Source: Clostridiales bacterium | GTDB lineage: Bacteria; Bacillota; Clostridia; Saccharofermentanales; Saccharofermentanaceae | Direction of reading: 5' to 3' | Length of the DNA: 64,000 bases | Assembly: GCA_017428545.1 (NCBI GenBank) | Contig: JAFRQR010000021.1 | Coordinates: forward strand, 1 to 64,000 | In this document: positions 1 through 64,000 of the stretch, piece by piece | How positions within the stretch are numbered: position 1 is the stretch's first letter | Layout of the letters: each line of letters begins with the position of its first letter | The notes under the pieces: model-generated | Seen by the model: the letters and a program-made list of their open reading frames with translations, nothing else | The model's database searches: none | What the model was told of the DNA's origin: nothing | Translations under genes and position numbers: made by a program

Positions 1-1
1 A

Positions 2-3000
2 ACAACGGACATGACTGTTACGAAGACCTGGGTCAATACAGGTAACAGTTCCGCGCAGCCGACATCTGTCGTTGTCGATCTTTTGGCAGATGGAACTCCG
101 GTCGGATCCGTAACGCTGAATGATGGTAATAACTGGACAGATTCTATCTCGGATCTTCCGGTATATGAGAACGGCGTTAAGATCAATTACGAGTGGAAGG
201 AGCAGGTACCGGCAAACTATCAGGATACATATACAGGAAACGGAACGGCTTCTACTACGATCAAGAACACCTATGACCATTCCGTTGAAAGAACGACAGC
301 GAAGGTCACAAAGATCTGGAATGACTCTAACAACCAGGACGGCAAGCGCCCGACGGAAGTGGAAGTACAGCTCATGCAGAATGGCGTCGCATTCGGATCT
401 TCTGTAAGGCTTGATGAGGCATCCGGCTGGACATATGAAGCGACAGATCTTCCGAAGTTTGACGGAAGCGGAAATGAGTATGTGTACACCTGGGAAGAGA
501 CTCCCTTACCGGATTACACGCTGACCGATAATACCAAGACCGGAACGGAGACGATTCTCACGAACTCTCATGTCACAGAGACTGTCTCTCTGAAGATCAC
601 AAAGACATGGGCCGATGCGGATAACAAGGCAGGAAAACGGCCGGCATCTGTTGACGTGAAACTTCTTGTTAACGGAACCGCGGGCAGAACAGTTACTCTG
701 ACGGCAGCTGAAGGCTGGACAAAAGAGGTAACGGGTCTTGCCAAGTATTCGAACGGAAGAGCGATCTCCTATACATGGGAAGAAGTAGTTCCTGCTGATT
801 ACACGCCTGCTTATTCCGGAAACGGCACAGCGGATGCAGTGATCAATAACAGCTTTGACTTCTCCACGGTAAAGACAACGGCGACAGTCACGAAGAGCTG
901 GAGCGACAATAATGACCAGGACGGCAAGCGTCCGACAAGTGTTACTGTACAGCTGCTCCGTGACGGCACGGCTTGTGGAAATCCTGTAAACCTGACGGCT
1001 GCAGATAGCTGGACATACACGGAGAGTAATCTTGAGAAGTATGACACAGCCGGAAATGAGTATAAGTACACATGGGAAGAAGTTTCTGTGCCGGCGGGAT
1101 ATACGATGAGCGGTAATGTCACATCCGGAACAGATACGACGATCACGAACGCCCATACAACGGAAACGACATCTCTTGTCGTAAAGAAGACCTGGGTCAA
1201 TACAGGTAACAGTTCCGCGCAGCCGGCATCGGTCGACGTTGACCTCTATAAGGGCACGACGAAGATCGGAACCGTCACGCTGGATGCTTCGAATAACTGG
1301 GAAGAATCCATCGGTGGTCTCCCGGTATATGAGAATGGTACCAAGATCACTTACGAGTGGAAGGAAATCGTTCCTGCCGACTACAAGGTTTCCTATTCCG
1401 GTAACGGAACTGCTTCTACCACGATCACCAATACTTTTGACCACGCTGTCGTGAAAACGGAAGCTAAAGTCACGAAGGTATGGAGTGACAATAACGACCA
1501 GGACGGCAAGCGTCCGACAGAAGTAAAGGTCCAGCTGAAGCAGAATAATGTCGACTACGGTGCCGAAGTGACACTGAATGCCGGCAACAACTGGACATAC
1601 ACAAAGTCGCAGCTTCCGAAGTTCGACGATAACGGAAACGAGTATACATATACCTGGGATGAGGTCTCGGTACCTTCCGGTTATATAAAGACCGTTTCCG
1701 GAACCGGTGCGGATACTGTGATCACGAACACGCATACTGCGGAAACAACAACAATGACGGTTAAGAAGACCTGGGTCAACACCGGAAACAGCGCGGCTCA
1801 GCCTGCATCTGTTGTAGTTGATCTCATGAACGGTACGACCAAGGTCGGAAGCGTCACGCTGAGTGCTGCAAATAACTGGGAAGACAAGATCTCTGACCTC
1901 CCGGTATATACTGCAGGTCTCAAGAACAATTACGAGTGGCAGGAACAGGTTCCGGCAAATTATTCGGCTACGTATACAGGAAACGGAACTGCTTCTACAG
2001 TGGTCACGAACACCTATAACTTTACCGCTGTGAAGACGACTGCCAAGGTCACGAAGGTCTGGGACGACGATAACGACCGCGACGGTAAGCGTCCGACAAC
2101 ACTGCAAGTCCAGCTCCTGCAGAACGGTTCAGCTCTCGGTTCTCCGGTAACACTGGATGCAGCTTCCGGCTGGACATATGAGGTGACAGATCTTCAGAAG
2201 TTTGATGCAAACGGAAATGCTTACAGTTATACCTGGGAAGAGTCTTCTGTTCCTGCGGATTACTCACAGACCGGAAACAGCACCAGCGGAACGGAAACTA
2301 CGATCACGAATGCGCACACGGTTGCGACGACGCAGTTGACGGTTAAGAAGACCTGGGTCAACACCGGCAACAGTTCCGCTCAGCCGACATCCGTCGTAGT
2401 TGATCTCATGAACGGAACGACCAAGGTCGGAAGTGTTACGCTGGATGATTCGAACAACTGGGAAGACTCCATCAGTAATCTTCCGGTAAACGAGAATGGT
2501 TCTGCGATCACTTACGAGTGGAAGGAGCAGGTTCCGACAAACTATAAGGAATCGTATTCCGTATCCGGAACAACGACTACGATCACGAATACATTTGATA
2601 TTTCTTCCGAAAAGACCGAAGCTACGGTTAAGAAGGTATGGGATGACAATAATAACCAGGACGGCAAGCGTCCGACAGAAGTTACTGTCCGCCTGCTTAG
2701 AAACGGCACACCGATCGGCAGTGATATCCTGCTGAACGATGGTAACAACTGGGAGTACAAGGCAGAAAACCTCGACAAAATGGATGCTTCCGGAAACGCA
2801 TATGCCTACACTTGGGAAGAGGATGCTGTTACCGGTTATTCCGCAAGTAAATCGGAATCCGGAACGGTGACTACGTTTACCAATAAGCATGTTCCGGAAA
2901 CAAAGATCCTGACGGTCGAAAAGATCTGGGATGATGCAAACAATGTTGCCGGCGTCCGCCCGACAGAACTGGTCATGACGCTCAGTTCCGGCGGCTCCGT

Positions 3001-4255
3001 AACGCTGAATGAGCAGAACGGATGGACGGCTTCCGTAAATGTTCCGGTATATGCAAATGGTTCCGAGATCGCTTATTCCTGGTCGGAAGGAACCATGCCG
3101 GCCGGATACACGAAGGAATCCTGTGTGGTCAATGGCAATATAACGACATTTACGAACAAGTTCGATCTGTCGACGGTGAAAACTTCTGTAAGTGTCGCAA
3201 AGGTCTGGGATGACAATAGCGATGCCGCGGGCGCTCGTCCGACAGAACTCATCGTTTCCCTTTCCGACGGAACACAGGTAGTCGATCAGGCAACTCTGAA
3301 CGATGCGAACGGATGGAAATATACAGCTAATGATCTTGCGATGTATGATGCAAGCGGCAACGTGATCACATACACATGGAGCGAGGGTGCTATGCCTTCC
3401 GGTTATGCGCTTACGGATACCACAGTAAATGCAGGTGTCACGACGTTTACCAATACGTATACGGCTCCGGTCCAGGTCAAGGGCAGCCTGAAGATCGAGA
3501 AAGTACTCGGTCCGGATGCTCCGGCAAGTGCCGCAACAAAGGCATATCACTTCACGGTGACATGTCCGGACGGCTCAACGATCCCGGTAGAGATCGTCGG
3601 CGCTTCTTATGTCGAGCTCAATGACCTTGCTCTGGGTGACTACAAGATCACCGAGGATGAAGCAGATGCGAAAATCAGCGGATACGATCTTTCTATCCTC
3701 AATAACGATGCGACGGTAACGCTTACTGACGCGGCGCAGAAGAGTGTAACGGTAACGAACAACTACACGCAGCAGCAGACAACACCGGCCCCGACGACTC
3801 CGGCTCCGACAACACCGGCTCCGACCGGAACGAAGACGACGCAGGATGCTTCTTCGGAAACTTCGGAAACAGCTCCTTCGGAGCAGCCGTCTGAGACCAC
3901 GGCAACTCCGACCCCGACCAAGGAGATCGAGAGCATCACGATCGACGATAAGCCGATCAAGCCGGAAGACTTTGAAAAGAAGCCGGATGGTTCGATCGAA
4001 CTGAAGCCGGAGACGATCGACGAACTGACACTGGGTGTTCACAGAATGAGAATCACCTACACAGACGGATCGGCGATCACGGTCGAATTCGAGGTCGTAT
4101 CCTCGGCGACAAGACCGGGCGGAAAGACAGTCGTTAAGACCGGTGATACGGGAACCGACAGAACACCTGTTGTGGCGATCCTGTTCATCGCAGTTGCGGC
4201 AGTCGTTCTTCTGATCTTGAGAAAGCGCACCAAGAAGGAGCACGAGATCGGATAA
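2..4255 (+). CDS. Giant Cna_B-repeat surface protein (5' end outside window)
   Basis: Cell-surface stalk or adhesin. The reading frame is open through the first base (codons TTD precede the first ATG at 11, matching the linker before later repeats), so the start lies upstream. I count 12 Cna_B-type beta-sandwich repeats of about 90-100 residues, alternating between two subtypes: one starts KTWVNTGNSSAQP, the other K(V/I)W-DNN-QDGKRPT. A diverged 13th domain starts LKIEKVLGPDAPASA. A Thr/Pro linker (TTPAPTTPAPTTPAPT) and a small domain follow, then KTGDTG, a hydrophobic segment (TPVVAILFIAVAAVVLLIL) and RKRTKK. That end resembles a cell-wall sorting signal, but LP before the TG is missing (VVKTGD), so sortase anchoring is not certain. 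Cna_B domains often carry internal isopeptide bonds; Lys at strand 1 (VKKTW) and Glu in the YTWEE/YEWKE motif fit this. A terminator follows. Confidence 0.9.
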   Translation, partial: TTDMTVTKTWVNTGNSSAQPTSVVVDLLADGTPVGSVTLNDGNNWTDSISDLPVYENGVKINYEWKEQVPANYQDTYTGNGTASTTIKNTYDHSVERTTAKVTKIWNDSNNQDGKRPTEVEVQLMQNGVAFGSSVRLDEASGWTYEATDLPKFDGSGNEYVYTWEETPLPDYTLTDNTKTGTETILTNSHVTETVSLKITKTWADADNKAGKRPASVDVKLLVNGTAGRTVTLTAAEGWTKEVTGLAKYSNGRAISYTWEEVVPADYTPAYSGNGTADAVINNSFDFSTVKTTATVTKSWSDNNDQDGKRPTSVTVQLLRDGTACGNPVNLTAADSWTYTESNLEKYDTAGNEYKYTWEEVSVPAGYTMSGNVTSGTDTTITNAHTTETTSLVVKKTWVNTGNSSAQPASVDVDLYKGTTKIGTVTLDASNNWEESIGGLPVYENGTKITYEWKEIVPADYKVSYSGNGTASTTITNTFDHAVVKTEAKVTKVWSDNNDQDGKRPTEVKVQLKQNNVDYGAEVTLNAGNNWTYTKSQLPKFDDNGNEYTYTWDEVSVPSGYIKTVSGTGADTVITNTHTAETTTMTVKKTWVNTGNSAAQPASVVVDLMNGTTKVGSVTLSAANNWEDKISDLPVYTAGLKNNYEWQEQVPANYSATYTGNGTASTVVTNTYNFTAVKTTAKVTKVWDDDNDRDGKRPTTLQVQLLQNGSALGSPVTLDAASGWTYEVTDLQKFDANGNAYSYTWEESSVPADYSQTGNSTSGTETTITNAHTVATTQLTVKKTWVNTGNSSAQPTSVVVDLMNGTTKVGSVTLDDSNNWEDSISNLPVNENGSAITYEWKEQVPTNYKESYSVSGTTTTITNTFDISSEKTEATVKKVWDDNNNQDGKRPTEVTVRLLRNGTPIGSDILLNDGNNWEYKAENLDKMDASGNAYAYTWEEDAVTGYSASKSESGTVTTFTNKHVPETKILTVEKIWDDANNVAGVRPTELVMTLSSGGSVTLNEQNGWTASVNVPVYANGSEIAYSWSEGTMPAGYTKESCVVNGNITTFTNKFDLSTVKTSVSVAKVWDDNSDAAGARPTELIVSLSDGTQVVDQATLNDANGWKYTANDLAMYDASGNVITYTWSEGAMPSGYALTDTTVNAGVTTFTNTYTAPVQVKGSLKIEKVLGPDAPASAATKAYHFTVTCPDGSTIPVEIVGASYVELNDLALGDYKITEDEADAKISGYDLSILNNDATVTLTDAAQKSVTVTNNYTQQQTTPAPTTPAPTTPAPTGTKTTQDASSETSETAPSEQPSETTATPTPTKEIESITIDDKPIKPEDFEKKPDGSIELKPETIDELTLGVHRMRITYTDGSAITVEFEVVSSATRPGGKTVVKTGDTGTDRTPVVAILFIAVAAVVLLILRKRTKKEHEIG

Positions 4256-4285
4256 GATCGGAAAACCTGATTAAATCGTAAAAAG

Positions 4286-4323
4286 AGAACTGCTCCAGGA
4301 CACTCCCGGGGCAGTTCTTTTTT
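4286..4323. terminator. Bidirectional intrinsic terminator
   Basis: AGAACTGC and GCAGTTCT form a stem followed by a T-run on the plus strand and an equivalent run on the minus strand. It lies between the convergent Cna_B gene and tmcAL and can serve both. Confidence 0.85.
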
Positions 4324-4337
4324 CGTAGAAACAGGAA

Positions 4338-5657
4338 TCAGCGGTAGAGTTTGTTCCGCTTATACTGGATGACTTCGCGCTTAAAATCTTCTTCGAAAGT
4401 TCCGCGTGCGAGCGTCGTCCACAGATCGTGGCTTAAGCGGTCGAGCTCATCCATACGGGCAAATACGGGATCCTTGGCGAAGTGTCTGGCATCGGATGCG
4501 CGCGACAGGATCGGAAGGGAAGAAGACTCCCGCATGGACTTAAGAACACCCCGGCCCTTTTCGGAAAAACCGAGAAGACGGAGATACTTCGGGTCGGAAA
4601 GATTCTGAAGATCCTCCTTCGTCTGACCGACGGAAAGTGAGGCCAGCGAACGAAGGATCCGAGTATACGAAAAGCACCGGGTCTCGGCGGCTTTTCGGAA
4701 AGTCTCGGTAATATCTTTATCGGGATCAAAATGCATCGATCGGACGGCGGACTTCAGGTGTCCGGCAAGCTGCGGGCCCATATGCGCGACCAGAGAAAGC
4801 TGCTCGGAAGACGAGCAGCGAAGGACCGGAAGACAGTGGGAAAGCAGGTCCTTTTCGCCCATCGGGATCGTATTGCCGTTCCAAAGATGCAGCATCTCGG
4901 CAAGCATTTCTTTCGGAACATAAGGGAGAAGATCTCCGAGGGAGCGGATGAAATCGCCCTTTGTGAGGTTTTTATGGTTTTCGGAAACGGCCTTTCGTAT
5001 CGCCGTGGCACTCGGAAAGTCTCCTTCGGAAAGCTCTTCTTCGTGAAAAGAACCTTCCCGGCAGACCAGGTGCGGAACAACGGAAGATCCCGTGCGATGC
5101 AGCTCACGAAGATAGGAGATCGCGAGGATATTATTCGGCTTTCGGATGATGCTACCGAATTCTTCTTCTGAAAGCGGGAAGCTTCCTTCCGGAAGTCCTC
5201 CGATCACGGAGTTTGCCGCTTCCTGCCAGGCGGCGGCATAAGGAAGACCGTCCTTTTGCAGCTGTTCCAGTTTTTCGGAAAAAACCGGATCGGATTCGAA
5301 GTCCTTTTCGGCGATCAGAGAAAGATCGGAAAGAGAAGGATGCTCCGCCCCGAAATAAAGGTCGGTGATAACGTTGCTTTTCAAAAGGGAAAGCACGCCT
5401 CCGTGGGCGAAACGGTCTGCGGAACCGGTCGCAAAAGTAAACGGGAGCTCGAAAACAAGATCCGCGCCGTTACAAAGAAGCGCGCAGACGCGGCTTTCCC
5501 GGTCGGTCAGCGAAGGGATCCCGCGCTGGACAAAAGCGCCGCTCATGATCACGACGATGGGAGTCTGCTCCGAAAGCTCTTCACGGACCTTTTGGAACAG
5601 ACGCAGATGCCCGTTATGCAGGGGATTGTATTCGGCGATGATTCCCGCGATCCTCAT
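4338..5657 (-). CDS. tmcAL: tRNA(Met) cytidine acetate ligase TmcAL
   Basis: Installs N4-acetylcytidine at the wobble position of elongator tRNA-Met using acetate and ATP (established for the Bacillus YlbM/TmcAL family). The protein has 439 residues, near the family length of about 400. The N-terminus GIIAEYNPLHNGH carries the nucleotidyltransferase HxGH motif, followed by the family segments SGAFVQRG and FELPF. The start ATG is preceded by GGAGGAAAGA. It is transcribed divergently from the gene at 5730. Confidence 0.93.
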   Translation of the reverse strand: MRIAGIIAEYNPLHNGHLRLFQKVREELSEQTPIVVIMSGAFVQRGIPSLTDRESRVCALLCNGADLVFELPFTFATGSADRFAHGGVLSLLKSNVITDLYFGAEHPSLSDLSLIAEKDFESDPVFSEKLEQLQKDGLPYAAAWQEAANSVIGGLPEGSFPLSEEEFGSIIRKPNNILAISYLRELHRTGSSVVPHLVCREGSFHEEELSEGDFPSATAIRKAVSENHKNLTKGDFIRSLGDLLPYVPKEMLAEMLHLWNGNTIPMGEKDLLSHCLPVLRCSSSEQLSLVAHMGPQLAGHLKSAVRSMHFDPDKDITETFRKAAETRCFSYTRILRSLASLSVGQTKEDLQNLSDPKYLRLLGFSEKGRGVLKSMRESSSLPILSRASDARHFAKDPVFARMDELDRLSHDLWTTLARGTFEEDFKREVIQYKRNKLYR

Positions 5658-5675
5658 TTCTTTCCTCCAAACAAG

Positions 5676-5684
5676 TGGTACAAT
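5676..5684 (+). promoter_or_regulatory. Extended -10 promoter for the 5730-7921 pair
   Basis: TGGTACAAT fits TGnTAnAAT (extended -10) about 46 bases before the start at 5730, with no good -35 box. It lies in the divergent gap with tmcAL. Confidence 0.5.
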
Positions 5685-5729
5685 AAATAATATCTCAAAT
5701 GAGGCTTTTCGGAAAGGAGAAGAAACGAT

Positions 5730-7103
5730 ATGCCGGCTTTGACCTCGGTCAAATATTCCAATAAAAAAGTCAAAAAGATCGTAACGGTCTCCGTGATCGC
5801 CGTGGTTTTAGTAGTCGCGGCCGTTTTCGGGGTCAAGCTTCTTCTGGACAATGGAGTGTTTTCGAAAAAAGAAGATACTGCCGGGAATTCTTTTGCCATG
5901 ACGGATGAAATGAGTCAGATCGTTTCCGAAAGCGATCTTCATAAGGGATATATGTTTTCGCGTGTTACGAAGATCCTCTCCGAAGATCCGAAAATGAGTC
6001 CGTGGATCCTTTCCTGGTATGTGCTCCCGGGAACGACAAGAAGTGTTCCGGAAATGCAGTCGGCCTACGTGGATACGTTTGATCAGATACTGCTGCTGGA
6101 ATCTTATGTGCGCGAAGGGAAAAGAAGCTCGGCAAAGACCATGATCGATGCGATCGATACGTCTCTTACCGACGAAAGCGGATATCTTCTGAAGTTTAAA
6201 AAGGCGGATGAGCTTATTTCCGAAGACCAAAGGCCGCAGGTGGAAAAAAGCGACATTTTCGAGGATCAGTCGAATCTTCTTCTTTCAGACCCGCCGATCT
6301 CTATGGAAGCGACTACAAGATATCTGCGGGCACTTTTGGATTATTACGATAAATGGGGAGACAGTAAACTCCTGACCCGGATCGAAAATCTCGCGAAGAT
6401 GATCTTTGATGCAGGATCTAAGTCTTCCTATCGGGCCGCGGACCGTGCCGCGAAGCCGACACCGATCCCGGTAACGGAGAAAACGCTTGTTCCGGAGGAC
6501 TTCGAAGAGGAACCGGAACCTGAGGGGAATACATTGGTTTCGGTATCGGGCGTGGAGATCTGCGCCATGGATCTGGACGCCATGCGCCGCGCCACGGTGC
6601 TTTTGCCGGAGTATAAGGAAAAATACGAAGATATGATCCGCATCGTCAAAGAGGGGAAGATCTCTTCTGAGTTTCCGCTTTATGCGTGGATGTATTCGGA
6701 AGAAGCCGGATATACCTACTATACGGGAAGCGCCGGCGATGTCGAACTGGTGCCGTCTCTTTACGCGATGGTCCATCTTGCCGAGATCGGCCAGATGGAT
6801 GAGGACGGGTATGCATGGGTATCTTCGGAGATCTATAACAGCGGATTTCTCTATACTTCGTACAACATGATGTCCGGAGCGCCTTCGGAAACGGAAGCTT
6901 CCGAGGCCTATCCTCTCGTACTTTATCTGGCGGTGATCAAGGGCGATAACGATCTTTTTGCGGCGACTTACAATGCCATGATGAGAAACTACGCAACTCT
7001 CGATACGAGTGTGGCGCTATATGATTTCTTCCGCAATGCCGACGATTCGCGTATCGCTGTCTATGCCCGGGAAAATCTGCTGATGGAACTCATATTAAGG
7101 TAG
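5730..7103 (+). CDS. Membrane-anchored extracytoplasmic protein, unrecognised
   Basis: 457 residues. Lys-rich N-terminus (YSNKKVKKI) then one hydrophobic segment (residues ~14-36), so most of the protein should lie outside the membrane. The body is helical, with repeated Trp/Tyr-rich stretches (WILSWYVLPG, YLRALLDYYDKWGD, YAWMYSEEAGYTYY) separated by an acidic Pro/Glu linker near residue 250. The pattern recalls (alpha/alpha)6 glycoside hydrolases such as GH8, but I cannot assign catalytic residues. RBS GAAAGGAG precedes the ATG. Only 8 bases separate it from the CmpB-like membrane gene downstream, so they are probably cotranscribed. Confidence 0.75.
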   Translation: MPALTSVKYSNKKVKKIVTVSVIAVVLVVAAVFGVKLLLDNGVFSKKEDTAGNSFAMTDEMSQIVSESDLHKGYMFSRVTKILSEDPKMSPWILSWYVLPGTTRSVPEMQSAYVDTFDQILLLESYVREGKRSSAKTMIDAIDTSLTDESGYLLKFKKADELISEDQRPQVEKSDIFEDQSNLLLSDPPISMEATTRYLRALLDYYDKWGDSKLLTRIENLAKMIFDAGSKSSYRAADRAAKPTPIPVTEKTLVPEDFEEEPEPEGNTLVSVSGVEICAMDLDAMRRATVLLPEYKEKYEDMIRIVKEGKISSEFPLYAWMYSEEAGYTYYTGSAGDVELVPSLYAMVHLAEIGQMDEDGYAWVSSEIYNSGFLYTSYNMMSGAPSETEASEAYPLVLYLAVIKGDNDLFAATYNAMMRNYATLDTSVALYDFFRNADDSRIAVYARENLLMELILR

Positions 7104-7111
7104 GTGGGAAG

Positions 7112-7921
7112 ATGTCGTTTATTCTTTTGCTGGCATTTCTGTTTTTCGTGGGAAGCTTGACGGGATGGGTCCTCGAGCTGTTCTACCGGCGTTTCGTTTC
7201 GCAGCATAAGTGGGTCAACCCGGGCTTTTTATCCGGTCCGTATCTTCCGATCTACGGCTTCGGACTTGTGCTCCTTTACCTGATCGCCTCCCTGGAAAAA
7301 TACATCGATTTCGAAAATGAGGTGCTCGAAAAACTCCTTTTGTTTTTCCTGATGATGCTGGGCATGACCATCGTCGAGTATATCGCGGGTATCATCTGCC
7401 TGAAGTGTTTTAAGATGCGCCTTTGGGACTACACGGACCGCTGGGGAAATATCCAGGGCGTGATCTGTCCTCTTTATTCTTTTCTGTGGTCGGTCCTCGG
7501 CGCCGTCTACTATTTCCTGATCCACCCGCGTATCTTAAGATCGCTCGAGTGGCTGTCGAGGAATCTGGCGTTTTCGTTCTTCATCGGACTTTTCTACGGT
7601 ATCCTCATCATGGATATGCGCCACTCGACGCAGATCGTTCTGGCGATCAAGAAATTCGCCAAACAGCAGCAGATCGTACTTCATTACGAAGAACTCAAGG
7701 AGCGCATCGGCCAGTATAAGGAGAGCCGCCTGATCCATGCGGGATTTATCTTCAGAATGTGGATGGACAAGCCGTTCTACCGCTTCCTCAAAGAGACCTA
7801 TGAGACGACGATGGATCACATCAGTGATCTGACCGATAATCTTTCCGAGAAACTCTCGACCGCCGTAAACTCCGTCAAAAGCACTACCGGAGATACTTCG
7901 TCCAAGAAGGATACCAAGTAG
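7112..7921 (+). CDS. CmpB/PF06541-type integral membrane protein (putative ABC transporter type IV)
   Basis: 269 residues with about five hydrophobic segments in the first 180 and a charged, helical cytoplasmic tail. The N-terminus shows the family signature: GWVLELFYRR, then NPGFLSGPYLPIYGFG, and later WDYTDRWGNIQG. Members are common in Clostridia and labelled putative ABC transporter, but no ATPase is encoded next to it here and the function is not established. It follows the anchored protein at 5730 by 8 bases. Confidence 0.8.
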   Translation: MSFILLLAFLFFVGSLTGWVLELFYRRFVSQHKWVNPGFLSGPYLPIYGFGLVLLYLIASLEKYIDFENEVLEKLLLFFLMMLGMTIVEYIAGIICLKCFKMRLWDYTDRWGNIQGVICPLYSFLWSVLGAVYYFLIHPRILRSLEWLSRNLAFSFFIGLFYGILIMDMRHSTQIVLAIKKFAKQQQIVLHYEELKERIGQYKESRLIHAGFIFRMWMDKPFYRFLKETYETTMDHISDLTDNLSEKLSTAVNSVKSTTGDTSSKKDTK

Positions 7922-7938
7922 TTTTCTAAGCACCTTTT

Positions 7939-7960
7939 GCTGTCCTAGTAAAGGGACAGC
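7939..7960 (+). other. Hairpin upstream of pcrA
   Basis: GCTGTCC and GGACAGC form a stem of 7-8 bp with an 8-base loop. There is no T-run, so it is not a canonical terminator. It lies just upstream of the putative pcrA -10 box. Confidence 0.4.
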
Positions 7961-7968
7961 AGATACAG

Positions 7969-7974
7969 TATAAT
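7969..7974 (+). promoter_or_regulatory. Probable pcrA -10 box
   Basis: Perfect TATAAT 57 bases before the pcrA start; the -35 position (TAGTAA) is poor, so only the -10 is supported. Confidence 0.4.
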
Positions 7975-8030
7975 GACACTCTAAAAGAAAGAACCCCCTT
8001 TGCTTTTCGTAAAGGAACCAGGAGGCATGG

Positions 8031-10352
8031 ATGGACGACCTGCTCGAAAAACTGAATGATGAACAACGGGAGGCGGTCCTGCATGACGAGGGCCCTCTTC
8101 TGATCCTGGCCGGCGCCGGCTCGGGAAAAACGCGCGTGATCACATACCGTATCGCGTATCTGATCTGTGTGCGGGGGATCTGGCCGTCGAATATCCTTGC
8201 CATCACGTTCACCAACAAGGCCGCAAATGAGATGCGGGAACGTATCAATACCCTGATCGGGGATACCTCGAGAAATATGTGGGTCGGAACTTTCCACTCC
8301 ATGTTTGCCCGTATCCTGCGCCGTCATGCGGAGCTTCTGGATTATACGCCGACGTATTCGATCCTGGATTCGGATGACCAGCTGAAGGTCATCAAGGAAT
8401 GCGTTAAGGAGATGGAACTGAACGATAAGCTTTTCGCGCCGAGACTGGTGCAGACCATCATCAGCAAGGCGAAAAACGACATGCAGTCGCCGGATGAGTT
8501 TTCCGCATTGGCCGGAGGCGATATGCGCCTTTCGACGATCGCGAGGATCTACCGGCGTTATAACGACAAACTCCTTGCCAATAACGCCATGGACTTTGAT
8601 GATATCCTGTTTAACACCGTCCGTCTTTTTAAAGAGAACCCGGATGTGCTGACGATGTATCAGGAGAAGTTCCGCTACATCCTCGTTGATGAGTACCAGG
8701 ACACGAACCACTGCCAGTACATCCTCATCCAGCTTTTGGCCAAGCGCTATAGAAATCTCTGCGTCGTCGGTGACGATGACCAGTCGATCTATTCATTCCG
8801 CGGCGCCGACCTTCGAAATATCCTGGATTTCGAGAAGGATTTTAAGGATGCGAAAGTCATCAAACTCGAAGAGAATTACCGTTCGACGGCGACGATCCTC
8901 AATGCAGCCAACGGCGTGATCGCGCATAACAAAAAGAGGAAGATGAAGGTCCTTCGAACTTCGGGAGAAGACGGCGATCCGATCACGTTCCTTCTTGCGG
9001 ATCACCACGGTATCGAGGCTTACTACTGCGCCGAGAGCATCAAAAGAGATGCCGAGAGCGGGGCATATCCTTATAGCGATGTGGCGATCCTTTACCGTAT
9101 GAACGCGCTCTCGCGTACGATCGAGTCCGCGCTCCGTGAAAAGGGCATCCCGTACAGAGTTTACGGCGGCATGCGGTTCTATGACAGAAAAGAGATCAAG
9201 GACGTGCTTGCTTATCTGCGTCTGATCTATTCTGATGCGGACAACTATGCGTGGGAGAGGATCATCAACGTTCCGAAAAGGGGCATCGGTGACACGACGG
9301 TCGCCAAGGTCCTGGCGATCTCGGAAAGAGAAGGAATCCCGGCGCTTACCGTCTGTGAAAGAAGTTCCATGTTCCCGGAACTCGGCCGTTCCACCGAAAA
9401 GCTTTTCGAGTTCTATCTTCTGATCGAGAATCTGCGAAGAGTCCTTGCCGATAACGAGGCATCTTTTTCCGAGTTTATCGAATATGTGCAGGATAAGTCG
9501 GGCCTGGTCAACGAGATCATCGAGCAGCGCGAGAAGAAAGATGAGATGGTCGACCGCGTCGAGAACTTAAAGGAACTCCTTTCCGAAGCCGTCGAGTTTG
9601 AAGCAAGACGCAAGAAGGAAGTGGAGACGGCTCTTCTTTCGAATTCGGAAGAAGAGAGAGCACAGGATCCGTATCTGGAAAATGAACCGGATTTCGGACT
9701 GGACCTTGAGGGGATACTGGGTGCATATCTGCAGAATGCGGCTCTTTATTCCGAGGGGGACAATGCCGATGACAGCGAAGATTATGTCCGCCTGATGTCG
9801 ATCCACAGCGCCAAGGGCCTCGAATTCGGAGCCGTGTATGTCGTCGGTGTCGATGAGACGATCTTTCCGAGTTCACGTTCCGTAAATGACGGCGATGTCG
9901 AGGAAGAACGGCGCCTGATGTATGTTGCGCTTACGAGAGCCAAAAGGAAACTGACGGTCATCTCGGCCAGAAGCCGTATGCTTTTCGGACAGACACAGAA
10001 TCTGTCTCCGTCCAGATTCATTAAGGAGATCCCGCCGCAGTATATGCGCGCGATCGCCAATAAGAGGAAAGAGCAGCCGAAGGAAGCGGTCAATCCGAGA
10101 TATGCCCGTGAACCGCAGAAGGAGAAACCGGCGTATATTCCGACATATCAGGCCAACAAGCCACAGCCGGTGAGAACGTCGGATTTCACTCCGGAAACGA
10201 TCAGAAAAGGCATGCAAGTAGTGCATCCGAGATTCGGCGAAGGCATCGTCGTATCGTGCGAGCCGGTGGCAGGAGATGCCCTGGTCTGCGTCGATTTCGA
10301 CGGCATGAAGAAGAATATGCTTCTGAATAAGTCCGGGCTTAAGAGAGGATGA
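8031..10352 (+). CDS. pcrA: ATP-dependent DNA helicase PcrA (UvrD/Rep family)
   Basis: 3'-to-5' SF1A helicase for nucleotide-excision repair and for clearing recombinases and stalled polymerase. All family motifs are visible: Walker A AGAGSGKT (residues ~27-34), TNKAANEM, DEYQDT, DDDQSIYSFRGAD, the late motif SIHSAKGLEF and YVALTRAK. The C-terminal ~90 residues end in a Tudor-like PcrA tail (VVHPRFGEGIVVS), which in known PcrA binds RNA polymerase. 773 residues is near the usual 720-750. AGGAGG precedes the ATG. Confidence 0.97.
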   Translation: MDDLLEKLNDEQREAVLHDEGPLLILAGAGSGKTRVITYRIAYLICVRGIWPSNILAITFTNKAANEMRERINTLIGDTSRNMWVGTFHSMFARILRRHAELLDYTPTYSILDSDDQLKVIKECVKEMELNDKLFAPRLVQTIISKAKNDMQSPDEFSALAGGDMRLSTIARIYRRYNDKLLANNAMDFDDILFNTVRLFKENPDVLTMYQEKFRYILVDEYQDTNHCQYILIQLLAKRYRNLCVVGDDDQSIYSFRGADLRNILDFEKDFKDAKVIKLEENYRSTATILNAANGVIAHNKKRKMKVLRTSGEDGDPITFLLADHHGIEAYYCAESIKRDAESGAYPYSDVAILYRMNALSRTIESALREKGIPYRVYGGMRFYDRKEIKDVLAYLRLIYSDADNYAWERIINVPKRGIGDTTVAKVLAISEREGIPALTVCERSSMFPELGRSTEKLFEFYLLIENLRRVLADNEASFSEFIEYVQDKSGLVNEIIEQREKKDEMVDRVENLKELLSEAVEFEARRKKEVETALLSNSEEERAQDPYLENEPDFGLDLEGILGAYLQNAALYSEGDNADDSEDYVRLMSIHSAKGLEFGAVYVVGVDETIFPSSRSVNDGDVEEERRLMYVALTRAKRKLTVISARSRMLFGQTQNLSPSRFIKEIPPQYMRAIANKRKEQPKEAVNPRYAREPQKEKPAYIPTYQANKPQPVRTSDFTPETIRKGMQVVHPRFGEGIVVSCEPVAGDALVCVDFDGMKKNMLLNKSGLKRG

Positions 10353-10417
10353 CCCGGGGGATGTCACGGAAGATGTAAGGATTTCGTGATATACTTACTA
10401 AAAAGGAGGAAGTGCTT

Positions 10418-11647
10418 ATGGACAATCAGGAACAATCGCTGTTTGACCGGTTTCCGTCGGAGTTTTCCCATCTTCAGGAGAAGAGTACGGGTCTTAACAG
10501 TCCCCGTGACAGAGAGCTTCTGACGATCCTTCGCAACGAGCGTGAAAAGAACCTGTCGCCATATGCATTCCGTACCAAGGACAGCCGCGGCCGTAAATAC
10601 GATGAAACGCCCTGTCCGGTAAGATCTCCTTTCGAAAGAGATACCGGCCGTATCATTTACAGCCAGGCATTCCGGCGACTTCGCCATAAGACACAGGTAT
10701 TCTTCAACGCGAAAAACGACCATATCTGTTCCCGTATCGAACACGTGATCTACGTCAAGTACATCGCGACGACGATCGCGCGTGCCCTGAACCTCAACCT
10801 CGATCTTGTCGAGGCGATCGCGCTCGGACATGATCTCGGGCATGCGCCGTTCGGCCATACGGGCGAGAAGGTCCTCGAGGCCTGTGCAAAGAAGTACGAT
10901 CCGAATATGTTTTTCAGCCATGAGTACCAGAGCCTGAGAGTCATCGATGTTCTGGAACAGCGCCCGAACAAGAACCCCGGCGGACTGAATCTTTCTTTTG
11001 AAGTACGCGACGGTATCGTTTCGCACTGTGGTGAGACATATAGCGAATACAAACTGACTCCGTTCAGGGACAAGCCGGTCGAAGATCTTCTGATCCCGGA
11101 TAAGGCGCTGCATTCACTTCCTGCCACTTTGGAAGGATGTGTCGTAAGGATCTCCGATAAGATCGCTTATATCGGAAGAGATATCGAAGACGCCTGCGTG
11201 GCCGGCATCATGGAATTCGAGGATATCCCGCCGGCGATCAAGTCCCAGCTGGGAACGAACAATTCCCAGATCATTAACACATTGGTCAGCGACCTGATCC
11301 ATAACAGTCTGGATAAAGACGAGATCCGTCTTTCCGACGAGGCGGGCATGGCCATGAAAGAACTTCTCGAGGAGAATGTGGCGCGCATCTACCGTTCTGA
11401 GAAGATCAAGAGATACGAAAATACGGTCAAAAACCTTCTGGAAGGTCTGTTTGAGGCGCTGATGGGCGCGATGACGGATCCGGAAAAGACAGGCAGATCG
11501 ACCAATCCGGCGTACAGGAACCTCATGAAGTTTTTGGAGGAGTACCCGGATAAAAGTGCAAGTGACGTACAGATCGTAGTGGATTATATCGCCGGAATGA
11601 CTGACTCGTATGCAACGACCAGTTATGAGGATATCTACTGGATCTGA
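10418..11647 (+). CDS. dgt: Deoxyguanosinetriphosphate triphosphohydrolase-like protein
   Basis: HD-domain enzyme that hydrolyses dNTPs to deoxynucleoside plus triphosphate. Visible motifs are RRLRHKTQVF, the H of SRIEHV, the HD box in ALGHDLGHAPFGHTGE, and a later SDKIAYIGRDIED. A GTG at 10412 lies only 2 bases from the AGGAGG at 10404-10409, so I chose the ATG at 10418 (8-base spacing), giving 409 residues. It is followed after 13 bases by a second HD-domain nucleotidase, a coherent nucleotide-pool pair behind pcrA. Confidence 0.93.
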   Translation: MDNQEQSLFDRFPSEFSHLQEKSTGLNSPRDRELLTILRNEREKNLSPYAFRTKDSRGRKYDETPCPVRSPFERDTGRIIYSQAFRRLRHKTQVFFNAKNDHICSRIEHVIYVKYIATTIARALNLNLDLVEAIALGHDLGHAPFGHTGEKVLEACAKKYDPNMFFSHEYQSLRVIDVLEQRPNKNPGGLNLSFEVRDGIVSHCGETYSEYKLTPFRDKPVEDLLIPDKALHSLPATLEGCVVRISDKIAYIGRDIEDACVAGIMEFEDIPPAIKSQLGTNNSQIINTLVSDLIHNSLDKDEIRLSDEAGMAMKELLEENVARIYRSEKIKRYENTVKNLLEGLFEALMGAMTDPEKTGRSTNPAYRNLMKFLEEYPDKSASDVQIVVDYIAGMTDSYATTSYEDIYWI

Positions 11648-11660
11648 TCAAGGAGAAAAA

Positions 11661-12272
11661 ATGGAAAATAAAGAAGAACTGTATAATTTCTATGCCATGC
11701 TGGATCGTATGCAGTACATCCAGAGATGGGGTCTGATGAGAAATACCCGTCAGGAGAATCTTAAAGAGCACAGTTTCGATGTAGCGGTCATCGCACATTC
11801 GCTGGCACTTATTCACAATAACATACTGAAAAAGGACCCGGTCGATCCGTTCCTGACGATGGCGGAAGCCCTCTATCACGACGTTACGGAGATCATCACC
11901 GGCGATATGCCGACACCGATCAAGTACAAAAACGACGAACTGAAGTCGGCGTATAAAGAAGTCGAGGCTCAGGCGGCAAGAAACCTCCTGGCGCTTCTTC
12001 CCGAGGAGCTGAAGGGCGATTTTACGGACCTTCTGACACCGGATCTTTCCGACGAGAAGAGAAAAGAGGTCCACCGTCTGGTCAAGGTGGCGGACAGGAT
12101 CAGTGCTTTTCTGAAATGCCTCATGGAAGAAAAGGCGGCCAACGACGAGTTCCGTTCGGCAAAAGAGTCGATCGAAAAATCGATCCATGATTTGAACTGT
12201 GAAGAAGCAGAATATTATCTGGCTCATTTTGTTCCCCCTTACGGTATGACATTGGACGAGATCAGCAAGTAA
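11661..12272 (+). CDS. YfbR-like HD-domain 5'-deoxynucleotidase
   Basis: 203 residues. LYNFYAMLDRMQYIQRWGLM followed by RQENLKEHSFDVAVIAHSLA matches the YfbR family, which dephosphorylates dNMPs. HD residues appear in EALYHDVTEII. The frame opens at 11610 inside dgt, but AAGGAGA 5-6 bases before the ATG at 11661 fixes the start. It probably acts with dgt upstream in dNTP turnover. Confidence 0.85.
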   Translation: MENKEELYNFYAMLDRMQYIQRWGLMRNTRQENLKEHSFDVAVIAHSLALIHNNILKKDPVDPFLTMAEALYHDVTEIITGDMPTPIKYKNDELKSAYKEVEAQAARNLLALLPEELKGDFTDLLTPDLSDEKRKEVHRLVKVADRISAFLKCLMEEKAANDEFRSAKESIEKSIHDLNCEEAEYYLAHFVPPYGMTLDEISK

Positions 12273-12287
12273 GGACGAAGGAGAAAG

Positions 12288-14843
12288 ATGGGCGATAAAC
12301 TTCGGAAAGTGTATATTGTGCTCGCTATCGTGGCAGGAGTGATCGGGCTGACCGTTATGGTGCTCGTCTGCGGTGCGATGATCAGCCTCAATAAGCAGGT
12401 CCCGCTTCCCCGGGATGCCAAGGACACGATGTACCGGGCTGCCGTCCTGACGGGGACGGAGGATTCACTTCCGGTCTGGGAAACCGAGATCGAGCAGGGC
12501 CACCTCAGCGTCAGTGACTATGTGGAAAACCAGTTCACGGCGCATCCGTATCTTCTTTCCGGAAAAGACGATCACGAGTTTGCTTCGGACCTTGCCTGTG
12601 TCGCATATAACGATGCATACGATGTCGAAGAGATCGAGGAACTTCTTGAAGGAGGTTCCAGAAGATATGCGATCGAGAAGATCTTAAGCGATGTCGATCC
12701 GTCTTTTGCCCCGCTGAACGGTTTTTCGGATCCTGTCGGTACCAGATGCAGTAATATCGAGATGTTAAGTTCCCTCGAAAACGAAGAGGGGTATGCTTTT
12801 GGCGTGCGCCGTATCGAAGGCGAGATGACCGTCGACGGGCAGGAAATGCGGACGGATTTCTTTGTCGACAATACACTTTGCCCGGGGGAGGTCTATGTGC
12901 CGCAGGTTTCCGGGCAGGTGCAGTTTACGATGGAGTGGGACACCAAAGGTGAAAGAGCCGGTGAGCGCGACGTCGTGATATTGCTTCGCACATCTGACGG
13001 ACGCGGACAGGTCGTAACGGGCGGACGTGTCATTATTCCGGAGTTCCAGACGATCGAAAACGATACGGTCGTATCTTCCTGCATCGCTCAGGGGGATGCG
13101 GAAAGCTGGTACTGCCTGGATGCAAAAGATAAAAATGCATACGTTAATCTTCTGTCGCTCTCTTCCGACGTTTCCGCTTCGATCTATAACCGCTACGGCG
13201 AACTGATCGGCATGAACGATCTGCATGACGTGGATTACGAGGTGCTTCGTGCCAAAATGCAGGATCAGGAAGCAGCAGCTCCGCAAGAGGAAGACAGCAC
13301 TCCGATGAATGAGTTTTTCGTCCGTGTCAGAAGAAGTGAGGCGGCGCCTCCGTCTGTGGCCGAGGTCTCCTATTTCATGGTGCAGTCCAGAGACGTCGGC
13401 TATTACGAAGAAACCGGCTATCTGGCAGTTCTCGGCGATGAAGGGATCGTCCCGACACCCCGCCCGACCGGAGCTGTTTCCGATGACGAGAAAGATAAGA
13501 TCGTAAACTGCGTGGATATTAACGGGAATCCGGTCGAGATGACGAAATCGTCCATCACGTTCCTTCCGCTGAACGCGTTTCTGACCGAACTGAAATTTAC
13601 GGATGAGCAGGGAACCGAGCTTCCGATCTATCCGGAATTTACCATGGATAATTTTGATTATTCGATCGTCGGAGATTCCTTCTCCTCGGTCAATATGGAG
13701 TGCACCGCGGTCGAAGGCTATGCTGCTAACGTAAAGTATTCCAATGCCGCCGTTTTCCCGGCGCTTCCTTCGATCAGTAATACACTGCTCATGAACGAAG
13801 GCGTAAATACGCTTGCCGTAGACGTGACAACGATCGACGGCATAACGAGAACTTATACGCTCCATCTTCTGAACGGCCAGGACAGCGAAGGATTTAGAAA
13901 GACGACTCTTTCGCAGTTCCCGGAATCTTACGGGGACGGACTTTGGCTTTTGCACTGTCTGCATCCGGCGTACCGCTTCGAAGCCTATCAGACGGGACTG
14001 GATTTTGAAGAAGTCCTGAGTAACGAAGATAAGGGAAGCCGGAGCCTGATCAGCTCGACATATAATCCGAACTGGGTCAAGCCGGGAAGCCCCGTCTACG
14101 ACGGCAGTTCCTGGAGAGCGGCAAAACGCGATGTCATCCGGTATTTCCTGGACCCGAGAAACTTCTTGACGCCGACAGGTGTTTTTCAGTTCGAAAAGCT
14201 CTCCTTTGACGAATCGGTACATACGATCGACGGCATCTCCGCGATGACGAAAAACTCGTTCCTGAACGAGACGGATCCGGACTATGCCGGGATCCTTCTG
14301 AAGGCGGGAAGAAACGCAGGCGTATCTCCGTACTTTTTGACGTCGCGCATCATCCAGGAGATGGGACGAAACGGCGAATCGAAACTCGCGCACGGAACGC
14401 TTCAGGGATACGAGGGCTACTTTAACTTCTATAACATCGGTTCGACACCGGACCCGAGCGTTAAGGACGGCGCGCTGATCAACGGCGCCAAGTATGCTAA
14501 GTACGGATCGAAGCCGGAAGAAAAGCAGATCACGCCGGATGAGGAACTTCTCCTTCTTCCTTGGACGAGTGAGGAAAAGGCGATCTGCGGAGGCGCTCTG
14601 TGGATCAGTAAGAGCTATATCGAGAAGGGCCAGGATACGCTGTATTTCCAGAAGTTCGATATTCTGGATAACGAAGACGGCCTATATGAACATCAGTATG
14701 CGCAGAATATCGCCATGGCGAATAACGAAGGCATCCGCTACTATTCCGCTTATGCTTCCCAGGATATGCTCGACTCGTCATTTGTATTCATAATTCCTGT
14801 TTATGAACAAATGCCGACAGAATATGGAAAATCGCCTCAATGA
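12288..14843 (+). CDS. Membrane-anchored N-acetylglucosaminidase with cadherin-like domain
   Basis: Predicted peptidoglycan hydrolase. One N-terminal membrane segment (residues ~8-33). The first ~430 residues are a beta-rich region I do not recognise. A cadherin-like beta-sandwich domain spans ~430-530 (LTELKFTDEQGTE to GITRTYTLHLLN), and an endo-beta-N-acetylglucosaminidase domain the last ~170 (TSRIIQEMGRNGESKLAHG, then GYEGYFNFYNIGST). The Glu of IIQEMG is the likely acid. It starts 15 bases after the YfbR-like gene with GAAGGAGAAAG as RBS. The cohesin-domain gene that follows shares the cadherin-like fold, suggesting a cell-envelope pair. Confidence 0.85.
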   Translation: MGDKLRKVYIVLAIVAGVIGLTVMVLVCGAMISLNKQVPLPRDAKDTMYRAAVLTGTEDSLPVWETEIEQGHLSVSDYVENQFTAHPYLLSGKDDHEFASDLACVAYNDAYDVEEIEELLEGGSRRYAIEKILSDVDPSFAPLNGFSDPVGTRCSNIEMLSSLENEEGYAFGVRRIEGEMTVDGQEMRTDFFVDNTLCPGEVYVPQVSGQVQFTMEWDTKGERAGERDVVILLRTSDGRGQVVTGGRVIIPEFQTIENDTVVSSCIAQGDAESWYCLDAKDKNAYVNLLSLSSDVSASIYNRYGELIGMNDLHDVDYEVLRAKMQDQEAAAPQEEDSTPMNEFFVRVRRSEAAPPSVAEVSYFMVQSRDVGYYEETGYLAVLGDEGIVPTPRPTGAVSDDEKDKIVNCVDINGNPVEMTKSSITFLPLNAFLTELKFTDEQGTELPIYPEFTMDNFDYSIVGDSFSSVNMECTAVEGYAANVKYSNAAVFPALPSISNTLLMNEGVNTLAVDVTTIDGITRTYTLHLLNGQDSEGFRKTTLSQFPESYGDGLWLLHCLHPAYRFEAYQTGLDFEEVLSNEDKGSRSLISSTYNPNWVKPGSPVYDGSSWRAAKRDVIRYFLDPRNFLTPTGVFQFEKLSFDESVHTIDGISAMTKNSFLNETDPDYAGILLKAGRNAGVSPYFLTSRIIQEMGRNGESKLAHGTLQGYEGYFNFYNIGSTPDPSVKDGALINGAKYAKYGSKPEEKQITPDEELLLLPWTSEEKAICGGALWISKSYIEKGQDTLYFQKFDILDNEDGLYEHQYAQNIAMANNEGIRYYSAYASQDMLDSSFVFIIPVYEQMPTEYGKSPQ

Positions 14844-14844
14844 A

Positions 14845-14873
14845 TTGAAAAGGGAAACATTATCCTATATAAT
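14845..14873 (+). promoter_or_regulatory. Promoter for the cohesin-GtrA-folC operon
   Basis: TTGAAA, 17-base spacer, perfect TATAAT, about 45 bases before the start at 14919. The -35 box begins two bases after the glucosaminidase stop codon. Confidence 0.75.
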
Positions 14874-14918
14874 GCAGGCACAAGAAACACATTATATTAG
14901 GGAATTGATAAATATAAA

Positions 14919-16406
14919 ATGAGAAAATACTTGCATAAGATATGTGTGTCTGTCTTATTGCCGATATTAATATCCGGGGTGGTCATTCTCTCTTTTGCCG
15001 GGAAGAATAAGGCTGCCGGCGGAGTAACCGTCAATCTGGCATTTGACGAGGCTTCTGCACAGACGGGCGACATCGTAACGATGAACGTCTCTTTCAGTGC
15101 GTTTCCGTCGATCACCCGCTTCGGTCCGATCGAGATCGGCTATGACGCAGAATCCCTTGAATTTACAAGCGTTGAAATCGGTGAAGATCTCGAAGGCTTT
15201 GCATTAGAGTACGAGATCCCGGAAGGAGATTCACTTGTCCGTTTTTCGGCGATCAACGAAGCGGAAGAAGAGGCGATCTTACAGGGCGCTTCCGATAAAG
15301 AAAAAGCATCTGCGACAGAAGCAACGGAAAAGAACGTTCCCGTATTCTCCAGTGAATCGGAGGTCGTTGTTGCCAAACTGAAATTCCGTGTCAGCGATCA
15401 GGCAAGAGGCGAAGTCAAAGCCTGGCTTGGCTCGATCTCCGGACTTCGCGACAATGCCCTTGAGAACGTCGTTGCCGGAACAGGTACGAACGCTTCTCTG
15501 ATCGTTCAGGCCATGGTTTCCTCGGACGCAACGCTTTCCGCGCTTACCGTCGGATCTTTCGATCTTGAACCTGCGTTTGACCCCGGTATTTTCAAATATT
15601 CGGTGACTGTATCCAAGAACACCACTGATGTTGCGGTCAGCGGTATTGCCTTTAACGTCAAATCCTCGGTTACCGTAGAAGGCGGCTCCGATCTTCAGAT
15701 CGGCAACAACACCGTCCTCGTCAAGGTTGTGGCCGAAGACGGAGAAGCCGTCAATGTGTATACGGTCGATATCTACAGAAGTGATGCCCTTCTGGTCGAG
15801 GGCATCCAGCTGACGGACAATAACGGGACCGTTTACGATTTTGCACAGCTTCCGGAGACCCTGACGATCCCCGCGAACTTTTTCCAGTCGACCTGTATGG
15901 TGGATGGAAAAGAAGTCCCGTGCTTCCGTAAAGACGGCGTGCTCAGCGTTCTGATCTACGCGGCTCCGCAGGGAAGTGAAGCGGACCTTTACGTATATAA
16001 CCAGGAAACGGATACCATGCGGCTTTATCAGCCGGGTAAGATGATCCTTCGTTCTTCTCTGATCCTCACGGTCGCGGAAAAACCGGATACCGTCGTCGTA
16101 CCGGAGGGCTTTTCCCCGACGAAGATCACTTATGGATCGACCGAGATCGACGGTTACGTTTCCAAGGACGGCTCGACAAGGATCGCCTATCTGAGATCAG
16201 AAGACGGCACCGCGAAATTCTATGTCATCGACTCGTCAGGAAAGGATTTTTATCCTTACAAGGCACCGAGCACGCACAGGAACCTGTTTTTGTATTTGTT
16301 TATCATCTGTGCTAGTATAGCAGTGGTTGAGGCCCTGATCATCGGCATCCTCTTCTATAGAAGAAGGATCGCTTACAGAAGACAGGTAAAACCAAGGAGA
16401 GTCTGA
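14919..16406 (+). CDS. Membrane-anchored cohesin-domain protein with cadherin-like domain
   Basis: 495 residues. A hydrophobic leader (residues ~7-28) is followed by a cohesin-like beta-sandwich at ~34-200 (VTVNLAFDEASAQTGDIVTM, FGPIEIGYDAESLEFTSVEI, VVVAKLKFRVSD), which in known proteins binds dockerins. A cadherin-like domain follows at ~203-290 (ATLSALTVGSFDLEPAFDPG to AVNVYTVDIYR), then a domain I do not recognise. The C-terminal membrane helix (residues ~455-483) ends in RRRIAYRRQVKPRRV, so the protein is fixed at the membrane facing outward. The ATG has only a weak RBS. Its stop overlaps the gtrA-like start by one base. Whether a dockerin partner exists cannot be seen here. Confidence 0.8.
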   Translation: MRKYLHKICVSVLLPILISGVVILSFAGKNKAAGGVTVNLAFDEASAQTGDIVTMNVSFSAFPSITRFGPIEIGYDAESLEFTSVEIGEDLEGFALEYEIPEGDSLVRFSAINEAEEEAILQGASDKEKASATEATEKNVPVFSSESEVVVAKLKFRVSDQARGEVKAWLGSISGLRDNALENVVAGTGTNASLIVQAMVSSDATLSALTVGSFDLEPAFDPGIFKYSVTVSKNTTDVAVSGIAFNVKSSVTVEGGSDLQIGNNTVLVKVVAEDGEAVNVYTVDIYRSDALLVEGIQLTDNNGTVYDFAQLPETLTIPANFFQSTCMVDGKEVPCFRKDGVLSVLIYAAPQGSEADLYVYNQETDTMRLYQPGKMILRSSLILTVAEKPDTVVVPEGFSPTKITYGSTEIDGYVSKDGSTRIAYLRSEDGTAKFYVIDSSGKDFYPYKAPSTHRNLFLYLFIICASIAVVEALIIGILFYRRRIAYRRQVKPRRV

Positions 16407-17014
16407 TGAGCACAAATGAACAGCCTTCCGGGCTGAAAAAACTGATGCAGAACAAGAAATTCCAGGAACTTTTCTGGTATCTTGTTTTCGGTGTACTGAC
16501 CACGATCGTCAATCTGGTCACATTCGGAATCCTGAAAAAAGCTTTTCAAGTCGAGTGGCCGGTTAAGATCGGCAGCTGGGACTTCGATCTTTTCATTACG
16601 TTTATCAACGCGATCGCCTGGGTCGTGGCTGTTGTATTTGCCTTTATCACGAACAAGATCTTCGTTTTCCATTCCAAGGGAAAGGTCATGAAAGAATTCA
16701 TCGCCTTCGTGATCGCCCGCCTGTTTACGTTCTTCGCCTTTGAACTCGGCCTGTTCTCCCTTTCCGTCATGATCATGGAGAACGTCTGCAATATGCCGGA
16801 AGACGACCTCTGGTTTAGTATCTTCGGTTTCGATATCGCCAACATCTACATCGTCAAGATCTTTATCTCGGTCTTCGTCGTTGTTGCCAACTATATCTTC
16901 AGCAAGGTCTTCATTTTCAAAAAGGACAAGAAGCTTTCTGATCCTTCGGAAAAAGAACCGGACGAAGCCGCAGATGATACCGAAAAGGCACAAACCTCAA
17001 AAGCCGAATCATAA
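16406..17014 (+). CDS. GtrA-family membrane protein
   Basis: 202 residues, four membrane helices (from LFWYLVFGVLTTIVNLVTFG to IFISVFVVVANYIFSKVFIF) and a charged tail. The GtrA family is implicated in moving lipid-linked sugars for surface polysaccharide or glycolipid. Here it overlaps the stop of the cohesin gene by one base (TGATG) and precedes folC by 11 bases, so it is translationally coupled to a cell-surface gene. Confidence 0.85.
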   Translation: MSTNEQPSGLKKLMQNKKFQELFWYLVFGVLTTIVNLVTFGILKKAFQVEWPVKIGSWDFDLFITFINAIAWVVAVVFAFITNKIFVFHSKGKVMKEFIAFVIARLFTFFAFELGLFSLSVMIMENVCNMPEDDLWFSIFGFDIANIYIVKIFISVFVVVANYIFSKVFIFKKDKKLSDPSEKEPDEAADDTEKAQTSKAES

Positions 17015-17025
17015 GGAGCTTTTTC

Positions 17026-18456
17026 ATGATCGACATTAACGCTCCGCAATTCCTTCAGACCGCAAATAAATTCGGGATCAAACTCGGACTTGAGCGGATG
17101 GAGCAGCTCCTCAGTAAATTAGGTAATCCGGAAAAAGCACTTTCCGCCTTCCACATTGCCGGTACGAACGGCAAGGGTTCCGTCAGCGCGTACTGCGCGG
17201 GCATGCTCGCCTGGGACGGCAAGAAGGTCGGCCTTTATACATCTCCGTTTCTGGAAAGATTCAGCGAGAGGATCCGTATCCTCGATGGAAGAGAAGGCCT
17301 TCTTTCCTGGGAAAAAGACGACACCACCGGCGAGATCGACAGTGCTTCTTTGGCGCGCCTTTCCGATCTTGTCGAAAGTAAGGTAAAAGAACTTCTTTCA
17401 GAAGGACAGGAGCACCCGACGGAGTTTGAACTCGTCACGGCCGTGGCTTTCCTTTATTTCGCCGAGCAGAAATGCGACGCGGTCGTTTTGGAGACCGGAC
17501 TTGGCGGAAGACTTGATTCCACAAACGTCATTGAAAAACCGAAAGCCTGCATCATCACGGCGCTCGGCTATGACCATACCGACCGTCTCGGAAATACCTT
17601 AGGAGAGATCGCCGGCGAAAAGGGCGGCATCATCAAGGAAGGCTGCCCTGTCTTTATCATGGATACACATCAGCGCGCCGTAGAATACGACGAGGCTGAA
17701 GATGCAAAGAAAGTTCTCGAGACAATCGCAGAAGAAAAGCATGCGCCGCTTACCTGGATCAGAAGAGACGAAGCCGAAAGGACCGCACAGAATCTGCGCG
17801 GACAGAGCTTTATCCTGAAAAATAAATCGTACAGGATAAGGATGCACGGCAGCTATCAGCTGGAGAATGCCTCTCTGGCGCTTCGGGCAATGGAGCAGTT
17901 TGTCTCCCCGGAAGCCATGAGAGAAGGCCTTTGCCATGTGCGCTGGAAGGGAAGGCTGGAGGCGATCTGCTTTGACCCGCCGATCATTCTGGATGGAGCG
18001 CATAATCCGCAGGGAGTGACCTCGTTTACCGCATTTCTTTCGGAAATGGAAGTGCTTTCCGAGGAGAATCCGTGTGAAGTGATCATGGGCGTCATGGCCG
18101 ATAAGGATGTCTCTTCCATGCTCGATATCCTCGTGGAGAACTGGTGCGTGCCTGTCGGGCGCATCACTTTGGTCACCCCGGACCAGAAGCGCGCGATGCC
18201 TGCGGCGGATCTTCGCAATGCATGGGACATGGCGCTGCGCCGGAGCAAAGAGTTTTACAATTTAGAGTCGTGTATGTATAATGCTAGAGAAAAACTGATC
18301 GCCGTAAATGACGTTGAAACGGCGTGCAGGAATGCGGTGGAAAGGGCATTTCGGAACCATGCGCCGGTCTATATGATCGGATCGCTCTATCTTCTCGGTG
18401 AAGCCAGGGGCTATATCGAGGACGGAATGAGGGCTCTGGGTCTTCCGCAAAACTAA
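17026..18456 (+). CDS. folC: Folylpolyglutamate synthase / dihydrofolate synthase
   Basis: Adds glutamate to folates (Mur-ligase fold). The N-terminus carries the FolC P-loop HIAGTNGKGSVSAYC, followed by YTSPFLERFSERI, VLETGLGGRLDSTN, GYDHTDRLGNTLGEIAGEKG and, in the C-terminal domain, ILDGAHNPQG. 476 residues is slightly longer than usual (about 430). RBS AAGGAG precedes the ATG. Confidence 0.95.
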   Translation: MIDINAPQFLQTANKFGIKLGLERMEQLLSKLGNPEKALSAFHIAGTNGKGSVSAYCAGMLAWDGKKVGLYTSPFLERFSERIRILDGREGLLSWEKDDTTGEIDSASLARLSDLVESKVKELLSEGQEHPTEFELVTAVAFLYFAEQKCDAVVLETGLGGRLDSTNVIEKPKACIITALGYDHTDRLGNTLGEIAGEKGGIIKEGCPVFIMDTHQRAVEYDEAEDAKKVLETIAEEKHAPLTWIRRDEAERTAQNLRGQSFILKNKSYRIRMHGSYQLENASLALRAMEQFVSPEAMREGLCHVRWKGRLEAICFDPPIILDGAHNPQGVTSFTAFLSEMEVLSEENPCEVIMGVMADKDVSSMLDILVENWCVPVGRITLVTPDQKRAMPAADLRNAWDMALRRSKEFYNLESCMYNAREKLIAVNDVETACRNAVERAFRNHAPVYMIGSLYLLGEARGYIEDGMRALGLPQN

Positions 18457-18480
18457 GGAAAAAGAACAGGAAAAGCGTTT

Positions 18481-19542
18481 ATGGATTGGAGAACTGCAGG
18501 AAAAACCATACCGGAGATCAGCACACGTGACCTGGTGGTATTCCGCCTTCCGCCGGAAGAATCGGAACAGCTGGCACACCAGTACAACCGCGCGCTTTTC
18601 AATCTGAATAACGATGGCGCGGATGTGGCCATCATCTCCCTCAAGAAGATCATCACGGAATATCCGACCTGGGGCGAGCCTTCGCTTCTTTTCGGTATCT
18701 GTGTCGCACAGTGTGAAGAATATCACCGGGCACTGAAGTGTTTCGAACACGCGCTGACGTGCGGCCTTCATTCGCAGGCGATGACGGAACTTGCGCAGTA
18801 CTGTCTGGCTCAGGCGAAAGTCGAAGCCGACCAGGCGCAGGCCATTGCCGATTCCACGCCGGATGATTCTCCGCTAAAAGCACTTTCCGCGGCGATCACG
18901 CGTCAGGAGTCACCGATGGTGGCCGAAAGCGAGAACCGCGAAAGGATCCATGTACAGGCCCCGATCCTGATCAAGGCCCCGAAGAAGCCGAGAAAGAGAA
19001 GGATCGCGACGGAAAAGGAGATCCGCGACGCGCTCGCGCAGTCCACGTCTTCGAACGGCGAGATCCCGGATGACGAGATCCGGGTCGAGTTCCCGAAGAC
19101 CCCGGCCGAGAAAATGCGCCTGACGGCGATCGCACTGGCAGTAATCGCCGGAATCGTGGGACTTGCCTGTCTTTCGTGGTTCGTGATCGTTCCGGCCGTA
19201 AAGAAAGCCACTTCGAAAAGTGACGATGCAAAGAAGGTCGAGTTCTTCGAGAAGAAACTTCAAGAGAACGCCGCCGATCCGGAGATCAACGCGATCCTGG
19301 CAGAGTATAACAAGGAATTCGGTAAAAACGGCGATGCCGTAACAACACCGGATACGACCCCGCAGGCAGATGCTTCTGCTTCGGATACGGTCCCGGAACT
19401 GACAGATGCGACCCCGGCAACAACGTCTCCGACGACCGCGGAGACACCGGCGGAAACAGCAGACACGACGCCTTCTTCCGAAGGAGGAGAAACGGCAGCA
19501 GAGACGCCGGCAACGACTGCAGATGCACAGGCAGCAGCTTAA
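18481..19542 (+). CDS. TPR-containing single-pass membrane protein, function unknown
   Basis: 353 residues in three parts. A helical N-terminal region (residues ~25-130) has TPR-like repeats (LAHQYNRALFNLNNDGADVA, YHRALKCFEHALTCGLHSQA). A basic linker (KAPKKPRKRR) precedes one membrane helix at ~216-240 (IALAVIAGIVGLACLSWFVI). The extracellular tail is rich in Thr, Ala and Pro (TTPDTTPQADAS) and probably disordered. The topology puts the TPR part in the cytoplasm. It lies between folC and thrC with short gaps, so it is probably cotranscribed. I infer no specific role. Confidence 0.75.
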   Translation: MDWRTAGKTIPEISTRDLVVFRLPPEESEQLAHQYNRALFNLNNDGADVAIISLKKIITEYPTWGEPSLLFGICVAQCEEYHRALKCFEHALTCGLHSQAMTELAQYCLAQAKVEADQAQAIADSTPDDSPLKALSAAITRQESPMVAESENRERIHVQAPILIKAPKKPRKRRIATEKEIRDALAQSTSSNGEIPDDEIRVEFPKTPAEKMRLTAIALAVIAGIVGLACLSWFVIVPAVKKATSKSDDAKKVEFFEKKLQENAADPEINAILAEYNKEFGKNGDAVTTPDTTPQADASASDTVPELTDATPATTSPTTAETPAETADTTPSSEGGETAAETPATTADAQAAA

Positions 19543-19570
19543 AGAAGATATTTAAGGAGATGAAAGTTTC

Positions 19571-21076
19571 ATGAATTATATAAGCACAAGAGGTTATGAA
19601 AAGAAGTTTTCCGCAGCGGAAGCCATCAAGCAGGGTATTGCCCCGGATGGTGGTCTGTTCGTTCCGGAGGAGATCCCGCAGCTGAGTAAAAGAGAGATCA
19701 TGGAAATGACCGAGATGACATATCCGCAGATCGCGGCAACGGTCATCAGCAAGTACCTGACCGACTTTACTTACGACGAGCTTCTTTCCTATACCGAGCA
19801 GGCATATGCCGAGGAAAAGTTCGGCGAGAAGCCGGCACCGCTGGTCCAGCTGAATAAATACAATCCGAGAGAATATATCCTCGAACTGTGGCACGGTCCG
19901 ACGGCGGCTTTTAAGGACATGGCGCTCCAGCTCCTGCCTCACTTGATGACTGCATCTGCCAAGAAGACCGGGGAGAACAGAAAGATCTGCATCCTGACCG
20001 CAACTTCCGGTGATACCGGTAAAGCAGCGCTCGAAGGCTTTAAGGATCTTCCGGGCACAGAGGTCATCGTATTTTATCCTTCCGAGGGTGTTTCCGATGC
20101 CCAGAAGCAGCAGATGATCACCACCGAGGGAAATAACGTTCACGTCGTAGCGGTAAACGGCTGCTTTGACGATGCACAGTCCGGAGTTAAGGCGATCTTC
20201 GGAGATCCGGCCGTTGCCGAGCAGCTCAATAACCAGGGATGCGTGCTTTCTTCCGCAAACTCCATCAACTGGGGCCGTCTCGTACCTCAGATCGCTTACT
20301 ATGTAGCATCTTACGTCGAGCTTCTCAAGTACGAAGAGTTCAACTTCGGCGAGAAGATGAATGTCGTCGTTCCGACAGGTAACTTCGGTAACATCCTGGC
20401 GGCATGGTTTGCCAAGAAGATGGGTATTCCGATCAGAAAACTGATCTGCGCTTCGAATAAGAACAAGGTGCTTTCCGATTTCTTCAGAAGCGGAACCTAT
20501 GACAGAAACCGTGAGTTCTATAAGACGAATTCTCCGTCCATGGATATCCTCATCTCCAGTAACCTCGAAAGACTTCTTTTCGAAGTAACTGACATGAACG
20601 CCAAGAAGACTTCCGAGTGGATGGAAGACTTAAAGACCAAGGGTACATATACGGTCGATCCGGAAACTCTGAAAGCACTGCAGATGACCTTTGTCGGTGG
20701 TTTTGCCGATGAAACGGGAATCACAAAGACCATAAGAGACGTCTACGACCGCTGCGATCACGTGGTCGATACACATACCGCCGTCGGTTTTAACATCTAC
20801 AACCGTTACTACCAGCGTTCCGGCGACGAGACCAAGACCGTCTTCGTTTCGACGGCTTCTCCGTTTAAGTTCGCTCCGGCAGTTATGGATGCACTCAACG
20901 GTGCAGGCTACAGCAACGGAAGATCCGATGAAGTCATCTCCAACGAACTTTCCGAGGAGAGCGGCCTTCCGATCCCTTACGGCCTTAAGGACATCAACAA
21001 GAAGCCGGTGCTTCACAACCTTCTGATCGAAAAAGACCAGATGCGCCAGACCGTACTCGATCTTCTGAAAAAGTAA
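19571..21076 (+). CDS. thrC: Threonine synthase
   Basis: PLP enzyme converting O-phosphohomoserine to threonine. The start YISTRGYEKKFSAAEAI is the long-form (class with extended N-terminus) signature. The PLP lysine is in HGPTAAFKDMALQ, the phosphate-binding loop is PTGNFGNILAAW, and ATSGDTGKAALEG is present. 501 residues fits the yeast/E. coli-like class. RBS AAGGAG lies 11 bases before the ATG. Confidence 0.96.
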   Translation: MNYISTRGYEKKFSAAEAIKQGIAPDGGLFVPEEIPQLSKREIMEMTEMTYPQIAATVISKYLTDFTYDELLSYTEQAYAEEKFGEKPAPLVQLNKYNPREYILELWHGPTAAFKDMALQLLPHLMTASAKKTGENRKICILTATSGDTGKAALEGFKDLPGTEVIVFYPSEGVSDAQKQQMITTEGNNVHVVAVNGCFDDAQSGVKAIFGDPAVAEQLNNQGCVLSSANSINWGRLVPQIAYYVASYVELLKYEEFNFGEKMNVVVPTGNFGNILAAWFAKKMGIPIRKLICASNKNKVLSDFFRSGTYDRNREFYKTNSPSMDILISSNLERLLFEVTDMNAKKTSEWMEDLKTKGTYTVDPETLKALQMTFVGGFADETGITKTIRDVYDRCDHVVDTHTAVGFNIYNRYYQRSGDETKTVFVSTASPFKFAPAVMDALNGAGYSNGRSDEVISNELSEESGLPIPYGLKDINKKPVLHNLLIEKDQMRQTVLDLLKK

Positions 21077-21101
21077 AAGCGGGAAGAAAAAGGCTTGCGA
21101 C

Positions 21102-21125
21102 AAAAATAATCTCCCGGAGCGATTC
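21102..21125 (+). repeat. Extra copy of the thrC/prfC terminator arm
   Basis: 24 bases, starting AAAAATAATCTCCCGG, identical to 21195-21218. It has no nearby complementary arm of its own, so it looks like a duplicated or relic half-terminator. Confidence 0.6.
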
Positions 21126-21199
21126 GCACGCGCGAAGCGCCCTCAAGATAAAGAAAAACATCTGAACGGCGAGTTTTTTCGCAAACCCAAGATAAAAAA

Positions 21200-21256
21200 T
21201 AATCTCCCGGAGCGATTCCGCAGGGCAATGCCCGAGGACCAGCGACGGGAGATTCA
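21200..21256. terminator. Bidirectional terminator between thrC and prfC
   Basis: AATCTCCCG (left) and CGGGAGATT (right) form the outer stem, with T-rich runs on both sides (ATTTTTTATC on plus, TATTTTTTATC on minus). It serves both convergent genes. Confidence 0.75.
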
Positions 21257-21260
21257 TTTT

Positions 21261-22874
21261 TTATCGCTCATGGATATCGTCGAGCTTTAATCCTTCGTTA
21301 TGCTCCAGTGCCCAGGAGATCGCCCACTCCGACTCGAAAAGCACTACCGGCATTTCGTCTCTGTCAAGAACGAGCATGGAAGTGGAGGTCAGCGTCAGCT
21401 TGGAAAAATCGATTTCGTCGGCCTCATCCTGCTTAGAGCACCATCTTGCGAAGCGGTAGTTGAGGTTATTTCTCAGGATATCTACACCATATTCGGTCTT
21501 TAAACGGTGTTCGAGAACTTCGAACTGCAGGACACCGACCACGCCCATGATGTAGGTCTCGGTACCGATGCCGGGTTGCTTATAGAGCTGGACGGCGCCT
21601 TCTTCGGAGAGCTGCTCGATACCTTTTAAGAACTGCTTTCTCTTCATGGAATCCTTCGGCTGCACGCGGGCAAAATGCTCCGGCGGGAAGACCGGGATGT
21701 TGGCGAAGTTGAACTTCTTGGAAGAAGTGGTGACGGTATCGCCGATACGGAAGATGCCCGGGTCGAAAAGGCCGATGATGTCGCCGGCATAAGCATCTTC
21801 AACGATCGTTCGATCCTGTGCCATGAACTGCTGCGGCTGGGCAAGCGTGATCTTCTTTCCCGTGCGTATGTGGTTGACGGACATGCCCTTTTCGAACTTA
21901 CCGGAGCAGATGCGCATAAAGGACATTCTGTCTCGGTGGTTCGGGTCCATGTTTGCCTGGATCTTAAATACAAAACCGGAGAAGAAGTCTTCAGTCGGCT
22001 CGACAATGCCCTCGGAAGTTTCGTGGCTCTGCGGGCCCGGAGCGATCTCGAGGAATTTCTTCAGGAACGGCTCGACACCGAAGTTCGTGATCGCAGAACC
22101 GAAGAATACCGGAGTCAGCTCACCTGCCAGGATCTTTTCCAGATCGAACGGGTCGCCGGCCATATCGAGAAGCTCGATATCGTTCTTCAGCGTCTCGTAG
22201 TGGTGCTCGTTGAGGATGCTGCGGAGAGCCTCTTCGTCGTTAATGCCGGCGCTGATGGACTTAACCATGGAAGCACCGTGGTCTTTCGTTTCATTGTCAA
22301 AGAGAAGGACCTCTTCGGATTCCCTGACATATACGCCCTGAAAATCACCGTCGGTTCCGATCGGCCAGTTCACCGGCGTACTGCGGATACCCAGGACTTT
22401 CTCGAGCTCGTCGATGAGGTCGAAAGGATTTTTGGCGGCACGGTCCATCTTGTTGATGAAGGTGAAGATCGGGATCCCGCGTTTTCTACATACGGCGAAC
22501 AGCTTGATGGTCTGGGCCTCGACACCTTTCGCGCCGTCAAGGAGCATGACCGCGGCGTCCGCGGCACAGAGCGTACGGTACGTATCCTCGGAGAAGTCCT
22601 GGTGGCCCGGGGTATCGAGGATGTTGATGCAGTAGCCGTCATAGTTGAACTGCATGACGGACGAGGTAACGGAGATACCACGCTGCTTTTCGATCTCCAT
22701 CCAGTCGGAGGTCGCGTGATGCGCGGCTTTTCTGGCCTTTACGGAACCGGCCATGTGAATGGCGCCTCCGTAGAGAAGGAGTTTCTCGGTCATGGTCGTC
22801 TTACCGGCGTCAGGGTGCGAGATGATCGCAAACGTGCGGCGGCGCTGGATCTCATTTTGTACATTCTGGTCCAT
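21261..22874 (-). CDS. prfC: Peptide chain release factor 3
   Basis: Translational GTPase that recycles RF1/RF2 from the ribosome. G-domain motifs are SHPDAGKTTMTEKLL (G1), DTPGHQDFSEDT (G3) and FINKMDR (G4). RGISVTSSVMQF is RF3-specific, and 537 residues is the usual length. RBS AGGAAGG precedes the ATG. It is convergent with thrC and divergent from the NYN gene. Confidence 0.96.
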   Translation of the reverse strand: MDQNVQNEIQRRRTFAIISHPDAGKTTMTEKLLLYGGAIHMAGSVKARKAAHHATSDWMEIEKQRGISVTSSVMQFNYDGYCINILDTPGHQDFSEDTYRTLCAADAAVMLLDGAKGVEAQTIKLFAVCRKRGIPIFTFINKMDRAAKNPFDLIDELEKVLGIRSTPVNWPIGTDGDFQGVYVRESEEVLLFDNETKDHGASMVKSISAGINDEEALRSILNEHHYETLKNDIELLDMAGDPFDLEKILAGELTPVFFGSAITNFGVEPFLKKFLEIAPGPQSHETSEGIVEPTEDFFSGFVFKIQANMDPNHRDRMSFMRICSGKFEKGMSVNHIRTGKKITLAQPQQFMAQDRTIVEDAYAGDIIGLFDPGIFRIGDTVTTSSKKFNFANIPVFPPEHFARVQPKDSMKRKQFLKGIEQLSEEGAVQLYKQPGIGTETYIMGVVGVLQFEVLEHRLKTEYGVDILRNNLNYRFARWCSKQDEADEIDFSKLTLTSTSMLVLDRDEMPVVLFESEWAISWALEHNEGLKLDDIHER

Positions 22875-22893
22875 ATTCTTCTACCTTCCTGGT

Positions 22894-22922
22894 TTGGTTC
22901 GGGTTGCAAAATACGATATAAT
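22894..22922 (+). promoter_or_regulatory. Promoter for NYN-malQ
   Basis: TTGGTT, 17-base spacer, TATAAT. Between this and the gene lie two small inverted repeats: AAAGGGA/TCCCTTT near 22956-22971, and CCTTG/CAAGG near 22994-23015, which overlaps the RBS and could hide it in RNA. Confidence 0.55.
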
Positions 22923-23023
22923 AGTAGTGGTGTTTCGAAAAGGTGCCCTATATAAAGGGAAGTCCCTTTCGCACAAGCCACAACATTATATCAGCCTTGT
23001 CATTATAGGGCAAGGAGAAGAAG

Positions 23024-23827
23024 GTGCCTATGCCTGTAAAAGACGTGAGATTGGCAGTGCTTATTGATGCGGACAATATTTCCGCCACATATATTAAACC
23101 GATGATGCTTGAGATCGCGCGCTACGGCAACCCGACCATCAAGAGGATCTACGGCGACTGGACCAAGCCGCAGCTGGGTCCCTGGAAGCAGGTCCTGCTC
23201 GATAATGCGATCTCCCCGGTGCAGCAGTTCGGCTACACCAGTGGCAAAAACGCGACCGATTCTTCCCTGATCATCGACGCGATGGATATCCTTTATACCG
23301 AAAGTGTCGACGGCTTCTGCCTGGTAAGTTCCGACAGCGATTTTACAAGGCTCGCCACGAGACTTCGCGAAGCCGGAAAGATCGTTTACGGCATCGGTGA
23401 GAAGAAGACGCCGACCCCGTTCGTTGCGGCCTGTGACCGATTCATTTTCCTGGAGATCCTGACCAAAGATAAGAAATCCAAGAATGCCGATGCTTCTTCG
23501 GAAAAAGCACCTGACAAGGCAGCGGATGCCGCAGATCAGGATCCGAAGAATGCTTCGGGCAAGACACCGAAAGATATTGATGAAGCCACCTGCGAGCTGA
23601 TAAGCAGTTCCGTTTCAGACCTGGCAGACGAAGACGGCTGGGCTTTCCTGGGGGATGTAGGAAACCTGGTCAACAAGAAGAGCCCGTCCTTTGACGCACG
23701 TAACTACGGCTTTTCGAAAATGAGCAAACTCATGCAGTCGCTGGATTTCCTGGAGTGCGAATATCGTGTCAACGAGAAGAACCCGCAGGTGAAACTCATA
23801 TATGTTCGCAACAAGGAGGATAATTGA
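23024..23827 (+). CDS. NYN-domain (PIN-like) protein with C-terminal LOTUS/OST-HTH domain
   Basis: 267 residues. The N-terminal NYN domain (VRLAVLIDADNIS, DSSLIIDAMDIL, SSDSDFTRLATRLREAG) belongs to the PIN-like RNase superfamily; the acidic residues D of DADN, D of IDAMD and DSD are the expected metal ligands. A Lys/Ala/Asp linker leads to a LOTUS/OST-HTH domain at ~190-265 (DLADEDGWAFLGDVGNLV), a fold that binds RNA. The combination matches the bacterial LabA/YaaK-like family. The start may be GTG 23024 (6 bases after AAGGAG) or ATG 23030. The stop overlaps the malQ start. Confidence 0.85.
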   Translation: MPMPVKDVRLAVLIDADNISATYIKPMMLEIARYGNPTIKRIYGDWTKPQLGPWKQVLLDNAISPVQQFGYTSGKNATDSSLIIDAMDILYTESVDGFCLVSSDSDFTRLATRLREAGKIVYGIGEKKTPTPFVAACDRFIFLEILTKDKKSKNADASSEKAPDKAADAADQDPKNASGKTPKDIDEATCELISSSVSDLADEDGWAFLGDVGNLVNKKSPSFDARNYGFSKMSKLMQSLDFLECEYRVNEKNPQVKLIYVRNKEDN

Positions 23828-25335
23828 AAGTGCGAAGAAGTTCAGGTGTGCTTTTACACATTACATCGCTCCCGGGGGAGTATGGCATCGGCGGTTTCGG
23901 CAAGGAAGCCGTCGCTTTTGCAAAGAAACTGAAAGAAGCCGGTATGTCCTACTGGCAGGTGCTTCCGTTCACCAATCCGGGCTCGGGGGATTCCCCGTAC
24001 CAGAGTGACTCGGCGTTTGCCGGAAGTCCGCTTCTGATCGATCCGGAGGACCTTTGCGAAAAGAACCTTCTGACGAAGGACGAACTGGAAAAATGTAAAT
24101 ATCCGGGTTCCTGCTACAGCGTTGACTACGCATGGGTAAGAGAAAACCGCATGCAGATGTTAAAAGAAGCCTACGCAAAGGCCGGCGACGATATCCACAA
24201 AGAGATGAAAAAGTTCGAAAAGGACAATCCGTGGGTCAGGGACGTCATCGTTTTCCAGGCCATTAAAGAAACAGAGGGCCAGAAAGCCTGGTGGGACTGG
24301 AGCGAAAAGGCACTTCAGAAGCATGACAGTAAGGCGGTCGCCGCTTTTGAAAAAGAAAACGGAAAACTCTGCGACTTCTATCTTTTCATCCAGTACATCT
24401 TCTATACGCAGTGGGCAAAACTAAAAAAAGAGATCAATGAGATCGGCATTTCCGTCATCGGCGATATCCCGATCTATGTAAGCGGCGATTCCTGCGATGT
24501 CTGGGCGAACAGATCTCTGTTCCAGACCAATAAGGACGGCTCCTTTAAGAGCGTGGCCGGAGTTCCGCCGGACTATTTCTGCGAAGATGGACAGCTCTGG
24601 GGAAATCCCGTTTACGACTGGAACGCCCACGAGAAGGAAGACTACGCCTGGTGGATCTCGCGCCTGCATCAGAACTTTAAGCTTTATGACGTGATCCGCA
24701 TCGACCATTTCCGCGGATTCTCCAGATACTACAGCTGCCCGGCGGACGCGAAGAATGCCAGAAACGGCAAGTGGAATCCGGGCCCGGGCATGAAGCTCTG
24801 GAACCGTATCTTCGACGAGTTCGGAAGAGAACCCGCGATCTTTGCCGAGGACCTCGGCGAGACGGATGACGAACTGATCCGCTTCCTCGACGAGACCGGT
24901 CTTCCGACGATGCGTGTTCTTCAGTTCGGTATGGTGCCGCACGACGACAGTAAGCACATGCCGCACAACTATCCGGAAAACTGCATCGCGTATACCGGAA
25001 CGCACGATAACAACACCCTCCTCGGCTGGCTCTGGGAAGCTTCCGAAGAGGACAGAAAATTCGCACTCGAGTACTGCCGCTTCCATGGCGACAACTGGGG
25101 CGACGGCGGCGTCCATGCTCCTGCCTGCCGCGCGATGCTGACGACTGTCTGGTCCTCGGCCGCAAAACTTGCGATCGCGCCTTTACAGGATGTCATGGGA
25201 TTCGGTTCCGACACGAGAATGAACGCGCCGGGCATGCCGACCGGCCAGTGGCGGATCCGTTTCGGCGCAGACTCTATCAACCAGATGGATACCAAGTGGC
25301 TCAGCAAACTGAACTGGGTCTATAAGAGATTCTAA
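23824..25335 (+). CDS. malQ: 4-alpha-glucanotransferase (amylomaltase, GH77)
   Basis: Transfers alpha-1,4-glucan segments in maltodextrin and glycogen metabolism. The N-terminus SSGVLLHITSLPGEYGIGGF is typical. The nucleophile Asp is in VIRIDHFRGF, the acid/base Glu in FAEDLGETD, and the third Asp in YTGTHDNNT. 503 residues is the standard length. It starts TTG (23824) overlapping the NYN stop, or GTG (23830); AGGAGG lies 4 or 10 bases upstream respectively. Translational coupling to the NYN gene is likely. A terminator containing the AAAAGCAC element follows. Confidence 0.95.
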   Translation: MKVRRSSGVLLHITSLPGEYGIGGFGKEAVAFAKKLKEAGMSYWQVLPFTNPGSGDSPYQSDSAFAGSPLLIDPEDLCEKNLLTKDELEKCKYPGSCYSVDYAWVRENRMQMLKEAYAKAGDDIHKEMKKFEKDNPWVRDVIVFQAIKETEGQKAWWDWSEKALQKHDSKAVAAFEKENGKLCDFYLFIQYIFYTQWAKLKKEINEIGISVIGDIPIYVSGDSCDVWANRSLFQTNKDGSFKSVAGVPPDYFCEDGQLWGNPVYDWNAHEKEDYAWWISRLHQNFKLYDVIRIDHFRGFSRYYSCPADAKNARNGKWNPGPGMKLWNRIFDEFGREPAIFAEDLGETDDELIRFLDETGLPTMRVLQFGMVPHDDSKHMPHNYPENCIAYTGTHDNNTLLGWLWEASEEDRKFALEYCRFHGDNWGDGGVHAPACRAMLTTVWSSAAKLAIAPLQDVMGFGSDTRMNAPGMPTGQWRIRFGADSINQMDTKWLSKLNWVYKRF

Positions 25336-25342
25336 ATTCATG

Positions 25343-25378
25343 CGCCTTCGGGAAAAGCACTTTCCCGGAGGCGTTTTT
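25343..25378 (+). terminator. malQ terminator carrying the AAAAGCAC element in its apex
   Basis: CGCCTTCGGGAAA pairs with TTTCCCGGAGGCG, with an AGCAC loop and TTTTT after the stem. The octamer AAAAGCAC (25353-25360) spans the upper stem and loop. Confidence 0.85.
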
Positions 25379-25394
25379 GCCAAAGGAGGCGCCT

Positions 25395-26912
25395 ATGAGT
25401 AAGTACATGCTTTCGATCGACCAGGGAACCACATCTTCGCGTGCCATGATCTTCCGGGAGGATGGCACTTGCGTGGCCTCGGCGCAGGAGACCTTTGACC
25501 AGCACTACCCGAAGCCGGGCTGGGTCGAACACGATCCGGAAGACCTCTGGAGAACGGTGTGCGACTGTATCCGCCAGGCTTTGGCCAAGGCCAATATCCA
25601 GCCCGGCGAGATCTCCGGCATCGGTATCACGAACCAGAGAGAAACGACGATCCTTTGGGAAAAGAACACGGGGCGCCCCGTTTATAACGCGATCGTCTGG
25701 CAGTGCAGAAGAACGGCGGCCCTTGTTGAAAAACTGAAGGCCTCCGATCCGGAATTCATCGAAAAAGTGAGAGATAAGACGGGCCTTGTCCCGGATGCGT
25801 ATTTTTCGGCGACGAAGATCCAGTGGATCCTCGAAGAAGTGCCGGGACTTAAGGCCAGGGCAGGTCAGGGGGAGATCCTTTTCGGAACTGTGGACACCTG
25901 GATCCTTTACCGCCTGACGGGCGGAATGTCCCATGCGACCGACTATTCCAACGCCTCGAGAACGATGCTCTTTAACATCCACGACCTTGAGTGGGATGAT
26001 GAACTCTGCCAGTATTTCCATATCCCGAAATGCATGCTCCCGAAAGCTCTTCCCGGAGCTTCGGAATTCGGCTTTGTCAGCGCACAGATCCCGGGACTGG
26101 AAGCCATCTACGGCGTCGGCATCTACGGAATCCTCGGAGATCAGCCGGCGGCGCTTTTCGGGCAGACATGCTTTGACAAGGGCGACATCAAGAATACCTA
26201 CGGCACCGGCTGCTTCACGCTCATGAACGTCGGTTCCGATCCGATCATCTCGAAAAAAGGACTGGTCACGTCCGCGGCCTGGTCGTTAAACGGAGAGACG
26301 AGCTATGCACTCGAAGGCAGCGTCTTTAACGGCGGCTCCACGATCCAGTGGCTCCGTGACGAATTAAAGCTCATCGACCACGCGTCCGACTGCGACGTGC
26401 TCGCGGAGACCGTTCCGGACTCTGCAGGGGTCGTTCTCGTTCCGGCCTTCTCGGGACTCGGCGCGCCGTACTGGGACATGTACGCCAGAGGTTCGATCCT
26501 CGGGCTTACCAGAGGCACGACAAAAGCCCATATCGCACGAGCCGCACTCGAGGGGATCGCCTATCAGGTCTACGACCTCGTATCGCTTATGCAGGAAGAG
26601 GCCAACTGCAAAATCACGAAACTTAAGGTCGACGGCGGAGCTTCCGTCAGCCGCTTCATGATGCAGTTTCAGGCAGATATCTTAAAGTGTGACGTCGACC
26701 GTGCCAAAGAGCGTGAAACGACTTCGCAAGGAGTGGCTTATCTGGCCGGGCTTTTCTGCGGATATTGGAAAGACATGGAAGCCTTGCGGGAACTGCGCCA
26801 CTGTGATACTCTCTTTACGCCATCTATGCCGGATGACAAAAGAGAGAAACTTTTGAAGAATTGGGCCAAGGCCGTTTCGCGCGCCGCCGCTTGGGAAGAT
26901 ATGGACGTTTAA
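25395..26912 (+). CDS. glpK: Glycerol kinase
   Basis: Phosphorylates glycerol to sn-glycerol 3-phosphate (FGGY family). Visible motifs are SIDQGTTSSRAMIF (ATP site), GITNQRETTILW, RTMLFNIHDLEWD and the FGGY signature region GALEGIAYQ-like ALEGIAYQVYDL. The frame opens at 25377, but AAAGGAGG lies 5-6 bases before the ATG at 25395, giving 505 residues. An AEC transporter follows after 10 bases. The aquaporin at 62.4 kb is not linked to it. Confidence 0.97.
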   Translation: MSKYMLSIDQGTTSSRAMIFREDGTCVASAQETFDQHYPKPGWVEHDPEDLWRTVCDCIRQALAKANIQPGEISGIGITNQRETTILWEKNTGRPVYNAIVWQCRRTAALVEKLKASDPEFIEKVRDKTGLVPDAYFSATKIQWILEEVPGLKARAGQGEILFGTVDTWILYRLTGGMSHATDYSNASRTMLFNIHDLEWDDELCQYFHIPKCMLPKALPGASEFGFVSAQIPGLEAIYGVGIYGILGDQPAALFGQTCFDKGDIKNTYGTGCFTLMNVGSDPIISKKGLVTSAAWSLNGETSYALEGSVFNGGSTIQWLRDELKLIDHASDCDVLAETVPDSAGVVLVPAFSGLGAPYWDMYARGSILGLTRGTTKAHIARAALEGIAYQVYDLVSLMQEEANCKITKLKVDGGASVSRFMMQFQADILKCDVDRAKERETTSQGVAYLAGLFCGYWKDMEALRELRHCDTLFTPSMPDDKREKLLKNWAKAVSRAAAWEDMDV

Positions 26913-26922
26913 GAGGAGATAA

Positions 26923-27852
26923 TTGGACGCATTACTTCTGGTATTCATAAAGATCGTTGTGGCGGTGACTCTGGGCTTTGTCTTAAGAAAAGCCAAGGTC
27001 ATCGATGAACGTATGCAAAAAGGACTATCCGACATCCTGCTTCTTGCGATCCTTCCGTTTTCCATCGTCTCTTCTTCCAACTACGAAAAGACGCCCGAAG
27101 TTACCGAGGGTATGCTGATCACGCTGGTTGCGGCTCTGGTCTACTATATTTTTTCACTTATCGCGATGAGGCTTCTTTCGAAAAAACTCCCCTTCGAAGA
27201 AAAAGAGAAGAGGGTCTTTGTGACCATGACCGTTTTTGCGAATACGGGCTTTGTCGGGTTCCCGCTGATGTCGGCGCTCTACGGAAATGCCGGACTTCTC
27301 ATGGCGGTCGTATTTAATCTGGCCTATAACCTTTTCATGTATACGTACGGCATCCACCTTCTTTCCGGAAAGACCGGAAGCATAAAGAGCATCCTTACAA
27401 ATCCCGTAAATATCGCCTCTGTTCTTGCGATCCTGATCTTTATCTCGCCGTTCCGCTTTAATTCTTATGTGTCCGGTCCGATCGACCTGATCGCCGCGAT
27501 GACGGTACCGCTCAGCATGATCATCATCGGATCGAATCTTGCGGCAATGCCGTTTTTCAAGATCGTTTCCGATCCGAAATCCTACCTGATCTCATTTATG
27601 CGTCTGATCGCACTTCCGGGCGTGATGCTGCTACTTATGTATCTTGCTTTTACGGGTACTTCCATGACGCCGGAGACGGCTTCGGTCACGGTAATGATGT
27701 GCGCACTTCCCTGCGGTTCCATGAACGTTATCCTTTCGGAAAAGTATGATTGCGCGCCGGAATTTGCGGCACGCTCGACCGTGCAGAGTATGCTTATTTG
27801 CATGGCGACACTCCCGCTTTTTGTCGTGATCTGTTCGCATCTATTTTCGTGA
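26923..27852 (+). CDS. AEC-family (auxin efflux carrier-like) transporter
   Basis: 309 residues and about ten hydrophobic segments in two halves, matching PF03547. The conserved NTGFVGFPLMSALYG (residues ~108-122) and the second-half GSNLAAMPF and CALPCGSMNVIL are family features. Bacterial members export or import malate, other carboxylates or sulfonates; the substrate cannot be told. It starts TTG after AGAGGAG and probably shares a transcript with glpK. Confidence 0.88.
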   Translation: MDALLLVFIKIVVAVTLGFVLRKAKVIDERMQKGLSDILLLAILPFSIVSSSNYEKTPEVTEGMLITLVAALVYYIFSLIAMRLLSKKLPFEEKEKRVFVTMTVFANTGFVGFPLMSALYGNAGLLMAVVFNLAYNLFMYTYGIHLLSGKTGSIKSILTNPVNIASVLAILIFISPFRFNSYVSGPIDLIAAMTVPLSMIIIGSNLAAMPFFKIVSDPKSYLISFMRLIALPGVMLLLMYLAFTGTSMTPETASVTVMMCALPCGSMNVILSEKYDCAPEFAARSTVQSMLICMATLPLFVVICSHLFS

Positions 27853-27990
27853 TCCCTTGAATTTTTTACAATAATCCGATCATTTTTGACAATCGCCCGA
27901 ACGGCATTCTCTTTTGTGTTTGAATTAGTTTGGTACCGATTACGGTATTTTCCCGAAGAGGGATGCACTCTGAAAGAGAGGAAGTGTCAT

Positions 27991-28665
27991 ATGATCAGGA
28001 TCGAAAATGCGATTAAAAACTATCAGGTCGGCCAGACCCAGGTGCACGCCTGTAACGGGATCTGGCTGGAGATCCCGGACGGTGCTTTTGTATCGGTATC
28101 GGGAAGATCCGGTTCGGGAAAAACGACCCTTCTTAATCTTATTGGAGGAAAAGAAAAACCGGATTCGGGGAAGATCCTGATCGACGGGGTAGACATCAAC
28201 ACGCTTTCGGACAAAGAACTCTCCAGATTCCGAAACGAAAAAATCGGATTTGTTTTCCAGTCCTTCCTTTTGGAACCGTCGATGACGGCGCTTGAAAACG
28301 TCGAGCTTCCGCTGATCGTGCGGAAGTATTCCAAAGAAAAACGTAGAAGGATCGCCAAAGAAATACTTGAAAAAGTCGGCCTGAAAGAGCGCCTTGATCA
28401 CAAGCCGGGGCAGCTTTCCGGCGGAGAGAGACAGCGCGTCAGTATCGCAAGAGCCATCTGCACGGATCCGAAGATCCTTATCGCTGATGAGCCGACCGGA
28501 AATCTTGATGCAAAAACAGGCGGGCAGATCATGGAACTTCTGCGTTCCCTGAAGGAAGGACGCACTTTCATTTTGGTCACGCATGATGAAGAACTGGCGC
28601 GCTCGGCACCGGTTCAGGTCGTTATGAAAGACGGAAAGATCGTCTCGAAAGAAGGCGGAGTGTGA
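27991..28665 (+). CDS. ABC transporter ATP-binding protein (MacB/LolD type)
   Basis: 224 residues. Walker A GRSGSGKTTLLN, signature LSGGERQRVSIARA, Walker B ILIADEPTGNLD and the H-loop LVTHDEEL are intact. Sequence type matches the LolD/MacB/FtsE group, which powers FtsX-fold permeases by mechanotransmission. The frame is open from 27886, but GAGAGGAAG before the ATG at 27991 sets the start. It overlaps the following permease gene, so the three genes (27991-30631) form one exporter operon. Confidence 0.93.
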   Translation: MIRIENAIKNYQVGQTQVHACNGIWLEIPDGAFVSVSGRSGSGKTTLLNLIGGKEKPDSGKILIDGVDINTLSDKELSRFRNEKIGFVFQSFLLEPSMTALENVELPLIVRKYSKEKRRRIAKEILEKVGLKERLDHKPGQLSGGERQRVSIARAICTDPKILIADEPTGNLDAKTGGQIMELLRSLKEGRTFILVTHDEELARSAPVQVVMKDGKIVSKEGGV

Positions 28666-29306
28666 TCAATATGGTTAAAAACTGTCTTATGAAACTCGGG
28701 CTTTCCTGGATGCTGAAACACAAAGAAAGATATGTGCTCAGCTGGATCTCGTTTGGATTAATCAGCATGTTCCTGATTTTTGTTTACTCCATCGCAGTCG
28801 GTATCACTTCGCAGGTCAAAGACTACGCAAGTGCTTTTCCGGAAGGATCCGTCAGCGTGGACCGGATGAACGAGATCGCATCTCAATATTCGATCGCAGG
28901 AACTGTCATCGCTTCGGTCTTTGTCGTTGTCTGCATGGTCAGCCTCATCAACTCGCTTCTTATCACGATCGGTGAAAATTCCGCCTTTATGGAACTTTTT
29001 CGCCTTCTCGGGCTTTCCCGGAATGACTATATGTTCATGACTTGCTTTGTTTCTTCTATCCAGGGCCTGATCGGAGGACTCCTCGGAGTTCTTTTTGCGT
29101 TTCTTCTGACGGAACCTGCCTATCGGATCGTGAAGAGTCTGGATCTGAAAGGGACGGATATCCTAAAAGAACTTCGGATAGATCCGAGGTCCTGTGTGAT
29201 CACTTTAGGAATATGTGTACTGGTCTCCGTGATATCGGGACTGGCGGCTTTCCGGCTGTCTTCCGGCGCGAAAGCGGACGCGGTCGCGGATGCTGAACTG
29301 ATTTGA
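28662..29306 (+). CDS. FtsX-like permease, short subunit
   Basis: 214 residues with four predicted membrane helices: one near residues 25-50, then three in the FtsX arrangement (TVIASVFVVVCMVSLINSLL, FVSSIQGLIGGLLGVLFAFL, CVITLGICVLVSVISGLAAF). FMELFRLLGLSRNDY is the cytoplasmic coupling helix region typical of FtsX folds. The extracellular domain between helices 1 and 2 is very short. The start may be GTG 28662, overlapping the ATPase stop, or ATG 28671. It likely pairs with the larger permease at 29324. Confidence 0.82.
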   Translation: MINMVKNCLMKLGLSWMLKHKERYVLSWISFGLISMFLIFVYSIAVGITSQVKDYASAFPEGSVSVDRMNEIASQYSIAGTVIASVFVVVCMVSLINSLLITIGENSAFMELFRLLGLSRNDYMFMTCFVSSIQGLIGGLLGVLFAFLLTEPAYRIVKSLDLKGTDILKELRIDPRSCVITLGICVLVSVISGLAAFRLSSGAKADAVADAELI

Positions 29307-29323
29307 CAGGCGGGTGAAGGGAA

Positions 29324-30631
29324 ATGATGACAGTAGCGTTGAAAATGATACGAAATAACCGGCCCCGTTTTGTTCTCACGATCGTAGGGTTCGTCGTAGC
29401 CGTAATGATCCTTCTGATGGGGATCTACTACAGAAATCTCAGTAAGACTGTCATCGAAGAAAACATCAATGGCGCACTTTCCAAAAGAACGGTAGTTTTG
29501 CATGAAGTGGATATTCCTCTCGTAAAGTATTCTCCGGCCGGAGACGATCTCATTCCGATGTACGAAGACTTAAGTGAAAACGATATCCTCTCCGTCATTG
29601 CTCAGAAGGGCGTGTCGTCGGCGAGCGTGAAATATCTGGCGCCCGATGACTTTTCGGTCTCGTGTGAAAATGTCCGGGTGCATCTTACGGAAAACTATGC
29701 CGTGAATAGCGCATTCGAAAGCGCCTCGAAGGCGCGGGCGGACGCACTGAAAAACGAAGATCCGGATTTTCGGGCCATATTGGCAGGACCGGGATTTTCG
29801 GGAAAAGATCCTTGCGAGGTCATGCTGAGTGAGGTATTTACGGTCTCCATGGGATGGACGCCCGAAGAAGCTATCGGCAAGTTCCTCGTCCTCTCCGTTC
29901 CGGGAGCGGGGGACACCAAGATGAAAGTGGCCGGCGTGTATTCATATCGGATGACGCCGGGGATCGAAGAGGACATCAGTGGTATGACCGGCTGGTTTCA
30001 CATCGACCCTCAGGGAGAACAAAATGAGATCGCAAACGCGGTGCTTTTCGACATGAAGTTTTTTGAGATCCTCGCCGGAAAAACGGGAAAAGATGAGTAC
30101 AGAAAGCCGTCGGATATAGTCCTTTGCATGGAGGATACCTCCTTCATCGAAGATCTGGCCGGAACCCTCGAACGGAAGTACTCTTTGGAGACCCAGAGTG
30201 ATTACATGGAGCTTCTGGATCCGCTGGAAAAGCAGTCCGAACTGACATGGGCGTTCATCATCGTGGGGATCATCCTGGCATTTCTTGTTCTGATCATGGT
30301 CATCAACAGCATCTGCATCAATATCTATCAGCAAAAACGTTTTTTGAATCTCCTTTCGCTTTTGGGATACAGCAGACAGAGGATTTGCCGGCTCTTTGCG
30401 TATCAGAGCCTGATATACGGTTTTTCGGGCTCACTCATCGGAGCGCTTTTTGCCTATCTGATCACGGCGTTTGTCGGAATGAGAATGCATTCTGCTCTCG
30501 GGGATTGCGGTTTTTCGGGATCGGAACTCATGCTGCCGCTGCATTACGTGTTCTTCGTAATGTGCATGTTCTCGTTTCTGAGTTTTTTGCTCGGATATAT
30601 TGCGGCAGAAATAAAAGTGAAAAGACGATAG
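29324..30631 (+). CDS. MacB-like FtsX-domain permease, long subunit
   Basis: 435 residues. Helix 1 (residues ~16-33) is followed by a ~270-residue extracytoplasmic domain of MacB type (APDDFSVSCENVRVHL, CEVMLSEVFTVSMGWTPEEA), then three helices with the FtsX coupling segment FLNLLSLLGYSRQRICRL. With the ATPase and short permease it makes an asymmetric heterodimeric exporter. No sensor kinase is next to it, unlike many antimicrobial-peptide exporters. It ends 5 bases from the convergent GNAT gene. Confidence 0.85.
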   Translation: MMTVALKMIRNNRPRFVLTIVGFVVAVMILLMGIYYRNLSKTVIEENINGALSKRTVVLHEVDIPLVKYSPAGDDLIPMYEDLSENDILSVIAQKGVSSASVKYLAPDDFSVSCENVRVHLTENYAVNSAFESASKARADALKNEDPDFRAILAGPGFSGKDPCEVMLSEVFTVSMGWTPEEAIGKFLVLSVPGAGDTKMKVAGVYSYRMTPGIEEDISGMTGWFHIDPQGEQNEIANAVLFDMKFFEILAGKTGKDEYRKPSDIVLCMEDTSFIEDLAGTLERKYSLETQSDYMELLDPLEKQSELTWAFIIVGIILAFLVLIMVINSICINIYQQKRFLNLLSLLGYSRQRICRLFAYQSLIYGFSGSLIGALFAYLITAFVGMRMHSALGDCGFSGSELMLPLHYVFFVMCMFSFLSFLLGYIAAEIKVKRR

Positions 30632-30636
30632 ATCCG

Positions 30637-31728
30637 TCAGGAAACAATGTTTGCCTGGCTTTGTTCCGCAACTACTGCAGGTGTGGTGCGGATCCAGTAG
30701 TTCTCGTTATAGATATTGTCCAGTTCGCTGAAATAGGTCTGCTCGTAGACACCGCCGTCAGCGAGGATCGTACGGCGCGACGGTTCGTTGTCCGTGTGGC
30801 AGACGACCAGGACCTTCGAGTGGCCGAGAAGTTTGGCATAAGGAAGCACCATCGCCAGCATCCTCTTACCATAGCCGCGACGACGTTCGGAAGGGCGTAC
30901 GGAGTACGAGATGTGGCCGCCGTGCTTACTCATGTAGTCGTTGAGCTCGTGCTTGATCTCGATCATGCCGACCGGAAGACCGTCAGACATACGGAAAGCA
31001 ACGAACGGGGTGCTCGGCATGTAGTAGGACGGCGCGGTCTTTCTGGAACCGAGCGTGTCGACAAAGGCGAACCATTCGGCGATATCGTCAAACGAAGCAA
31101 GAAGCGCAGATCCGATGATCTCCTCCTCGCCCCAGTTAAGATATTCATCACGGAAATCTTCCATCTCATCAGCGAAATCCGTAGAAGGAAGTGTCAGGAT
31201 CAGGGCGTCTTCCGGAACGAATGCGACGCACGTCATCGGGTCGGTGAAGTCGAATTCATAGACCTCGAAAGGCGCGCCCGGCACGTGTCCGACGACAAAA
31301 ATGGTATTTCTGTCCGGATAGTATTCGGCGCCGCACCAGATGAAGTCGGAGCCTGTCTTAAAAGCTTCGTCGGAATAGTAGCGGTGCTCGGTGAGAGTTG
31401 CCAGGTTAAATACGGAAAAACCGAAACGGTCACGTCGGAAAACGTAGTAAACGATGCCGTTATTGTGCTTGATCATCTCGCTCAATGCGTGCTCGTTGTC
31501 GAGGCAGTCATAACTTAAAACAAGGTCGTGATTCGGCGTGAAAAGCGAATAGCGGGCAGCCATTCTCGGTTCGCCGTCGAGCTCGCCTTCGTAGGTCTCA
31601 CAGAGGAGAAAATAGCCGTTGGCAAAACAGCCCTCTTCCTTCGTCCTTTTGTTCTCGGGACGGAAAAGGATCTCGCTTTGCTGCTTATACTGATTCGCAT
31701 ATTCAGGCGAAAATGCGACGTTCCTCAT
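30637..31728 (-). CDS. GNAT acetyltransferase fused to an N-terminal domain of unknown function
   Basis: 363 residues from the ATG at 31728; the upstream frame (to 31866) would give a non-conserved extension. The C-terminal ~140 residues are GNAT: VAFRMSDGLPVGMIEIKHEL, then YSVRPSERRRGYGKRMLAM (acetyl-CoA loop Rx2GxG) and VVCHTDNEPSRRTILADGGV. The first ~190 residues are beta-rich and Tyr/Asp-rich (YYVFRRDRFGFSVFNLATL, GSDFIWCGAEYYPDRNTIFV); they resemble WD-like fragments in Firmicutes but I cannot name the domain. The substrate is unknown. The gene is divergent from the zinc-ribbon pair. Confidence 0.8.
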   Translation of the reverse strand: MRNVAFSPEYANQYKQQSEILFRPENKRTKEEGCFANGYFLLCETYEGELDGEPRMAARYSLFTPNHDLVLSYDCLDNEHALSEMIKHNNGIVYYVFRRDRFGFSVFNLATLTEHRYYSDEAFKTGSDFIWCGAEYYPDRNTIFVVGHVPGAPFEVYEFDFTDPMTCVAFVPEDALILTLPSTDFADEMEDFRDEYLNWGEEEIIGSALLASFDDIAEWFAFVDTLGSRKTAPSYYMPSTPFVAFRMSDGLPVGMIEIKHELNDYMSKHGGHISYSVRPSERRRGYGKRMLAMVLPYAKLLGHSKVLVVCHTDNEPSRRTILADGGVYEQTYFSELDNIYNENYWIRTTPAVVAEQSQANIVS

Positions 31729-31851
31729 ATAATTCCTGCTCTCTTTTATGTCTGGTTCAAGTGCTTTTGCGTCTGCCGGAACAGGGGGCAAAAATGCGCC
31801 TGAAACCCCAGTTAAATATGAATATAAAAAGTGTAACACAATGCGAAATAA

Positions 31852-31880
31852 TTGACAATCTCGCAAACAAATTTTATATT
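31852..31880 (+). promoter_or_regulatory. Promoter for the zinc-ribbon scaffold gene
   Basis: TTGACA, 17-base spacer, TATATT, about 28 bases before the start at 31908, with GTAGGAGGGT as RBS. A strong consensus-type vegetative promoter. Confidence 0.8.
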
Positions 31881-31907
31881 ATAGAGTGATGTAGGAGGGT
31901 TCTTTAT

Positions 31908-34900
31908 ATGGAGATAGCATTTCACTGCCCCAATTGTTCGGCAGATCTGATATTCGATGAATCCAAAAGTTATACTTGCTGCTTCTGTCATACGGTATTG
32001 ACCGGAAAAGACGAAGTAACAGAGCTCGAAGGCGGTTACTATGTAGGTGACGCCTGGAATGAAAAAGTGTATCACGTATTCCACTGTGAGGATTGCGGTG
32101 GAGAGTTTATAGCAAAACCGGCAAACGCAAATATCGGCTGCCCGATCTGCGCGTCCACGTCTCTTAAGGACAAGGGCGGTATCGTCGGACCGATGCCGAG
32201 AAGAGCGATTCCGTTCTCACATACCAAGCAGCAGGCACAGGAGATGTTCCTGGATTATATCCGCAACAATTCCGCTGTCGGCAGAACTCTGGCAACCGAC
32301 GAGAACAAGGAACTTCTGCACAAAGCTTATGTTCCGATCTGGCTTTTTACATACGAAGTCATTGCACATGCAAAAGTCACCGCTTCGCTGAGAAATAAAG
32401 CTGCGGAGAGCAAGACACTTTTCGGTATCAACGGTACCGAAGCGATCGCCGAGTCTCTTACCGCGATCCGTTCTTCTTTCTCCCGTTTCCAGGCCAACCG
32501 CAAAGGCGCGGCAAAAGAGACAAATGACGGTACATCCGAGCATGTCACCGGTGGTGTCCTCTCCTGGCAGGGGATCCCGTTTGACGCATCCGGTGTTCTT
32601 CCGACCAGCGTCATCAACAACCTGCAGCCCTATGACCAGAGCAAGATGGTCCTTCTGAACGAGAAGGTCCTGATGGATACTCCGGTCCTGATCATGACCA
32701 AAGACCCGATCTCCTGCATGCAGGATTTCATGGAGCGTATCAAGAAATGGACACGTCAGATGATCATCGACGCCCATTCCGATTCTTACGACATTTCCTA
32801 TTTCCAGGACAAGACCGACTACCCGCTGGGTATCGGTGAACTGGTGCTTTTCCCGATCTGGTACATGAAGGGCGAGTACATGGGCAGAGAATATTTCTTT
32901 GCCATGAACGGCCAAAACGGTGAGATCGATGCCAACGTTCCGATGACCAAGGGAACCTCCAAGAGTGCCGGCATCACGTATCAGCAGTACTGGGACAAGT
33001 CCCGCTGCACAGCGCTTAACGACACGCACTTCGAATTTAATATCCACGACCCGAATATCGAGGTCCTCGATTACTCCTTCTTCGAAAAGCCGAAGGAGTC
33101 GAGAGTCACCCCGGAAGGCAGGATCGCGCCGAAGTCCTCTTCCGCCGCTCCGGCAAGCCTGGATGATGTATTCGAGAATGCCGCCGAGGCTCTTTCCGGT
33201 GGAAAAGCACCTGCTTCCGATAAGCCGGCGCAGAAGAAGAAGTTCTCCGAGATGGAAATGGAGATCGGATTCGGCAAGAAGAAGAAAGATCCGGAAAAGC
33301 CCTTGACCAAGGAAGAAGAGATGGAGCGCGAGCGCGAGATGATCGCAAGACTCCGTGCCGCCGCAAAAGAGGAACCGAGAGACCCGAATGGCGCCGCAAG
33401 TGTTCCTTCCTGGGCAAAGGCTGTTACGCCGCCGCCGTCCCAGACGACAGCCGCGCGTCCGACCGCCAGAACGAAGAAGGGCACGAGCGCTACAAGATCC
33501 AGCGTAGCCGCTTCTGCGAACAAGCCGATCTGGGAGAAGACCGAAGAAGACCTTCTCGCAGAAAAAGAGGCTTCCAGAAAGCCCACGATGTCCATGGCAG
33601 AACGCATGGCAAGAAAAGAAGAAGATACAACGGAGAACAAGCCGGCCCGTGGTTTCACCGGCGGTCTTGGTGCCATGAACCAGGATATGGAACTGGAAGA
33701 TCTGGACAAGATGCTTACTTCGGATCCCATGCCCCCGATGCATATGAAGGTTCCGGACAAGTACAAGACTCCTGCTGCTTCTGCTGAAGAAACAGCTTTC
33801 CGTGAGCAGATCGCCGCTCCGTCGCATCACGAAGAAGAAACACCGGAATCCTACGAGATCCCGATGCCGAAGGTCACTCCGAAGCCTTCCGCAAGAAAAG
33901 CACCTGTCAGAAGAAAGGTAGTCGAGCCGCAGCCGGAGCCGGTCGTTGAAGAGCCGGTGATCGAAGAGACGGCACCTGAAGAAGAGACCGAGATGATGGC
34001 GAACATCACCTTCTCCTTCAACAAGAAAAAGCCTGCCATGAGCGGTGAGGAAAAACCCGTTACCGAAACAGCTATCCCGAGACAGCCGGAGAAAGAACCG
34101 GAAAGGGCTCAGGGTATGCCGATCATGAACTCCGAATATGAATCCGGTTATCTTAACCGTACCGAGATCGAGCGCGAAGTATCCGAGGGTGGCGTCCGGG
34201 AGATCGTTCCGAATATCCCGAAGGCTTCCGAGAACTATGTCGGATCGGATGAGAATGACCGTCCGCTGTCTTCCCGTCCCGCAGCTCCTCTTGCCCGTAT
34301 GCGCGGTGATGTCCGTGTCGAGACGACAGACAGAAAAGACCTGGCTCCTGAGGATGATATTACGAACCGTCCTCTGGCCGAAAGACCGCCGGCCCCGCTG
34401 GCAAGAGCGACCGAATCTTCCGGCCCGACATTGGAATATCTGGCCGAGCATGAATTGGATGACGAGATCCACGCGATGCCTTCTATCGAAAGCAACGCCG
34501 GATTGAGATGGGGTGAGATGCCTGAAGCAAAGGGTACGCCGTCCTGGGCAAAACCGCAGGAGTCTGATGATTCCCCGTCTCCGTTCAGACCGAACCCGAG
34601 AGACCGTGGTAGAAGCCATATGTCCAGAGACGAACTTCGCGCGTCCGAAGAAGACGCTGTCAGAAAAGCATCCGCAAGCCTTGCAGCTCACAACGCCGCA
34701 GGCCCGAGAGCAAGAACTCTTGCCGACAGAAGAAGGATCGATGCCGAAGAAGCAGCACAAGAGCAGGAGAGAGCAAATTCTCCGTTCCGTCCGGCAAGAC
34801 CTGCCGCGGAGAGACCGGCTATCGAAAGACAGGCGACAGAAAGACCGATGGGCAGACCTGCCGGAAGACCTGCTCCGAGAGCAGCTGCCGAAGAACCGAA

Positions 34901-35900
34901 AAAACAGGTCCCGATCTGGGAGCGTGTCCCGGAGACAGACGGACCGATCCCTGCATGGGGTGCTTCCGCCGCATTTGTTGATGATGAAAGACCGCGTGGT
35001 TCTCTCATGAAGCCGAAGGGTCAGATCATTGATGTTGAAAAGCCGAGAGAAGGCACAGGCCTTTGGAAACCGGACGGATCCGTTAAGGAAGTCCTGCTTC
35101 CGGGCGGTGCAAGAGTCGGTTCCGCTGAAGAAGAGAAAGATAATGAGCGCGAACTTCCGGCACCGGAAGCCCGCGAGGTCGCTCCGACGAGACCTTCAAG
35201 ACCTCAGGTAGAGCGTCCTGCTCCGCCGAGAGGAGCCGCGATACCGTCTGCAAGACCGGTTTCCAGACCTGCGGTTGAAAGACCTGCAGCCAGACCTGCA
35301 GTAGAAAGACCTGCAGCCAGACCTTCGGTTGAAAGACCGGCAGCGGAAAGACCGATGGGCAGACCTTCCGCAAGACCTATGGGAAGACCCGGAAATGCCG
35401 TAATTGAGGAAGCCGCAGAGAACCGTTCTTCTGCGGTAACTGAAGATGAGAGCGCTCCGATCACTTTCTCCTCTGACCGTCCGCGTACATATGCACAGCG
35501 CCGTCAGATGGAAGAGGAAGAAAGAAGACGTGAGATCCAGAGTTCTTTTGTGAACCCGGAAAAACAGCGCGCTCCGATCCGCCGCCCGTCGCTCCGACCT
35601 GCGGATCTTCGTGCCGACCTTCCGGATGAGGATGAACCGGTCAATAAGACGTTTGAGTCTTCGCAGTTTGAGAATAAGCCGTCTGTAGTGGCTTCTCTGG
35701 ATATGCTTCCGGAGCCGCTCGGTGAAGAAAACATCCACCACCTGGCAAAAGATTCCTATACGCCGGCGCTTGCCCGCGGTACGGATGAGATCCAGGAAGA
35801 ACTGGCACAGGGTGAAAAGATCGCGAAGAAAGCGATGAGAGGCCTGCCGGATTATGATCCGGACGGACCGAGCCCGTTTAAGCCGAATAGAAACCGATAA
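31908..35900 (+). CDS. Zinc-ribbon protein with long disordered Arg/Pro/Glu-rich tail
   Basis: 1330 residues. The N-terminus holds two Cys4 zinc ribbons: FHCPNCS with TCCFC, and FHCEDCGG with GCPICAS. A folded region follows to about residue 415, shared with the paralog at 35977 (for example AYVPIWLFTYE against PVYVPFFFYDY). The remaining ~900 residues are low-complexity and probably disordered, with recurring short motifs: PIWEK/PIWER, PSWAK (twice), RPLxxRPxAPLAR (twice), SPFRPN/SPFRPA/SPFKPN, and ERPAARPAVERPAARPSVER. There is no membrane segment. The C-terminus GLPDYDPDGPSPFKPNRNR matches that of the paralog. The function is unknown; the architecture suggests a cytoplasmic scaffold. Confidence 0.85.
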   Translation: MEIAFHCPNCSADLIFDESKSYTCCFCHTVLTGKDEVTELEGGYYVGDAWNEKVYHVFHCEDCGGEFIAKPANANIGCPICASTSLKDKGGIVGPMPRRAIPFSHTKQQAQEMFLDYIRNNSAVGRTLATDENKELLHKAYVPIWLFTYEVIAHAKVTASLRNKAAESKTLFGINGTEAIAESLTAIRSSFSRFQANRKGAAKETNDGTSEHVTGGVLSWQGIPFDASGVLPTSVINNLQPYDQSKMVLLNEKVLMDTPVLIMTKDPISCMQDFMERIKKWTRQMIIDAHSDSYDISYFQDKTDYPLGIGELVLFPIWYMKGEYMGREYFFAMNGQNGEIDANVPMTKGTSKSAGITYQQYWDKSRCTALNDTHFEFNIHDPNIEVLDYSFFEKPKESRVTPEGRIAPKSSSAAPASLDDVFENAAEALSGGKAPASDKPAQKKKFSEMEMEIGFGKKKKDPEKPLTKEEEMEREREMIARLRAAAKEEPRDPNGAASVPSWAKAVTPPPSQTTAARPTARTKKGTSATRSSVAASANKPIWEKTEEDLLAEKEASRKPTMSMAERMARKEEDTTENKPARGFTGGLGAMNQDMELEDLDKMLTSDPMPPMHMKVPDKYKTPAASAEETAFREQIAAPSHHEEETPESYEIPMPKVTPKPSARKAPVRRKVVEPQPEPVVEEPVIEETAPEEETEMMANITFSFNKKKPAMSGEEKPVTETAIPRQPEKEPERAQGMPIMNSEYESGYLNRTEIEREVSEGGVREIVPNIPKASENYVGSDENDRPLSSRPAAPLARMRGDVRVETTDRKDLAPEDDITNRPLAERPPAPLARATESSGPTLEYLAEHELDDEIHAMPSIESNAGLRWGEMPEAKGTPSWAKPQESDDSPSPFRPNPRDRGRSHMSRDELRASEEDAVRKASASLAAHNAAGPRARTLADRRRIDAEEAAQEQERANSPFRPARPAAERPAIERQATERPMGRPAGRPAPRAAAEEPKKQVPIWERVPETDGPIPAWGASAAFVDDERPRGSLMKPKGQIIDVEKPREGTGLWKPDGSVKEVLLPGGARVGSAEEEKDNERELPAPEAREVAPTRPSRPQVERPAPPRGAAIPSARPVSRPAVERPAARPAVERPAARPSVERPAAERPMGRPSARPMGRPGNAVIEEAAENRSSAVTEDESAPITFSSDRPRTYAQRRQMEEEERRREIQSSFVNPEKQRAPIRRPSLRPADLRADLPDEDEPVNKTFESSQFENKPSVVASLDMLPEPLGEENIHHLAKDSYTPALARGTDEIQEELAQGEKIAKKAMRGLPDYDPDGPSPFKPNRNR

Positions 35901-35908
35901 GCAATTCA

Positions 35909-35956
35909 CACACCGGGAATTAAGCGTCAGAAATGGCGCTGTCCCGGTATGTTTTT
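35909..35956 (+). terminator. Terminator or attenuator between the paralogs
   Basis: CACACCGGGA and TCCCGGTATG form an outer stem (one mismatch) followed by TTTTT; an inner GCG/GCGC pair sits in the loop. It ends only about 20 bases before the next start, so it may attenuate rather than stop transcription. Confidence 0.55.
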
Positions 35957-35976
35957 ACCTTTTGTAAGGAGTAACC

Positions 35977-37536
35977 ATGGAAAAAGCCTACCTCTGCCCG
36001 ACATGCGGTGCATCCGTGATCCTCAACGGCGAGACAGACCCGGCATGCTGCTTTTGTAAAAGTGCTCTTTCCGAAGAAAACGAGATCGCACAGCCGGAAG
36101 GCGGCTTTTATGCCGCAGGACCTGTCAGTTCTGAAGTACGCCGCCTGACCTGCTACAAATGCGGTAAGAGCATGCTGTCTTCCCCAAGCGCGGATCTGAA
36201 AACGCCGAGATGCCTTTGCTGCGGATCTGACGATCTGACAGTCACCTCGGAAAAAGTGATGCTTCCTTCCAAACTCACGGTCGTTCCTTTTTCGTGCGAC
36301 AGAAAAGAGGCGGAAGAAGAGTATCTGAAAGCCGTGAAGAAGGAAAAGATCAAGTTCCATTCATTTTCTTCGAAAGAATACATCGACGCGATCACACCGG
36401 TGTACGTCCCGTTTTTCTTTTACGATTACCACGCATTCGGATCCGCGGTCTTAAGTGTCGTTCCCTATGTCAAACAGCCGAGAAATGTCACGGAAAAGAT
36501 CCTCGGCGTCATGCTTTTAAACGATTTCACGTTGGAAAGAAGATCCAACGTCGCTACCCCCTATCCGAAGACATTCAGCGCCGAAATGGCCTGGAGATCA
36601 CTTCCGATGTCGGCATCATCCGCGATCGACCAGAAGCGTATGGACGCGGTCTCACCATTTCTTAAAGCCGGTGTCGGCACCGACGAAAGAGAGATCGGTG
36701 AGATCAAGCATGCCATGATCCTGGATATCGACCGCTCCGCGAAGGATATTGAAGATGAGTTTAAGGCGCGTATCAAAGACTTCGTCAAAGAGTGTATCAT
36801 TACGGAAAACCTCGAAAATTTCTCCATTACTTCGTTCATCGACAACACAGTCTATGATCCGTCTCTCGGCCAGCTGATCTATGTTCCGATGTGGATATTG
36901 AAGGTCAGAAAGAAGGACAGCTGTCTGACGTGGTGCATGAACGCGATCTCCGGAAAAGCATCTGACATCTCCCGTGATGTGCTCGATGAAAAAGAGACCG
37001 CGAAAGAAGAAAAGACCGACTCACTTTCTGCGATCAGTAAAAAACGCATCAAATCGATCACACTTGATGATCTGGGCGGCGCCGAAAAACCCGTTAACTA
37101 CAGAACATTCATGATCGATATCGTGGCGTCTGCGATCACTTCCGAAATGGCGCTGAATGAGATGTCCGCGGACAAGAGTCTTCTGCAGCTCGAAAGGAAT
37201 GCCCGACGAAAAACGACACATATCAATGTTCCGGTGGCAGATGCTTTTCAGCCGGAAGCGGAAAAAGCTGTTGCCGAGAGCAAGAAACAGCCGATCCCGA
37301 GCGCTCCCGTACCGCTTCCGTCAAAGCATTCAGAGCTGTATCTCATGAAAGAAGAAGCCAGAAACCGTTCCCTGGGAAGAGGACAGAGGCTTCCGGAAAA
37401 GCCGCTTGACAGAAGAGTCGGAAATGAAGAAGAGTTTAAGGTTGATGACACACCATCCGGCATCGCCGTTGAATTCGGACTTTCGGATCTTCCGGAGTAC
37501 GATCCGGCCGGACCGAACCCTTTCAAAAAAGTCTGA
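35977..37536 (+). CDS. Zinc-ribbon protein, short paralog of the upstream gene
   Basis: 519 residues. The two zinc ribbons are YLCPTCGA with ACCFC, and LTCYKCGKS with CLCCGSDDL. The spacing and the next 300 residues parallel the upstream protein (MLPSKLTVVPFSCDRKEAEE against MPRRAIPFSHTKQQAQEMF; LGQLIYVPMWILKVR against LGIGELVLFPIWYMKGE). The tail is short (~150 residues) and ends SDLPEYDPAGPNPFKKV, the same YDPxGPxPFK motif. A tandem duplication with divergent tail length is the simplest reading. The pair probably acts together; the function is unknown. Confidence 0.83.
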   Translation: MEKAYLCPTCGASVILNGETDPACCFCKSALSEENEIAQPEGGFYAAGPVSSEVRRLTCYKCGKSMLSSPSADLKTPRCLCCGSDDLTVTSEKVMLPSKLTVVPFSCDRKEAEEEYLKAVKKEKIKFHSFSSKEYIDAITPVYVPFFFYDYHAFGSAVLSVVPYVKQPRNVTEKILGVMLLNDFTLERRSNVATPYPKTFSAEMAWRSLPMSASSAIDQKRMDAVSPFLKAGVGTDEREIGEIKHAMILDIDRSAKDIEDEFKARIKDFVKECIITENLENFSITSFIDNTVYDPSLGQLIYVPMWILKVRKKDSCLTWCMNAISGKASDISRDVLDEKETAKEEKTDSLSAISKKRIKSITLDDLGGAEKPVNYRTFMIDIVASAITSEMALNEMSADKSLLQLERNARRKTTHINVPVADAFQPEAEKAVAESKKQPIPSAPVPLPSKHSELYLMKEEARNRSLGRGQRLPEKPLDRRVGNEEEFKVDDTPSGIAVEFGLSDLPEYDPAGPNPFKKV

Positions 37537-37556
37537 CCCGAAACGAAAGAAACAAA

Positions 37557-37624
37557 AAAAGCACCACCGCCGCCGTTCCTTGGGATCAAACCCTGCGGAA
37601 TCGCTCCGGTGGTGCTTTTGCTTT
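37557..37624. terminator. Bidirectional terminator built from an inverted pair of AAAAGCAC elements
   Basis: AAAAGCACCACCG and CGGTGGTGCTTTT form a 13-bp outer stem between convergent genes; the A/T ends supply T-runs in both directions. Octamer copies are at 37557-37564 and 37612-37619. Confidence 0.8.
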
Positions 37625-37629
37625 ATGTC

Positions 37630-38991
37630 TTACTTCCAGAGACTTTCGCCGTTTGTCTCGATGACTTCCTTATACCAGTAGGCGGAATCCTTAAGCGTCC
37701 TTTCCTGTGTCTGGTAATTGACATAAACAAGTCCGAATCTCGGGTCATAGCCGTCGGCCCATTCGAAGTTGTCCATGAAGGACCAGTGGGTGTAGCCGAC
37801 AAGCGGGATCCCGTCTTCGCCGGCCTTATAGAAGGCGCGGATATATCTCTTCAGAAAATCGATACGCTGCGGATCGTGAACCTTGCCATCGAGGTGGACA
37901 CTGTCCGTGCACGCGCATCCGTTCTCGGTGATCATGATCGGAAGATGATATCTTTCGTACATGAACTTCGCGGACCAGTAAAGTACGTCCGGAGTGATCG
38001 ACCACTTGATCGCAGTAAGCGGCTCGCCGGAAAGCGCTTCGTTTCCTTCCGCTGCGGAAAGCTTACTGAGGTCGCGCATCGCGGCATAGATGTTCATGCC
38101 GTAGAAATCCAAAGGAGCGGTAACGATCTTCCATTCGTCCTCGGTAAAATCAACGAAATCGTTGCCGAAGAATTCCTTGGCGCCTTCCGGCCACTTTCCG
38201 AGAATGATCGGATCGGACCAGAAAGAGTTACTGAGCATATATCCGTATTCGTCAAAAGCAAATGTCTGGCTTCTGGCCTTCTCAATCGCTTCGGAAGAAT
38301 CGTCGTCCGGGATAAAGGACGGACCTGTCGGTGCATAGGAGATCTTCGGGGCTTTCTTAGCGAATTTGCGGATCGTATTGACCGCGGTACCGTGGGCGAG
38401 CATGACATTTTTCGACATGCGGAAAAGGTCTCTGTCCGAATACTTCATGAACGGAGCGTGCGTACCCATGTAACAGCCCAGGCCAAGGAAGATCTGCGGT
38501 TCGTTGAACGTGAACCAGTAGGAAACACGGTCGGAAAGGGCATCGATGACGACCTTGGTGTAGTTTTCAAACCATCCGACCGACTCCGGATTAAGCCAGC
38601 CGCCACGCTCGAAGATCGCCTGCGGCATGTCCCAGTGATAGATCGTAACGAGCGGCTCGATATCGTTCTTGATCAGTTCATCCACGAGGTCGGAATAGAA
38701 CTGTAGCCCTTTCTGATTTACATCTCCGGTACCGTCCGGGATGACACGCGGCCAGCTGATCGAAAAGCGGTAGGCTTTGACGCCGATTTGCTTCATGAGA
38801 GCGACGTCCTCTTTCATTCTGTGATAGTGGTCACAGGCAACATCGCCGTTTTCGTGATTATGTACCGGGGTATTTCTCCAGTGTGTATATGTATCCCAAA
38901 TCGACGGGCCCTTGCCGTCTTCGTTCCAGGCTCCTTCGATCTGGTAGGAAGCGGTGGCAACGCCCCAGAAAAAGTCTTTCGGTAAAGGCAT
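37630..38991 (-). CDS. Beta-glucosidase, GH1
   Basis: 453 residues, typical GH1 length. N-terminal signature FFWGVATASYQIEGAWNEDG; acid/base Glu in WFTFNEPQ; nucleophile Glu in MITENGC; the aglycone/glycone Trp region is WSFMDNFEWADGYDPRFGL. There is no signal peptide, so it acts in the cytoplasm, probably on imported cellobiose or aryl-glucosides. No phosphate-binding PTS-type neighbour is present. RBS AGGAGGACAA precedes the ATG. A possible extended -10 (TGATATACT) lies upstream on the minus strand near 39064-39072. Confidence 0.94.
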   Translation of the reverse strand: MPLPKDFFWGVATASYQIEGAWNEDGKGPSIWDTYTHWRNTPVHNHENGDVACDHYHRMKEDVALMKQIGVKAYRFSISWPRVIPDGTGDVNQKGLQFYSDLVDELIKNDIEPLVTIYHWDMPQAIFERGGWLNPESVGWFENYTKVVIDALSDRVSYWFTFNEPQIFLGLGCYMGTHAPFMKYSDRDLFRMSKNVMLAHGTAVNTIRKFAKKAPKISYAPTGPSFIPDDDSSEAIEKARSQTFAFDEYGYMLSNSFWSDPIILGKWPEGAKEFFGNDFVDFTEDEWKIVTAPLDFYGMNIYAAMRDLSKLSAAEGNEALSGEPLTAIKWSITPDVLYWSAKFMYERYHLPIMITENGCACTDSVHLDGKVHDPQRIDFLKRYIRAFYKAGEDGIPLVGYTHWSFMDNFEWADGYDPRFGLVYVNYQTQERTLKDSAYWYKEVIETNGESLWK

Positions 38992-39133
38992 AAATTGTCC
39001 TCCTTGATGTGGCTTAAGAAAGTGCTTTTCGAAAAGAAAAGCCGTGCCGGCTGATATGGTTAAAGTATATCAGACGGCAGGGGGGATGTATATCAGATCG
39101 ATGATAGATTTGTCATTTCAAAAAAGGGCATTG

Positions 39134-39142
39134 TGGTATAAT
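39134..39142 (+). promoter_or_regulatory. Extended -10 promoter for the glycosyltransferase
   Basis: TGGTATAAT fits TGnTATAAT, about 31 bases before the start at 39174; no clear -35 box at 17 bases. Confidence 0.55.
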
Positions 39143-39173
39143 CATATGGGAAACTAAGGAGATGAGGAAGTAA

Positions 39174-40616
39174 ATGAATATAGCGATAATCACGGATACG
39201 TATTTTCCGGATATAAACGGAGTTACATCTTCGATCTATACGCTGGCGCTCGCTCTTCGCAAAAGGGGGCATCGCGTATATATTTTCGCCATCTCAAATA
39301 AAACGTCTACCGTCGTCCGCAGAGTCAGTAAGAACCCGCCTGTTTTTTCGATCCCGAGCATCCCGATGCTTTTGGTCCGTCCATATAGAACGACGGTTCC
39401 TTATTCTTTCCGCCTCGTTCAGATCTTAAAGAGACTGAAGATCGATATCATCCACACGCAGACGGAATTTTCCATGGGCCTTATGGGTCTTTCTTCGTCC
39501 ATGACACTTCATCTTCCGATCGTGCACACCTATCACACGATGCTCGAAGATTATACGCACTATATTCTGGGCGGCAAAGTGACGAAGATCATCACGCCGG
39601 AGAAGGTAAGATGGTACAGCAAAGTATTCTGTAATTCTCCGACTGGACTTATCGTCCCTACGGAAAAAGTAAAGAACGCACTTCGCGAATACGGCGTCAC
39701 CAAGCCGATCTATGTCATTCCGACCGGTATCGACGTATCTCCGTTTAATCCTTCGAATTTTAAGAAAGAAGAGATCGACGGGCTCCGGAAAAAATTCGGT
39801 ATCAGAGATGATGAGAAGATCCTTCTGAGTCTGGGCCGTGTGGCCAAAGAAAAGAGTATCGATCTCATCATCGATCAGGTCCCGAAGATCTGCGAGCTTT
39901 CTCCGAATGTCCGCGTGCTCATCGTAGGTGATGGCCCGGCACTCGAAGACCTCAAGAAGCAGGCGGCGGATCTTCATGTTTCCGATAAAGTGATCTTTGC
40001 GGGCTCCGCTCCGTATGCCGAGATCGGAAAATATTACCAGCTCGGCGATGCGTTTATCTCCTGCTCGACTTCCGAGACGCAGGGCCTTACATATTACGAG
40101 GCAATGGCAGCAGGTCTTCCGGTCATCGCGAGAAAAGACGACGCCGTAAATGATCTTTTCAAAGATGGTGAAAACGCCCGCCTTTTCAAAGATGAGTCCG
40201 AGATCGCCGGTATCGTTTCGGAGATCTTTAAAGATTCGGCAACCGCAGCGCGTTATTCCGAAAACGCGGGAAAGACAGTGGCCACGTTCTCTGCGGAGAC
40301 ATTTGCCGGAAGAGTCGAAGAAGCCTACATGAACGCGATCTCGCGTCACGTCCGCGAAAAAGCGATCCGCCGTTCGAACGTCGGTAAGCTCCACCTTTCG
40401 AATAAGTATAAAGAGGTCAAACTCGTTCCGCCGGAGGAAGATAAACACTTCCTGGAAAAAGAAGAACAGAAAGAAGAAGAGGCCATTAAGAAGACAGGTG
40501 TCAAAGACGCGGTCGTCGGCAGTGCGCGAAAAGCATATCACACGGCTTACCGTTATGCCTCTTTGGTCCGTATCGGAAAGAAAGCCGCCAGAAAAGACAA
40601 ACCGAAAGATAAATGA
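39174..40616 (+). CDS. GT4 glycosyltransferase, diacylglycerol glucosyltransferase type
   Basis: 480 residues. IITDTYFPDINGVTSSIYTLA (N-terminal Rossmann half), HTQTEFSMGLMG, VPTEKVKNAL, VIPTGIDVSPF, then the donor half SLGRVAKEKSIDLII and the E-x7-E region SETQGLTYYEAMAAGLPVI. The closest known type is the Gram-positive 1,2-diacylglycerol 3-glucosyltransferase, which makes glycolipid anchors. A charged tail of ~80 residues rich in Lys/Glu follows and may bind the membrane surface. No membrane helix. Cardiolipin synthase nearby supports a membrane-lipid role, but the exact acceptor is inference. Confidence 0.87.
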   Translation: MNIAIITDTYFPDINGVTSSIYTLALALRKRGHRVYIFAISNKTSTVVRRVSKNPPVFSIPSIPMLLVRPYRTTVPYSFRLVQILKRLKIDIIHTQTEFSMGLMGLSSSMTLHLPIVHTYHTMLEDYTHYILGGKVTKIITPEKVRWYSKVFCNSPTGLIVPTEKVKNALREYGVTKPIYVIPTGIDVSPFNPSNFKKEEIDGLRKKFGIRDDEKILLSLGRVAKEKSIDLIIDQVPKICELSPNVRVLIVGDGPALEDLKKQAADLHVSDKVIFAGSAPYAEIGKYYQLGDAFISCSTSETQGLTYYEAMAAGLPVIARKDDAVNDLFKDGENARLFKDESEIAGIVSEIFKDSATAARYSENAGKTVATFSAETFAGRVEEAYMNAISRHVREKAIRRSNVGKLHLSNKYKEVKLVPPEEDKHFLEKEEQKEEEAIKKTGVKDAVVGSARKAYHTAYRYASLVRIGKKAARKDKPKDK

Positions 40617-40630
40617 TCTGAATAAAAAGA

Positions 40631-40660
40631 AAAAAGTGAAGCTTCGGCTTCACTTTTTGT
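40631..40660. terminator. Bidirectional terminator
   Basis: AAAAAGTGAAGC, TTCG tetraloop, GCTTCACTTTTT: a perfect 12-bp stem with T/A ends, between the convergent glycosyltransferase and GGDEF-EAL genes. Confidence 0.92.
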
Positions 40661-40699
40661 TTTTCTCTGTTTTTACTTCTATTCCGGAAGAAGAGCGGA

Positions 40700-42403
40700 T
40701 CAATCCGCTTTTTTATCTACGAGACTGATCCCCGGGAAATCCGGGGTCTTTTTGATTTCATCAGATCCTTTGCCTTCATCTTCGGATTCCGATGCATCTT
40801 TTGCCGCCTCGGAAGGATCTGTTTTCTGCTCCGGCATAAGCTGCGGAACAGAGAAGAAATATCCTTGCAGATAATCGACGCCGGCCTGTTCGCAGTAATT
40901 GACCTGCTGCTCGTTTTCCACGCCTTCCGCGATCGTTTTCATGTTGTTTTCTCTTGCAAAAGAAACGATGCTGTTGACCAGTGCCGCGCCGCGCTCCTGA
41001 TTGATGTGGCTCGTGATGCTTCTGTTGATCTTAATGAAATCGACAGGTGCATCGGTAAACAGGGCGAAAGAAGATGCTGCTGCACTTAAGTAGTCGATCG
41101 CGATACGGATGCCGTGTTTCCTTAAGAACATGAGGTTATCCCGAACGATGAAGTCATCTTCGGCAAAAGAACCGGTGATCTCGATCATGACGCGGTCCGC
41201 ACCGATTCCGGATGCATCCACGGCACGGACGAATTCCATGACGCTTCTTTCGTTGAGCTCTGCGGCAGAATAATTGATGCTGATGAGTTTTTCTTTATTG
41301 GCCGGAAGAGAGGCATATTTCATGGCTTCCTCGGTCATAAAGATCGTCAGTTTCGAAAGACACGAAGTCTTTTCGAGGATCGGCACAAACTCCTCCGCAG
41401 TCATTTTCGAGCCGTCGTCACGGATCCATTTCGCGAGGATCTCGACGCCGAAAGGCTTATGAGTCACCGCTTCGTGGATCGACTGATACGAAGGCTGGAC
41501 CATGCCTTTGGAAATGGCAGTAGAGAATTCACTTGCGATACTTACGGTGCCTTTGTAGTAATCTCTCATGGCATCTGTGTACCGGCTGATCTTCTGGTCT
41601 TCAAGGAAGGAATAACGAAGCGCGATGTTTGCTTTTCGGATGCCCTCTGCGATCGAAGAATCCGGGCGGATGACCGTAAAACCGATCCTGTAGGAAATAT
41701 AGACCGGAATGTTATCGACCGAGATCGTTACGTCGTTGATGTTATCAAGTGAAGCGAGGATGTTTTCGAGGCTTTCCTCGCTCGAAAAGTGCCGTACGAC
41801 GATCGCATAGTTAAGGTCATGGCCTTTGCAGAGTTTCGCGTTCGGATACGAAGAGAGAAGGCTCTGAAGTTCTGCTGAGATGCGCTTAACGATCGACTGG
41901 TAAAAGTCACTTCCGAAAAGTCCCTGGATATCTCCGGCTTCGTTAAAAGAAAGCATCAGGATCGACATCGCTCCGTCGGAAGGGATCTTGGCGGAAGAAA
42001 TGCAGTTAAAGTTCGGCAGGTCCGTAAGAGAGTCATGCGTGGCAATGTGTTCAAAGTGCTTTTCGCGCTGACGGTTACGGGAAGAAATATAAGAGACGAC
42101 CACGCTGACGATGACATAGACCGCCACGCGGATCAGAAAACTGAAACTCTTGCTTTTGTTGTCTGTGACAAGATCGACCAAAGGTCCCATTGCAAATCCC
42201 GAAAGTGCGGCGAAGATCACGCTGTACCAGACGGGGGCATAAAGCGCGGTCACAACGACGGGGATGACGATCAGGTTGGCATATACGCTCGGCGTTCCGC
42301 CCGTGATGCATACTAAGAAAACGATCAGCGCCGCCATCAGAAGCATCGCGGGGATCAGAAACGGCAAGACGGATTTTGAACGATCGGCCTTTATTTTGCT
42401 CAT
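40700..42403 (-). CDS. Membrane protein with degenerate GGDEF and EAL domains
   Basis: 567 residues from the ATG at 42403 (AAGGAGA upstream; the frame is open to 42469). Three or four membrane helices (residues ~12-100) lead to a GGDEF-like domain (HIATHDSLTDLPNFNCISS) whose active-site loop reads KGHDLNYAIV instead of GGDEF. The EAL domain keeps ExL (GVEILAKW), EGVENEQQ and QGYF, but the metal-binding DDFG is IDYL, the catalytic Lys motif is KINR rather than KxD, and ExTE is EITGS. Both activities are therefore probably lost; a c-di-GMP-binding or protein-partner role is possible. It is divergent from cardiolipin synthase. Confidence 0.85.
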   Translation of the reverse strand: MSKIKADRSKSVLPFLIPAMLLMAALIVFLVCITGGTPSVYANLIVIPVVVTALYAPVWYSVIFAALSGFAMGPLVDLVTDNKSKSFSFLIRVAVYVIVSVVVSYISSRNRQREKHFEHIATHDSLTDLPNFNCISSAKIPSDGAMSILMLSFNEAGDIQGLFGSDFYQSIVKRISAELQSLLSSYPNAKLCKGHDLNYAIVVRHFSSEESLENILASLDNINDVTISVDNIPVYISYRIGFTVIRPDSSIAEGIRKANIALRYSFLEDQKISRYTDAMRDYYKGTVSIASEFSTAISKGMVQPSYQSIHEAVTHKPFGVEILAKWIRDDGSKMTAEEFVPILEKTSCLSKLTIFMTEEAMKYASLPANKEKLISINYSAAELNERSVMEFVRAVDASGIGADRVMIEITGSFAEDDFIVRDNLMFLRKHGIRIAIDYLSAAASSFALFTDAPVDFIKINRSITSHINQERGAALVNSIVSFARENNMKTIAEGVENEQQVNYCEQAGVDYLQGYFFSVPQLMPEQKTDPSEAAKDASESEDEGKGSDEIKKTPDFPGISLVDKKAD

Positions 42404-42514
42404 AAAAAATCTCCTTGCAAAGGAACATCGAAAACTTGTTGACGGAGGATCGGAAACGCACACGATCACTTCTCCTGTATTTTATATCAGACAGCCTGAA
42501 AAGCATACACGGAT

Positions 42515-42542
42515 TTGACTATTTTTTCACTTTGTTGATAAT
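42515..42542 (+). promoter_or_regulatory. Promoter for cardiolipin synthase
   Basis: TTGACT, 16-base spacer, GATAAT, about 28 bases before the ATG at 42571. Confidence 0.65.
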
Positions 42543-42570
42543 TGTTTATAGGAAAGAAGGGAGAAAAGGC

Positions 42571-44106
42571 ATGCGTAAGCAATGGTTTCAGTCTTTGTTG
42601 ATGCGCCGGGCAGTCATCATCCTGATACTGCTTGTTGAAATCGCGTCCTTTACTTTCCTGATCGTGGCGGGATCGCTGATCTCCGAAGTTGCCGCGGTCA
42701 TCTTCCGAGTGATCTCCTTCATCGTTGCCCTTTATGTCATCAGTAAAAACGACAAGGGCGGATACCGCCTGATCTGGGTGTTCCTGATCCTGGTTTTTCC
42801 GATCTTTGGCGGCGTACTCTATGTGTTTCTGAATTCCCAGATGATCAGTAACCGCTATGCGAAGAACTTAAGCGAAGTCATCAAGAGCACGCAGGGTCAG
42901 TTTGAGTTAAAGCCGGAACTGAAGGAAGAACTTCGGGAAAAATATCCCGTATACGTCAAGGGTGTGGATTATCTGGAAAATACCCAGAATTTCCCCGTCT
43001 ATAAGAATACGAAAACGACATATCTGTCTCCGGGCGAAGCTTTCTGGCCCGTCTTTCTCGACAAGCTCCGTTCGGCGGAAAAGTATATCTTCCTCGAGTA
43101 CTTTACGATCGGCGAAGGAAAGTTCTGGGATTCGATTCTGGAGATCCTTAAAGAGAAAGCAAAATCCGGAGTTCTCGTGCGCATCATGTACGATGATATG
43201 GGGTGTTTCCTGACTCTTCCTTCCGACTATCCGGAGTATCTCAAATCGCTCGGGATCGAATGCAAAATCTTTAATCCTTTCCGTCCGTTCTTTACGACTA
43301 TCCAGAATAACCGTGACCACAGAAAACTCACTTCGATCGACGGCAAGATCGCTTTCTGCGGCGGCTTGAACCTGTCGGATGAATATGTAAATGAGAAAGA
43401 AAGATTCGGCTACTGGAAAGACTCTGCCGTCATGGTCGAGGGCGAGGCCGCCTGGAGTATTACATGTTTCCTTCTTCAGATCTGGCAGATCAATCAGGTC
43501 ACATACGAAGATTTCCGCCAGTACTATCCGTGGACCGAGGAACCCTGCCCGATCCGAAACGACGGCTTCGTGCAGCCTTATACGGATGTCCCGCTCGACC
43601 ATGAGCGCGTCAGCGAAAGCGTATACATGCACATGATCAATTCGGCAGAGAAATATCTTTATATCAGTACACCGTATCTCATCCTCGATGAGGACATGGT
43701 CTCCGCACTTTGCCTCTCTGCAAAAAGCGGCGTCGACGTGCGTATCGTCACTCCGAGCAAATACGATAAGTGGATGATCCACCAGGCGACCAGATGCTAC
43801 TACAGAGACCTGGTAAAAGCGGGGGTACGTATCTACGAATATACACCGGGCTTTATGCACAGTAAGACCGTCGTCATCGACGATAAAGCCGCAATCGTCG
43901 GATCTGTTAACTGGGATTACAGAAGCCTTTATCTCCACTTCGAAAGCGCCGTCTGGATGTGCGGGACCGATACGGTCCTTGACGTGAAAAACGATCTTCT
44001 GAAATCGTTCGAAGCATCCGACGAAGTCCTTCGCGAAGAACTCAATTTCCGCCGCGGCTGGAGTCTGTTCCGTCTGATCCTTCGTTTGATCGCGCCGATT
44101 TTCTGA
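42571..44106 (+). CDS. cls: Cardiolipin synthase (PLD family)
   Basis: Condenses two phosphatidylglycerols to cardiolipin at the membrane. 511 residues. Three hydrophobic segments in the first ~95 residues (AVIILILLVEIASFTFLIVA, LIWVFLILVFPIFGGVLYVF) precede two phospholipase D motifs: HRKLTSIDGKIAFCGGLNL and HSKTVVIDDKAAIVGSVNWD. The start at 42571 is set by GAAGGGAGAAAAGG; the upstream frame from 42415 is not used. A weak hairpin (GTGAGAAA/TTTCTCGC, 44109-44128) follows the stop without a T-run. Confidence 0.94.
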   Translation: MRKQWFQSLLMRRAVIILILLVEIASFTFLIVAGSLISEVAAVIFRVISFIVALYVISKNDKGGYRLIWVFLILVFPIFGGVLYVFLNSQMISNRYAKNLSEVIKSTQGQFELKPELKEELREKYPVYVKGVDYLENTQNFPVYKNTKTTYLSPGEAFWPVFLDKLRSAEKYIFLEYFTIGEGKFWDSILEILKEKAKSGVLVRIMYDDMGCFLTLPSDYPEYLKSLGIECKIFNPFRPFFTTIQNNRDHRKLTSIDGKIAFCGGLNLSDEYVNEKERFGYWKDSAVMVEGEAAWSITCFLLQIWQINQVTYEDFRQYYPWTEEPCPIRNDGFVQPYTDVPLDHERVSESVYMHMINSAEKYLYISTPYLILDEDMVSALCLSAKSGVDVRIVTPSKYDKWMIHQATRCYYRDLVKAGVRIYEYTPGFMHSKTVVIDDKAAIVGSVNWDYRSLYLHFESAVWMCGTDTVLDVKNDLLKSFEASDEVLREELNFRRGWSLFRLILRLIAPIF

Positions 44107-44275
44107 TAGTGAGAAAAATGTTTCTCGCATAGAATATCAGCGCTGCGCATCATCGGGAATCGCTCGGCGAAATGATCCTTGCGGATATAATGTTCACAAA
44201 AGCGATAAGAATATTGCTCCGATCCGTGGTAGAATCGAGGTATCAAATTCTTTTGTTCCGAAGGAGGCGGTATCC

Positions 44276-45748
44276 GTGCTTAAAAATGCATATCTGAATG
44301 AGAAACCTGAGAAGGAAATTCTGAAATCCCGCTTAAAAGAGCAGGAAGATCTGCTCTTTGTGAACCAGAATAAGATCAAAGACAATAAGCTCCCGGTCGT
44401 CGTGCTCATCGAAGGCTGGGGAACTGCCGGCAAGGGTACCCTGATCGGCAATGTTATCAACAACATCGACCCGCGCTTTTATAAAGTCGCGACCTTTGAT
44501 ATGCCGACCGACTTAGAAAAAAGAAAACCGTTTTTGTGCCGCTATTTCGAGGCGCTTCCGGAGGCGGGAAAATTCCGCTTTTATAACACCGGCTGGATGA
44601 ATGAGATCGTCATGCAAAGACTCGACGGATCTATGTCCGATTCACTATACGAAAAGCGCATCGCGAGCATCCGCCGTTTCGAAAGACAGCTTACCGATAA
44701 CGGGTATCTGGTCTTAAAATTCTTCATGCACATCACGGAAGACGAGCAGAAGAAGCGCATCAATAACCTCAAAGACCACATCGATACGAAGTGGCGCGTC
44801 AGCGAAGGAGATCTGTGGCAGAACAAGCATTATAAGGCCTGTGAAAAGATCTTCGAAAAGTACTTAGAGGATACGGATTCTTCTTCGGCACCGTGGTATA
44901 TCGTCGATGCAAAATCCGAGAAGTGGACCGAGCTTCAGGTTTTGGAAAGAATGAACGAAGGCATCGAGATCGCGCTTCAGAATCACTCCCTTGCGGTCCC
45001 GCTTCTGCAGAACACTTTCCCGCTCGTGAAAAAGCCGAAACTTTCTGAGATTCCCTTGGAGGGAAAAGAACTTTCTGACGAGGAATATAAAGAAAAACTC
45101 GACAAACTCCAGGACCGCCTTTCCGAACTGCATAACCGTCTCTATAGAAAGAGAGTCCCGCTCATTATTGCCTATGAAGGCTGGGACGCAGCAGGAAAAG
45201 GCGGCAACATCAAGCGTATCGCCGAGGCCCTCGATCCCCGTGGTTACGAAGTGCATCCGATCGCAAGTCCGGAACCGCACGAAAAAGCACGCCATTATCT
45301 GTGGCGTTTCTGGACGCGCCTTCCGAAGGACGGACATGTCGCGATCTTCGACCGCACCTGGTACGGCCGCGTGATGGTAGAAAGAATCGAAGGATTCTGT
45401 TCCGAGAACGACTGGAAACGCGCCTATAACGAGATCAACGAGTTTGAAAAAGAACTCGACGACTGGGGCGCAGTCATCATCAAGTTCTGGGTACAGATCG
45501 ATAAGGATACCCAGCTTGCGCGTTTTACCGACCGTCAGAACACTCCGGAAAAACAGTGGAAGATCACGGAAGAAGACTGGCGCAACAGAGAAAAATGGGA
45601 CGTCTACGAAGATGCCATTAATGAAATGATCCAGAAGACTTCAACCAAGTTTGCACCATGGCATGTACTCGAATCAGTTGACAAAAAATATGCACGCATC
45701 AAGGCACTCGAAATCATCATCAAAGAACTGGAGAAAAAACTAAAATGA
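44276..45748 (+). CDS. pap: Tandem PPK2-domain enzyme, polyphosphate:AMP phosphotransferase type
   Basis: 490 residues with two PPK2 domains, as in the Pap class that makes ADP from AMP and polyphosphate. Walker A in domain 1 is IEGWGTAGKGTLI, in domain 2 YEGWDAAGKGGNI. Domain 2 has the intact lid/Walker B site FDRTWYGRVMVER; in domain 1 the matching position reads YNTGWMNEIV, so the Asp-Arg pair is absent and the first half is probably structural, as in other two-domain members. GTG start after AAGGAGGCGG. The nearest upstream boxes (TATAAT 44186-44191, TAGAAT 44230-44235) are candidate -10 sites without good -35 boxes. Confidence 0.88.
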   Translation: MLKNAYLNEKPEKEILKSRLKEQEDLLFVNQNKIKDNKLPVVVLIEGWGTAGKGTLIGNVINNIDPRFYKVATFDMPTDLEKRKPFLCRYFEALPEAGKFRFYNTGWMNEIVMQRLDGSMSDSLYEKRIASIRRFERQLTDNGYLVLKFFMHITEDEQKKRINNLKDHIDTKWRVSEGDLWQNKHYKACEKIFEKYLEDTDSSSAPWYIVDAKSEKWTELQVLERMNEGIEIALQNHSLAVPLLQNTFPLVKKPKLSEIPLEGKELSDEEYKEKLDKLQDRLSELHNRLYRKRVPLIIAYEGWDAAGKGGNIKRIAEALDPRGYEVHPIASPEPHEKARHYLWRFWTRLPKDGHVAIFDRTWYGRVMVERIEGFCSENDWKRAYNEINEFEKELDDWGAVIIKFWVQIDKDTQLARFTDRQNTPEKQWKITEEDWRNREKWDVYEDAINEMIQKTSTKFAPWHVLESVDKKYARIKALEIIIKELEKKLK

Positions 45749-45760
45749 AAGACTGGGAAT

Positions 45761-46951
45761 TTGCCGGTCAGGAGGTTATCGATAATCTGGAATAATAAAT
45801 CAGAAAGGATACGAGAAAGACAGTTGCCGGATCTTGGAAAACAAATAGACGTATCTGAAGCGAGAAAACAGCCGTTTTTCTCAAAAGATACTACATCCGT
45901 TATTAAGGGCGTGGCGATCATACTCATGTTCATGCACCATTTTTGGGGCTTCCCGGATTGGATTCTTCCGGAGTACGGCGGACAGTCTTATGAAAGGCTT
46001 TCTGTTTTGCGTTTTCCGCTGAAGATCTGTGTTCTTATATTCTGTTCGCTTTCCGGATATTTCTATTATTTCAGCAAAGAGAAGACGCTGCGCTATTCGC
46101 TTCGGAAGATCCGCGCCATTGTTGTCAGATATTGGGTATGTCTTATCCTTCTCGGGACAATCGGCGTTCTGTTTTTTCACCATTACTACGATGCATCTTC
46201 CGTGGTAAAAGAACTGTGTGCGCTCCAAAGCACAACGGTCCGCTTCAACTGGTATGTGTCCTTCTATGTCATTTGCATGTTGCTGGCACCGCTTTTGACC
46301 AGATTCCTGACAGGGAGACCGGCTTTGGAGATGATCGTATATTTTGTCGTTATCCCTATGTTTTTCCAGGGGCTTTTCCAGTGGATAAGAATAGAATTCC
46401 TGTCGGAGTTTTTCCTTCACTTTTCCACTTGGCTTCCGGCTTTTTATTTCGCATACATGCTGGCAGAATACTCTGTTTTTGAAAAGATCGCGCACCGGTA
46501 CCCAAAACTGATTTCAAGTGAGATCTGCCGGGGACTGCTTGCGCTTTCGATGACGGTCGCCCTTTCTTTCCTGAACGCGAGATCGCACATATATTTCAAT
46601 ATCGCTTTTTATCCGGAAGAGTTATTGATCCTTCTTGATATTATCATCATGCCTTTGGAATTATACTTCCTCTTTGAACTATGTAAGCTCATTCAGGCGC
46701 ATACGAAAACGGCGGCCCGGATACTTTCCGCACTCGGAAAAGAATCCACTCTCATGTGGTTTTTACATAGTGTATTCTTCACCTATGAGAAGACGTTTTT
46801 CCAGCCGCTGGCATATTTTACGGGGATCCCTGTACTGTCGTTGATCATCGGACTCGGTCTGACGTTTATTGTCGCTTTTGTTCTGCGCATGTTAATAGAT
46901 AAGTGTGAAGCAATTTGTCGGGTGGCAATGATCCGCTCGAAACAAGATTGA
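45761..46951 (+). CDS. Acyltransferase-3 family membrane protein
   Basis: About 396 residues, ten hydrophobic segments. The N-terminal SVIKGVAIILMFMHHFWGFP carries the family's catalytic-type His; family members O-acylate surface polysaccharides or lipids. The start is unclear: AGGAGG at 45770-45775 lies inside the frame, with no ATG, GTG or TTG at proper spacing after it (ATA at 45782, ATC at 45785), while TTG 45761 lacks an RBS and TTG 45824 is far from one. The neighbouring lipoprotein follows after 27 bases. Codon choice is more AT-rich than in flanking genes, and no AAAAGCAC element occurs from 45291 to 48786. Confidence 0.8.
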   Translation: MPVRRLSIIWNNKSERIRERQLPDLGKQIDVSEARKQPFFSKDTTSVIKGVAIILMFMHHFWGFPDWILPEYGGQSYERLSVLRFPLKICVLIFCSLSGYFYYFSKEKTLRYSLRKIRAIVVRYWVCLILLGTIGVLFFHHYYDASSVVKELCALQSTTVRFNWYVSFYVICMLLAPLLTRFLTGRPALEMIVYFVVIPMFFQGLFQWIRIEFLSEFFLHFSTWLPAFYFAYMLAEYSVFEKIAHRYPKLISSEICRGLLALSMTVALSFLNARSHIYFNIAFYPEELLILLDIIIMPLELYFLFELCKLIQAHTKTAARILSALGKESTLMWFLHSVFFTYEKTFFQPLAYFTGIPVLSLIIGLGLTFIVAFVLRMLIDKCEAICRVAMIRSKQD

Positions 46952-46978
46952 GGAAAAACGGAAATAAGAGGTACGGCT

Positions 46979-47869
46979 ATGAAAATGTCGAAAAACAGAA
47001 GATGGATTGCTCTGGTCATGCTGATCATCTTTGTCGTGATGATGGCTTGTTCATGCAAAAGGAAATATCGCGTGTTCTCCGCGGGAGATCGCACGATCAC
47101 TCATATCAGCGGAACCAGAAAGGGGATAATAGCTGTCGTTCTTGATGCGGAAGAACTACATATTCTGGACTATAAAGGGAACGAATATCTCTCGGAGCAA
47201 TTTACTTTTAATTCGAATATAAAGAAGATGCAGGTAGTCGACAGTACCGTCCTGGTAGTTCGCGAAGGAGTACAACAGGATATTCTCGAGATGTATGAAC
47301 TCGACTACAACAAGAGAGGAGACAAGTGTGATATAGTCTTGCTTGGAGAAAAGACGCTTTCTGTCCCGGACGGTGAGAAGAATGATCCTCCAGCAGAAAT
47401 CGCTGATATCGCCATTTTGAGTGGGGGATATAAGGAGGATGCTATTCCCGGAATCGCGGTTCTTACGGAAGATGGAAAGGTATGGCAGACAGCGGACGGA
47501 GACGGGCGAACCGACTTCTCTCTCTCTTTGGAAAATGTAGAGTATATGGAGTATGTCTCATTTGATAGTGCTCTTTACTGTATCACTTCTGACAAGCAGT
47601 TGCTGTCACGTAAAGACCGGGTGGGAAGCGTATGGAAAAAAGAAGCGGATGATCCGATCCCGCTGAGTATAAAGCACAAACAGATCCCGGTCGCCTATGA
47701 AGAATATGGAGAACTATATTATCACGGGGATTCTTCTTTTTCGAAGAGTACGTATGACTATGACGGTAGAAAAAGATTTTTTCTTCCGGAAGGTGGATAT
47801 TCGTATTTCGGAGTACATGGCGGTGTCGTATATTATAACGACAAAACAGTACGTTTCTATCTGATCTGA
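46979..47869 (+). CDS. Lipoprotein of unknown function
   Basis: 296 residues. A lipoprotein signal: basic start (KMSKNRRW), hydrophobic core ALVMLIIFVVMM and lipobox MMAC with Cys near residue 24. The rest is beta-rich with repeated hydrophobic-DGK turns (GIAVLTEDGKVWQTADGDGR, FDSALYCITSDKQLLSRKDR), suggesting a small propeller that resembles RCC1/YncE-like repeats; this is inference. Probably cotranscribed with the acyltransferase. It ends 6 bases from the convergent GGDEF gene with no clear terminator. Confidence 0.72.
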   Translation: MKMSKNRRWIALVMLIIFVVMMACSCKRKYRVFSAGDRTITHISGTRKGIIAVVLDAEELHILDYKGNEYLSEQFTFNSNIKKMQVVDSTVLVVREGVQQDILEMYELDYNKRGDKCDIVLLGEKTLSVPDGEKNDPPAEIADIAILSGGYKEDAIPGIAVLTEDGKVWQTADGDGRTDFSLSLENVEYMEYVSFDSALYCITSDKQLLSRKDRVGSVWKKEADDPIPLSIKHKQIPVAYEEYGELYYHGDSSFSKSTYDYDGRKRFFLPEGGYSYFGVHGGVVYYNDKTVRFYLI

Positions 47870-47875
47870 TGAGTA

Positions 47876-49813
47876 TCAGCCGCGCCCTTCTTTGTGCTTC
47901 TTTTTTACTTCGTACATCTTCGCGTCCGCGATCTTTAAGTATTCTTCTGAGAACGCACGGATCGTCGCGGGATTCGTTTCGACATCCTTCGGCGGCACTT
48001 TGATGCATACACCTGTGCTGACGCGGAGAGGGTAGATCTTCTGGTCGCGCATCACGCATTTCTGGATATAGTCGCACAAAGACTTCACGTAGATCATAGC
48101 CTTTTCTTCGGAGTAGTCTTTCGCGAGAACGACGAACTCATCGCCGCCGGTACGAAGACAAACTTCGCCGTTGAGCGCGGCGAGCCGCATGCCGGCCGCG
48201 ATCGTGCAAAGACTGTAGTCGCCCTCGGCGTGACCGTAGTTATCGTTAACGAGTTTTAAGTCATCCATGTCGATCATCATAACACCGATCGGCACACTCT
48301 TTTCAAGGCACTCCTTGAAGATTTCCGAAAAGAACATCTCATAGCCGTGACGGTTATAAAGGTTCGTCAGCATATCGCGGTTGTAGAGGTTTTCCATCCG
48401 CTGAAGGGAAAGGTTCAGTTTGTGGCGGATCCTCCAGTTTTCGAGCATCGATCCCAGGTTAACGAGCCAGGACTTCATGAACAGTGTCTCGTGCGCCTCG
48501 TTCTGCGGAGACACGATGAGATACCCCATGTAATACTGCAGGTGATGGATCGTGAAAATGTAGTACGGATTCGGATCGTTAAGAAGCTTTGGCGGAAGCA
48601 GGTCCTTCTTCCGGAAGGTCTCCCGCCGGACCGGCTCGGGTCCGATAAAACCGGCGACGACGGTCATCTCTTCGTCCTGCTTGGAAAAGTCATTCGTGAT
48701 GACGCGCTGGTTCTCCCAGTCGGGCGCCAGGCATAGAAGCATATTCGTAAAACCGGAGTCGATGGCGGAGTAACGCGTAATTTCCGAAAAGCACTCTTCC
48801 ATCGTCTTGGCGCTCGAAATACCAAGTACGAGGCTGGTCGTGGACTGCGCCAGATCGGAAACACGGTCGATCCTTCTTGTATAGACCGATCGTATATCTT
48901 CGATGTTATAGGTGCTCATGGACACGCATCCGCAGGACTGGTTGCACTTAAGTTCCCCCGGGATATGGACATTCTCCGTGATCTTTTCGCCATCCCACAG
49001 TTTCTTCAGCGTATAGATACATTCGTATCCGGAAGAGAAGAAGGGCTGCGCGCTGGTCGTGATCGACGGATATCCCTGATAGGCTTCGTCAAGTCCGTCA
49101 TATCCGGTGACGATTAAATCGCCCGGTACATCGATACCCCTGCTGTGGCATGCATTGATCAGGCCGACGGCGGAATAATCATTGGCGCAGACGATTGCGT
49201 CCGGATACTTCTTTCCGCGCTTTTGGCAATCAGAAAGGATATAGTCGAGCGCCGCCTCGCCGCAGTCATGCCAGAGCGTTCCGTAATAGACTTTGTCCGG
49301 GTCAAAAGCAATACCGTGCGATTCAAGTGCTTTTCGATAGGCGTCGATACGGGTCTGGGTGAAATTTCTTTCGCGAAGTCCGGCGAGATGATAAATGTCC
49401 CTGCTGCCGTGCTTTTCGATCAGGTGACTGACGAGGTTGATGAAGGATTCCGTCTCGTTGGTGATGACGTTGAGATAGCGCTCGTCGTATCCCGCGACAT
49501 TGATGATCGGGATCGTGGCTTTGCTCAGACGGTCGTCGAGGTGCTTGATGGTATAAGGCCCGTAGGCCAGATCGACGCGGATGATGCCGTCGAAATCGTC
49601 GAGGTCGGGAAGTTCAAAAGCGGCGATATCGCCTTCGTCGTAGTGGTTGTACTGTTCATAGACGCGATTGCTGAAGTCGTCGCTGAAGGCAACGAAGAAA
49701 AAGACCTTGACGCCGAGCTCGAGAGCTGCCTTGCTGATGCCTTCCTGTATCGCATGCGTCATCGGTTCGTAGATATTCGGTGAAAAAACGGCTACTTTCT
49801 TTCTGTGTTCCAT
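47876..49813 (-). CDS. Diguanylate cyclase fused to a LacI-type sugar-binding sensor
   Basis: 645 residues from the ATG at 49813 (GAGGCACAAT upstream). Residues ~1-285 are a periplasmic-binding-protein type 1 fold as in LacI effector domains (VAVFSPNIYEPMTHAIQEGI, HLAGLRERNFTQTRIDAYRK, DAIVCANDYSAVGLINACHS) without helix-turn-helix or signal peptide, so the sensor is cytoplasmic. A Cys cluster (KCNQSCGC) follows, then a GAF-like middle region. The GGDEF domain at ~475-640 is intact: LYNRDMLTNLYNRHGYEMFF, MMIDMDDLKLVNDNYGHAEG and RTGGDEFVVLA. It should make c-di-GMP in response to a small ligand, perhaps a sugar. It is the only clearly active cyclase in the window. Confidence 0.9.
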   Translation of the reverse strand: MEHRKKVAVFSPNIYEPMTHAIQEGISKAALELGVKVFFFVAFSDDFSNRVYEQYNHYDEGDIAAFELPDLDDFDGIIRVDLAYGPYTIKHLDDRLSKATIPIINVAGYDERYLNVITNETESFINLVSHLIEKHGSRDIYHLAGLRERNFTQTRIDAYRKALESHGIAFDPDKVYYGTLWHDCGEAALDYILSDCQKRGKKYPDAIVCANDYSAVGLINACHSRGIDVPGDLIVTGYDGLDEAYQGYPSITTSAQPFFSSGYECIYTLKKLWDGEKITENVHIPGELKCNQSCGCVSMSTYNIEDIRSVYTRRIDRVSDLAQSTTSLVLGISSAKTMEECFSEITRYSAIDSGFTNMLLCLAPDWENQRVITNDFSKQDEEMTVVAGFIGPEPVRRETFRKKDLLPPKLLNDPNPYYIFTIHHLQYYMGYLIVSPQNEAHETLFMKSWLVNLGSMLENWRIRHKLNLSLQRMENLYNRDMLTNLYNRHGYEMFFSEIFKECLEKSVPIGVMMIDMDDLKLVNDNYGHAEGDYSLCTIAAGMRLAALNGEVCLRTGGDEFVVLAKDYSEEKAMIYVKSLCDYIQKCVMRDQKIYPLRVSTGVCIKVPPKDVETNPATIRAFSEEYLKIADAKMYEVKKKHKEGRG

Positions 49814-49953
49814 ATTGTGCCTCGAAAAATGCCATCTGTCAGTGTGTCCGGTTCTGCCGACGGAAAGTAATACATCGACAAGTTCATGATACAAAAGAAG
49901 TGTTGCGAGTTTATGAACATCTCTTTATCGCTCTTTTTATGAAACTGATAATG

Positions 49954-49981
49954 TTGAAAAATGGCTAAAATAATATATAAT
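49954..49981 (+). promoter_or_regulatory. Toxin-antitoxin promoter with overlapping operator-like repeat
   Basis: TTGAAA, 16-base spacer, TATAAT. An inverted repeat GCTAA (49964-49968) and TTAGC (49986-49990) brackets the -10 box, the usual place for Phd-type autorepression. Confidence 0.65.
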
Positions 49982-50007
49982 AAAATTAGCTAAAGGAGGT
50001 GCCGGAA

Positions 50008-50247
50008 ATGATTGAAACAGCTACCGCAACTGAGATGAAGAATAATTTCGGCCGCTATCTGGAAATAGTTATGGGAGGCGGAGAGGTCATAATCACGAAA
50101 AACGGAAAAGAAGTGGGCCGCTTTATCCCCAAGGATCAGGTTGCCTCTTCGATCCGGAAATCCCTGACGGGGATCTGGAAGGATGCTCCGGATATGGATG
50201 ATGCGCGCACAAAAGCATTGAGGAAAAAGTATGAAATTGATGATTGA
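50008..50247 (+). CDS. Phd/YefM-family antitoxin
   Basis: 79 residues. ATATEMKNNFGRYLEIVMGG followed by VIITKNGKEVGRFIPK is the Phd/YefM fold, which binds its own promoter and neutralises the partner toxin through the C-terminal tail. AAAGGAGG lies 8 bases before the ATG at 50008 (a GTG at 49999 overlaps the RBS and is rejected). The 3' end overlaps the PIN gene by 17 bases. Confidence 0.88.
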   Translation: MIETATATEMKNNFGRYLEIVMGGGEVIITKNGKEVGRFIPKDQVASSIRKSLTGIWKDAPDMDDARTKALRKKYEIDD

Positions 50248-50647
50248 TGCGAACGTGATCCTGGATGTGCTCTGTGAGAGGGATCCTTTCTATTATGAAT
50301 CGGCCATGGTCTGGGATCTGTGCGAAGCCGGAGAAGTCGAAGGGTGCCTCTCCGTGTTATCTTTTGCCAACATGGTATATGTCATGCGCAGTTCGAAAAG
50401 AGATGTGCAGTTCATAGAGAAACAGCTTCGGTCATGTTTTACCTTCGCGGATCTGACGAGTGTGATCATCCACGAAGCGGCAAGTCTTGAATGGGCTGAT
50501 TTTGAAGATGCCGTGCAAAGTGTTACGGCAAAGAAAGTGCGCGCCGATTTTATCATCACGAGGAACACACGGGATTTTAAGAAGAGCGCAGTCCCGGCGG
50601 TCACTCCTGCCGGGTTTCTGCAAATAATGAAGAACGGAAAAGGTTAG
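50231..50647 (+). CDS. PIN-domain toxin (VapC-like)
   Basis: 138 residues. MKLMIDANVILDVLCERDPF contains the first PIN Asp; ADFIITRNTRDFKKSAVPAV carries the C-terminal acidic site and the usual VapC ending. Family members cleave tRNA or rRNA. Start overlap with the Phd-type antitoxin shows translational coupling. The pairing of a Phd antitoxin with a PIN toxin is known in other bacteria. Confidence 0.87.
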   Translation: MKLMIDANVILDVLCERDPFYYESAMVWDLCEAGEVEGCLSVLSFANMVYVMRSSKRDVQFIEKQLRSCFTFADLTSVIIHEAASLEWADFEDAVQSVTAKKVRADFIITRNTRDFKKSAVPAVTPAGFLQIMKNGKG

Positions 50648-50652
50648 TTTGC

Positions 50653-50680
50653 TTGAAGTTTCTTCGGATTTCCATATAAT
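50653..50680 (+). promoter_or_regulatory. Promoter for the aconitase-family hydratase
   Basis: TTGAAG, 16-base spacer, perfect TATAAT. Transcription would begin near 50687, giving a leader of about 80 bases that contains the hairpin at 50701-50731. Confidence 0.6.
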
Positions 50681-50700
50681 AGATGTGTTCAGAATTATAT

Positions 50701-50731
50701 ACAGGTGCTTTTCGATCTGAAAAGCACCTGT
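50701..50731 (+). repeat. Perfect 13-bp hairpin made of two inverted AAAAGCAC elements in the hydratase leader
   Basis: ACAGGTGCTTTTC and GAAAAGCACCTGT flank GATCT. No T-run follows, so it is not an obvious terminator; it sits between the predicted transcription start and the RBS of the hydratase gene. Confidence 0.85.
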
Positions 50732-50765
50732 CCGTAACAATAGATATCTTTTAGGAGGAACACTT

Positions 50766-53054
50766 ATGATTTCATTACTTGATTCCGGTGCGTACCTGAT
50801 TCGCGGTTCGGAGATCATTCCGGATAATGCGGAAGCATCTGCTGCGATCACAGCGAAGACCGGTAAGACCATTACTAAAGAAGAGGCGAAGAAGTCAACG
50901 ATCGCGTATGGTATTTTGAAAGATCATAATACCTCCGATAATATGGAGAAGCTGAAGATCAAGTTCGATAAGCTTACCTCCCACGATATTACATTCGTCG
51001 GTATCATCCAGACCGCGCGTGCTTCGGGACTTACCAAGTTCCCGGTACCGTATGTTCTGACGAACTGCCATAACTCCCTTTGCGCAGTCGGCGGTACCAT
51101 CAACGAAGATGACCACATGTTCGGTCTTTCCTGCGCGAAGAAGTACGGCGGAGTATATGTACCGCCGCATCAGGCCGTTATCCACCAGTTCGCCAGAGAG
51201 ATGCTCGCCGGAGGCGGTAAGATGATCCTCGGTTCTGACTCCCATACACGTTACGGTGCACTCGGTACCATGGCGATGGGTGAGGGCGGACCGGAGCTCG
51301 TTAAGCAGCTTCTGAACCAGACCTATGACATCAACATGCCGGGCGTAGTTGCGATCTACCTCAAGGGTGCTCCGGTCAAGGGCGTAGGTCCGCAGGACGT
51401 AGCGCTGGCCATCATCGGTGCGGTATTTGCAAACGGCTATGTAAAGAATAAGGTCATGGAGTTCGTCGGCCCGGGCGTGAAGTCCCTTTCCACCGACTTC
51501 CGTATCGGCGTAGACGTTATGACCACCGAGACCACATGTCTTTCTTCCATCTGGCAGACAGACGATGAGGTCAAGTCCTTCTACGACATCCACGGACGTT
51601 CCGGCGATTACAAGGAACTCAATCCGGGTGAGATAGCTTATTATGACGGTGTCGTCGAGATCGATCTTTCCGCGATCCGTCCGATGATCGCCATGCCGTT
51701 CCATCCGAGTAATACCTATACGATCGAAGACCTCAAGGCCAACCTCGATGACATCCTCGCTGATGTCGAAAAGCGCGCGAAGGTCTCTCTCAGAGATGCA
51801 GTTGACTTCTCTCTTAGAAGCAAGGTCGTAAACGGCAAACTCATGGTCGATCAGGGAATCATCGCAGGCTGCGCCGGCGGTGGATTTGAAAACATCTGCG
51901 CTGCAGCGGATATCCTCCGCGGCAACTACATCGGTTCCGATAAGTTTACGCTTTCCGTATATCCGGCTTCCATGCCTGTTTACATGGAGCTCGTAAGAAA
52001 CGGCTGCGCCGCGACCATCATGGAGACAGGTGCGATCATCAAGACCGCGTTCTGCGGACCGTGCTTCGGTGCCGGTGATACTCCTGCGAACAATGCATTC
52101 AGTATCCGTCACTCTACGAGAAACTTCCCGAACCGTGAAGGTTCTAAGCTCCAGAACGGTCAGATCTCTTCCGTTGCTCTTATGGACGCAAGATCCATCG
52201 CGGCAACTGCGGCAAACAAGGGCGAGCTCACAGCGGCTACCGAGTTTGACGGCGAGATCGGAAAATACAAGTACTTCTTCGATCAGAAGATCTACGCGAA
52301 CCGCGTATTCGATTCTAACGGTGTGGCAGATCCGGATTATCCGATCCACTTCGGACCGAACATCAAAGACTGGCCGGCGATGGTCGCTCTTACCGATAAC
52401 CTCGTTCTGCGCTGCGTTTCCGAGATCCACGATCCGGTAACAACGACAGACGAACTGATTCCGTCCGGTGAGACGTCTTCCTTCCGTTCCAACCCGCTGG
52501 GTCTTGCTGAGTTTACATTGAGCCGTAAGGATCCGGAGTACGTAGGACGTGCCAAGGAGATCCAGAAGGTCGAAAAAGCAAGAGAAGCAGGCGAGAAGCT
52601 CTGCGAGCTTTTCCCGGAGATCCACAAGGTCATGCAGACGATCAAAAAGGACTTCCCGGATGTCCACAAGACAAACACGGGATTCGGTTCTACGATTTTT
52701 GCCGTAAAGCCGGGTGACGGTTCCGCCCGTGAGCAGGCAGCTTCCTGCCAGAAGGTCCTCGGCGGCTGGGCTAACATCGCCAACGAATATGCTACCAAGC
52801 GCTATAGATCCAACCTCATCAACTGGGGTATGCTGCCGTTCCTGATCGAAGAGGGCGAGCTTCCGTTTAAGAACCTCGACTACATCTTCATCCCGGGCAT
52901 CAAGGCAGCGGTCGAGAACAAGACCGAAGTCATCAAGGCTTACACTGTCGGTGAGAACGGCCTTACAGAGTTTGACCTGCGTCTCGGCGATCTGACCGAT
53001 GAAGAACGTCAGATCATCCTGAAGGGCTGCCTGATCAACTACAACAGAGTATAA
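50766..53054 (+). CDS. Aconitase-family hydratase
   Basis: 762 residues, [4Fe-4S] hydro-lyase of the aconitase superfamily, most like the clostridial form usually labelled hydratase. Cluster ligands are likely in [13 protein letters not shown] (one Cys) and [10 protein letters not shown] (two). Other motifs are [20 protein letters not shown], the swivel-domain [17 protein letters not shown] and [14 protein letters not shown]. It could be aconitase or act on a related 2-hydroxyacid; no isocitrate dehydrogenase or citrate synthase lies nearby to decide. RBS AGGAGG precedes the ATG. It is a stand-alone transcript ending in a terminator. Confidence 0.88.
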
Positions 53055-53144
53055 GCTGAAAGGCATTCAGCCCAACGGTATTTGAAACCCGGCGGAAGCC
53101 GGAAGAGACAGCTCCCGGACAGGTGCTTTTGAAAAAGAAAAACG

Positions 53145-53183
53145 AAGAGACTTCCTCAGAATAAGAGGAAGTCTCTTTTTTTA
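53145..53183 (+). terminator. Hydratase terminator
   Basis: AAGAGACTTCCTC and GAGGAAGTCTCTT with a 7-8 base loop and a run of seven T. The 236-base gap to the next gene also holds AAAAGCAC-element copies at 53123 and 53224 and nothing else I recognise. Confidence 0.92.
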
Positions 53184-53290
53184 TTCGTTGTGATTACAGG
53201 TTCGGTATGAATGACTTTTTCAAGTGCTTTTCGCGCGGATGCCTGAAAGATTGACCGGCGCGGAAGTGCTGCCCGCGGGTAAAGTGTGAC

Positions 53291-54244
53291 TCAGTCAGCT
53301 TTTCCTTCCGGGCTTTCTTTAACGAAATTGTCGTAGATATACGCGGCGTATTTTTCATAGACAGCTTCGCGGCCGATCTCGTTATGCGGCTCGTGACGCA
53401 TGCCGTGGCGGATGTCGATCGTGACTTTTTCCTGGCCGGCGTCGATCAGCCGGTCATAGATCTCCTGCGGGCCCTGGCCGTAATCGCCGACCGGATCCTC
53501 GTCGCCTGCGATCAGAAGGATCGGCTTGTCATGAGGGATCGACCCGTACCAGGCATCGGAGTTGCACTCTTTAAGGAGCGTAAACAGATCGATATAGGCG
53601 GAGTGGGTGAAGGTGAATGTGCAAAGCGGATCGGCCATGTATTTTTTGACGACCTCTTCGTCATTCGAGATCCAGTCTCCGGAAGTTTTCGGATTGGAGA
53701 TCTTCTTAAGGTAGTTATTATTGATCAGTCTTGCGATCATTTTCGCGGGGCGCTTATCGCCGACGAAGATGCGCTGGATCTTGGCAAGTGTCGTGAGCGG
53801 GCGGAGAAGCTTATTGGAAACGGCAGTGCCCGAAAGGATCAGGCCCGAGCAGTCGTTGCCGTACTGGGCAAACCAGTTTCTCGCGATGAAGGAGCCCATC
53901 GAATGGCCGAACATGATATAGGGTTTGTCCGGATAACGCTCCTTCATGATGCGGTGCATCTTTTCGACATCTTCGACCAGATGGTAAGAGCCGTATTCTC
54001 TTCCGAAATAACCGTAGATGCCGCCTTCGCCGACGCTTTTGCCGTGGCCCATGTGGTCTTCACCGCACACGACATATCCTTTATCTGCCAGGTACTGCGC
54101 AAGGTCGGTATAACGGTCCATGTATTCACACATGCCGTGAACGATCTGTACGACGCCCTTAACAGAAGATGAGGGTACCATCGTGGAATAAGTGATCAGG
54201 GTCTCGCCGTCGGATCCCATAAATGTATCGTTTTGAAAAGCCAT
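53291..54244 (-). CDS. Alpha/beta hydrolase, monoacylglycerol-lipase type
   Basis: 317 residues. VVQIVHGMCEYMDRYTDLAQ carries the HGMxEH-like oxyanion motif of the serine aminopeptidase S33/MGL group; the nucleophile Ser is in FGHSMGSFIA; the Asp is probably in AGDEDPVGDYG and the His in RHGMRHEPHNE. No signal peptide, so it is cytoplasmic and probably acts on monoglycerides or lysophospholipids. A TATAAT-like box lies about 60-70 bases upstream on the minus strand (54307-54316). Confidence 0.9.
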   Translation of the reverse strand: MAFQNDTFMGSDGETLITYSTMVPSSSVKGVVQIVHGMCEYMDRYTDLAQYLADKGYVVCGEDHMGHGKSVGEGGIYGYFGREYGSYHLVEDVEKMHRIMKERYPDKPYIMFGHSMGSFIARNWFAQYGNDCSGLILSGTAVSNKLLRPLTTLAKIQRIFVGDKRPAKMIARLINNNYLKKISNPKTSGDWISNDEEVVKKYMADPLCTFTFTHSAYIDLFTLLKECNSDAWYGSIPHDKPILLIAGDEDPVGDYGQGPQEIYDRLIDAGQEKVTIDIRHGMRHEPHNEIGREAVYEKYAAYIYDNFVKESPEGKAD

Positions 54245-54381
54245 GTAAAAGCTCCCTTCGTTTTAGCGGAAAAGCGCGCCCGAAAAACCCGCAGGCGTGC
54301 CTGTGCCTATATTATACATTTCAGAATAAGAAAAAGAAACACGCGGCCACGCGATTTTGTAAAAAGTTCTCGCGAACACGC

Positions 54382-54410
54382 TTGACAGTCACGTGACCGT
54401 GTAGTATGAT
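54382..54410 (+). promoter_or_regulatory. Promoter with palindromic operator for the DUF1836-NfeD-flotillin operon
   Basis: TTGACA, 17-base spacer, TATGAT. The spacer contains the perfect palindrome GTCACGTGAC (54388-54397), a likely repressor site. A second inverted repeat, CAGTTA/TAACTG with a 7-base centre (54420-54438), follows in the leader, and the element copy GTGCTTTT is at 54445. Confidence 0.75.
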
Positions 54411-54520
54411 GAGGACAATCAGTTAAGTGAAGTAACTGACCTCAGTGCTTTTCGAGCATCGGAAAAAGAACTCGAAAACGCGGGGAAAAGGCACAAAATC
54501 AAAGGAAGGAGGACATCTTG

Positions 54521-55045
54521 ATGAATGAGCATTTGCCGGGTACGTTGATCTCCGTGACGAAAGAGCATCTTCAGAACGTAGACGGGATACTGGATCCGAT
54601 GTTCCTGATGGAAGGCATGCAGCTGCGGCAGGTGACACAGCTTCTCGGAATCGAGGCGCACACGGTGCAGAACTGGGTAAAGAGAAAGTTCGTGGAATCG
54701 CCGGTCAATAAGTTTTACAACCGGGACCGGTTCGTGCGGCTTGCGATCCTGAATTATTTCAAAGATGTCTTCTCTTTAGAGGGTATCCTCGAACTTTTGA
54801 AGATGGCGAACCAGGATAACGAGGTCTACAGTGCTTTTTGCGCATTACTTGCCGTAGCGCCGGTCGACCCGATCCGGTCGGAGACCAAACTGAATGACAT
54901 GATCGAAAAAGTCATCGATCAGCAGAAGTTTGATTACAAGAGAACAAGCCGCGAACAGATCAAGAAACTGCTCACTGTCCTTTATACCGCACACCTTTCG
55001 ATCGTGCTCAAGAAAGAGGCAGAACGGCTGTTAAGAGAAATCTAG
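54521..55045 (+). CDS. DUF1836-family protein
   Basis: 174 residues. QLRQVTQLLGIEAHTVQNWVKRKFV is a MerR-like helix-turn-helix, followed by YNRDRFVRLAILNYFKDVF and a helical C-terminal half, matching DUF1836 (PF08876). A DNA-binding regulator is likely. ATG 54521 follows AAGGAGGA; the TTG just before it is not needed. It heads the operon with the NfeD and flotillin genes, so it may regulate them through the palindromes upstream. Confidence 0.85.
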   Translation: MNEHLPGTLISVTKEHLQNVDGILDPMFLMEGMQLRQVTQLLGIEAHTVQNWVKRKFVESPVNKFYNRDRFVRLAILNYFKDVFSLEGILELLKMANQDNEVYSAFCALLAVAPVDPIRSETKLNDMIEKVIDQQKFDYKRTSREQIKKLLTVLYTAHLSIVLKKEAERLLREI

Positions 55046-55060
55046 GAAAGGAGAACAACA

Positions 55061-56101
55061 ATGGAATTTCTTGTAAATTGGTTTGAAGCATTAAATCTGT
55101 CTGAGCAGATCTTCGCGTGCATCGCGGTCGTCTTCACCGTTCTTTTGATCTTCCAGTTTATTCTCCTGCTGATCGGAGCAGCGTCTCATGCAGCAGGCGA
55201 TCTGAACGGCCACGATATGGGCGGACATGGTCACGATTTCGGCCACGGACACGATATGGATGTCGGGCACGACGGTTCGGTCGGACACGATTTCGGCCAC
55301 GGCCACGGAGATTTCGGACATGATGTCGGTCATGATTTCGGACACGGACATGGCGACTTCGGACACAGCTTCGGTCATGGTGACGTCGGAGGGATCCACG
55401 GAGATGTCGGAACAGATGTGGACGGATCCATTCACGGAGATCTCGCAGGCGCAGACGGACACGGTTTCGATTACGATCACGATCTGGACACCGATACACA
55501 TGTCGGACAGATCATCCACGATTTCGGTCAGGTGCAGGGAAGCGTCGTTGTAGATGTACATAGTGGTGATGTCTACCTCGCAGACGCCGCACCGCACGAT
55601 CTGATGGTTCGAGGGCCGGATGTAGGTATCCCGGATCAGGATCTGCCGGACGGAAGGACGTACGTCGACCGCGCAGACAAACTGCACGGTTCCGGATTCA
55701 GACTCTTCTCGATGCAGGGCATCATCGCCTTCTTCAGCCTCTTCGGCTGGACGGGCCTGATCTTCATGAAAGCGGGAATGCCGGTCTGGGGCGCAGCGCT
55801 ACTTGCCTTTGTCTGCGGATTTGTCGGAATGTTCTTGATGGCACTTGCTCTATGGGGTATGCTAAAAGCACAGTCTGACGGAACAATGGATATCAGAAAT
55901 GCGCTCGGCATGGACGGTGAAGTTTATATCCCGATCCCCGGTAAGCGTGAAATGCCCGGAAAAGTCATCGTAAAGGTCCAGGACCAGCTGTCGGAATTCG
56001 ACGCGGTCACGGACGAAGAAGAAAAGCTTGGTACCGGTACTCAGATAACGGTCATCGGCATCACAAAGGGTACAACACTGATTGTGACCAAACATAATTA
56101 A
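55061..56101 (+). CDS. NfeD-like membrane protein with a His/Asp/Gly-rich insert
   Basis: 346 residues. Helix 1 at ~15-40 is followed by a ~95-residue stretch built from GHDFGHGHG-type repeats (residues ~49-150, more than 25 His) then a beta-like region. Two or three helices follow (~218-268: GIIAFFSLFGWTGLIF, GAALLAFVCGFVGMFLMALA), and a C-terminal OB-fold of NfeD type (DGEVYIPIPGKREMPGKVIV, GTGTQITVIGITKGTTLIV). NfeD proteins pair with flotillins, whose gene follows. The His-rich insert is unlike ordinary YuaF/NfeD proteins and could bind Zn, Ni or Cu; it would lie between helix 1 and 2, probably outside. Confidence 0.83.
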   Translation: MEFLVNWFEALNLSEQIFACIAVVFTVLLIFQFILLLIGAASHAAGDLNGHDMGGHGHDFGHGHDMDVGHDGSVGHDFGHGHGDFGHDVGHDFGHGHGDFGHSFGHGDVGGIHGDVGTDVDGSIHGDLAGADGHGFDYDHDLDTDTHVGQIIHDFGQVQGSVVVDVHSGDVYLADAAPHDLMVRGPDVGIPDQDLPDGRTYVDRADKLHGSGFRLFSMQGIIAFFSLFGWTGLIFMKAGMPVWGAALLAFVCGFVGMFLMALALWGMLKAQSDGTMDIRNALGMDGEVYIPIPGKREMPGKVIVKVQDQLSEFDAVTDEEEKLGTGTQITVIGITKGTTLIVTKHN

Positions 56102-56124
56102 CAAGTAAGTAGGAGGAAACAAAA

Positions 56125-57618
56125 ATGCCATTTGAGATTATTTGCCTTTTAGCTGTAGTTGCTCTGCTGGTATTCACACTGTTTTTGGTTTTCTTGTCGA
56201 GGTACAGAAAATGTCCGTCTGACCGCATCATGGTCATCTACGGTAAAGTCGGCAAGAACTCGGACGGATCTGCCCGCTCATCTAAGTGTATTCACGGTGG
56301 TGCTGCGTTTGTTTGGCCGATCATTCAGTCCTATCAATACCTTGACCTGACACCGATCTCCATTGCGGTCGACCTTCGTTCCGCACTGTCCCGTCAGAAC
56401 ATCCGTATTGACGTACCGTCTATCTTTACAGTCGGTATCTCCACAGAACAGGGTGTCATGCAGAACGCCGCCGAGCGTCTTCTCGGCCTGAAGCTTTCTG
56501 AGATCCAGGAACTCGCGAAGGACATCATCTTCGGTCAGCTCCGTCTGGTCATCGCTACGATGGATATCGAGGAGATCAACACCGACCGTGATAAGTTCCT
56601 CGAGGCTGTATCCAGAAACGTGGAGACAGAACTTAAGAAGATCGGTCTTCGTCTGATCAACGTAAACGTAACGGATATTTCCGATGAGTCCGGCTACATC
56701 AGTGCTCTTGGTAAAGAGGCTGCTGCTAAGGCTATCAACGACGCAAAGAAGAACGTTGCCGAGAAGGAAAGAGACGGTTCCATCGGTGAGGCTCTTGCCC
56801 AGAAGGATCAGAGAATCCAGGTCGCATCTGCGAACTCCATGGCTATCCGCGGTGAGAACGATGCGAAGATCGAAGTTGCTAATTCCGAGGCTGTACGCCG
56901 TGAGAAAGCCGCTGAGGCGATGAGACTTGCGATCGCAGCTGAGAAGGTCCAGGCCGCTAAGGCATTGGAAGAAGCGTACGCTGCTGAAAAAGAAGCTGAG
57001 CTTTCCCGTTCCGCTCGTGAAAAAGCAACCCTCGAAGCCGACGTTATCGTTAAGGCTGAGATCAGTAAGAGAGAGATCGAGCTCGCTGCCGAGGCAGAAG
57101 CTGAGAAGATCAGAAGACAGGCAGCCGGTGAAGCTGACGCTATCTACGCAAAGATGGAAGCTCAGGCTCGTGGTATGCAGGAGATCCTGCAGAAGCAGGC
57201 TGCAGGTTTCGAGAAGATCGTTGCAGCTGCCGGCGGAGACGCCAAGAATGCTATGATGCTCATGCTTGCCGATAAGATGGAAGACCTCATGAAGATCCAG
57301 GTAGAAGCGATCCGCGACCTGAAGATCGACAAGGTAACTGTTTGGGACAGTGGCAACGGCACAGGCGCCGACGGCAAAAGCTCTACCGCAAACTTCATCT
57401 CGGGCCTTATGAAGAGTGTCCCGCCGATGAACGAGATCTTCGAGATGGCCGGCATGAATCTGCCGGAGTTCCTCGGCAAGAAGATGGACAAGCCGGAAGG
57501 CGAAGAAGCTGCTTCTGCTGAGACCGGTGAATCCGCAAAGGTCGTCTCCGGAACAGACGCAACCGCTTATACAGCAGCGGCTGCTGAAACAGAAACTGCG
57601 GAAGACGTACAGAGCTGA
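56125..57618 (+). CDS. floT: Flotillin-family SPFH protein
   Basis: 497 residues. N-terminal hairpin membrane segment (residues ~4-25) then the SPFH domain (RKCPSDRIMVIYGKVG, PIIQSYQYLDLTPISIAVDL) and a long Ala/Glu-rich coiled coil (~210-385: EAEAEKIRRQAAGEADAIYA), the flotillin repeat region. The last ~60 residues are Ala/Thr/Glu-rich and likely disordered. Flotillins scaffold functional membrane microdomains and protect against envelope stress. RBS AGGAGG precedes the ATG. It forms the standard NfeD-flotillin pair with the gene upstream. Confidence 0.94.
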   Translation: MPFEIICLLAVVALLVFTLFLVFLSRYRKCPSDRIMVIYGKVGKNSDGSARSSKCIHGGAAFVWPIIQSYQYLDLTPISIAVDLRSALSRQNIRIDVPSIFTVGISTEQGVMQNAAERLLGLKLSEIQELAKDIIFGQLRLVIATMDIEEINTDRDKFLEAVSRNVETELKKIGLRLINVNVTDISDESGYISALGKEAAAKAINDAKKNVAEKERDGSIGEALAQKDQRIQVASANSMAIRGENDAKIEVANSEAVRREKAAEAMRLAIAAEKVQAAKALEEAYAAEKEAELSRSAREKATLEADVIVKAEISKREIELAAEAEAEKIRRQAAGEADAIYAKMEAQARGMQEILQKQAAGFEKIVAAAGGDAKNAMMLMLADKMEDLMKIQVEAIRDLKIDKVTVWDSGNGTGADGKSSTANFISGLMKSVPPMNEIFEMAGMNLPEFLGKKMDKPEGEEAASAETGESAKVVSGTDATAYTAAAAETETAEDVQS

Positions 57619-57686
57619 TTAAAGCGAAGCGCAGTTCGCTGCGTAACAGCTGAAGCGGGAAACCGCACAAAAGTAAAGTGAACAGG

Positions 57687-57727
57687 GAACTGCCCTTTGG
57701 CGAAAGCCGAAGGGCAGTTCTTTATTT
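57687..57727 (+). terminator. Flotillin operon terminator
   Basis: GAACTGCCCTTTGGC, GAAA loop, GCCGAAGGGCAGTTC, then TTTATTT: a 15-position stem with one mismatch. Confidence 0.92.
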
Positions 57728-57750
57728 GTCGGCATGCATAGCCAAGGCGT

Positions 57751-57960
57751 TGCCTCAAGTGTTGACGAATATGTGCCGTAAGTGTCAACACTTGCGTCAA
57801 TATGCATCGTTTTCTGCAGCTATTGCCTCAAGTGTTGACGAATATGTGCCGTAAGTGTCAACACTTGCGTCAATATGCATCGTTTTCTGCAGCTATTGCT
57901 TCAACTGTTGACGAATATGTGCTGTAAGTGTCAACACTCGCGTCAACAAGTGCGGCAATG
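57751..57960. repeat. Three tandem 73-bp repeats with internal hairpins
   Basis: Copies start at 57751, 57824 and 57897. Copies 1 and 2 are identical over all 73 bases; copy 3 has diverged and lacks the 3' part. Each unit contains the inverted arms CAAGTGTTGAC and GTCAACACTTG (17-base loop) plus a further CGTCAA able to pair with TTGACG. It fills most of the 356-base non-coding gap between the flotillin gene and the nuclease-like gene. No frame through it looks like a real protein. Confidence 0.9.
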
Positions 57961-57974
57961 ACTAAACAGAAAGG

Positions 57975-58754
57975 TTATTGACAGGGGTGGGACATCATGA
58001 TCTGCGTAATGATTATACCGAGTATCTTTCCCTTGGTTACATCAGTGAAGAATCCCTCGTTCCAGTTCTCGTAAATGTAAAGGATATCGAGACCCTCTTG
58101 AAGACCGTACTGGTCGTAAACTCCGATCTTTTCAAGTGCTCTGAGCCGATAAGCATTGTCGTTCATCATGCCGAAATGCTCGATAAAGAAGAAACGCCCG
58201 GTTTCTGGACAGAAGACTGCAAAATCAATATAGTAGGTATGTTCTCCGATCGTCAGGATGACTTCGTATTTGTACTCCAACCCGAAAGCCTTAAGCATCT
58301 GAGCAGTAAGAAGTTCGGATTTTGAGCGGAAGACGTGCCCGTCAAAAGGATATGCTTTGGTCAGATTATCATCTCTCTTTTCAACCAGCTGATCGAAGGC
58401 TTCTTTAGAAAAGTTGAAACTTCGCTTTCCGGGAACAGCGGTCGCAATTCCCGAAATCCCCGACAGATCAAGCTGATCTTTGTATGGCAGTTCCGAAAGG
58501 GCTTTCAGGAGCTCATCTTTTCGCTTTTTCTTCTGTAAAAGCACCTTCCCTCCGGCTGTGTCTAAGTCGATCTGCTTCCTTTGTTTTCTTGCTGTTCCGC
58601 GATCAACATAGATACGTGCGACGTCAATGGTCCTTCCATTGCGACGGCGCTGACCGATAAAAACATCCGGAAGAGATTTAAGCTCATCGGATATCTCTTG
58701 AATGTGCCTTTGACGCAAAATTAAAGCTGAATGATACAGATGGGAAGCAATCAC
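57975..58754 (-). CDS. PD-(D/E)XK nuclease-like protein, function unknown
   Basis: 259 residues. The C-terminal half reads FRSKSELLTAQMLKAFGLEY (a Glu in the first core helix), YYIDFAVF (Asp in the second strand) and FFFIEHFGMM (Glu-His where Glu-x-Lys is usual), the pattern of a restriction-endonuclease fold found in many clostridial proteins of unknown role. The first ~100 residues are basic and helical. The start is probably GTG 58754, 8 bases after AAAGG; GTG 58763 overlaps that RBS. There is no methyltransferase or transposase nearby. It reads toward the tandem repeats. Confidence 0.7.
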   Translation of the reverse strand: MIASHLYHSALILRQRHIQEISDELKSLPDVFIGQRRRNGRTIDVARIYVDRGTARKQRKQIDLDTAGGKVLLQKKKRKDELLKALSELPYKDQLDLSGISGIATAVPGKRSFNFSKEAFDQLVEKRDDNLTKAYPFDGHVFRSKSELLTAQMLKAFGLEYKYEVILTIGEHTYYIDFAVFCPETGRFFFIEHFGMMNDNAYRLRALEKIGVYDQYGLQEGLDILYIYENWNEGFFTDVTKGKILGIIITQIMMSHPCQ

Positions 58755-58804
58755 GGTGTTCACCTTTCATGTGAGGATTCGCCGATTGACCATTTGTAAA
58801 TGCA

Positions 58805-58848
58805 GAATAGAGAATCAGACGGTTACGAATAGAGAATCGGGCGTTTAC
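58805..58848. repeat. Two direct 22-bp repeats upstream of the nuclease-like gene
   Basis: GAATAGAGAATCAGACGGTTAC is followed directly by a copy with 4 differences (GGG for AGA, T for G). They lie about 50-90 bases upstream of the nuclease-like gene start and could be binding sites for a regulator. Confidence 0.55.
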
Positions 58849-58941
58849 ACCTGGAGAGTATCACAAACGAAGTTTGCATTTCTCGCAAAAATAAAGACAA
58901 AATCTTACAAATCTCGGTTTTTTGCAAGTTCTGCAGCGCGT

Positions 58942-60045
58942 TTACTTTTTCTGGCGGATGGAAAAGAGCACGAGGATCCGAAGCGTCTCGATCAGGCGGG
59001 CACGGGACTTCGCGTCGACGGCTTTGGTTGCGTCGATGATGTGCGACATCTTTACTGCCCAGCTGCTGTCCGGGCGGAAGATATTGCTCGCGCCGGAAGA
59101 GGTGGCGATGTGGTAGAGCATTTCCGTAAAACTCTCCCTATCCTCGAAAGACTGGTCGGAAAGCCAGCTGTTGACGGCGGCGATGCGGACGCCGGCGTTT
59201 TTGTCCCAGGACGGAACATAGGAAAAATCGTCCTTTTTCACTTCCCAGGTAAAAGGACTGTGCTGCTTGAGCCACAGGGCTTTGTTCTCGATGAACTTCG
59301 TCCCCGGCGCGCTCTCTAGGAGCATGCCGACGAAAGAAGAGGAAGGCACGAGGTGATGGACCACATCCGCGATCTTTTTGTACTGCTCGGTCTCGTGAAG
59401 TTTAAAGGAAAAACCCGGACCGTCGAAGGAATAGATCCCGAGGATCCGTGACTTAAGTGCATCCGAACAGCCCGCCGCGGAATAGATCGAAAGGTTTCCG
59501 CCTTTGGAATGCCCTCCGATATAAAAGCGGATGCCCGGAGGCAGCTCGCGGCCCAGATAATTTAAGTAGCGCGCAGCTTCTTCCTGCGCGGGGACAGGAT
59601 ACCGGTATGAAAGCTGGAAGTCTTCTTTCCAGCCGATCAGGGTACCGTCCGTTCCGCGGAAAGCAACGAAACAGATGTTATCCGGAAGGTGAAAGCACAT
59701 GGCGGCAAACTGGATCTGCTCTTGGTCATTCGTTCTGGCGCAGAGGTGGGAAATGGCGACATCCTTATACCGCGGGCTGATCCGAAGGATATCGATCATC
59801 TTAAGATTGTTCTCGGTGTCGGCGGCATACTGGCCGAAAAGCGGCATCTCCTGCGACTTCGGCATCTCGGAAAAGAGCATGGACTCAGAGATCTGGTACG
59901 GCCATTCGCGCGTCCAGATATTGTGCAGCAGGTACTCCCACTGAAAATACGTCGCCTCGGCAAAAACGAGCGCGTCGATATGGTTGAACGGGAACTCCGA
60001 AAAGGGGCGTTTCTCGCTCTTAACATAGTCCAGTATCGTACTCAA
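58942..60045 (-). CDS. DUF2974 (Mbeg1-like) lipase-fold protein
   Basis: 367 residues from TTG 60045, which follows GGAGGTAAGGGA; the frame continues to 60072 but that start would contain the RBS in its codons. CFVAFRGTDGTLIGWKEDFQ and the nucleophile elbow YIGGHSKGGNLSIYSA match the DUF2974 alpha/beta hydrolase family. Catalytic Asp and His cannot be fixed; candidates are SFDGPGF and the later H of VVHHLVPSSS. No signal peptide. It may act on lipids or a thioester, but the substrate is unknown. It is divergent from the GGDEF-EAL gene. Confidence 0.85.
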   Translation of the reverse strand: MSTILDYVKSEKRPFSEFPFNHIDALVFAEATYFQWEYLLHNIWTREWPYQISESMLFSEMPKSQEMPLFGQYAADTENNLKMIDILRISPRYKDVAISHLCARTNDQEQIQFAAMCFHLPDNICFVAFRGTDGTLIGWKEDFQLSYRYPVPAQEEAARYLNYLGRELPPGIRFYIGGHSKGGNLSIYSAAGCSDALKSRILGIYSFDGPGFSFKLHETEQYKKIADVVHHLVPSSSFVGMLLESAPGTKFIENKALWLKQHSPFTWEVKKDDFSYVPSWDKNAGVRIAAVNSWLSDQSFEDRESFTEMLYHIATSSGASNIFRPDSSWAVKMSHIIDATKAVDAKSRARLIETLRILVLFSIRQKK

Positions 60046-60250
60046 TCCCTTACCTCCGAGGAAGTCCCGCAAGGCTCATCCCGCAGGGCTTTTCCCGCGC
60101 AAAAGCACTTGTGCTTCCTTTGTTTCCGTTCTCATTATACTACGATTGGAATAGAAATTCGCCGTCTCATCGGGTAAAATAGAGGTACCAAAACGAGAGC
60201 GGATCGAGGCTCTCAAAAAGACCGCAACAAGGAAAAGGACGGGTCGGACC

Positions 60251-62332
60251 GTGGAAGGACTTCTTACAATTTCATACATATTTCCGATCTGCGCGGCGCT
60301 GCCTCTGGGCGTGCTCATCATGTACTTTTTCAGCAAGCGCCAGCTCCCTGTTCAGAGAAACCGCATGTTTACCGCGGCGATCATCCTGTCGTGTGCGGAC
60401 GTGGTTTTCGAGTTCTTTTCCGCGATCGTCGTAAACAATTCGAAAGACATTCCCGAGGTCCTCGGGACATTCGTCCTGGTGCTTTTTTATCTGCTTCGTC
60501 TTTCGTTTCCGGTCCTGATGAGCTACTATGCCGTTTCGATCACAAAAGAACTGAAACCGAAAAACTTCTGGTCTTTGATCGCGATCGCGAGCCCGGCTTT
60601 GCTTGTCGGCGTGATCGTGCTGTTTACCCCTGCGACGAAACTGTTCTTCTACTATGAGGACGGCAGTTATTTCCGCGGTGAATACTTCATACTCCTTTCG
60701 CTCGTGACCGCCGTGTCGGCCATCTTTTCCGCGGTCTACGCGCTATGGAAAAAGCCTCTTTTCGAAGGCCACTCTTTTCCGATCGTTCTTTCGTTTTCAT
60801 TCCTGGGACTGGCAAGCGTACTGATCGATCTGGTCCGCCCGGACAGAAATGTTTCTTCCGTCGCGATCTCGACGGCGATGCTGATCGCCTGCCTGTCGCT
60901 GACGAAGCCCGAGTCCCTGATCGACCATCTGACGGGACTTTTGAACCTCGACGCCATGATGACCTATACCGACGAACTGATCTCCCGAGAAGCCCGCTAC
61001 TACGTCATCGTCATGAAGGTCGAAAACATCCGCCGTATCAACTCGATCTTCGGCTACACCGTCGGTAGTTTAACGCTGAAGAACATCGCCGATTTCCTCT
61101 CGACGTTCTCGCCGGACTTAAGCGAAAGACCGCGCCTTAGAAAGAACATCAAGCTCTACGAAGGGTCTTCCGCTTCGTCGTCCGAGAGTACGGAAAAAGC
61201 CATCGGAGATGCCCGCCGCCTCGAAAGGACACTTCCGCCGGCATGGGCATTCCGCCTCATGAGTAACCAGTTTGCAATCGTCAGCACAAGCGAATCAACG
61301 CACGAGAAGATCCTCCAGTGCCTGCATGAACGTTTCGAAGACCCGTGGCAGGTAAGAGGACTTGAGATCAACCTCATGCTCACCGTCGCAGAGATGCCCG
61401 AGACAGGTTCTTTTGCATCGGGATCGGACCTTTATAAAGTCGTCGAGATCGTGCTCCCTGCCGTCCCGAAGGGCGACACCGTAACGGTATCCGAAAGAGA
61501 ACTTGGCAAGATCGAGCGTCTCATCCTTATGGAAACTTCCTTGGAAAAAGCACTGGAAGAGGAAACGCTGGATGTGCGTTTCCAGCCCGTCTATAACATC
61601 GCGACCGGCCGCTACGACAAGGTCGAGGCACTGGCGCGTTTTGCACATGAACAGTGGGGCGATGTCCCGCCTTCCGAGTTCATTCCGATTGCGGAAAAGA
61701 GAGGACTTGTCACACAGATCGATGAGTTTGTTTTGAGAAAAGCCTGCGAGTTTTTGAAGGATGCGGAGGATACGAATGTCGAATTCGTGAGCATCAACAT
61801 TTCCGTCGCCGAAATGGCCAGCTCCGCCTTCCCGAAAAGAGCGTGCGCGATATTAGACGAATACGGCATTCCTTATCGGAAGATCGTTTTTGAGATCGCG
61901 GAACCCGCGCTCATGACATCGATCATACTGATGCTCGAAAACCTGACCGAACTTGCCAATCTGGGGTTCGGATTCTGCCTGGATAACATGGGCCTCGGAA
62001 CCGGAGATATCGGACGCCTCGCGGTGCTTCCGTTCTCCATGGTCAAGATGGACAGAAGTGTCCTTGAAGAAGTCCAGACCTCGCCGAAATCCAGGATCAT
62101 TTTCGAAAATACGATCGACGTTTTAAAGAAGATGGAGATCCTCTCGGTCGTCGTCGGAGCGGAGACATCCGCCCAGGTCGAGTGGATCCTTGAAACGAGC
62201 CCGGACAATATCCAGGGGTTCTACTATGCCCGTCCGATGGACGAAAAGGGGTGCCTGGCATTTATCCGTAAGAATAATGCACAGACACCCAAAAAGCCCG
62301 GAAGGGATAATTTCATTGTCGTCACCGAGTGA
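60251..62332 (+). CDS. 7TM-type membrane protein with degenerate GGDEF and altered EAL domain
   Basis: 693 residues. Seven hydrophobic segments (residues ~5-225) of the MASE/histidine-kinase 7TM sort lead to a GGDEF-like domain (SLIDHLTGLLNLDAMM) in which GGDEF is replaced by RLMSNQFAIV. The EAL domain at ~430-680 keeps EAL itself (KVEALARF), the Asn of SINISVAEM, EIAE and KMDR. However, the DDFGTGYSS motif reads LDNMGLGTGD (second Asp lost) and QGY is QGF, so phosphodiesterase activity is doubtful. GTG start. It ends close to the convergent aquaporin gene. Confidence 0.87.
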   Translation: MEGLLTISYIFPICAALPLGVLIMYFFSKRQLPVQRNRMFTAAIILSCADVVFEFFSAIVVNNSKDIPEVLGTFVLVLFYLLRLSFPVLMSYYAVSITKELKPKNFWSLIAIASPALLVGVIVLFTPATKLFFYYEDGSYFRGEYFILLSLVTAVSAIFSAVYALWKKPLFEGHSFPIVLSFSFLGLASVLIDLVRPDRNVSSVAISTAMLIACLSLTKPESLIDHLTGLLNLDAMMTYTDELISREARYYVIVMKVENIRRINSIFGYTVGSLTLKNIADFLSTFSPDLSERPRLRKNIKLYEGSSASSSESTEKAIGDARRLERTLPPAWAFRLMSNQFAIVSTSESTHEKILQCLHERFEDPWQVRGLEINLMLTVAEMPETGSFASGSDLYKVVEIVLPAVPKGDTVTVSERELGKIERLILMETSLEKALEEETLDVRFQPVYNIATGRYDKVEALARFAHEQWGDVPPSEFIPIAEKRGLVTQIDEFVLRKACEFLKDAEDTNVEFVSINISVAEMASSAFPKRACAILDEYGIPYRKIVFEIAEPALMTSIILMLENLTELANLGFGFCLDNMGLGTGDIGRLAVLPFSMVKMDRSVLEEVQTSPKSRIIFENTIDVLKKMEILSVVVGAETSAQVEWILETSPDNIQGFYYARPMDEKGCLAFIRKNNAQTPKKPGRDNFIVVTE

Positions 62333-62381
62333 CTTTCGGCACGCTGCCGGCAAGTGCTTTTCCCGGAGACCGGAAACAATA

Positions 62382-63107
62382 TTATTCTGCCTTAGCCTCT
62401 TCCTTCTTTTCCTCTACCTTTTTCGGAGCTTCAGCCTTTACGGAAGAAGGATCGAGGAAGCGGTAGATGATCGCCGCAAACGCCGCACCGAAGAGCGGAG
62501 CTACGATGAAGATCCACAAGTTCTCAAGAGCTTCGCCACCCTTAAAGAGAGCAGGTCCGATAGATCTTGCAGGGTTAACGGATGTTCCCGTGAAACCGAT
62601 GCCGAGGATGTGGACCAGAGTCAGTGTCAGACCGATGACGAGACCTGCGATATTGCCGTTCTCGATCTTCGATGTAACACCCAGGATCGCGAGGATGAAG
62701 ACAAATGTCAGAACACCCTCGATAACGAAGGACTTCGCGACACTGTCATTGAAAAGACCATTTGTGCCGAAACCGGAAAGTTCCGGATCGAAGAAGACGC
62801 TCAGCAGAAGAGCACCTGCGCAAGCACCGACAACCTGGGAGCACCAGTAAAGGAGCATGTCCTGAAGGGACATCTTCTTGTTGACGAACATGGCAAGTGA
62901 AACGGCCGGGTTGATGTGGCAGCCGGAGATGTTTCCGATGGAGTAAGCCATCGCTACGATAACAAGACCGAAAGCCAGCGCTGTCAGAATATAAGCACCC
63001 ATTCCGCCTTCTGCGCCGCAGCCTGTAACGATCGCGGTACCGCAACCGAATACGACCAGTACGAATGTACCGATGATCTCAGCCAAATACTTTCTTAAAG
63101 AATCCAT
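62382..63107 (-). CDS. Aquaporin (MIP family, AqpZ-like)
   Basis: 241 residues, six helices and two NPA boxes: SGCHINPAVSLAM and TGTSVNPARSIGPA. His at the start of the helix-5 equivalent and Arg after the second NPA favour a water-type pore over a glycerol facilitator. The C-terminus is a Lys/Glu-rich tail (KVEEKKEEAKAE). AGGAGGTTGTAAT precedes the ATG. It stands alone. Confidence 0.92.
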   Translation of the reverse strand: MDSLRKYLAEIIGTFVLVVFGCGTAIVTGCGAEGGMGAYILTALAFGLVIVAMAYSIGNISGCHINPAVSLAMFVNKKMSLQDMLLYWCSQVVGACAGALLLSVFFDPELSGFGTNGLFNDSVAKSFVIEGVLTFVFILAILGVTSKIENGNIAGLVIGLTLTLVHILGIGFTGTSVNPARSIGPALFKGGEALENLWIFIVAPLFGAAFAAIIYRFLDPSSVKAEAPKKVEEKKEEAKAE

Positions 63108-63178
63108 ATTACAACCTCCTTACGATAAATTCTATTTACCTATGATATAAGATTAACACTTTCCGCGAGACAATGACA

Positions 63179-63187
63179 TGATATAAT
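63179..63187 (+). promoter_or_regulatory. Extended -10 promoter for the MBL-fold gene
   Basis: TGATATAAT fits TGnTATAAT, about 36 bases before the ATG at 63224; no good -35 box. Confidence 0.55.
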
Positions 63188-63223
63188 CGAAATGTAAAAA
63201 TATTACAAAGTGAGGGAAAAGAA

Positions 63224-63868
63224 ATGCTCGACAGTGTCGCGATCAATCTTCATAGCAGTATCAGGATCTCTTCGGGAAAAGCACTCTACTTCGATCCTTT
63301 CCGCATCGAAGAAAGTACCGGTGACGCGGATATCGTTTTCGTGACACATGACCACTACGATCATTTCTCGCCCGAAGATATTGTGAAAGTCATGAAGGAA
63401 GATACCATCTTCGTTGCGCCGGCATCCACGGCGGCCCTGATCAGGCAGACTTTACAGATCCCGGATGAAAGGATCGTTACCGTAGCACCTGGCGATGCTC
63501 TTGAGGTTTCGGGGATCCCGGTAGAGGTCATCGCTTCGTATAATCCGGGAAAGAGGTTCCATCCGAAGGCGAACGGATGGGTCGGATATGTCGTTACCGT
63601 AGACGGGCTGCGCTACTATATCTGCGGTGACATGGACATCACGGAAGAGGGAAAGGGCGTAAGTTGCGACGTTCTCCTTGTTCCCTGCGGCGGGACTTAC
63701 ACCATGAATGCGGATGAAGCAGCTGAATTCACCGGCATTCTGAACCCGAAGTACGCGATCCCGACGCACTACGGCGACCCGGTCGGCGAAAAGAGCTGCG
63801 GCAGTGCTTTTGCAGAGAAGGCAAAAGTAAAAGCGCCGGATACGACTGTCGTTTTTAAGCTTTTCTGA
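63224..63868 (+). CDS. Metallo-beta-lactamase-fold hydrolase (UPF0173-like)
   Basis: 214 residues. THDHYDHFSPED is the HxHxDH metal motif; NPGKRFHPKANGWVGYVVTV, ICGDMDIT (Asp ligand) and PTHYGD (His ligand) complete the site. The family contains YcjX/UlaG-like and UPF0173 members of unclear substrate. It lies alone after a TGnTATAAT promoter. RBS AGTGAGGGAAAAG. Confidence 0.85.
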   Translation: MLDSVAINLHSSIRISSGKALYFDPFRIEESTGDADIVFVTHDHYDHFSPEDIVKVMKEDTIFVAPASTAALIRQTLQIPDERIVTVAPGDALEVSGIPVEVIASYNPGKRFHPKANGWVGYVVTVDGLRYYICGDMDITEEGKGVSCDVLLVPCGGTYTMNADEAAEFTGILNPKYAIPTHYGDPVGEKSCGSAFAEKAKVKAPDTTVVFKLF

Positions 63869-64000
63869 AAAGAACTCCGGGAGAAGTGAAAGACCCGTCA
63901 CGGCACCCGGATCGACCCAACCAAAATCATTGAAAGAGAAGCGGGAAGTCCCGCTGCTATAGTTATGAGAAACGAAAACACTTTTCCGGATCTCAACGAC

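Follow-up and report, generated by a model that had tools for sequence, protein, structure and literature searches.

A dispersed octamer as the probable core of a DNA uptake sequence in a clostridial genus near Saccharofermentans

The octamer in the window and in the genome

The window analysed here, a stretch of 64,000 nt from a gut clostridium of an anaerobe lineage, contains 39 exact copies of the octamer AAAAGCAC, 18 on the plus strand and 21 on the minus strand, the outermost of which start at 4670 and end at 63811. Most lie within genes, on either strand. From the left, they stand at 4670-4677 (plus) in a minus-strand gene (4338-5657), at 6597-6604 (minus) in gene 5730-7103, at 7877-7884 (plus) in gene 7112-7921, at 12103-12110 (minus) in an HD-domain gene (11610-12272), at 17133-17140 (plus) in a folC-like gene, at 18876-18883 (plus) in gene 18481-19542, at 21337-21344 (plus) in prfC, itself on the minus strand, at 23503-23510 (plus) in gene 23024-23827 and at 23848-23855 (minus) in a malQ-like gene. 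Further minus-strand copies occupy an ABC ATPase gene (28082-28089), ABC permease coding DNA (28831-28838 and 30041-30048) and gene 30637-31866 (31761-31768), and are followed by three copies in gene 31908-35900 (32844-32851, minus; 33203-33210 and 33896-33903, plus). The right-hand part of the window has copies in an EAL-domain gene (42056-42063, minus), in gene 44276-45748 (45283-45290, plus), thrice in gene 47876-49894 (48787-48794, plus; 49327-49334 and 49409-49416, minus), in genes 54518-55045 (54831-54838, minus) and 55061-56101 (55864-55871, plus), in the minus-strand gene 57975-58763 (58537-58544, plus), in EAL/GGDEF coding DNA (60479-60486, minus; 61546-61553, plus) and in gene 63224-63868 (63277-63284, plus; 63804-63811, minus).

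Single intergenic copies are found at 25353-25360 and 60101-60108 on the plus strand, and at 39022-39029, 53123-53130, 53224-53231, 54445-54452 and 62354-62361 on the minus strand. The remaining four form two inverted pairs with strong predicted hairpins: one at 37557-37619 (37557-37564, plus; 37612-37619, minus), which makes up the stem of a terminator-like hairpin where two genes converge (-36.5 / -41.1 kcal/mol), and one at 50705-50727 (50705-50712, minus; 50720-50727, plus), an intergenic hairpin with a 13-bp stem (-21.5 / -21.0 kcal/mol).

An earlier sequence-only reading of this DNA had counted the same copies on the same strands, against about two expected and beside about a dozen one-base variants, and all three figures stand: dinucleotide shuffles of the window give a mean of 1.79 copies (maximum 7), and the near variant AAAAGCAT occurs 12 times. 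Against an order-3 Markov background, AAAAGCAC is the top over-represented 8-mer of the window (39 vs 4.1 expected). That reading had named a genome-wide count near background as something that would tell against it; the complete count over 2.917 Mb is 687 + 715 = 1,402 copies on the two strands, whereas the reversed word reaches 71 + 70 = 141, and 422 copies are observed in 0.82 Mb of the source genome where an order-4 Markov model predicts 92.8. The density is about 480 copies per Mb, the majority within genes.

Codon controls, flanks and hairpins

Flank and codon statistics were drawn from this sample of about 0.82 Mb, roughly 28% of the source genome. The genes in 0.81 Mb of this genome hold 329 copies of AAAAGCAC, 8-fold above the 41.3 of synonymous-codon shuffles (sd 5.8, maximum 59 in 200), whilst reversed and scrambled words sit at or near their shuffled expectation. 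Copies fall in all six reading registers (31/31/102 in sense, 68/70/27 in antisense), with the two orientations about equal in number, and leading and lagging strands, assigned by GC skew, carry 193 and 228 copies respectively, so that no replication polarity is seen. The near variants AAAAGAAC (200 vs 66) and AAAAGCAT (92 vs 44) also exceed their synonymous shuffles, which indicates that codon context contributes a little. A single repeat family was not found behind the copies in the ~0.8-Mb sample, as their flanks are degenerate and they are not homologous to one another. We rejected a codon-pair or repeat-family origin on the strength of the synonymous shuffles and the heterogeneous flanks; the excess survives both corrections, and the sequence-only reading was right in seeing neither codon preference nor strand bias, and copies in every register.

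AAAAGCAC is itself the core of a degenerate motif of about 28 bp, spanning about -12 to +15, with the layout T-9, C-7, Y-6, C-4, K-3, S-2, AAAAGCAC, Y+8, K+9, C+11/12, G+15. The flank consensus proposed earlier falls short of this extent. These flanks are identical in coding and intergenic copies, and across the dialects described below, which points to one double-stranded-DNA-binding protein that would read about 28 bp.

The window places 11 of its 39 copies in the 5.7% of its DNA that is intergenic, in keeping with the five-fold intergenic density first claimed; this figure shrinks to about 2.6-fold in the larger ~0.8-Mb sample (1.17 intergenic vs 0.45 coding copies per kb). Pairs less than 60 bp apart are inverted in 16 of 19 cases in that sample and, together with the folding of both window pairs, uphold the claim that some copies pair in hairpins and terminators. 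An uptake sequence would be expected to be sparse in mobile DNA and in highly constrained genes. Among the motif-free stretches are a ribosomal-protein cluster of 18 kb and a relaxase/integrase element, though ordinary core genes lie in such stretches too.

Genus restriction, dialects and uptake genes

The nearest named relatives of the source genome are Clostridia / Saccharofermentans MAGs, and all genomes compared are draft assemblies. Enrichment of the motif is found in 23/23 genomes of the genus and in 0/92 other genomes of the family. Conservation at orthologous positions, a check proposed with the original observation, bears the motif out: 13 of 19 AAAAGCAC sites are kept in G007, at 78% identity, against a background 8-mer conservation of 0.20.

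Within the genus, the word itself varies whilst its flanks do not. Three genomes in two lineages use the dialect AAATGCAC(TG), with 577-664 copies of AAATGCAC each against roughly 50-160 in the remaining genomes of the genus, and two genomes use AAAAGATCCG (260 and 266 copies vs 5-75 in the other 21). This third dialect was predicted from samples of 160-200 kb and then tested on whole genomes; simple loss of the motif, considered for G008 and G021, was dropped once a flank-guided search had revealed it. Two genomes of the genus carry both dialect words. AAAAGCAC is recoded to AAATGCAC at orthologous sites in a sister species: in G009, AAATGCAC stands at 32/135 aligned instances, which are pooled over eight genomes and hence not independent, vs 2/197 for control 8-mers with the same A-to-T change. 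This change, at core position 4, marks the T dialect and apparently had two independent origins.

The presence of comEA, comEC and a type IV pilus had likewise been proposed as a check. A retractile PilB/PilT type IV pilus, ComEA, ComEC and DprA are encoded almost throughout the genus: DprA in 23/23 genomes, PilB/PilT in 22/23 (the exception is G010), ComEC in all except G001 and G017, and ComEA in all except G017, all three being drafts. A pilus operon encodes proteins with pilin signatures, and two minor pilins lie at 58296-58835 and 58850-59356 on contig C26. The draft of G010 carries 662 + 594 motif copies, yet neither a PilB/PilT pair nor a minor pilin was detected in it. ComEA, ComEC and PilB/PilT are also encoded by motif-free relatives, and the uptake reading therefore needs a receptor specific to the genus. 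To pick out such a receptor, we compared the two T-dialect lineages and found no exceptional residues common to them in two minor pilins or a small pilin, nor in ComEA, PilB or AddA; a PDB sequence search of the pilins returned weak pilin matches at most and no ComP.

Interpretation and comparison with known systems

What, then, could read such a motif? That it is a by-product at the level of sequence, whether through biased mutation, through effects of codon pairs or methylation, or through a dispersed repeat family, is scarcely credible and largely refuted: the elevated near variants speak for it, but the octamer far exceeds its synonymous shuffles when the reversed and scrambled words do not, the flanks are degenerate rather than copies of one another, and dialect switching is limited to clades. 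A site for an abundant chromosome-organising or regulatory protein, with no tie to uptake, is very improbable. Known proteins of this kind have from some tens up to a few hundred sites, which are often polarised or restricted to one region. Any protein that binds double-stranded DNA would be expected to leave a fixed core amid degenerate flanks, and the intergenic excess and hairpins fit; however, there are about 480 copies per Mb, mostly genic, in all registers and both orientations, orthologous coding sites are conserved, and no selective reason presents itself for a wholesale dialect switch at the same orthologous sites.

Of the alternatives raised in the sequence-only reading, a Chi-like recombination site is the one left standing, but it is disfavoured by the lack of strand polarity and by the long flanks, and we consider it unlikely. 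The motif would here regulate AddAB or another end-processing helicase-nuclease and accumulate in the core genome, its dialects reflecting changes in Chi recognition. Like Chi sites, it is an over-represented octamer in core DNA with species-specific variants (PMC8022716; PMC3630211), and AddA is present in 23/23 congeners. Yet replication polarity is a criterion for Chi (PMC8022716), long two-sided flanks and inverted hairpin pairs are foreign to it, and the origins of the T dialect are not mirrored by shared residues in AddA, the subunit compared.

We think it likely that a genome-wide DNA uptake sequence, with the octamer as its core, arose independently in this one clostridial genus. The resemblance to uptake sequences was noticed from the window alone, and is strengthened by the excess, the non-polarity, the flanks, the inverted pairs, the conservation between orthologues, the restriction to one clade with its dialects, and the machinery genes. 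Copy number and density (1,402 in 2.9 Mb) match known uptake-sequence systems, such as the 1,465 copies of H. influenzae and 1,892 of N. meningitidis (PMC7811141). We infer that an uptake receptor reads the motif and that the cells are naturally competent. A DNA-binding subunit of the uptake machine at the cell surface would prefer motif-bearing double-stranded DNA; the likeliest such subunit is a minor pilin of the PilB/PilT pilus, with ComEA as the alternative. Pilus retraction would hand this DNA to ComEA and ComEC, and DprA and RecA would recombine it. Under preferred uptake of motif-bearing kin DNA, point mutations could then build up the motif in both orientations wherever a site tolerates it, and a shift in receptor preference could slowly rewrite the genome, giving rise to dialects.

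Uptake sequences are stated for two Gram-negative families only (PMC7811141), and nearly every other competent species takes up DNA irrespective of sequence; sequence-specific uptake is called an outlier (PMC12040237). Our literature searches turned up neither an uptake sequence described for Firmicutes nor any work on competence in Saccharofermentans. It is fairly probable that sequence-specific DNA uptake has here originated independently for the third time, and for the first time in Gram-positive bacteria: a type IV pilus or ComEA of the clostridial genus would read a ~28-bp motif that has no fewer than three dialects, and in which an A-to-T change at core position 4 has arisen twice. If confirmed by experiment, this would be the first self-DNA tag known beyond the Neisseria and Haemophilus families, with sister-species dialects. 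A convergent case in Bacillota would show sequence-specific uptake to be independent of an outer membrane, and would serve as a third replicate in the unsettled debate on the cause of uptake-sequence evolution, be it kin-DNA preference or molecular drive. The genus offers natural receptor-motif pairs: it has three dialects, an A-to-T change that apparently took place twice independently, and two genomes with both words. An anaerobe lineage would also prove naturally transformable, which may aid its genetics.

Amongst known systems, Clostridioides difficile has shown no competence in vitro and has no known uptake sequence, and its clostridial type IV minor pilins PilJ and PilW bind extracellular DNA and are tied to biofilm formation (PMC9556784). 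Judged by core and phylum, the motif is no copy of either the Neisseria DUS or the Haemophilus USS. The eight dialects of the Neisseriaceae DUS, built around GCCGTCTGAA and read by the receptor ComP, share with it genome-wide over-representation, dialects of one to a few bases within a clade, terminator pairs, a type IV pilus and ComEC (PMC3630211). However, the host here belongs to Bacillota, the sequence is unrelated, the invariant CTG core is missing from AAAAGCAC / AAATGCAC / AAAAGATC, the DUS is short and continuous where the clostridial motif has long degenerate flanks, and a ComP homologue was not found among the pilins by PDB sequence search. The Hin-USS and Apl-USS of Pasteurellaceae (AAGTGCGGT / ACAAGCGGT) belong to another phylum and hold an invariant inner core, GCGG, that is missing from AAAAGCAC; their AT-tracts differ from the clostridial flanks, T/C-rich 5' and Y-K-C-rich 3', and the string AAGTGC (reverse complement GCACTT) common to both is probably a coincidence. 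What the two systems share is their architecture: ~1,400 copies per genome, a fixed core with long degenerate flanks, occurrence on both strands, inverted terminator pairs and lineage dialects (PMC7811141, PMC12616744).

An over-represented octamer with constrained flanks

The octamer AAAAGCAC tops the over-represented octamers of the window, with 39 copies against 4.1 expected under an order 3 Markov model; the sequence-only reading had counted these 39 by eye, and its coordinates and strands (18 and 21) match, against an expectation of 1.8. Across the whole genome (2.917 Mb in 35 contigs) there are 1,402 copies, and 141 of the reversed word. Codon and flank statistics come from a sample of ~0.81 Mb in stretches of this genome, about 28% of the total, with genes called as simple longest ORFs. 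Here, shuffling synonymous codons within each gene predicts 41 +/- 6 copies versus the 329 coding copies observed. Neither codon usage nor a repeat family accounts for the excess; as had been claimed from the window, all six registers are occupied. Under the same shuffle, the reversed word, ACAAAGCA, AAATGCAC and AAGAGCAC lie at or near expectation, and some one-base variants (AAAAGAAC, AAAAGCAT and AAAAGCGC) show a two- to three-fold excess. The cyanobacterial HIP1 word, GCGATCGC, is about two-fold over-represented in the sample (84 vs 41).

The flanks are degenerate yet plainly constrained, with T at -12 and -9, C at -7, T/C at -6, C at -4, G/T at -3, G/C at -2 and G at -1 upstream, and T/C at +8, T/G at +9, C around +11/+12 and G at +15 downstream. 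This pattern is identical in 328 coding and 93 intergenic copies, among which no homology was found outside the motif flanks, and recurs in congeners. Intergenic DNA carries 1.17 copies per kb and coding DNA 0.45. Among the 19 pairs less than 60 bp apart, inverted orientation prevails (16 pairs, of which 10 are intergenic); the inverted pairs at 37557-37619 and 50705-50727 of the window are predicted to fold into strong hairpins. After the motif itself, the largest 10-11-mer excess is an array on contig C1 (about 43,711-44,060, L001-L004) with a 53-bp period and short inverted repeats, TTTAGTCCYAY ... RTRGGACTAAA. The window also encodes, at 11-4255, a 1414-aa cell-surface protein with CnaB-like repeats and a C-terminal anchor region.

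Distribution, conservation and dialects

Among the draft assemblies compared, the motif is enriched in 23/23 genomes of the genus and in 0/92 from four other genera of the same family; it is absent from the rumen Saccharofermentans and Clostridiales MAGs named as relatives by a PrfC search. Within the genus, our genome's AAAAGCAC sites are retained at 13/19 in the congener G007 (background 8-mer retention 20%) and at 16/28 in G022 (background 35%).

Dialects in other congeners were detected in sampled stretches and counted words. AAATGCAC(TG) is over-represented in the G009 sample (42 vs 8.2) and reaches 664 copies genome-wide in G009, 594 in G010 and 577 in G016, versus about 50-160 in other congeners. 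At orthologous positions G009 carries AAATGCAC in 32/135 aligned instances, pooled over eight genomes and thus non-independent, versus 2/197 for the same A-to-T change in five control octamers; against our genome alone, 6/27 sites qualify when listed variants are scored by their core (five exact AAATGCAC and others), and the G009-side view gives 6 exact AAATGCAC. Since G009 stands apart from G010 and G016 in the AddA tree, with full support, this core change seems to have arisen twice. AAAAGCAC is still present in G010 (662) and G016 (739), so that both words are strongly enriched within one genome, as if these lineages were mid-change, or their receptor accepted either A or T.

At first G008 and G021 seemed to have lost the motif, but a search anchored in the flanks converged on AAAAG(A/C)(A/T)C with CG after it. 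Both genomes are enriched in AAAAGATCCG and AAAAGAACTG; across the 23 whole genomes AAAAGATCCG counts 260 and 266 in this pair and 5-75 in the remainder. These GATC-dialect sites lie mostly away from old AAAAGCAC sites, and the T/C-rich upstream flank is common to all three dialects. AAAAGAAC(TG), one base off the core, is mildly enriched with motif flanks in all congeners sampled, even those of other dialects. Considering that motif flanks accompany AAAAGAAC more often than chance, it may be a second-best site, or possibly an ancestral word.

Uptake machinery and motif-free stretches

DprA is found in 23/23 genomes of the genus, ComEA and adjacent PilB/PilT ATPases in 22/23 each, and ComEC in 21/23. 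The pilus operon on contig C26 holds pilD, pilB, pilT, pilC, pilM, pilN, a PilO-like gene, two small pilins, two minor pilins of 168-179 aa and one large PilX-like protein. As no separate ComGA-class ATPase scored within the PilB range, the PilB/PilT pilus is likely the uptake pilus. Machinery genes of these types also occur in motif-free relatives, so none is singled out as the specificity factor; in the draft genome of G010, which carries both dialect words, neither a PilB/PilT pair nor a minor pilin was detected.

Several stretches of our genome lack the motif: the type IV pilus operon itself (C26 54,805-67,843, L136; 13 kb), a ribosomal-protein cluster (C10 98,182-116,364; 18 kb), a relaxase/integrase element (C8 7,176-20,000), and 24 kb of ordinary core genes, including secA, mreC-like, radC, icd and comEC (C31 219,703-244,082, L047-L049), a gap exceeding chance expectation.

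Uptake sequence or Chi site?

The main rival is that the motif is a Chi site, and indeed AddA is universal in the genus. However, polarity serves as a Chi criterion (PMC8022716), and the copies show none (193 leading, 228 lagging, with strand deduced from GC skew on draft contigs); C4 and C31 favour the lagging strand by about 2:1, with roughly even counts on the other contigs. The flanks, too, misfit Chi. The motif spans ~28 bp, is orientation-free and of dsDNA type, is maintained in coding and intergenic DNA alike, is confined to one genus and has been rewritten lineage by lineage, a pattern that a sequence-biased uptake receptor would yield by drive. Given this misfit and the parallels with known uptake sequences, we consider it probable that the motif is a DNA uptake sequence of independent origin; uptake itself and the receptor are steps that we infer. 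Uptake sequences have been placed in Neisseriaceae and Pasteurellaceae only, and in nearly every testable respect the motif parallels their DUS and USS (PMC3630211, PMC7811141, PMC12616744), whilst by sequence it is neither.

Follow-up and report, generated by a model that had tools for sequence, protein, structure and literature searches.

The locus described here lies in the window, that is, the whole 64,000-nucleotide stretch of DNA that was analysed, and consists of two genes arranged head to tail on the same strand with 76 bp between them, the first encoding a long and the second a short protein (Table 1). Of 41 genomes searched, all 23 that belong to the genus carry the long gene, whose complete products are 1300 to 1446 residues long; in the genus loci examined the short gene adjoins it. 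The surroundings of this syntenic pair are likewise syntenic across the genus, with a divergent GNAT-domain gene upstream and GH1, glycosyltransferase and GGDEF/EAL genes downstream. Compared with four relatives, the long gene has dN/dS values of 0.04-0.10 over the core and 0.15-0.22 over the tail, the latter indicating that the tail is coding sequence under purifying selection. A frame artefact can be ruled out for the long gene, as its orthologs keep the frame open and dN/dS is low. Both genes are real and are conserved as a pair in the genus. We took the 847-residue ORF at 32217-34760, encoded on the other strand, to be a shadow of the long gene; some relatives show such shadows too, in shifted form. 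We dropped a phage or defence origin because PHROGs and PADLOC returned weak zinc-ribbon matches for the pair and nothing more; a comparison of the short protein with phage records also gave no match.

Table 1. Features of the gene pair, with positions numbered from the first nucleotide of the window.
Feature	Position	Strand	Remarks
Promoter-like site TTGACA-17-TATATT, upstream of long gene	31852..31880	+	11/12 consensus matches
Shine-Dalgarno AGGAGGG	31893-31899	+	just upstream of long gene
Long gene	31908..35900	+	1330 aa: two zinc ribbons, YdjG-type core, ~930-aa disordered tail
Long protein, zinc ribbon 1 (C7, C10, C24, C27)	31926..31988	+	Cys invariant, 51 sequences
Long protein, zinc ribbon 2 (C60, C63, C78, C81)	32085..32150	+	Cys invariant, 51 sequences
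Long protein, folded YdjG-type core without TM helix, aa ~98-365	32199..33002	+	from hhalign, AlphaFold and hydropathy
Long protein, disordered tail, aa 400-1330	33105..35897	+	conserved islands with variable linkers between
PxW[AE][KR] motif 1 (PSWAK)	33405..33419	+	20/20 orthologs
PxW[AE][KR] motif 2 (PIWEK)	33525..33539	+	20/20 orthologs
RPLxxRPxAPLAR copy 1	34260..34298	+	1-2 copies per ortholog
RPLxxRPxAPLAR copy 2	34368..34406	+	1-2 copies per ortholog; conserved island
PxW[AE][KR] motif 3 (PSWAK)	34539..34553	+	19/20 orthologs
PxW[AE][KR] motif 4 (PIWER)	34911..34925	+	20/20 orthologs
C-terminal tag, long protein, GLPDYDPDGPSPFKP	35841..35885	+	tag core kept in all full-length long orthologs
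Intergenic RNA hairpin, then T run; terminator- or attenuator-like	35909..35958	+	-23.8 kcal/mol, z -3.7
Short gene	35977..37536	+	519 aa: two zinc ribbons, YdjG-type core, ~185-aa tail
Short protein, zinc ribbons (Cys 7/10/24/27 and 59/62/79/82)	within 35977..37536	+	
C-terminal tag, short protein, DLPEYDPAGPNPFK	37486..37527	+	DPxGPxPF kept in 20/20 short proteins examined

The site upstream of the long gene is sigma-70-like and probably acts as a promoter; it is near-invariant in 18 loci of the genus (TAATTGACAAT, TTTATATTATA and TAGGAGGG among them). In the 8 loci that were aligned the stem of the intergenic hairpin is preserved, 4 of its pairs showing changes on both sides, and in 9 of 18 other loci a short gap of 13-38 nt replaces the hairpin. 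The presence of the hairpin in some loci and of a gap without it elsewhere suggests that the two genes share one transcript and that the short gene is attenuated in some species.

Each protein begins with two CxxC...CxxC ribbons, as an earlier note made from the sequence alone had proposed, and none of the eight cysteines varies among 51 aligned sequences of the family, two Bacillus YdjG proteins included. Its proposal that the two proteins are paralogs was borne out by a comparison of the long-core and short-core profiles (E = 1e-41), the cores being 24% identical. AlphaFold models most of the long core at a pLDDT of about 80-94, with a loop at residues 166-206 below 50 and a mean of 74 when the flexible end is included. 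A fold search with the core model against the PDB found no match at E<=0.001, and the core is thus without a solved fold analogue; a search of the PDB by sequence gave no relative, and the Pfam and NCBIfam models gave no usable match to either protein.

Profile comparison placed this core nonetheless. A published ydjG primer led us to reference ydjG genes, which lie downstream of pspA in B. spizizenii and B. tequilensis, and hhalign aligned B. spizizenii YdjG with the long-core profile over 304 columns (E=1.5e-26) and with the short-core profile over 206 (E=8.5e-19), while ordinary relatives matched YdjG over 325 columns (E=2e-69). Since all three profiles match, the homology of both cores to the YdjG family is well supported. 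In Bacillus, YdjG is part of PspA-YdjGHI, an envelope-stress system under the stress sigma factor SigW. It combines two zinc ribbons with a YpeB/NTF2-like domain and a TM segment (PMC11237479). Members of the family act together with PspA and with proteins of the SPFH and TPM types (PMC11237479, PMC8581546), and the recruitment of YdjI, the SPFH protein, and of PspA to membrane foci depends on YdjG and YdjH (PMC8581546). The family is widespread in the class: 157 of the 391 genomes sampled gave a strong match. The genome that contains the window encodes at least six ordinary relatives, about 350-420 residues long and ending in a TM region. In related genomes of the same order, ordinary relatives of about 360 residues belong to gene clusters of the form SPFH-ZnR-TPM (PF13421 for SPFH, PF04536 for TPM), which correspond in content and layout to Bacillus pspA-ydjGHI (PMC8581546, PMC11237479). 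According to the earlier note, no described system was known to take this form. This needs dividing: the core is already known, as that of the YdjG family, and what is new is the branch that lacks the anchor and carries the long tail.

The loss of the anchor was read from hydropathy. Over 19 residues the maximum is 0.89 in the long and 1.18 in the short protein of the window; across the genus, long proteins range from 0.8 to 1.4 and short ones from 1.0 to 1.5, with one value of 1.69 that lies inside the core. The corresponding maxima are TM-like, at 1.85-3.3 for ordinary members and the sister-genus proteins and 1.56 for Bacillus YdjG. At the position usual for the family, the long protein has no TM-like segment and the short protein essentially none, which supports a soluble protein, in line with the cytoplasmic one that the earlier note had suggested; by this measure both proteins have lost the YdjG transmembrane helix.

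A soluble protein with zinc ribbons could be a nucleic-acid-binding regulator, in which TFIIB-like ribbons would bind DNA or RNA and the tail would serve as an activation or recruitment region. A review has suggested DNA binding for YdjG on the ground of its TFIIB ribbon (PMC9239133), and ordinary family members do match the TFIIB ribbon model PF08271; neither protein of the pair, however, matches that model even at E<=1. The family is, moreover, mostly membrane-anchored, some members having SPFH and TPM neighbours, and the tail is close to charge-neutral (0.02 per residue) rather than basic. We regard such a role as distinctly unlikely.

The tail of the long protein is disordered in composition in every 60-residue block, with 69% disorder-promoting residues and no cysteine. 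Used as a query, it was found in 23 of 115 genomes of the taxonomic family, all of this genus, and no second protein with its islands, other than the long orthologs, was found in those 115 genomes. Among the matches listed for 391 genomes of the class, with few candidates per genome scored, no other open frame exceeded about 540 residues. Across 20 aligned orthologs, mean identity to the window protein is 52% in the tail and 81% in the core, and the tail contains many short islands that lie well above this mean in a fixed order; the segment RPRTxAQRRQMEEEERR is one of them. The repeated motifs that the earlier note had listed fared unequally. PIWE[KR] and PSWAK, given there as two, are one motif, P-x-W-[AE]-[KR], whose four copies occupy the same aligned places across orthologs, compared with 0.03 per shuffled tail, and RPLxxRPxAPLAR is conserved as well. 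SPF[RK]P and ERPAARP exceed shuffles in the window species, but their counts vary widely among orthologs, down to zero in some, and their sites are largely low-complexity and fast-evolving, making them poor motif candidates. The tail of the short protein contains no tryptophan and has conserved islands of its own.

These data bear directly on the possibility that the tail is mostly a neutral low-complexity expansion and that the core alone matters. Residues ~1070-1185 and the ERPAARP stretch, which are fast-evolving and built of RP/ERP repeats, speak for such an expansion, but in every complete ortholog the tail keeps a length of about 900-1046 residues, many of its islands are conserved in fixed order, and its dN/dS is that of a constrained sequence. 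This explanation is already disfavoured and is very improbable. A disordered bacterial tail of some 900 residues with length and motif order held across a genus is uncommon, and multivalent conserved motifs on a disordered chain, a feature of condensate-forming scaffolds, are present in the long protein. A scaffold role for this protein is a reasonable inference, and the conservation across orthologs strengthens the earlier picture, itself plausible, of a docking tag on a multivalent scaffold.

The C-terminal motif was predicted to be conserved, and it is. The consensus common to the pair is LPxYDPxGPxPF[KR], and both window proteins end in YDPxGPxPFK. A search of the whole 2.9-Mb genome for other such endings, as the earlier note had proposed, found the DNA pattern of the tag at these two genes only, with 0 control matches. 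That note had also named two findings that would speak against it, a core from a well-described family and a tag missing from orthologs; the former was found in part, in the kinship with YdjG, and the latter clearly was not. In another genus of the same family (g2) the tag is absent, apart from one isolated pattern match outside any ORF of >=100 residues. The sister genera g14 and g15, on the other hand, each have a single anchored YdjG-like protein that ends in DPxGPxPF, and in a phylogenetic tree the long and short groups lie nearest to these tagged anchored proteins, while the 18 other sequences, Bacillus YdjG included, form a separate group with 100/99 support. Because the tag ends a membrane-anchored protein in two sister genera, it is older than both the duplication and the loss of the anchor. 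The simplest history starts from an anchored and tagged ancestor: after its duplication both copies lost the anchor, and the long tail was gained in this genus alone. AlphaFold places the tag of the full short protein at a pLDDT of about 50, with no docking on its own core.

We then considered which partners the genus retains. PspA (PF04012) had no match in the genome of the window or in the genus and was above cut-off in only 3 of 188 genomes of the order. A YdjI-type SPFH protein (PF13421), by contrast, was above cut-off in all 23 genomes of the genus; both copies in the window's genome have C-terminal ribbons, and one begins MGLIKA. The same genome encodes two anchored paralogs, each followed by a TPM (YdjH-like) gene. 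The genus therefore retains the YdjG/TPM/SPFH set without PspA, which narrows the requirement for PspA and indicates the set with which the soluble pair would most likely work. No SPFH or TPM gene lies beside the pair, which is outside any such operon. Since the TM segment, the operon context and PspA are all missing, we do not claim membership of the PspA-YdjGHI system for the pair.

From these observations we infer the partners and function of the pair as follows. Our preferred, though tentative, explanation is that the two proteins are soluble cytoplasmic adaptors derived from YdjG, in which the core joins a sub-membrane SPFH/TPM assembly and the tail recruits clients. The zinc-ribbon core would dock on this assembly through the remaining YdjG paralogs with TPM neighbours, the YdjI-type SPFH proteins, or both. 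The tails would act as multivalent arms, each W motif or APLAR element serving as a binding site for a repeated client or partner, and the C-terminal tag that both proteins share may be a peptide that docks on a partner common to the two or on the core of the paralog. Having lost its anchor and gained a conserved, motif-bearing tail, the long protein looks like a dedicated cytoplasmic assembly scaffold, to which the short protein could be a tag-bearing partner of low valency or a regulator; a single promoter apparently drives constitutive synthesis of both, attenuated for the short one in some species. Counted against this proposal are the neighbours of the pair (GNAT, GH1, glycosyltransferase and GGDEF/EAL genes, with no SPFH or TPM gene), the absence of PspA, the best-studied client of the YdjGHI module, and the lack of confidence with which AlphaFold places the tag on the core of the short protein.

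The same neighbourhood would suit a cytoplasmic hub or condensate scaffold of a general kind, with no connection to membrane stress, in which the old YdjG core serves only as an oligomerisation module and the tail uses its repeated motifs to gather enzymes or division or polarity factors. Such a hub would accord with the missing anchor in both proteins, with a disordered chain that carries four conserved W motifs and other islands, and with an invariant promoter that looks housekeeping. It is harder to reconcile with the retention of a YdjI-type SPFH protein throughout the genus and with the history of the tag, which sits on membrane proteins in sister genera and predates the loss of the anchor, and so indicates a membrane-linked partner. 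We consider a hub of this kind rather unlikely. A bolder form of the adaptor explanation, and an unlikely one, is that in this genus, which lacks PspA, a duplicated YdjG-like protein left the membrane to become a constitutive, multivalent cytoplasmic scaffold that replaces PspA in organising the SPFH/TPM membrane platform, the four PxW[AE][KR] motifs and the tag being specific docking codes read by receptors. With its soluble core separate from the membrane anchor and with two conserved, putative docking codes, this branch could give direct access to the partners of the family.

Comparison with known proteins places the pair as follows. With Bacillus YdjG it shares the two N-terminal Cys4 ribbons, all eight cysteines and a homologous middle domain; it differs in lacking the TM helix, in its C-terminal tails of ~930 or ~185 residues, in the DPxGPxPF tag, and in having no PspA, SPFH or TPM neighbours in a genus that has no PspA. 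The ordinary anchored paralogs of about 360 residues in its own genome (for example L057 and L058) have the same ribbons and core, but end in a TM region without tail or tag and have a TPM gene downstream. Closest are the anchored proteins of g14 and g15 (L132, L133 and L135), which have the same core and the C-terminal DPxGPxPF tag and are nearest in the tree, but are single-copy, retain a membrane-spanning region, have a short tail and are encoded close to alaS. Outside the family, PopZ and PodJ are multivalent disordered bacterial scaffolds; while no sequence relation with the pair is to be expected, their combination of a folded oligomerising part with a disordered arm that carries linear motifs may provide a working analogy for the long protein.

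The gene with a GNAT acetyltransferase domain that diverges from the pair adjoined it in each of the 21 loci checked for it, and the two may be functionally linked. The stretch that holds the long gene's promoter-like site and Shine-Dalgarno sequence, which lies upstream of the GNAT gene too, shows hardly any change across 18 genomes, and its conservation is greater than a plain promoter would require. Roughly half of the loci in the genus have a hairpin between the long and short genes; the remaining loci have a very short gap instead.

Features around the pair in the window
Feature	Position	Strand	Basis
Gene with C-terminal GNAT acetyltransferase domain, divergent from the pair	30637-31866	-	
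Promoter-like site and Shine-Dalgarno sequence before the long gene	31849-31899		comparison of 18 genomes
Terminator- or attenuator-like hairpin between the long and short genes	35909-35958		
SPFH/Band 7 protein (PF01145) gene	56125-57618	+	

Downstream of the pair, at a distance of 19 kb, is the SPFH/Band 7 gene, which is adjoined by an unassigned gene at 55061-56101. The same genome has six or more additional YdjG-like paralogs, together with two SPFH genes of the YdjI type (loci L056-L061, L182 and L183), and no PspA was found in it.

In the sister genus g15, the tagged YdjG-like gene seems damaged or split (locus L136, 6600-7520; locus L135, 5833-7417): one genome retains only its 3′ part, preceded by a start-like remnant, and in the other it is spread over two overlapping frames, possibly through an assembly error. 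Genus g2, of the same family, carries anchored YdjG-like paralogs of 490-530 aa (loci L178-L181), whose soluble C-terminal tails end in other conserved sequences, such as ATEFxKQGxGR; judging from these endings, tails may therefore have been gained more than once in the YdjG-like family.
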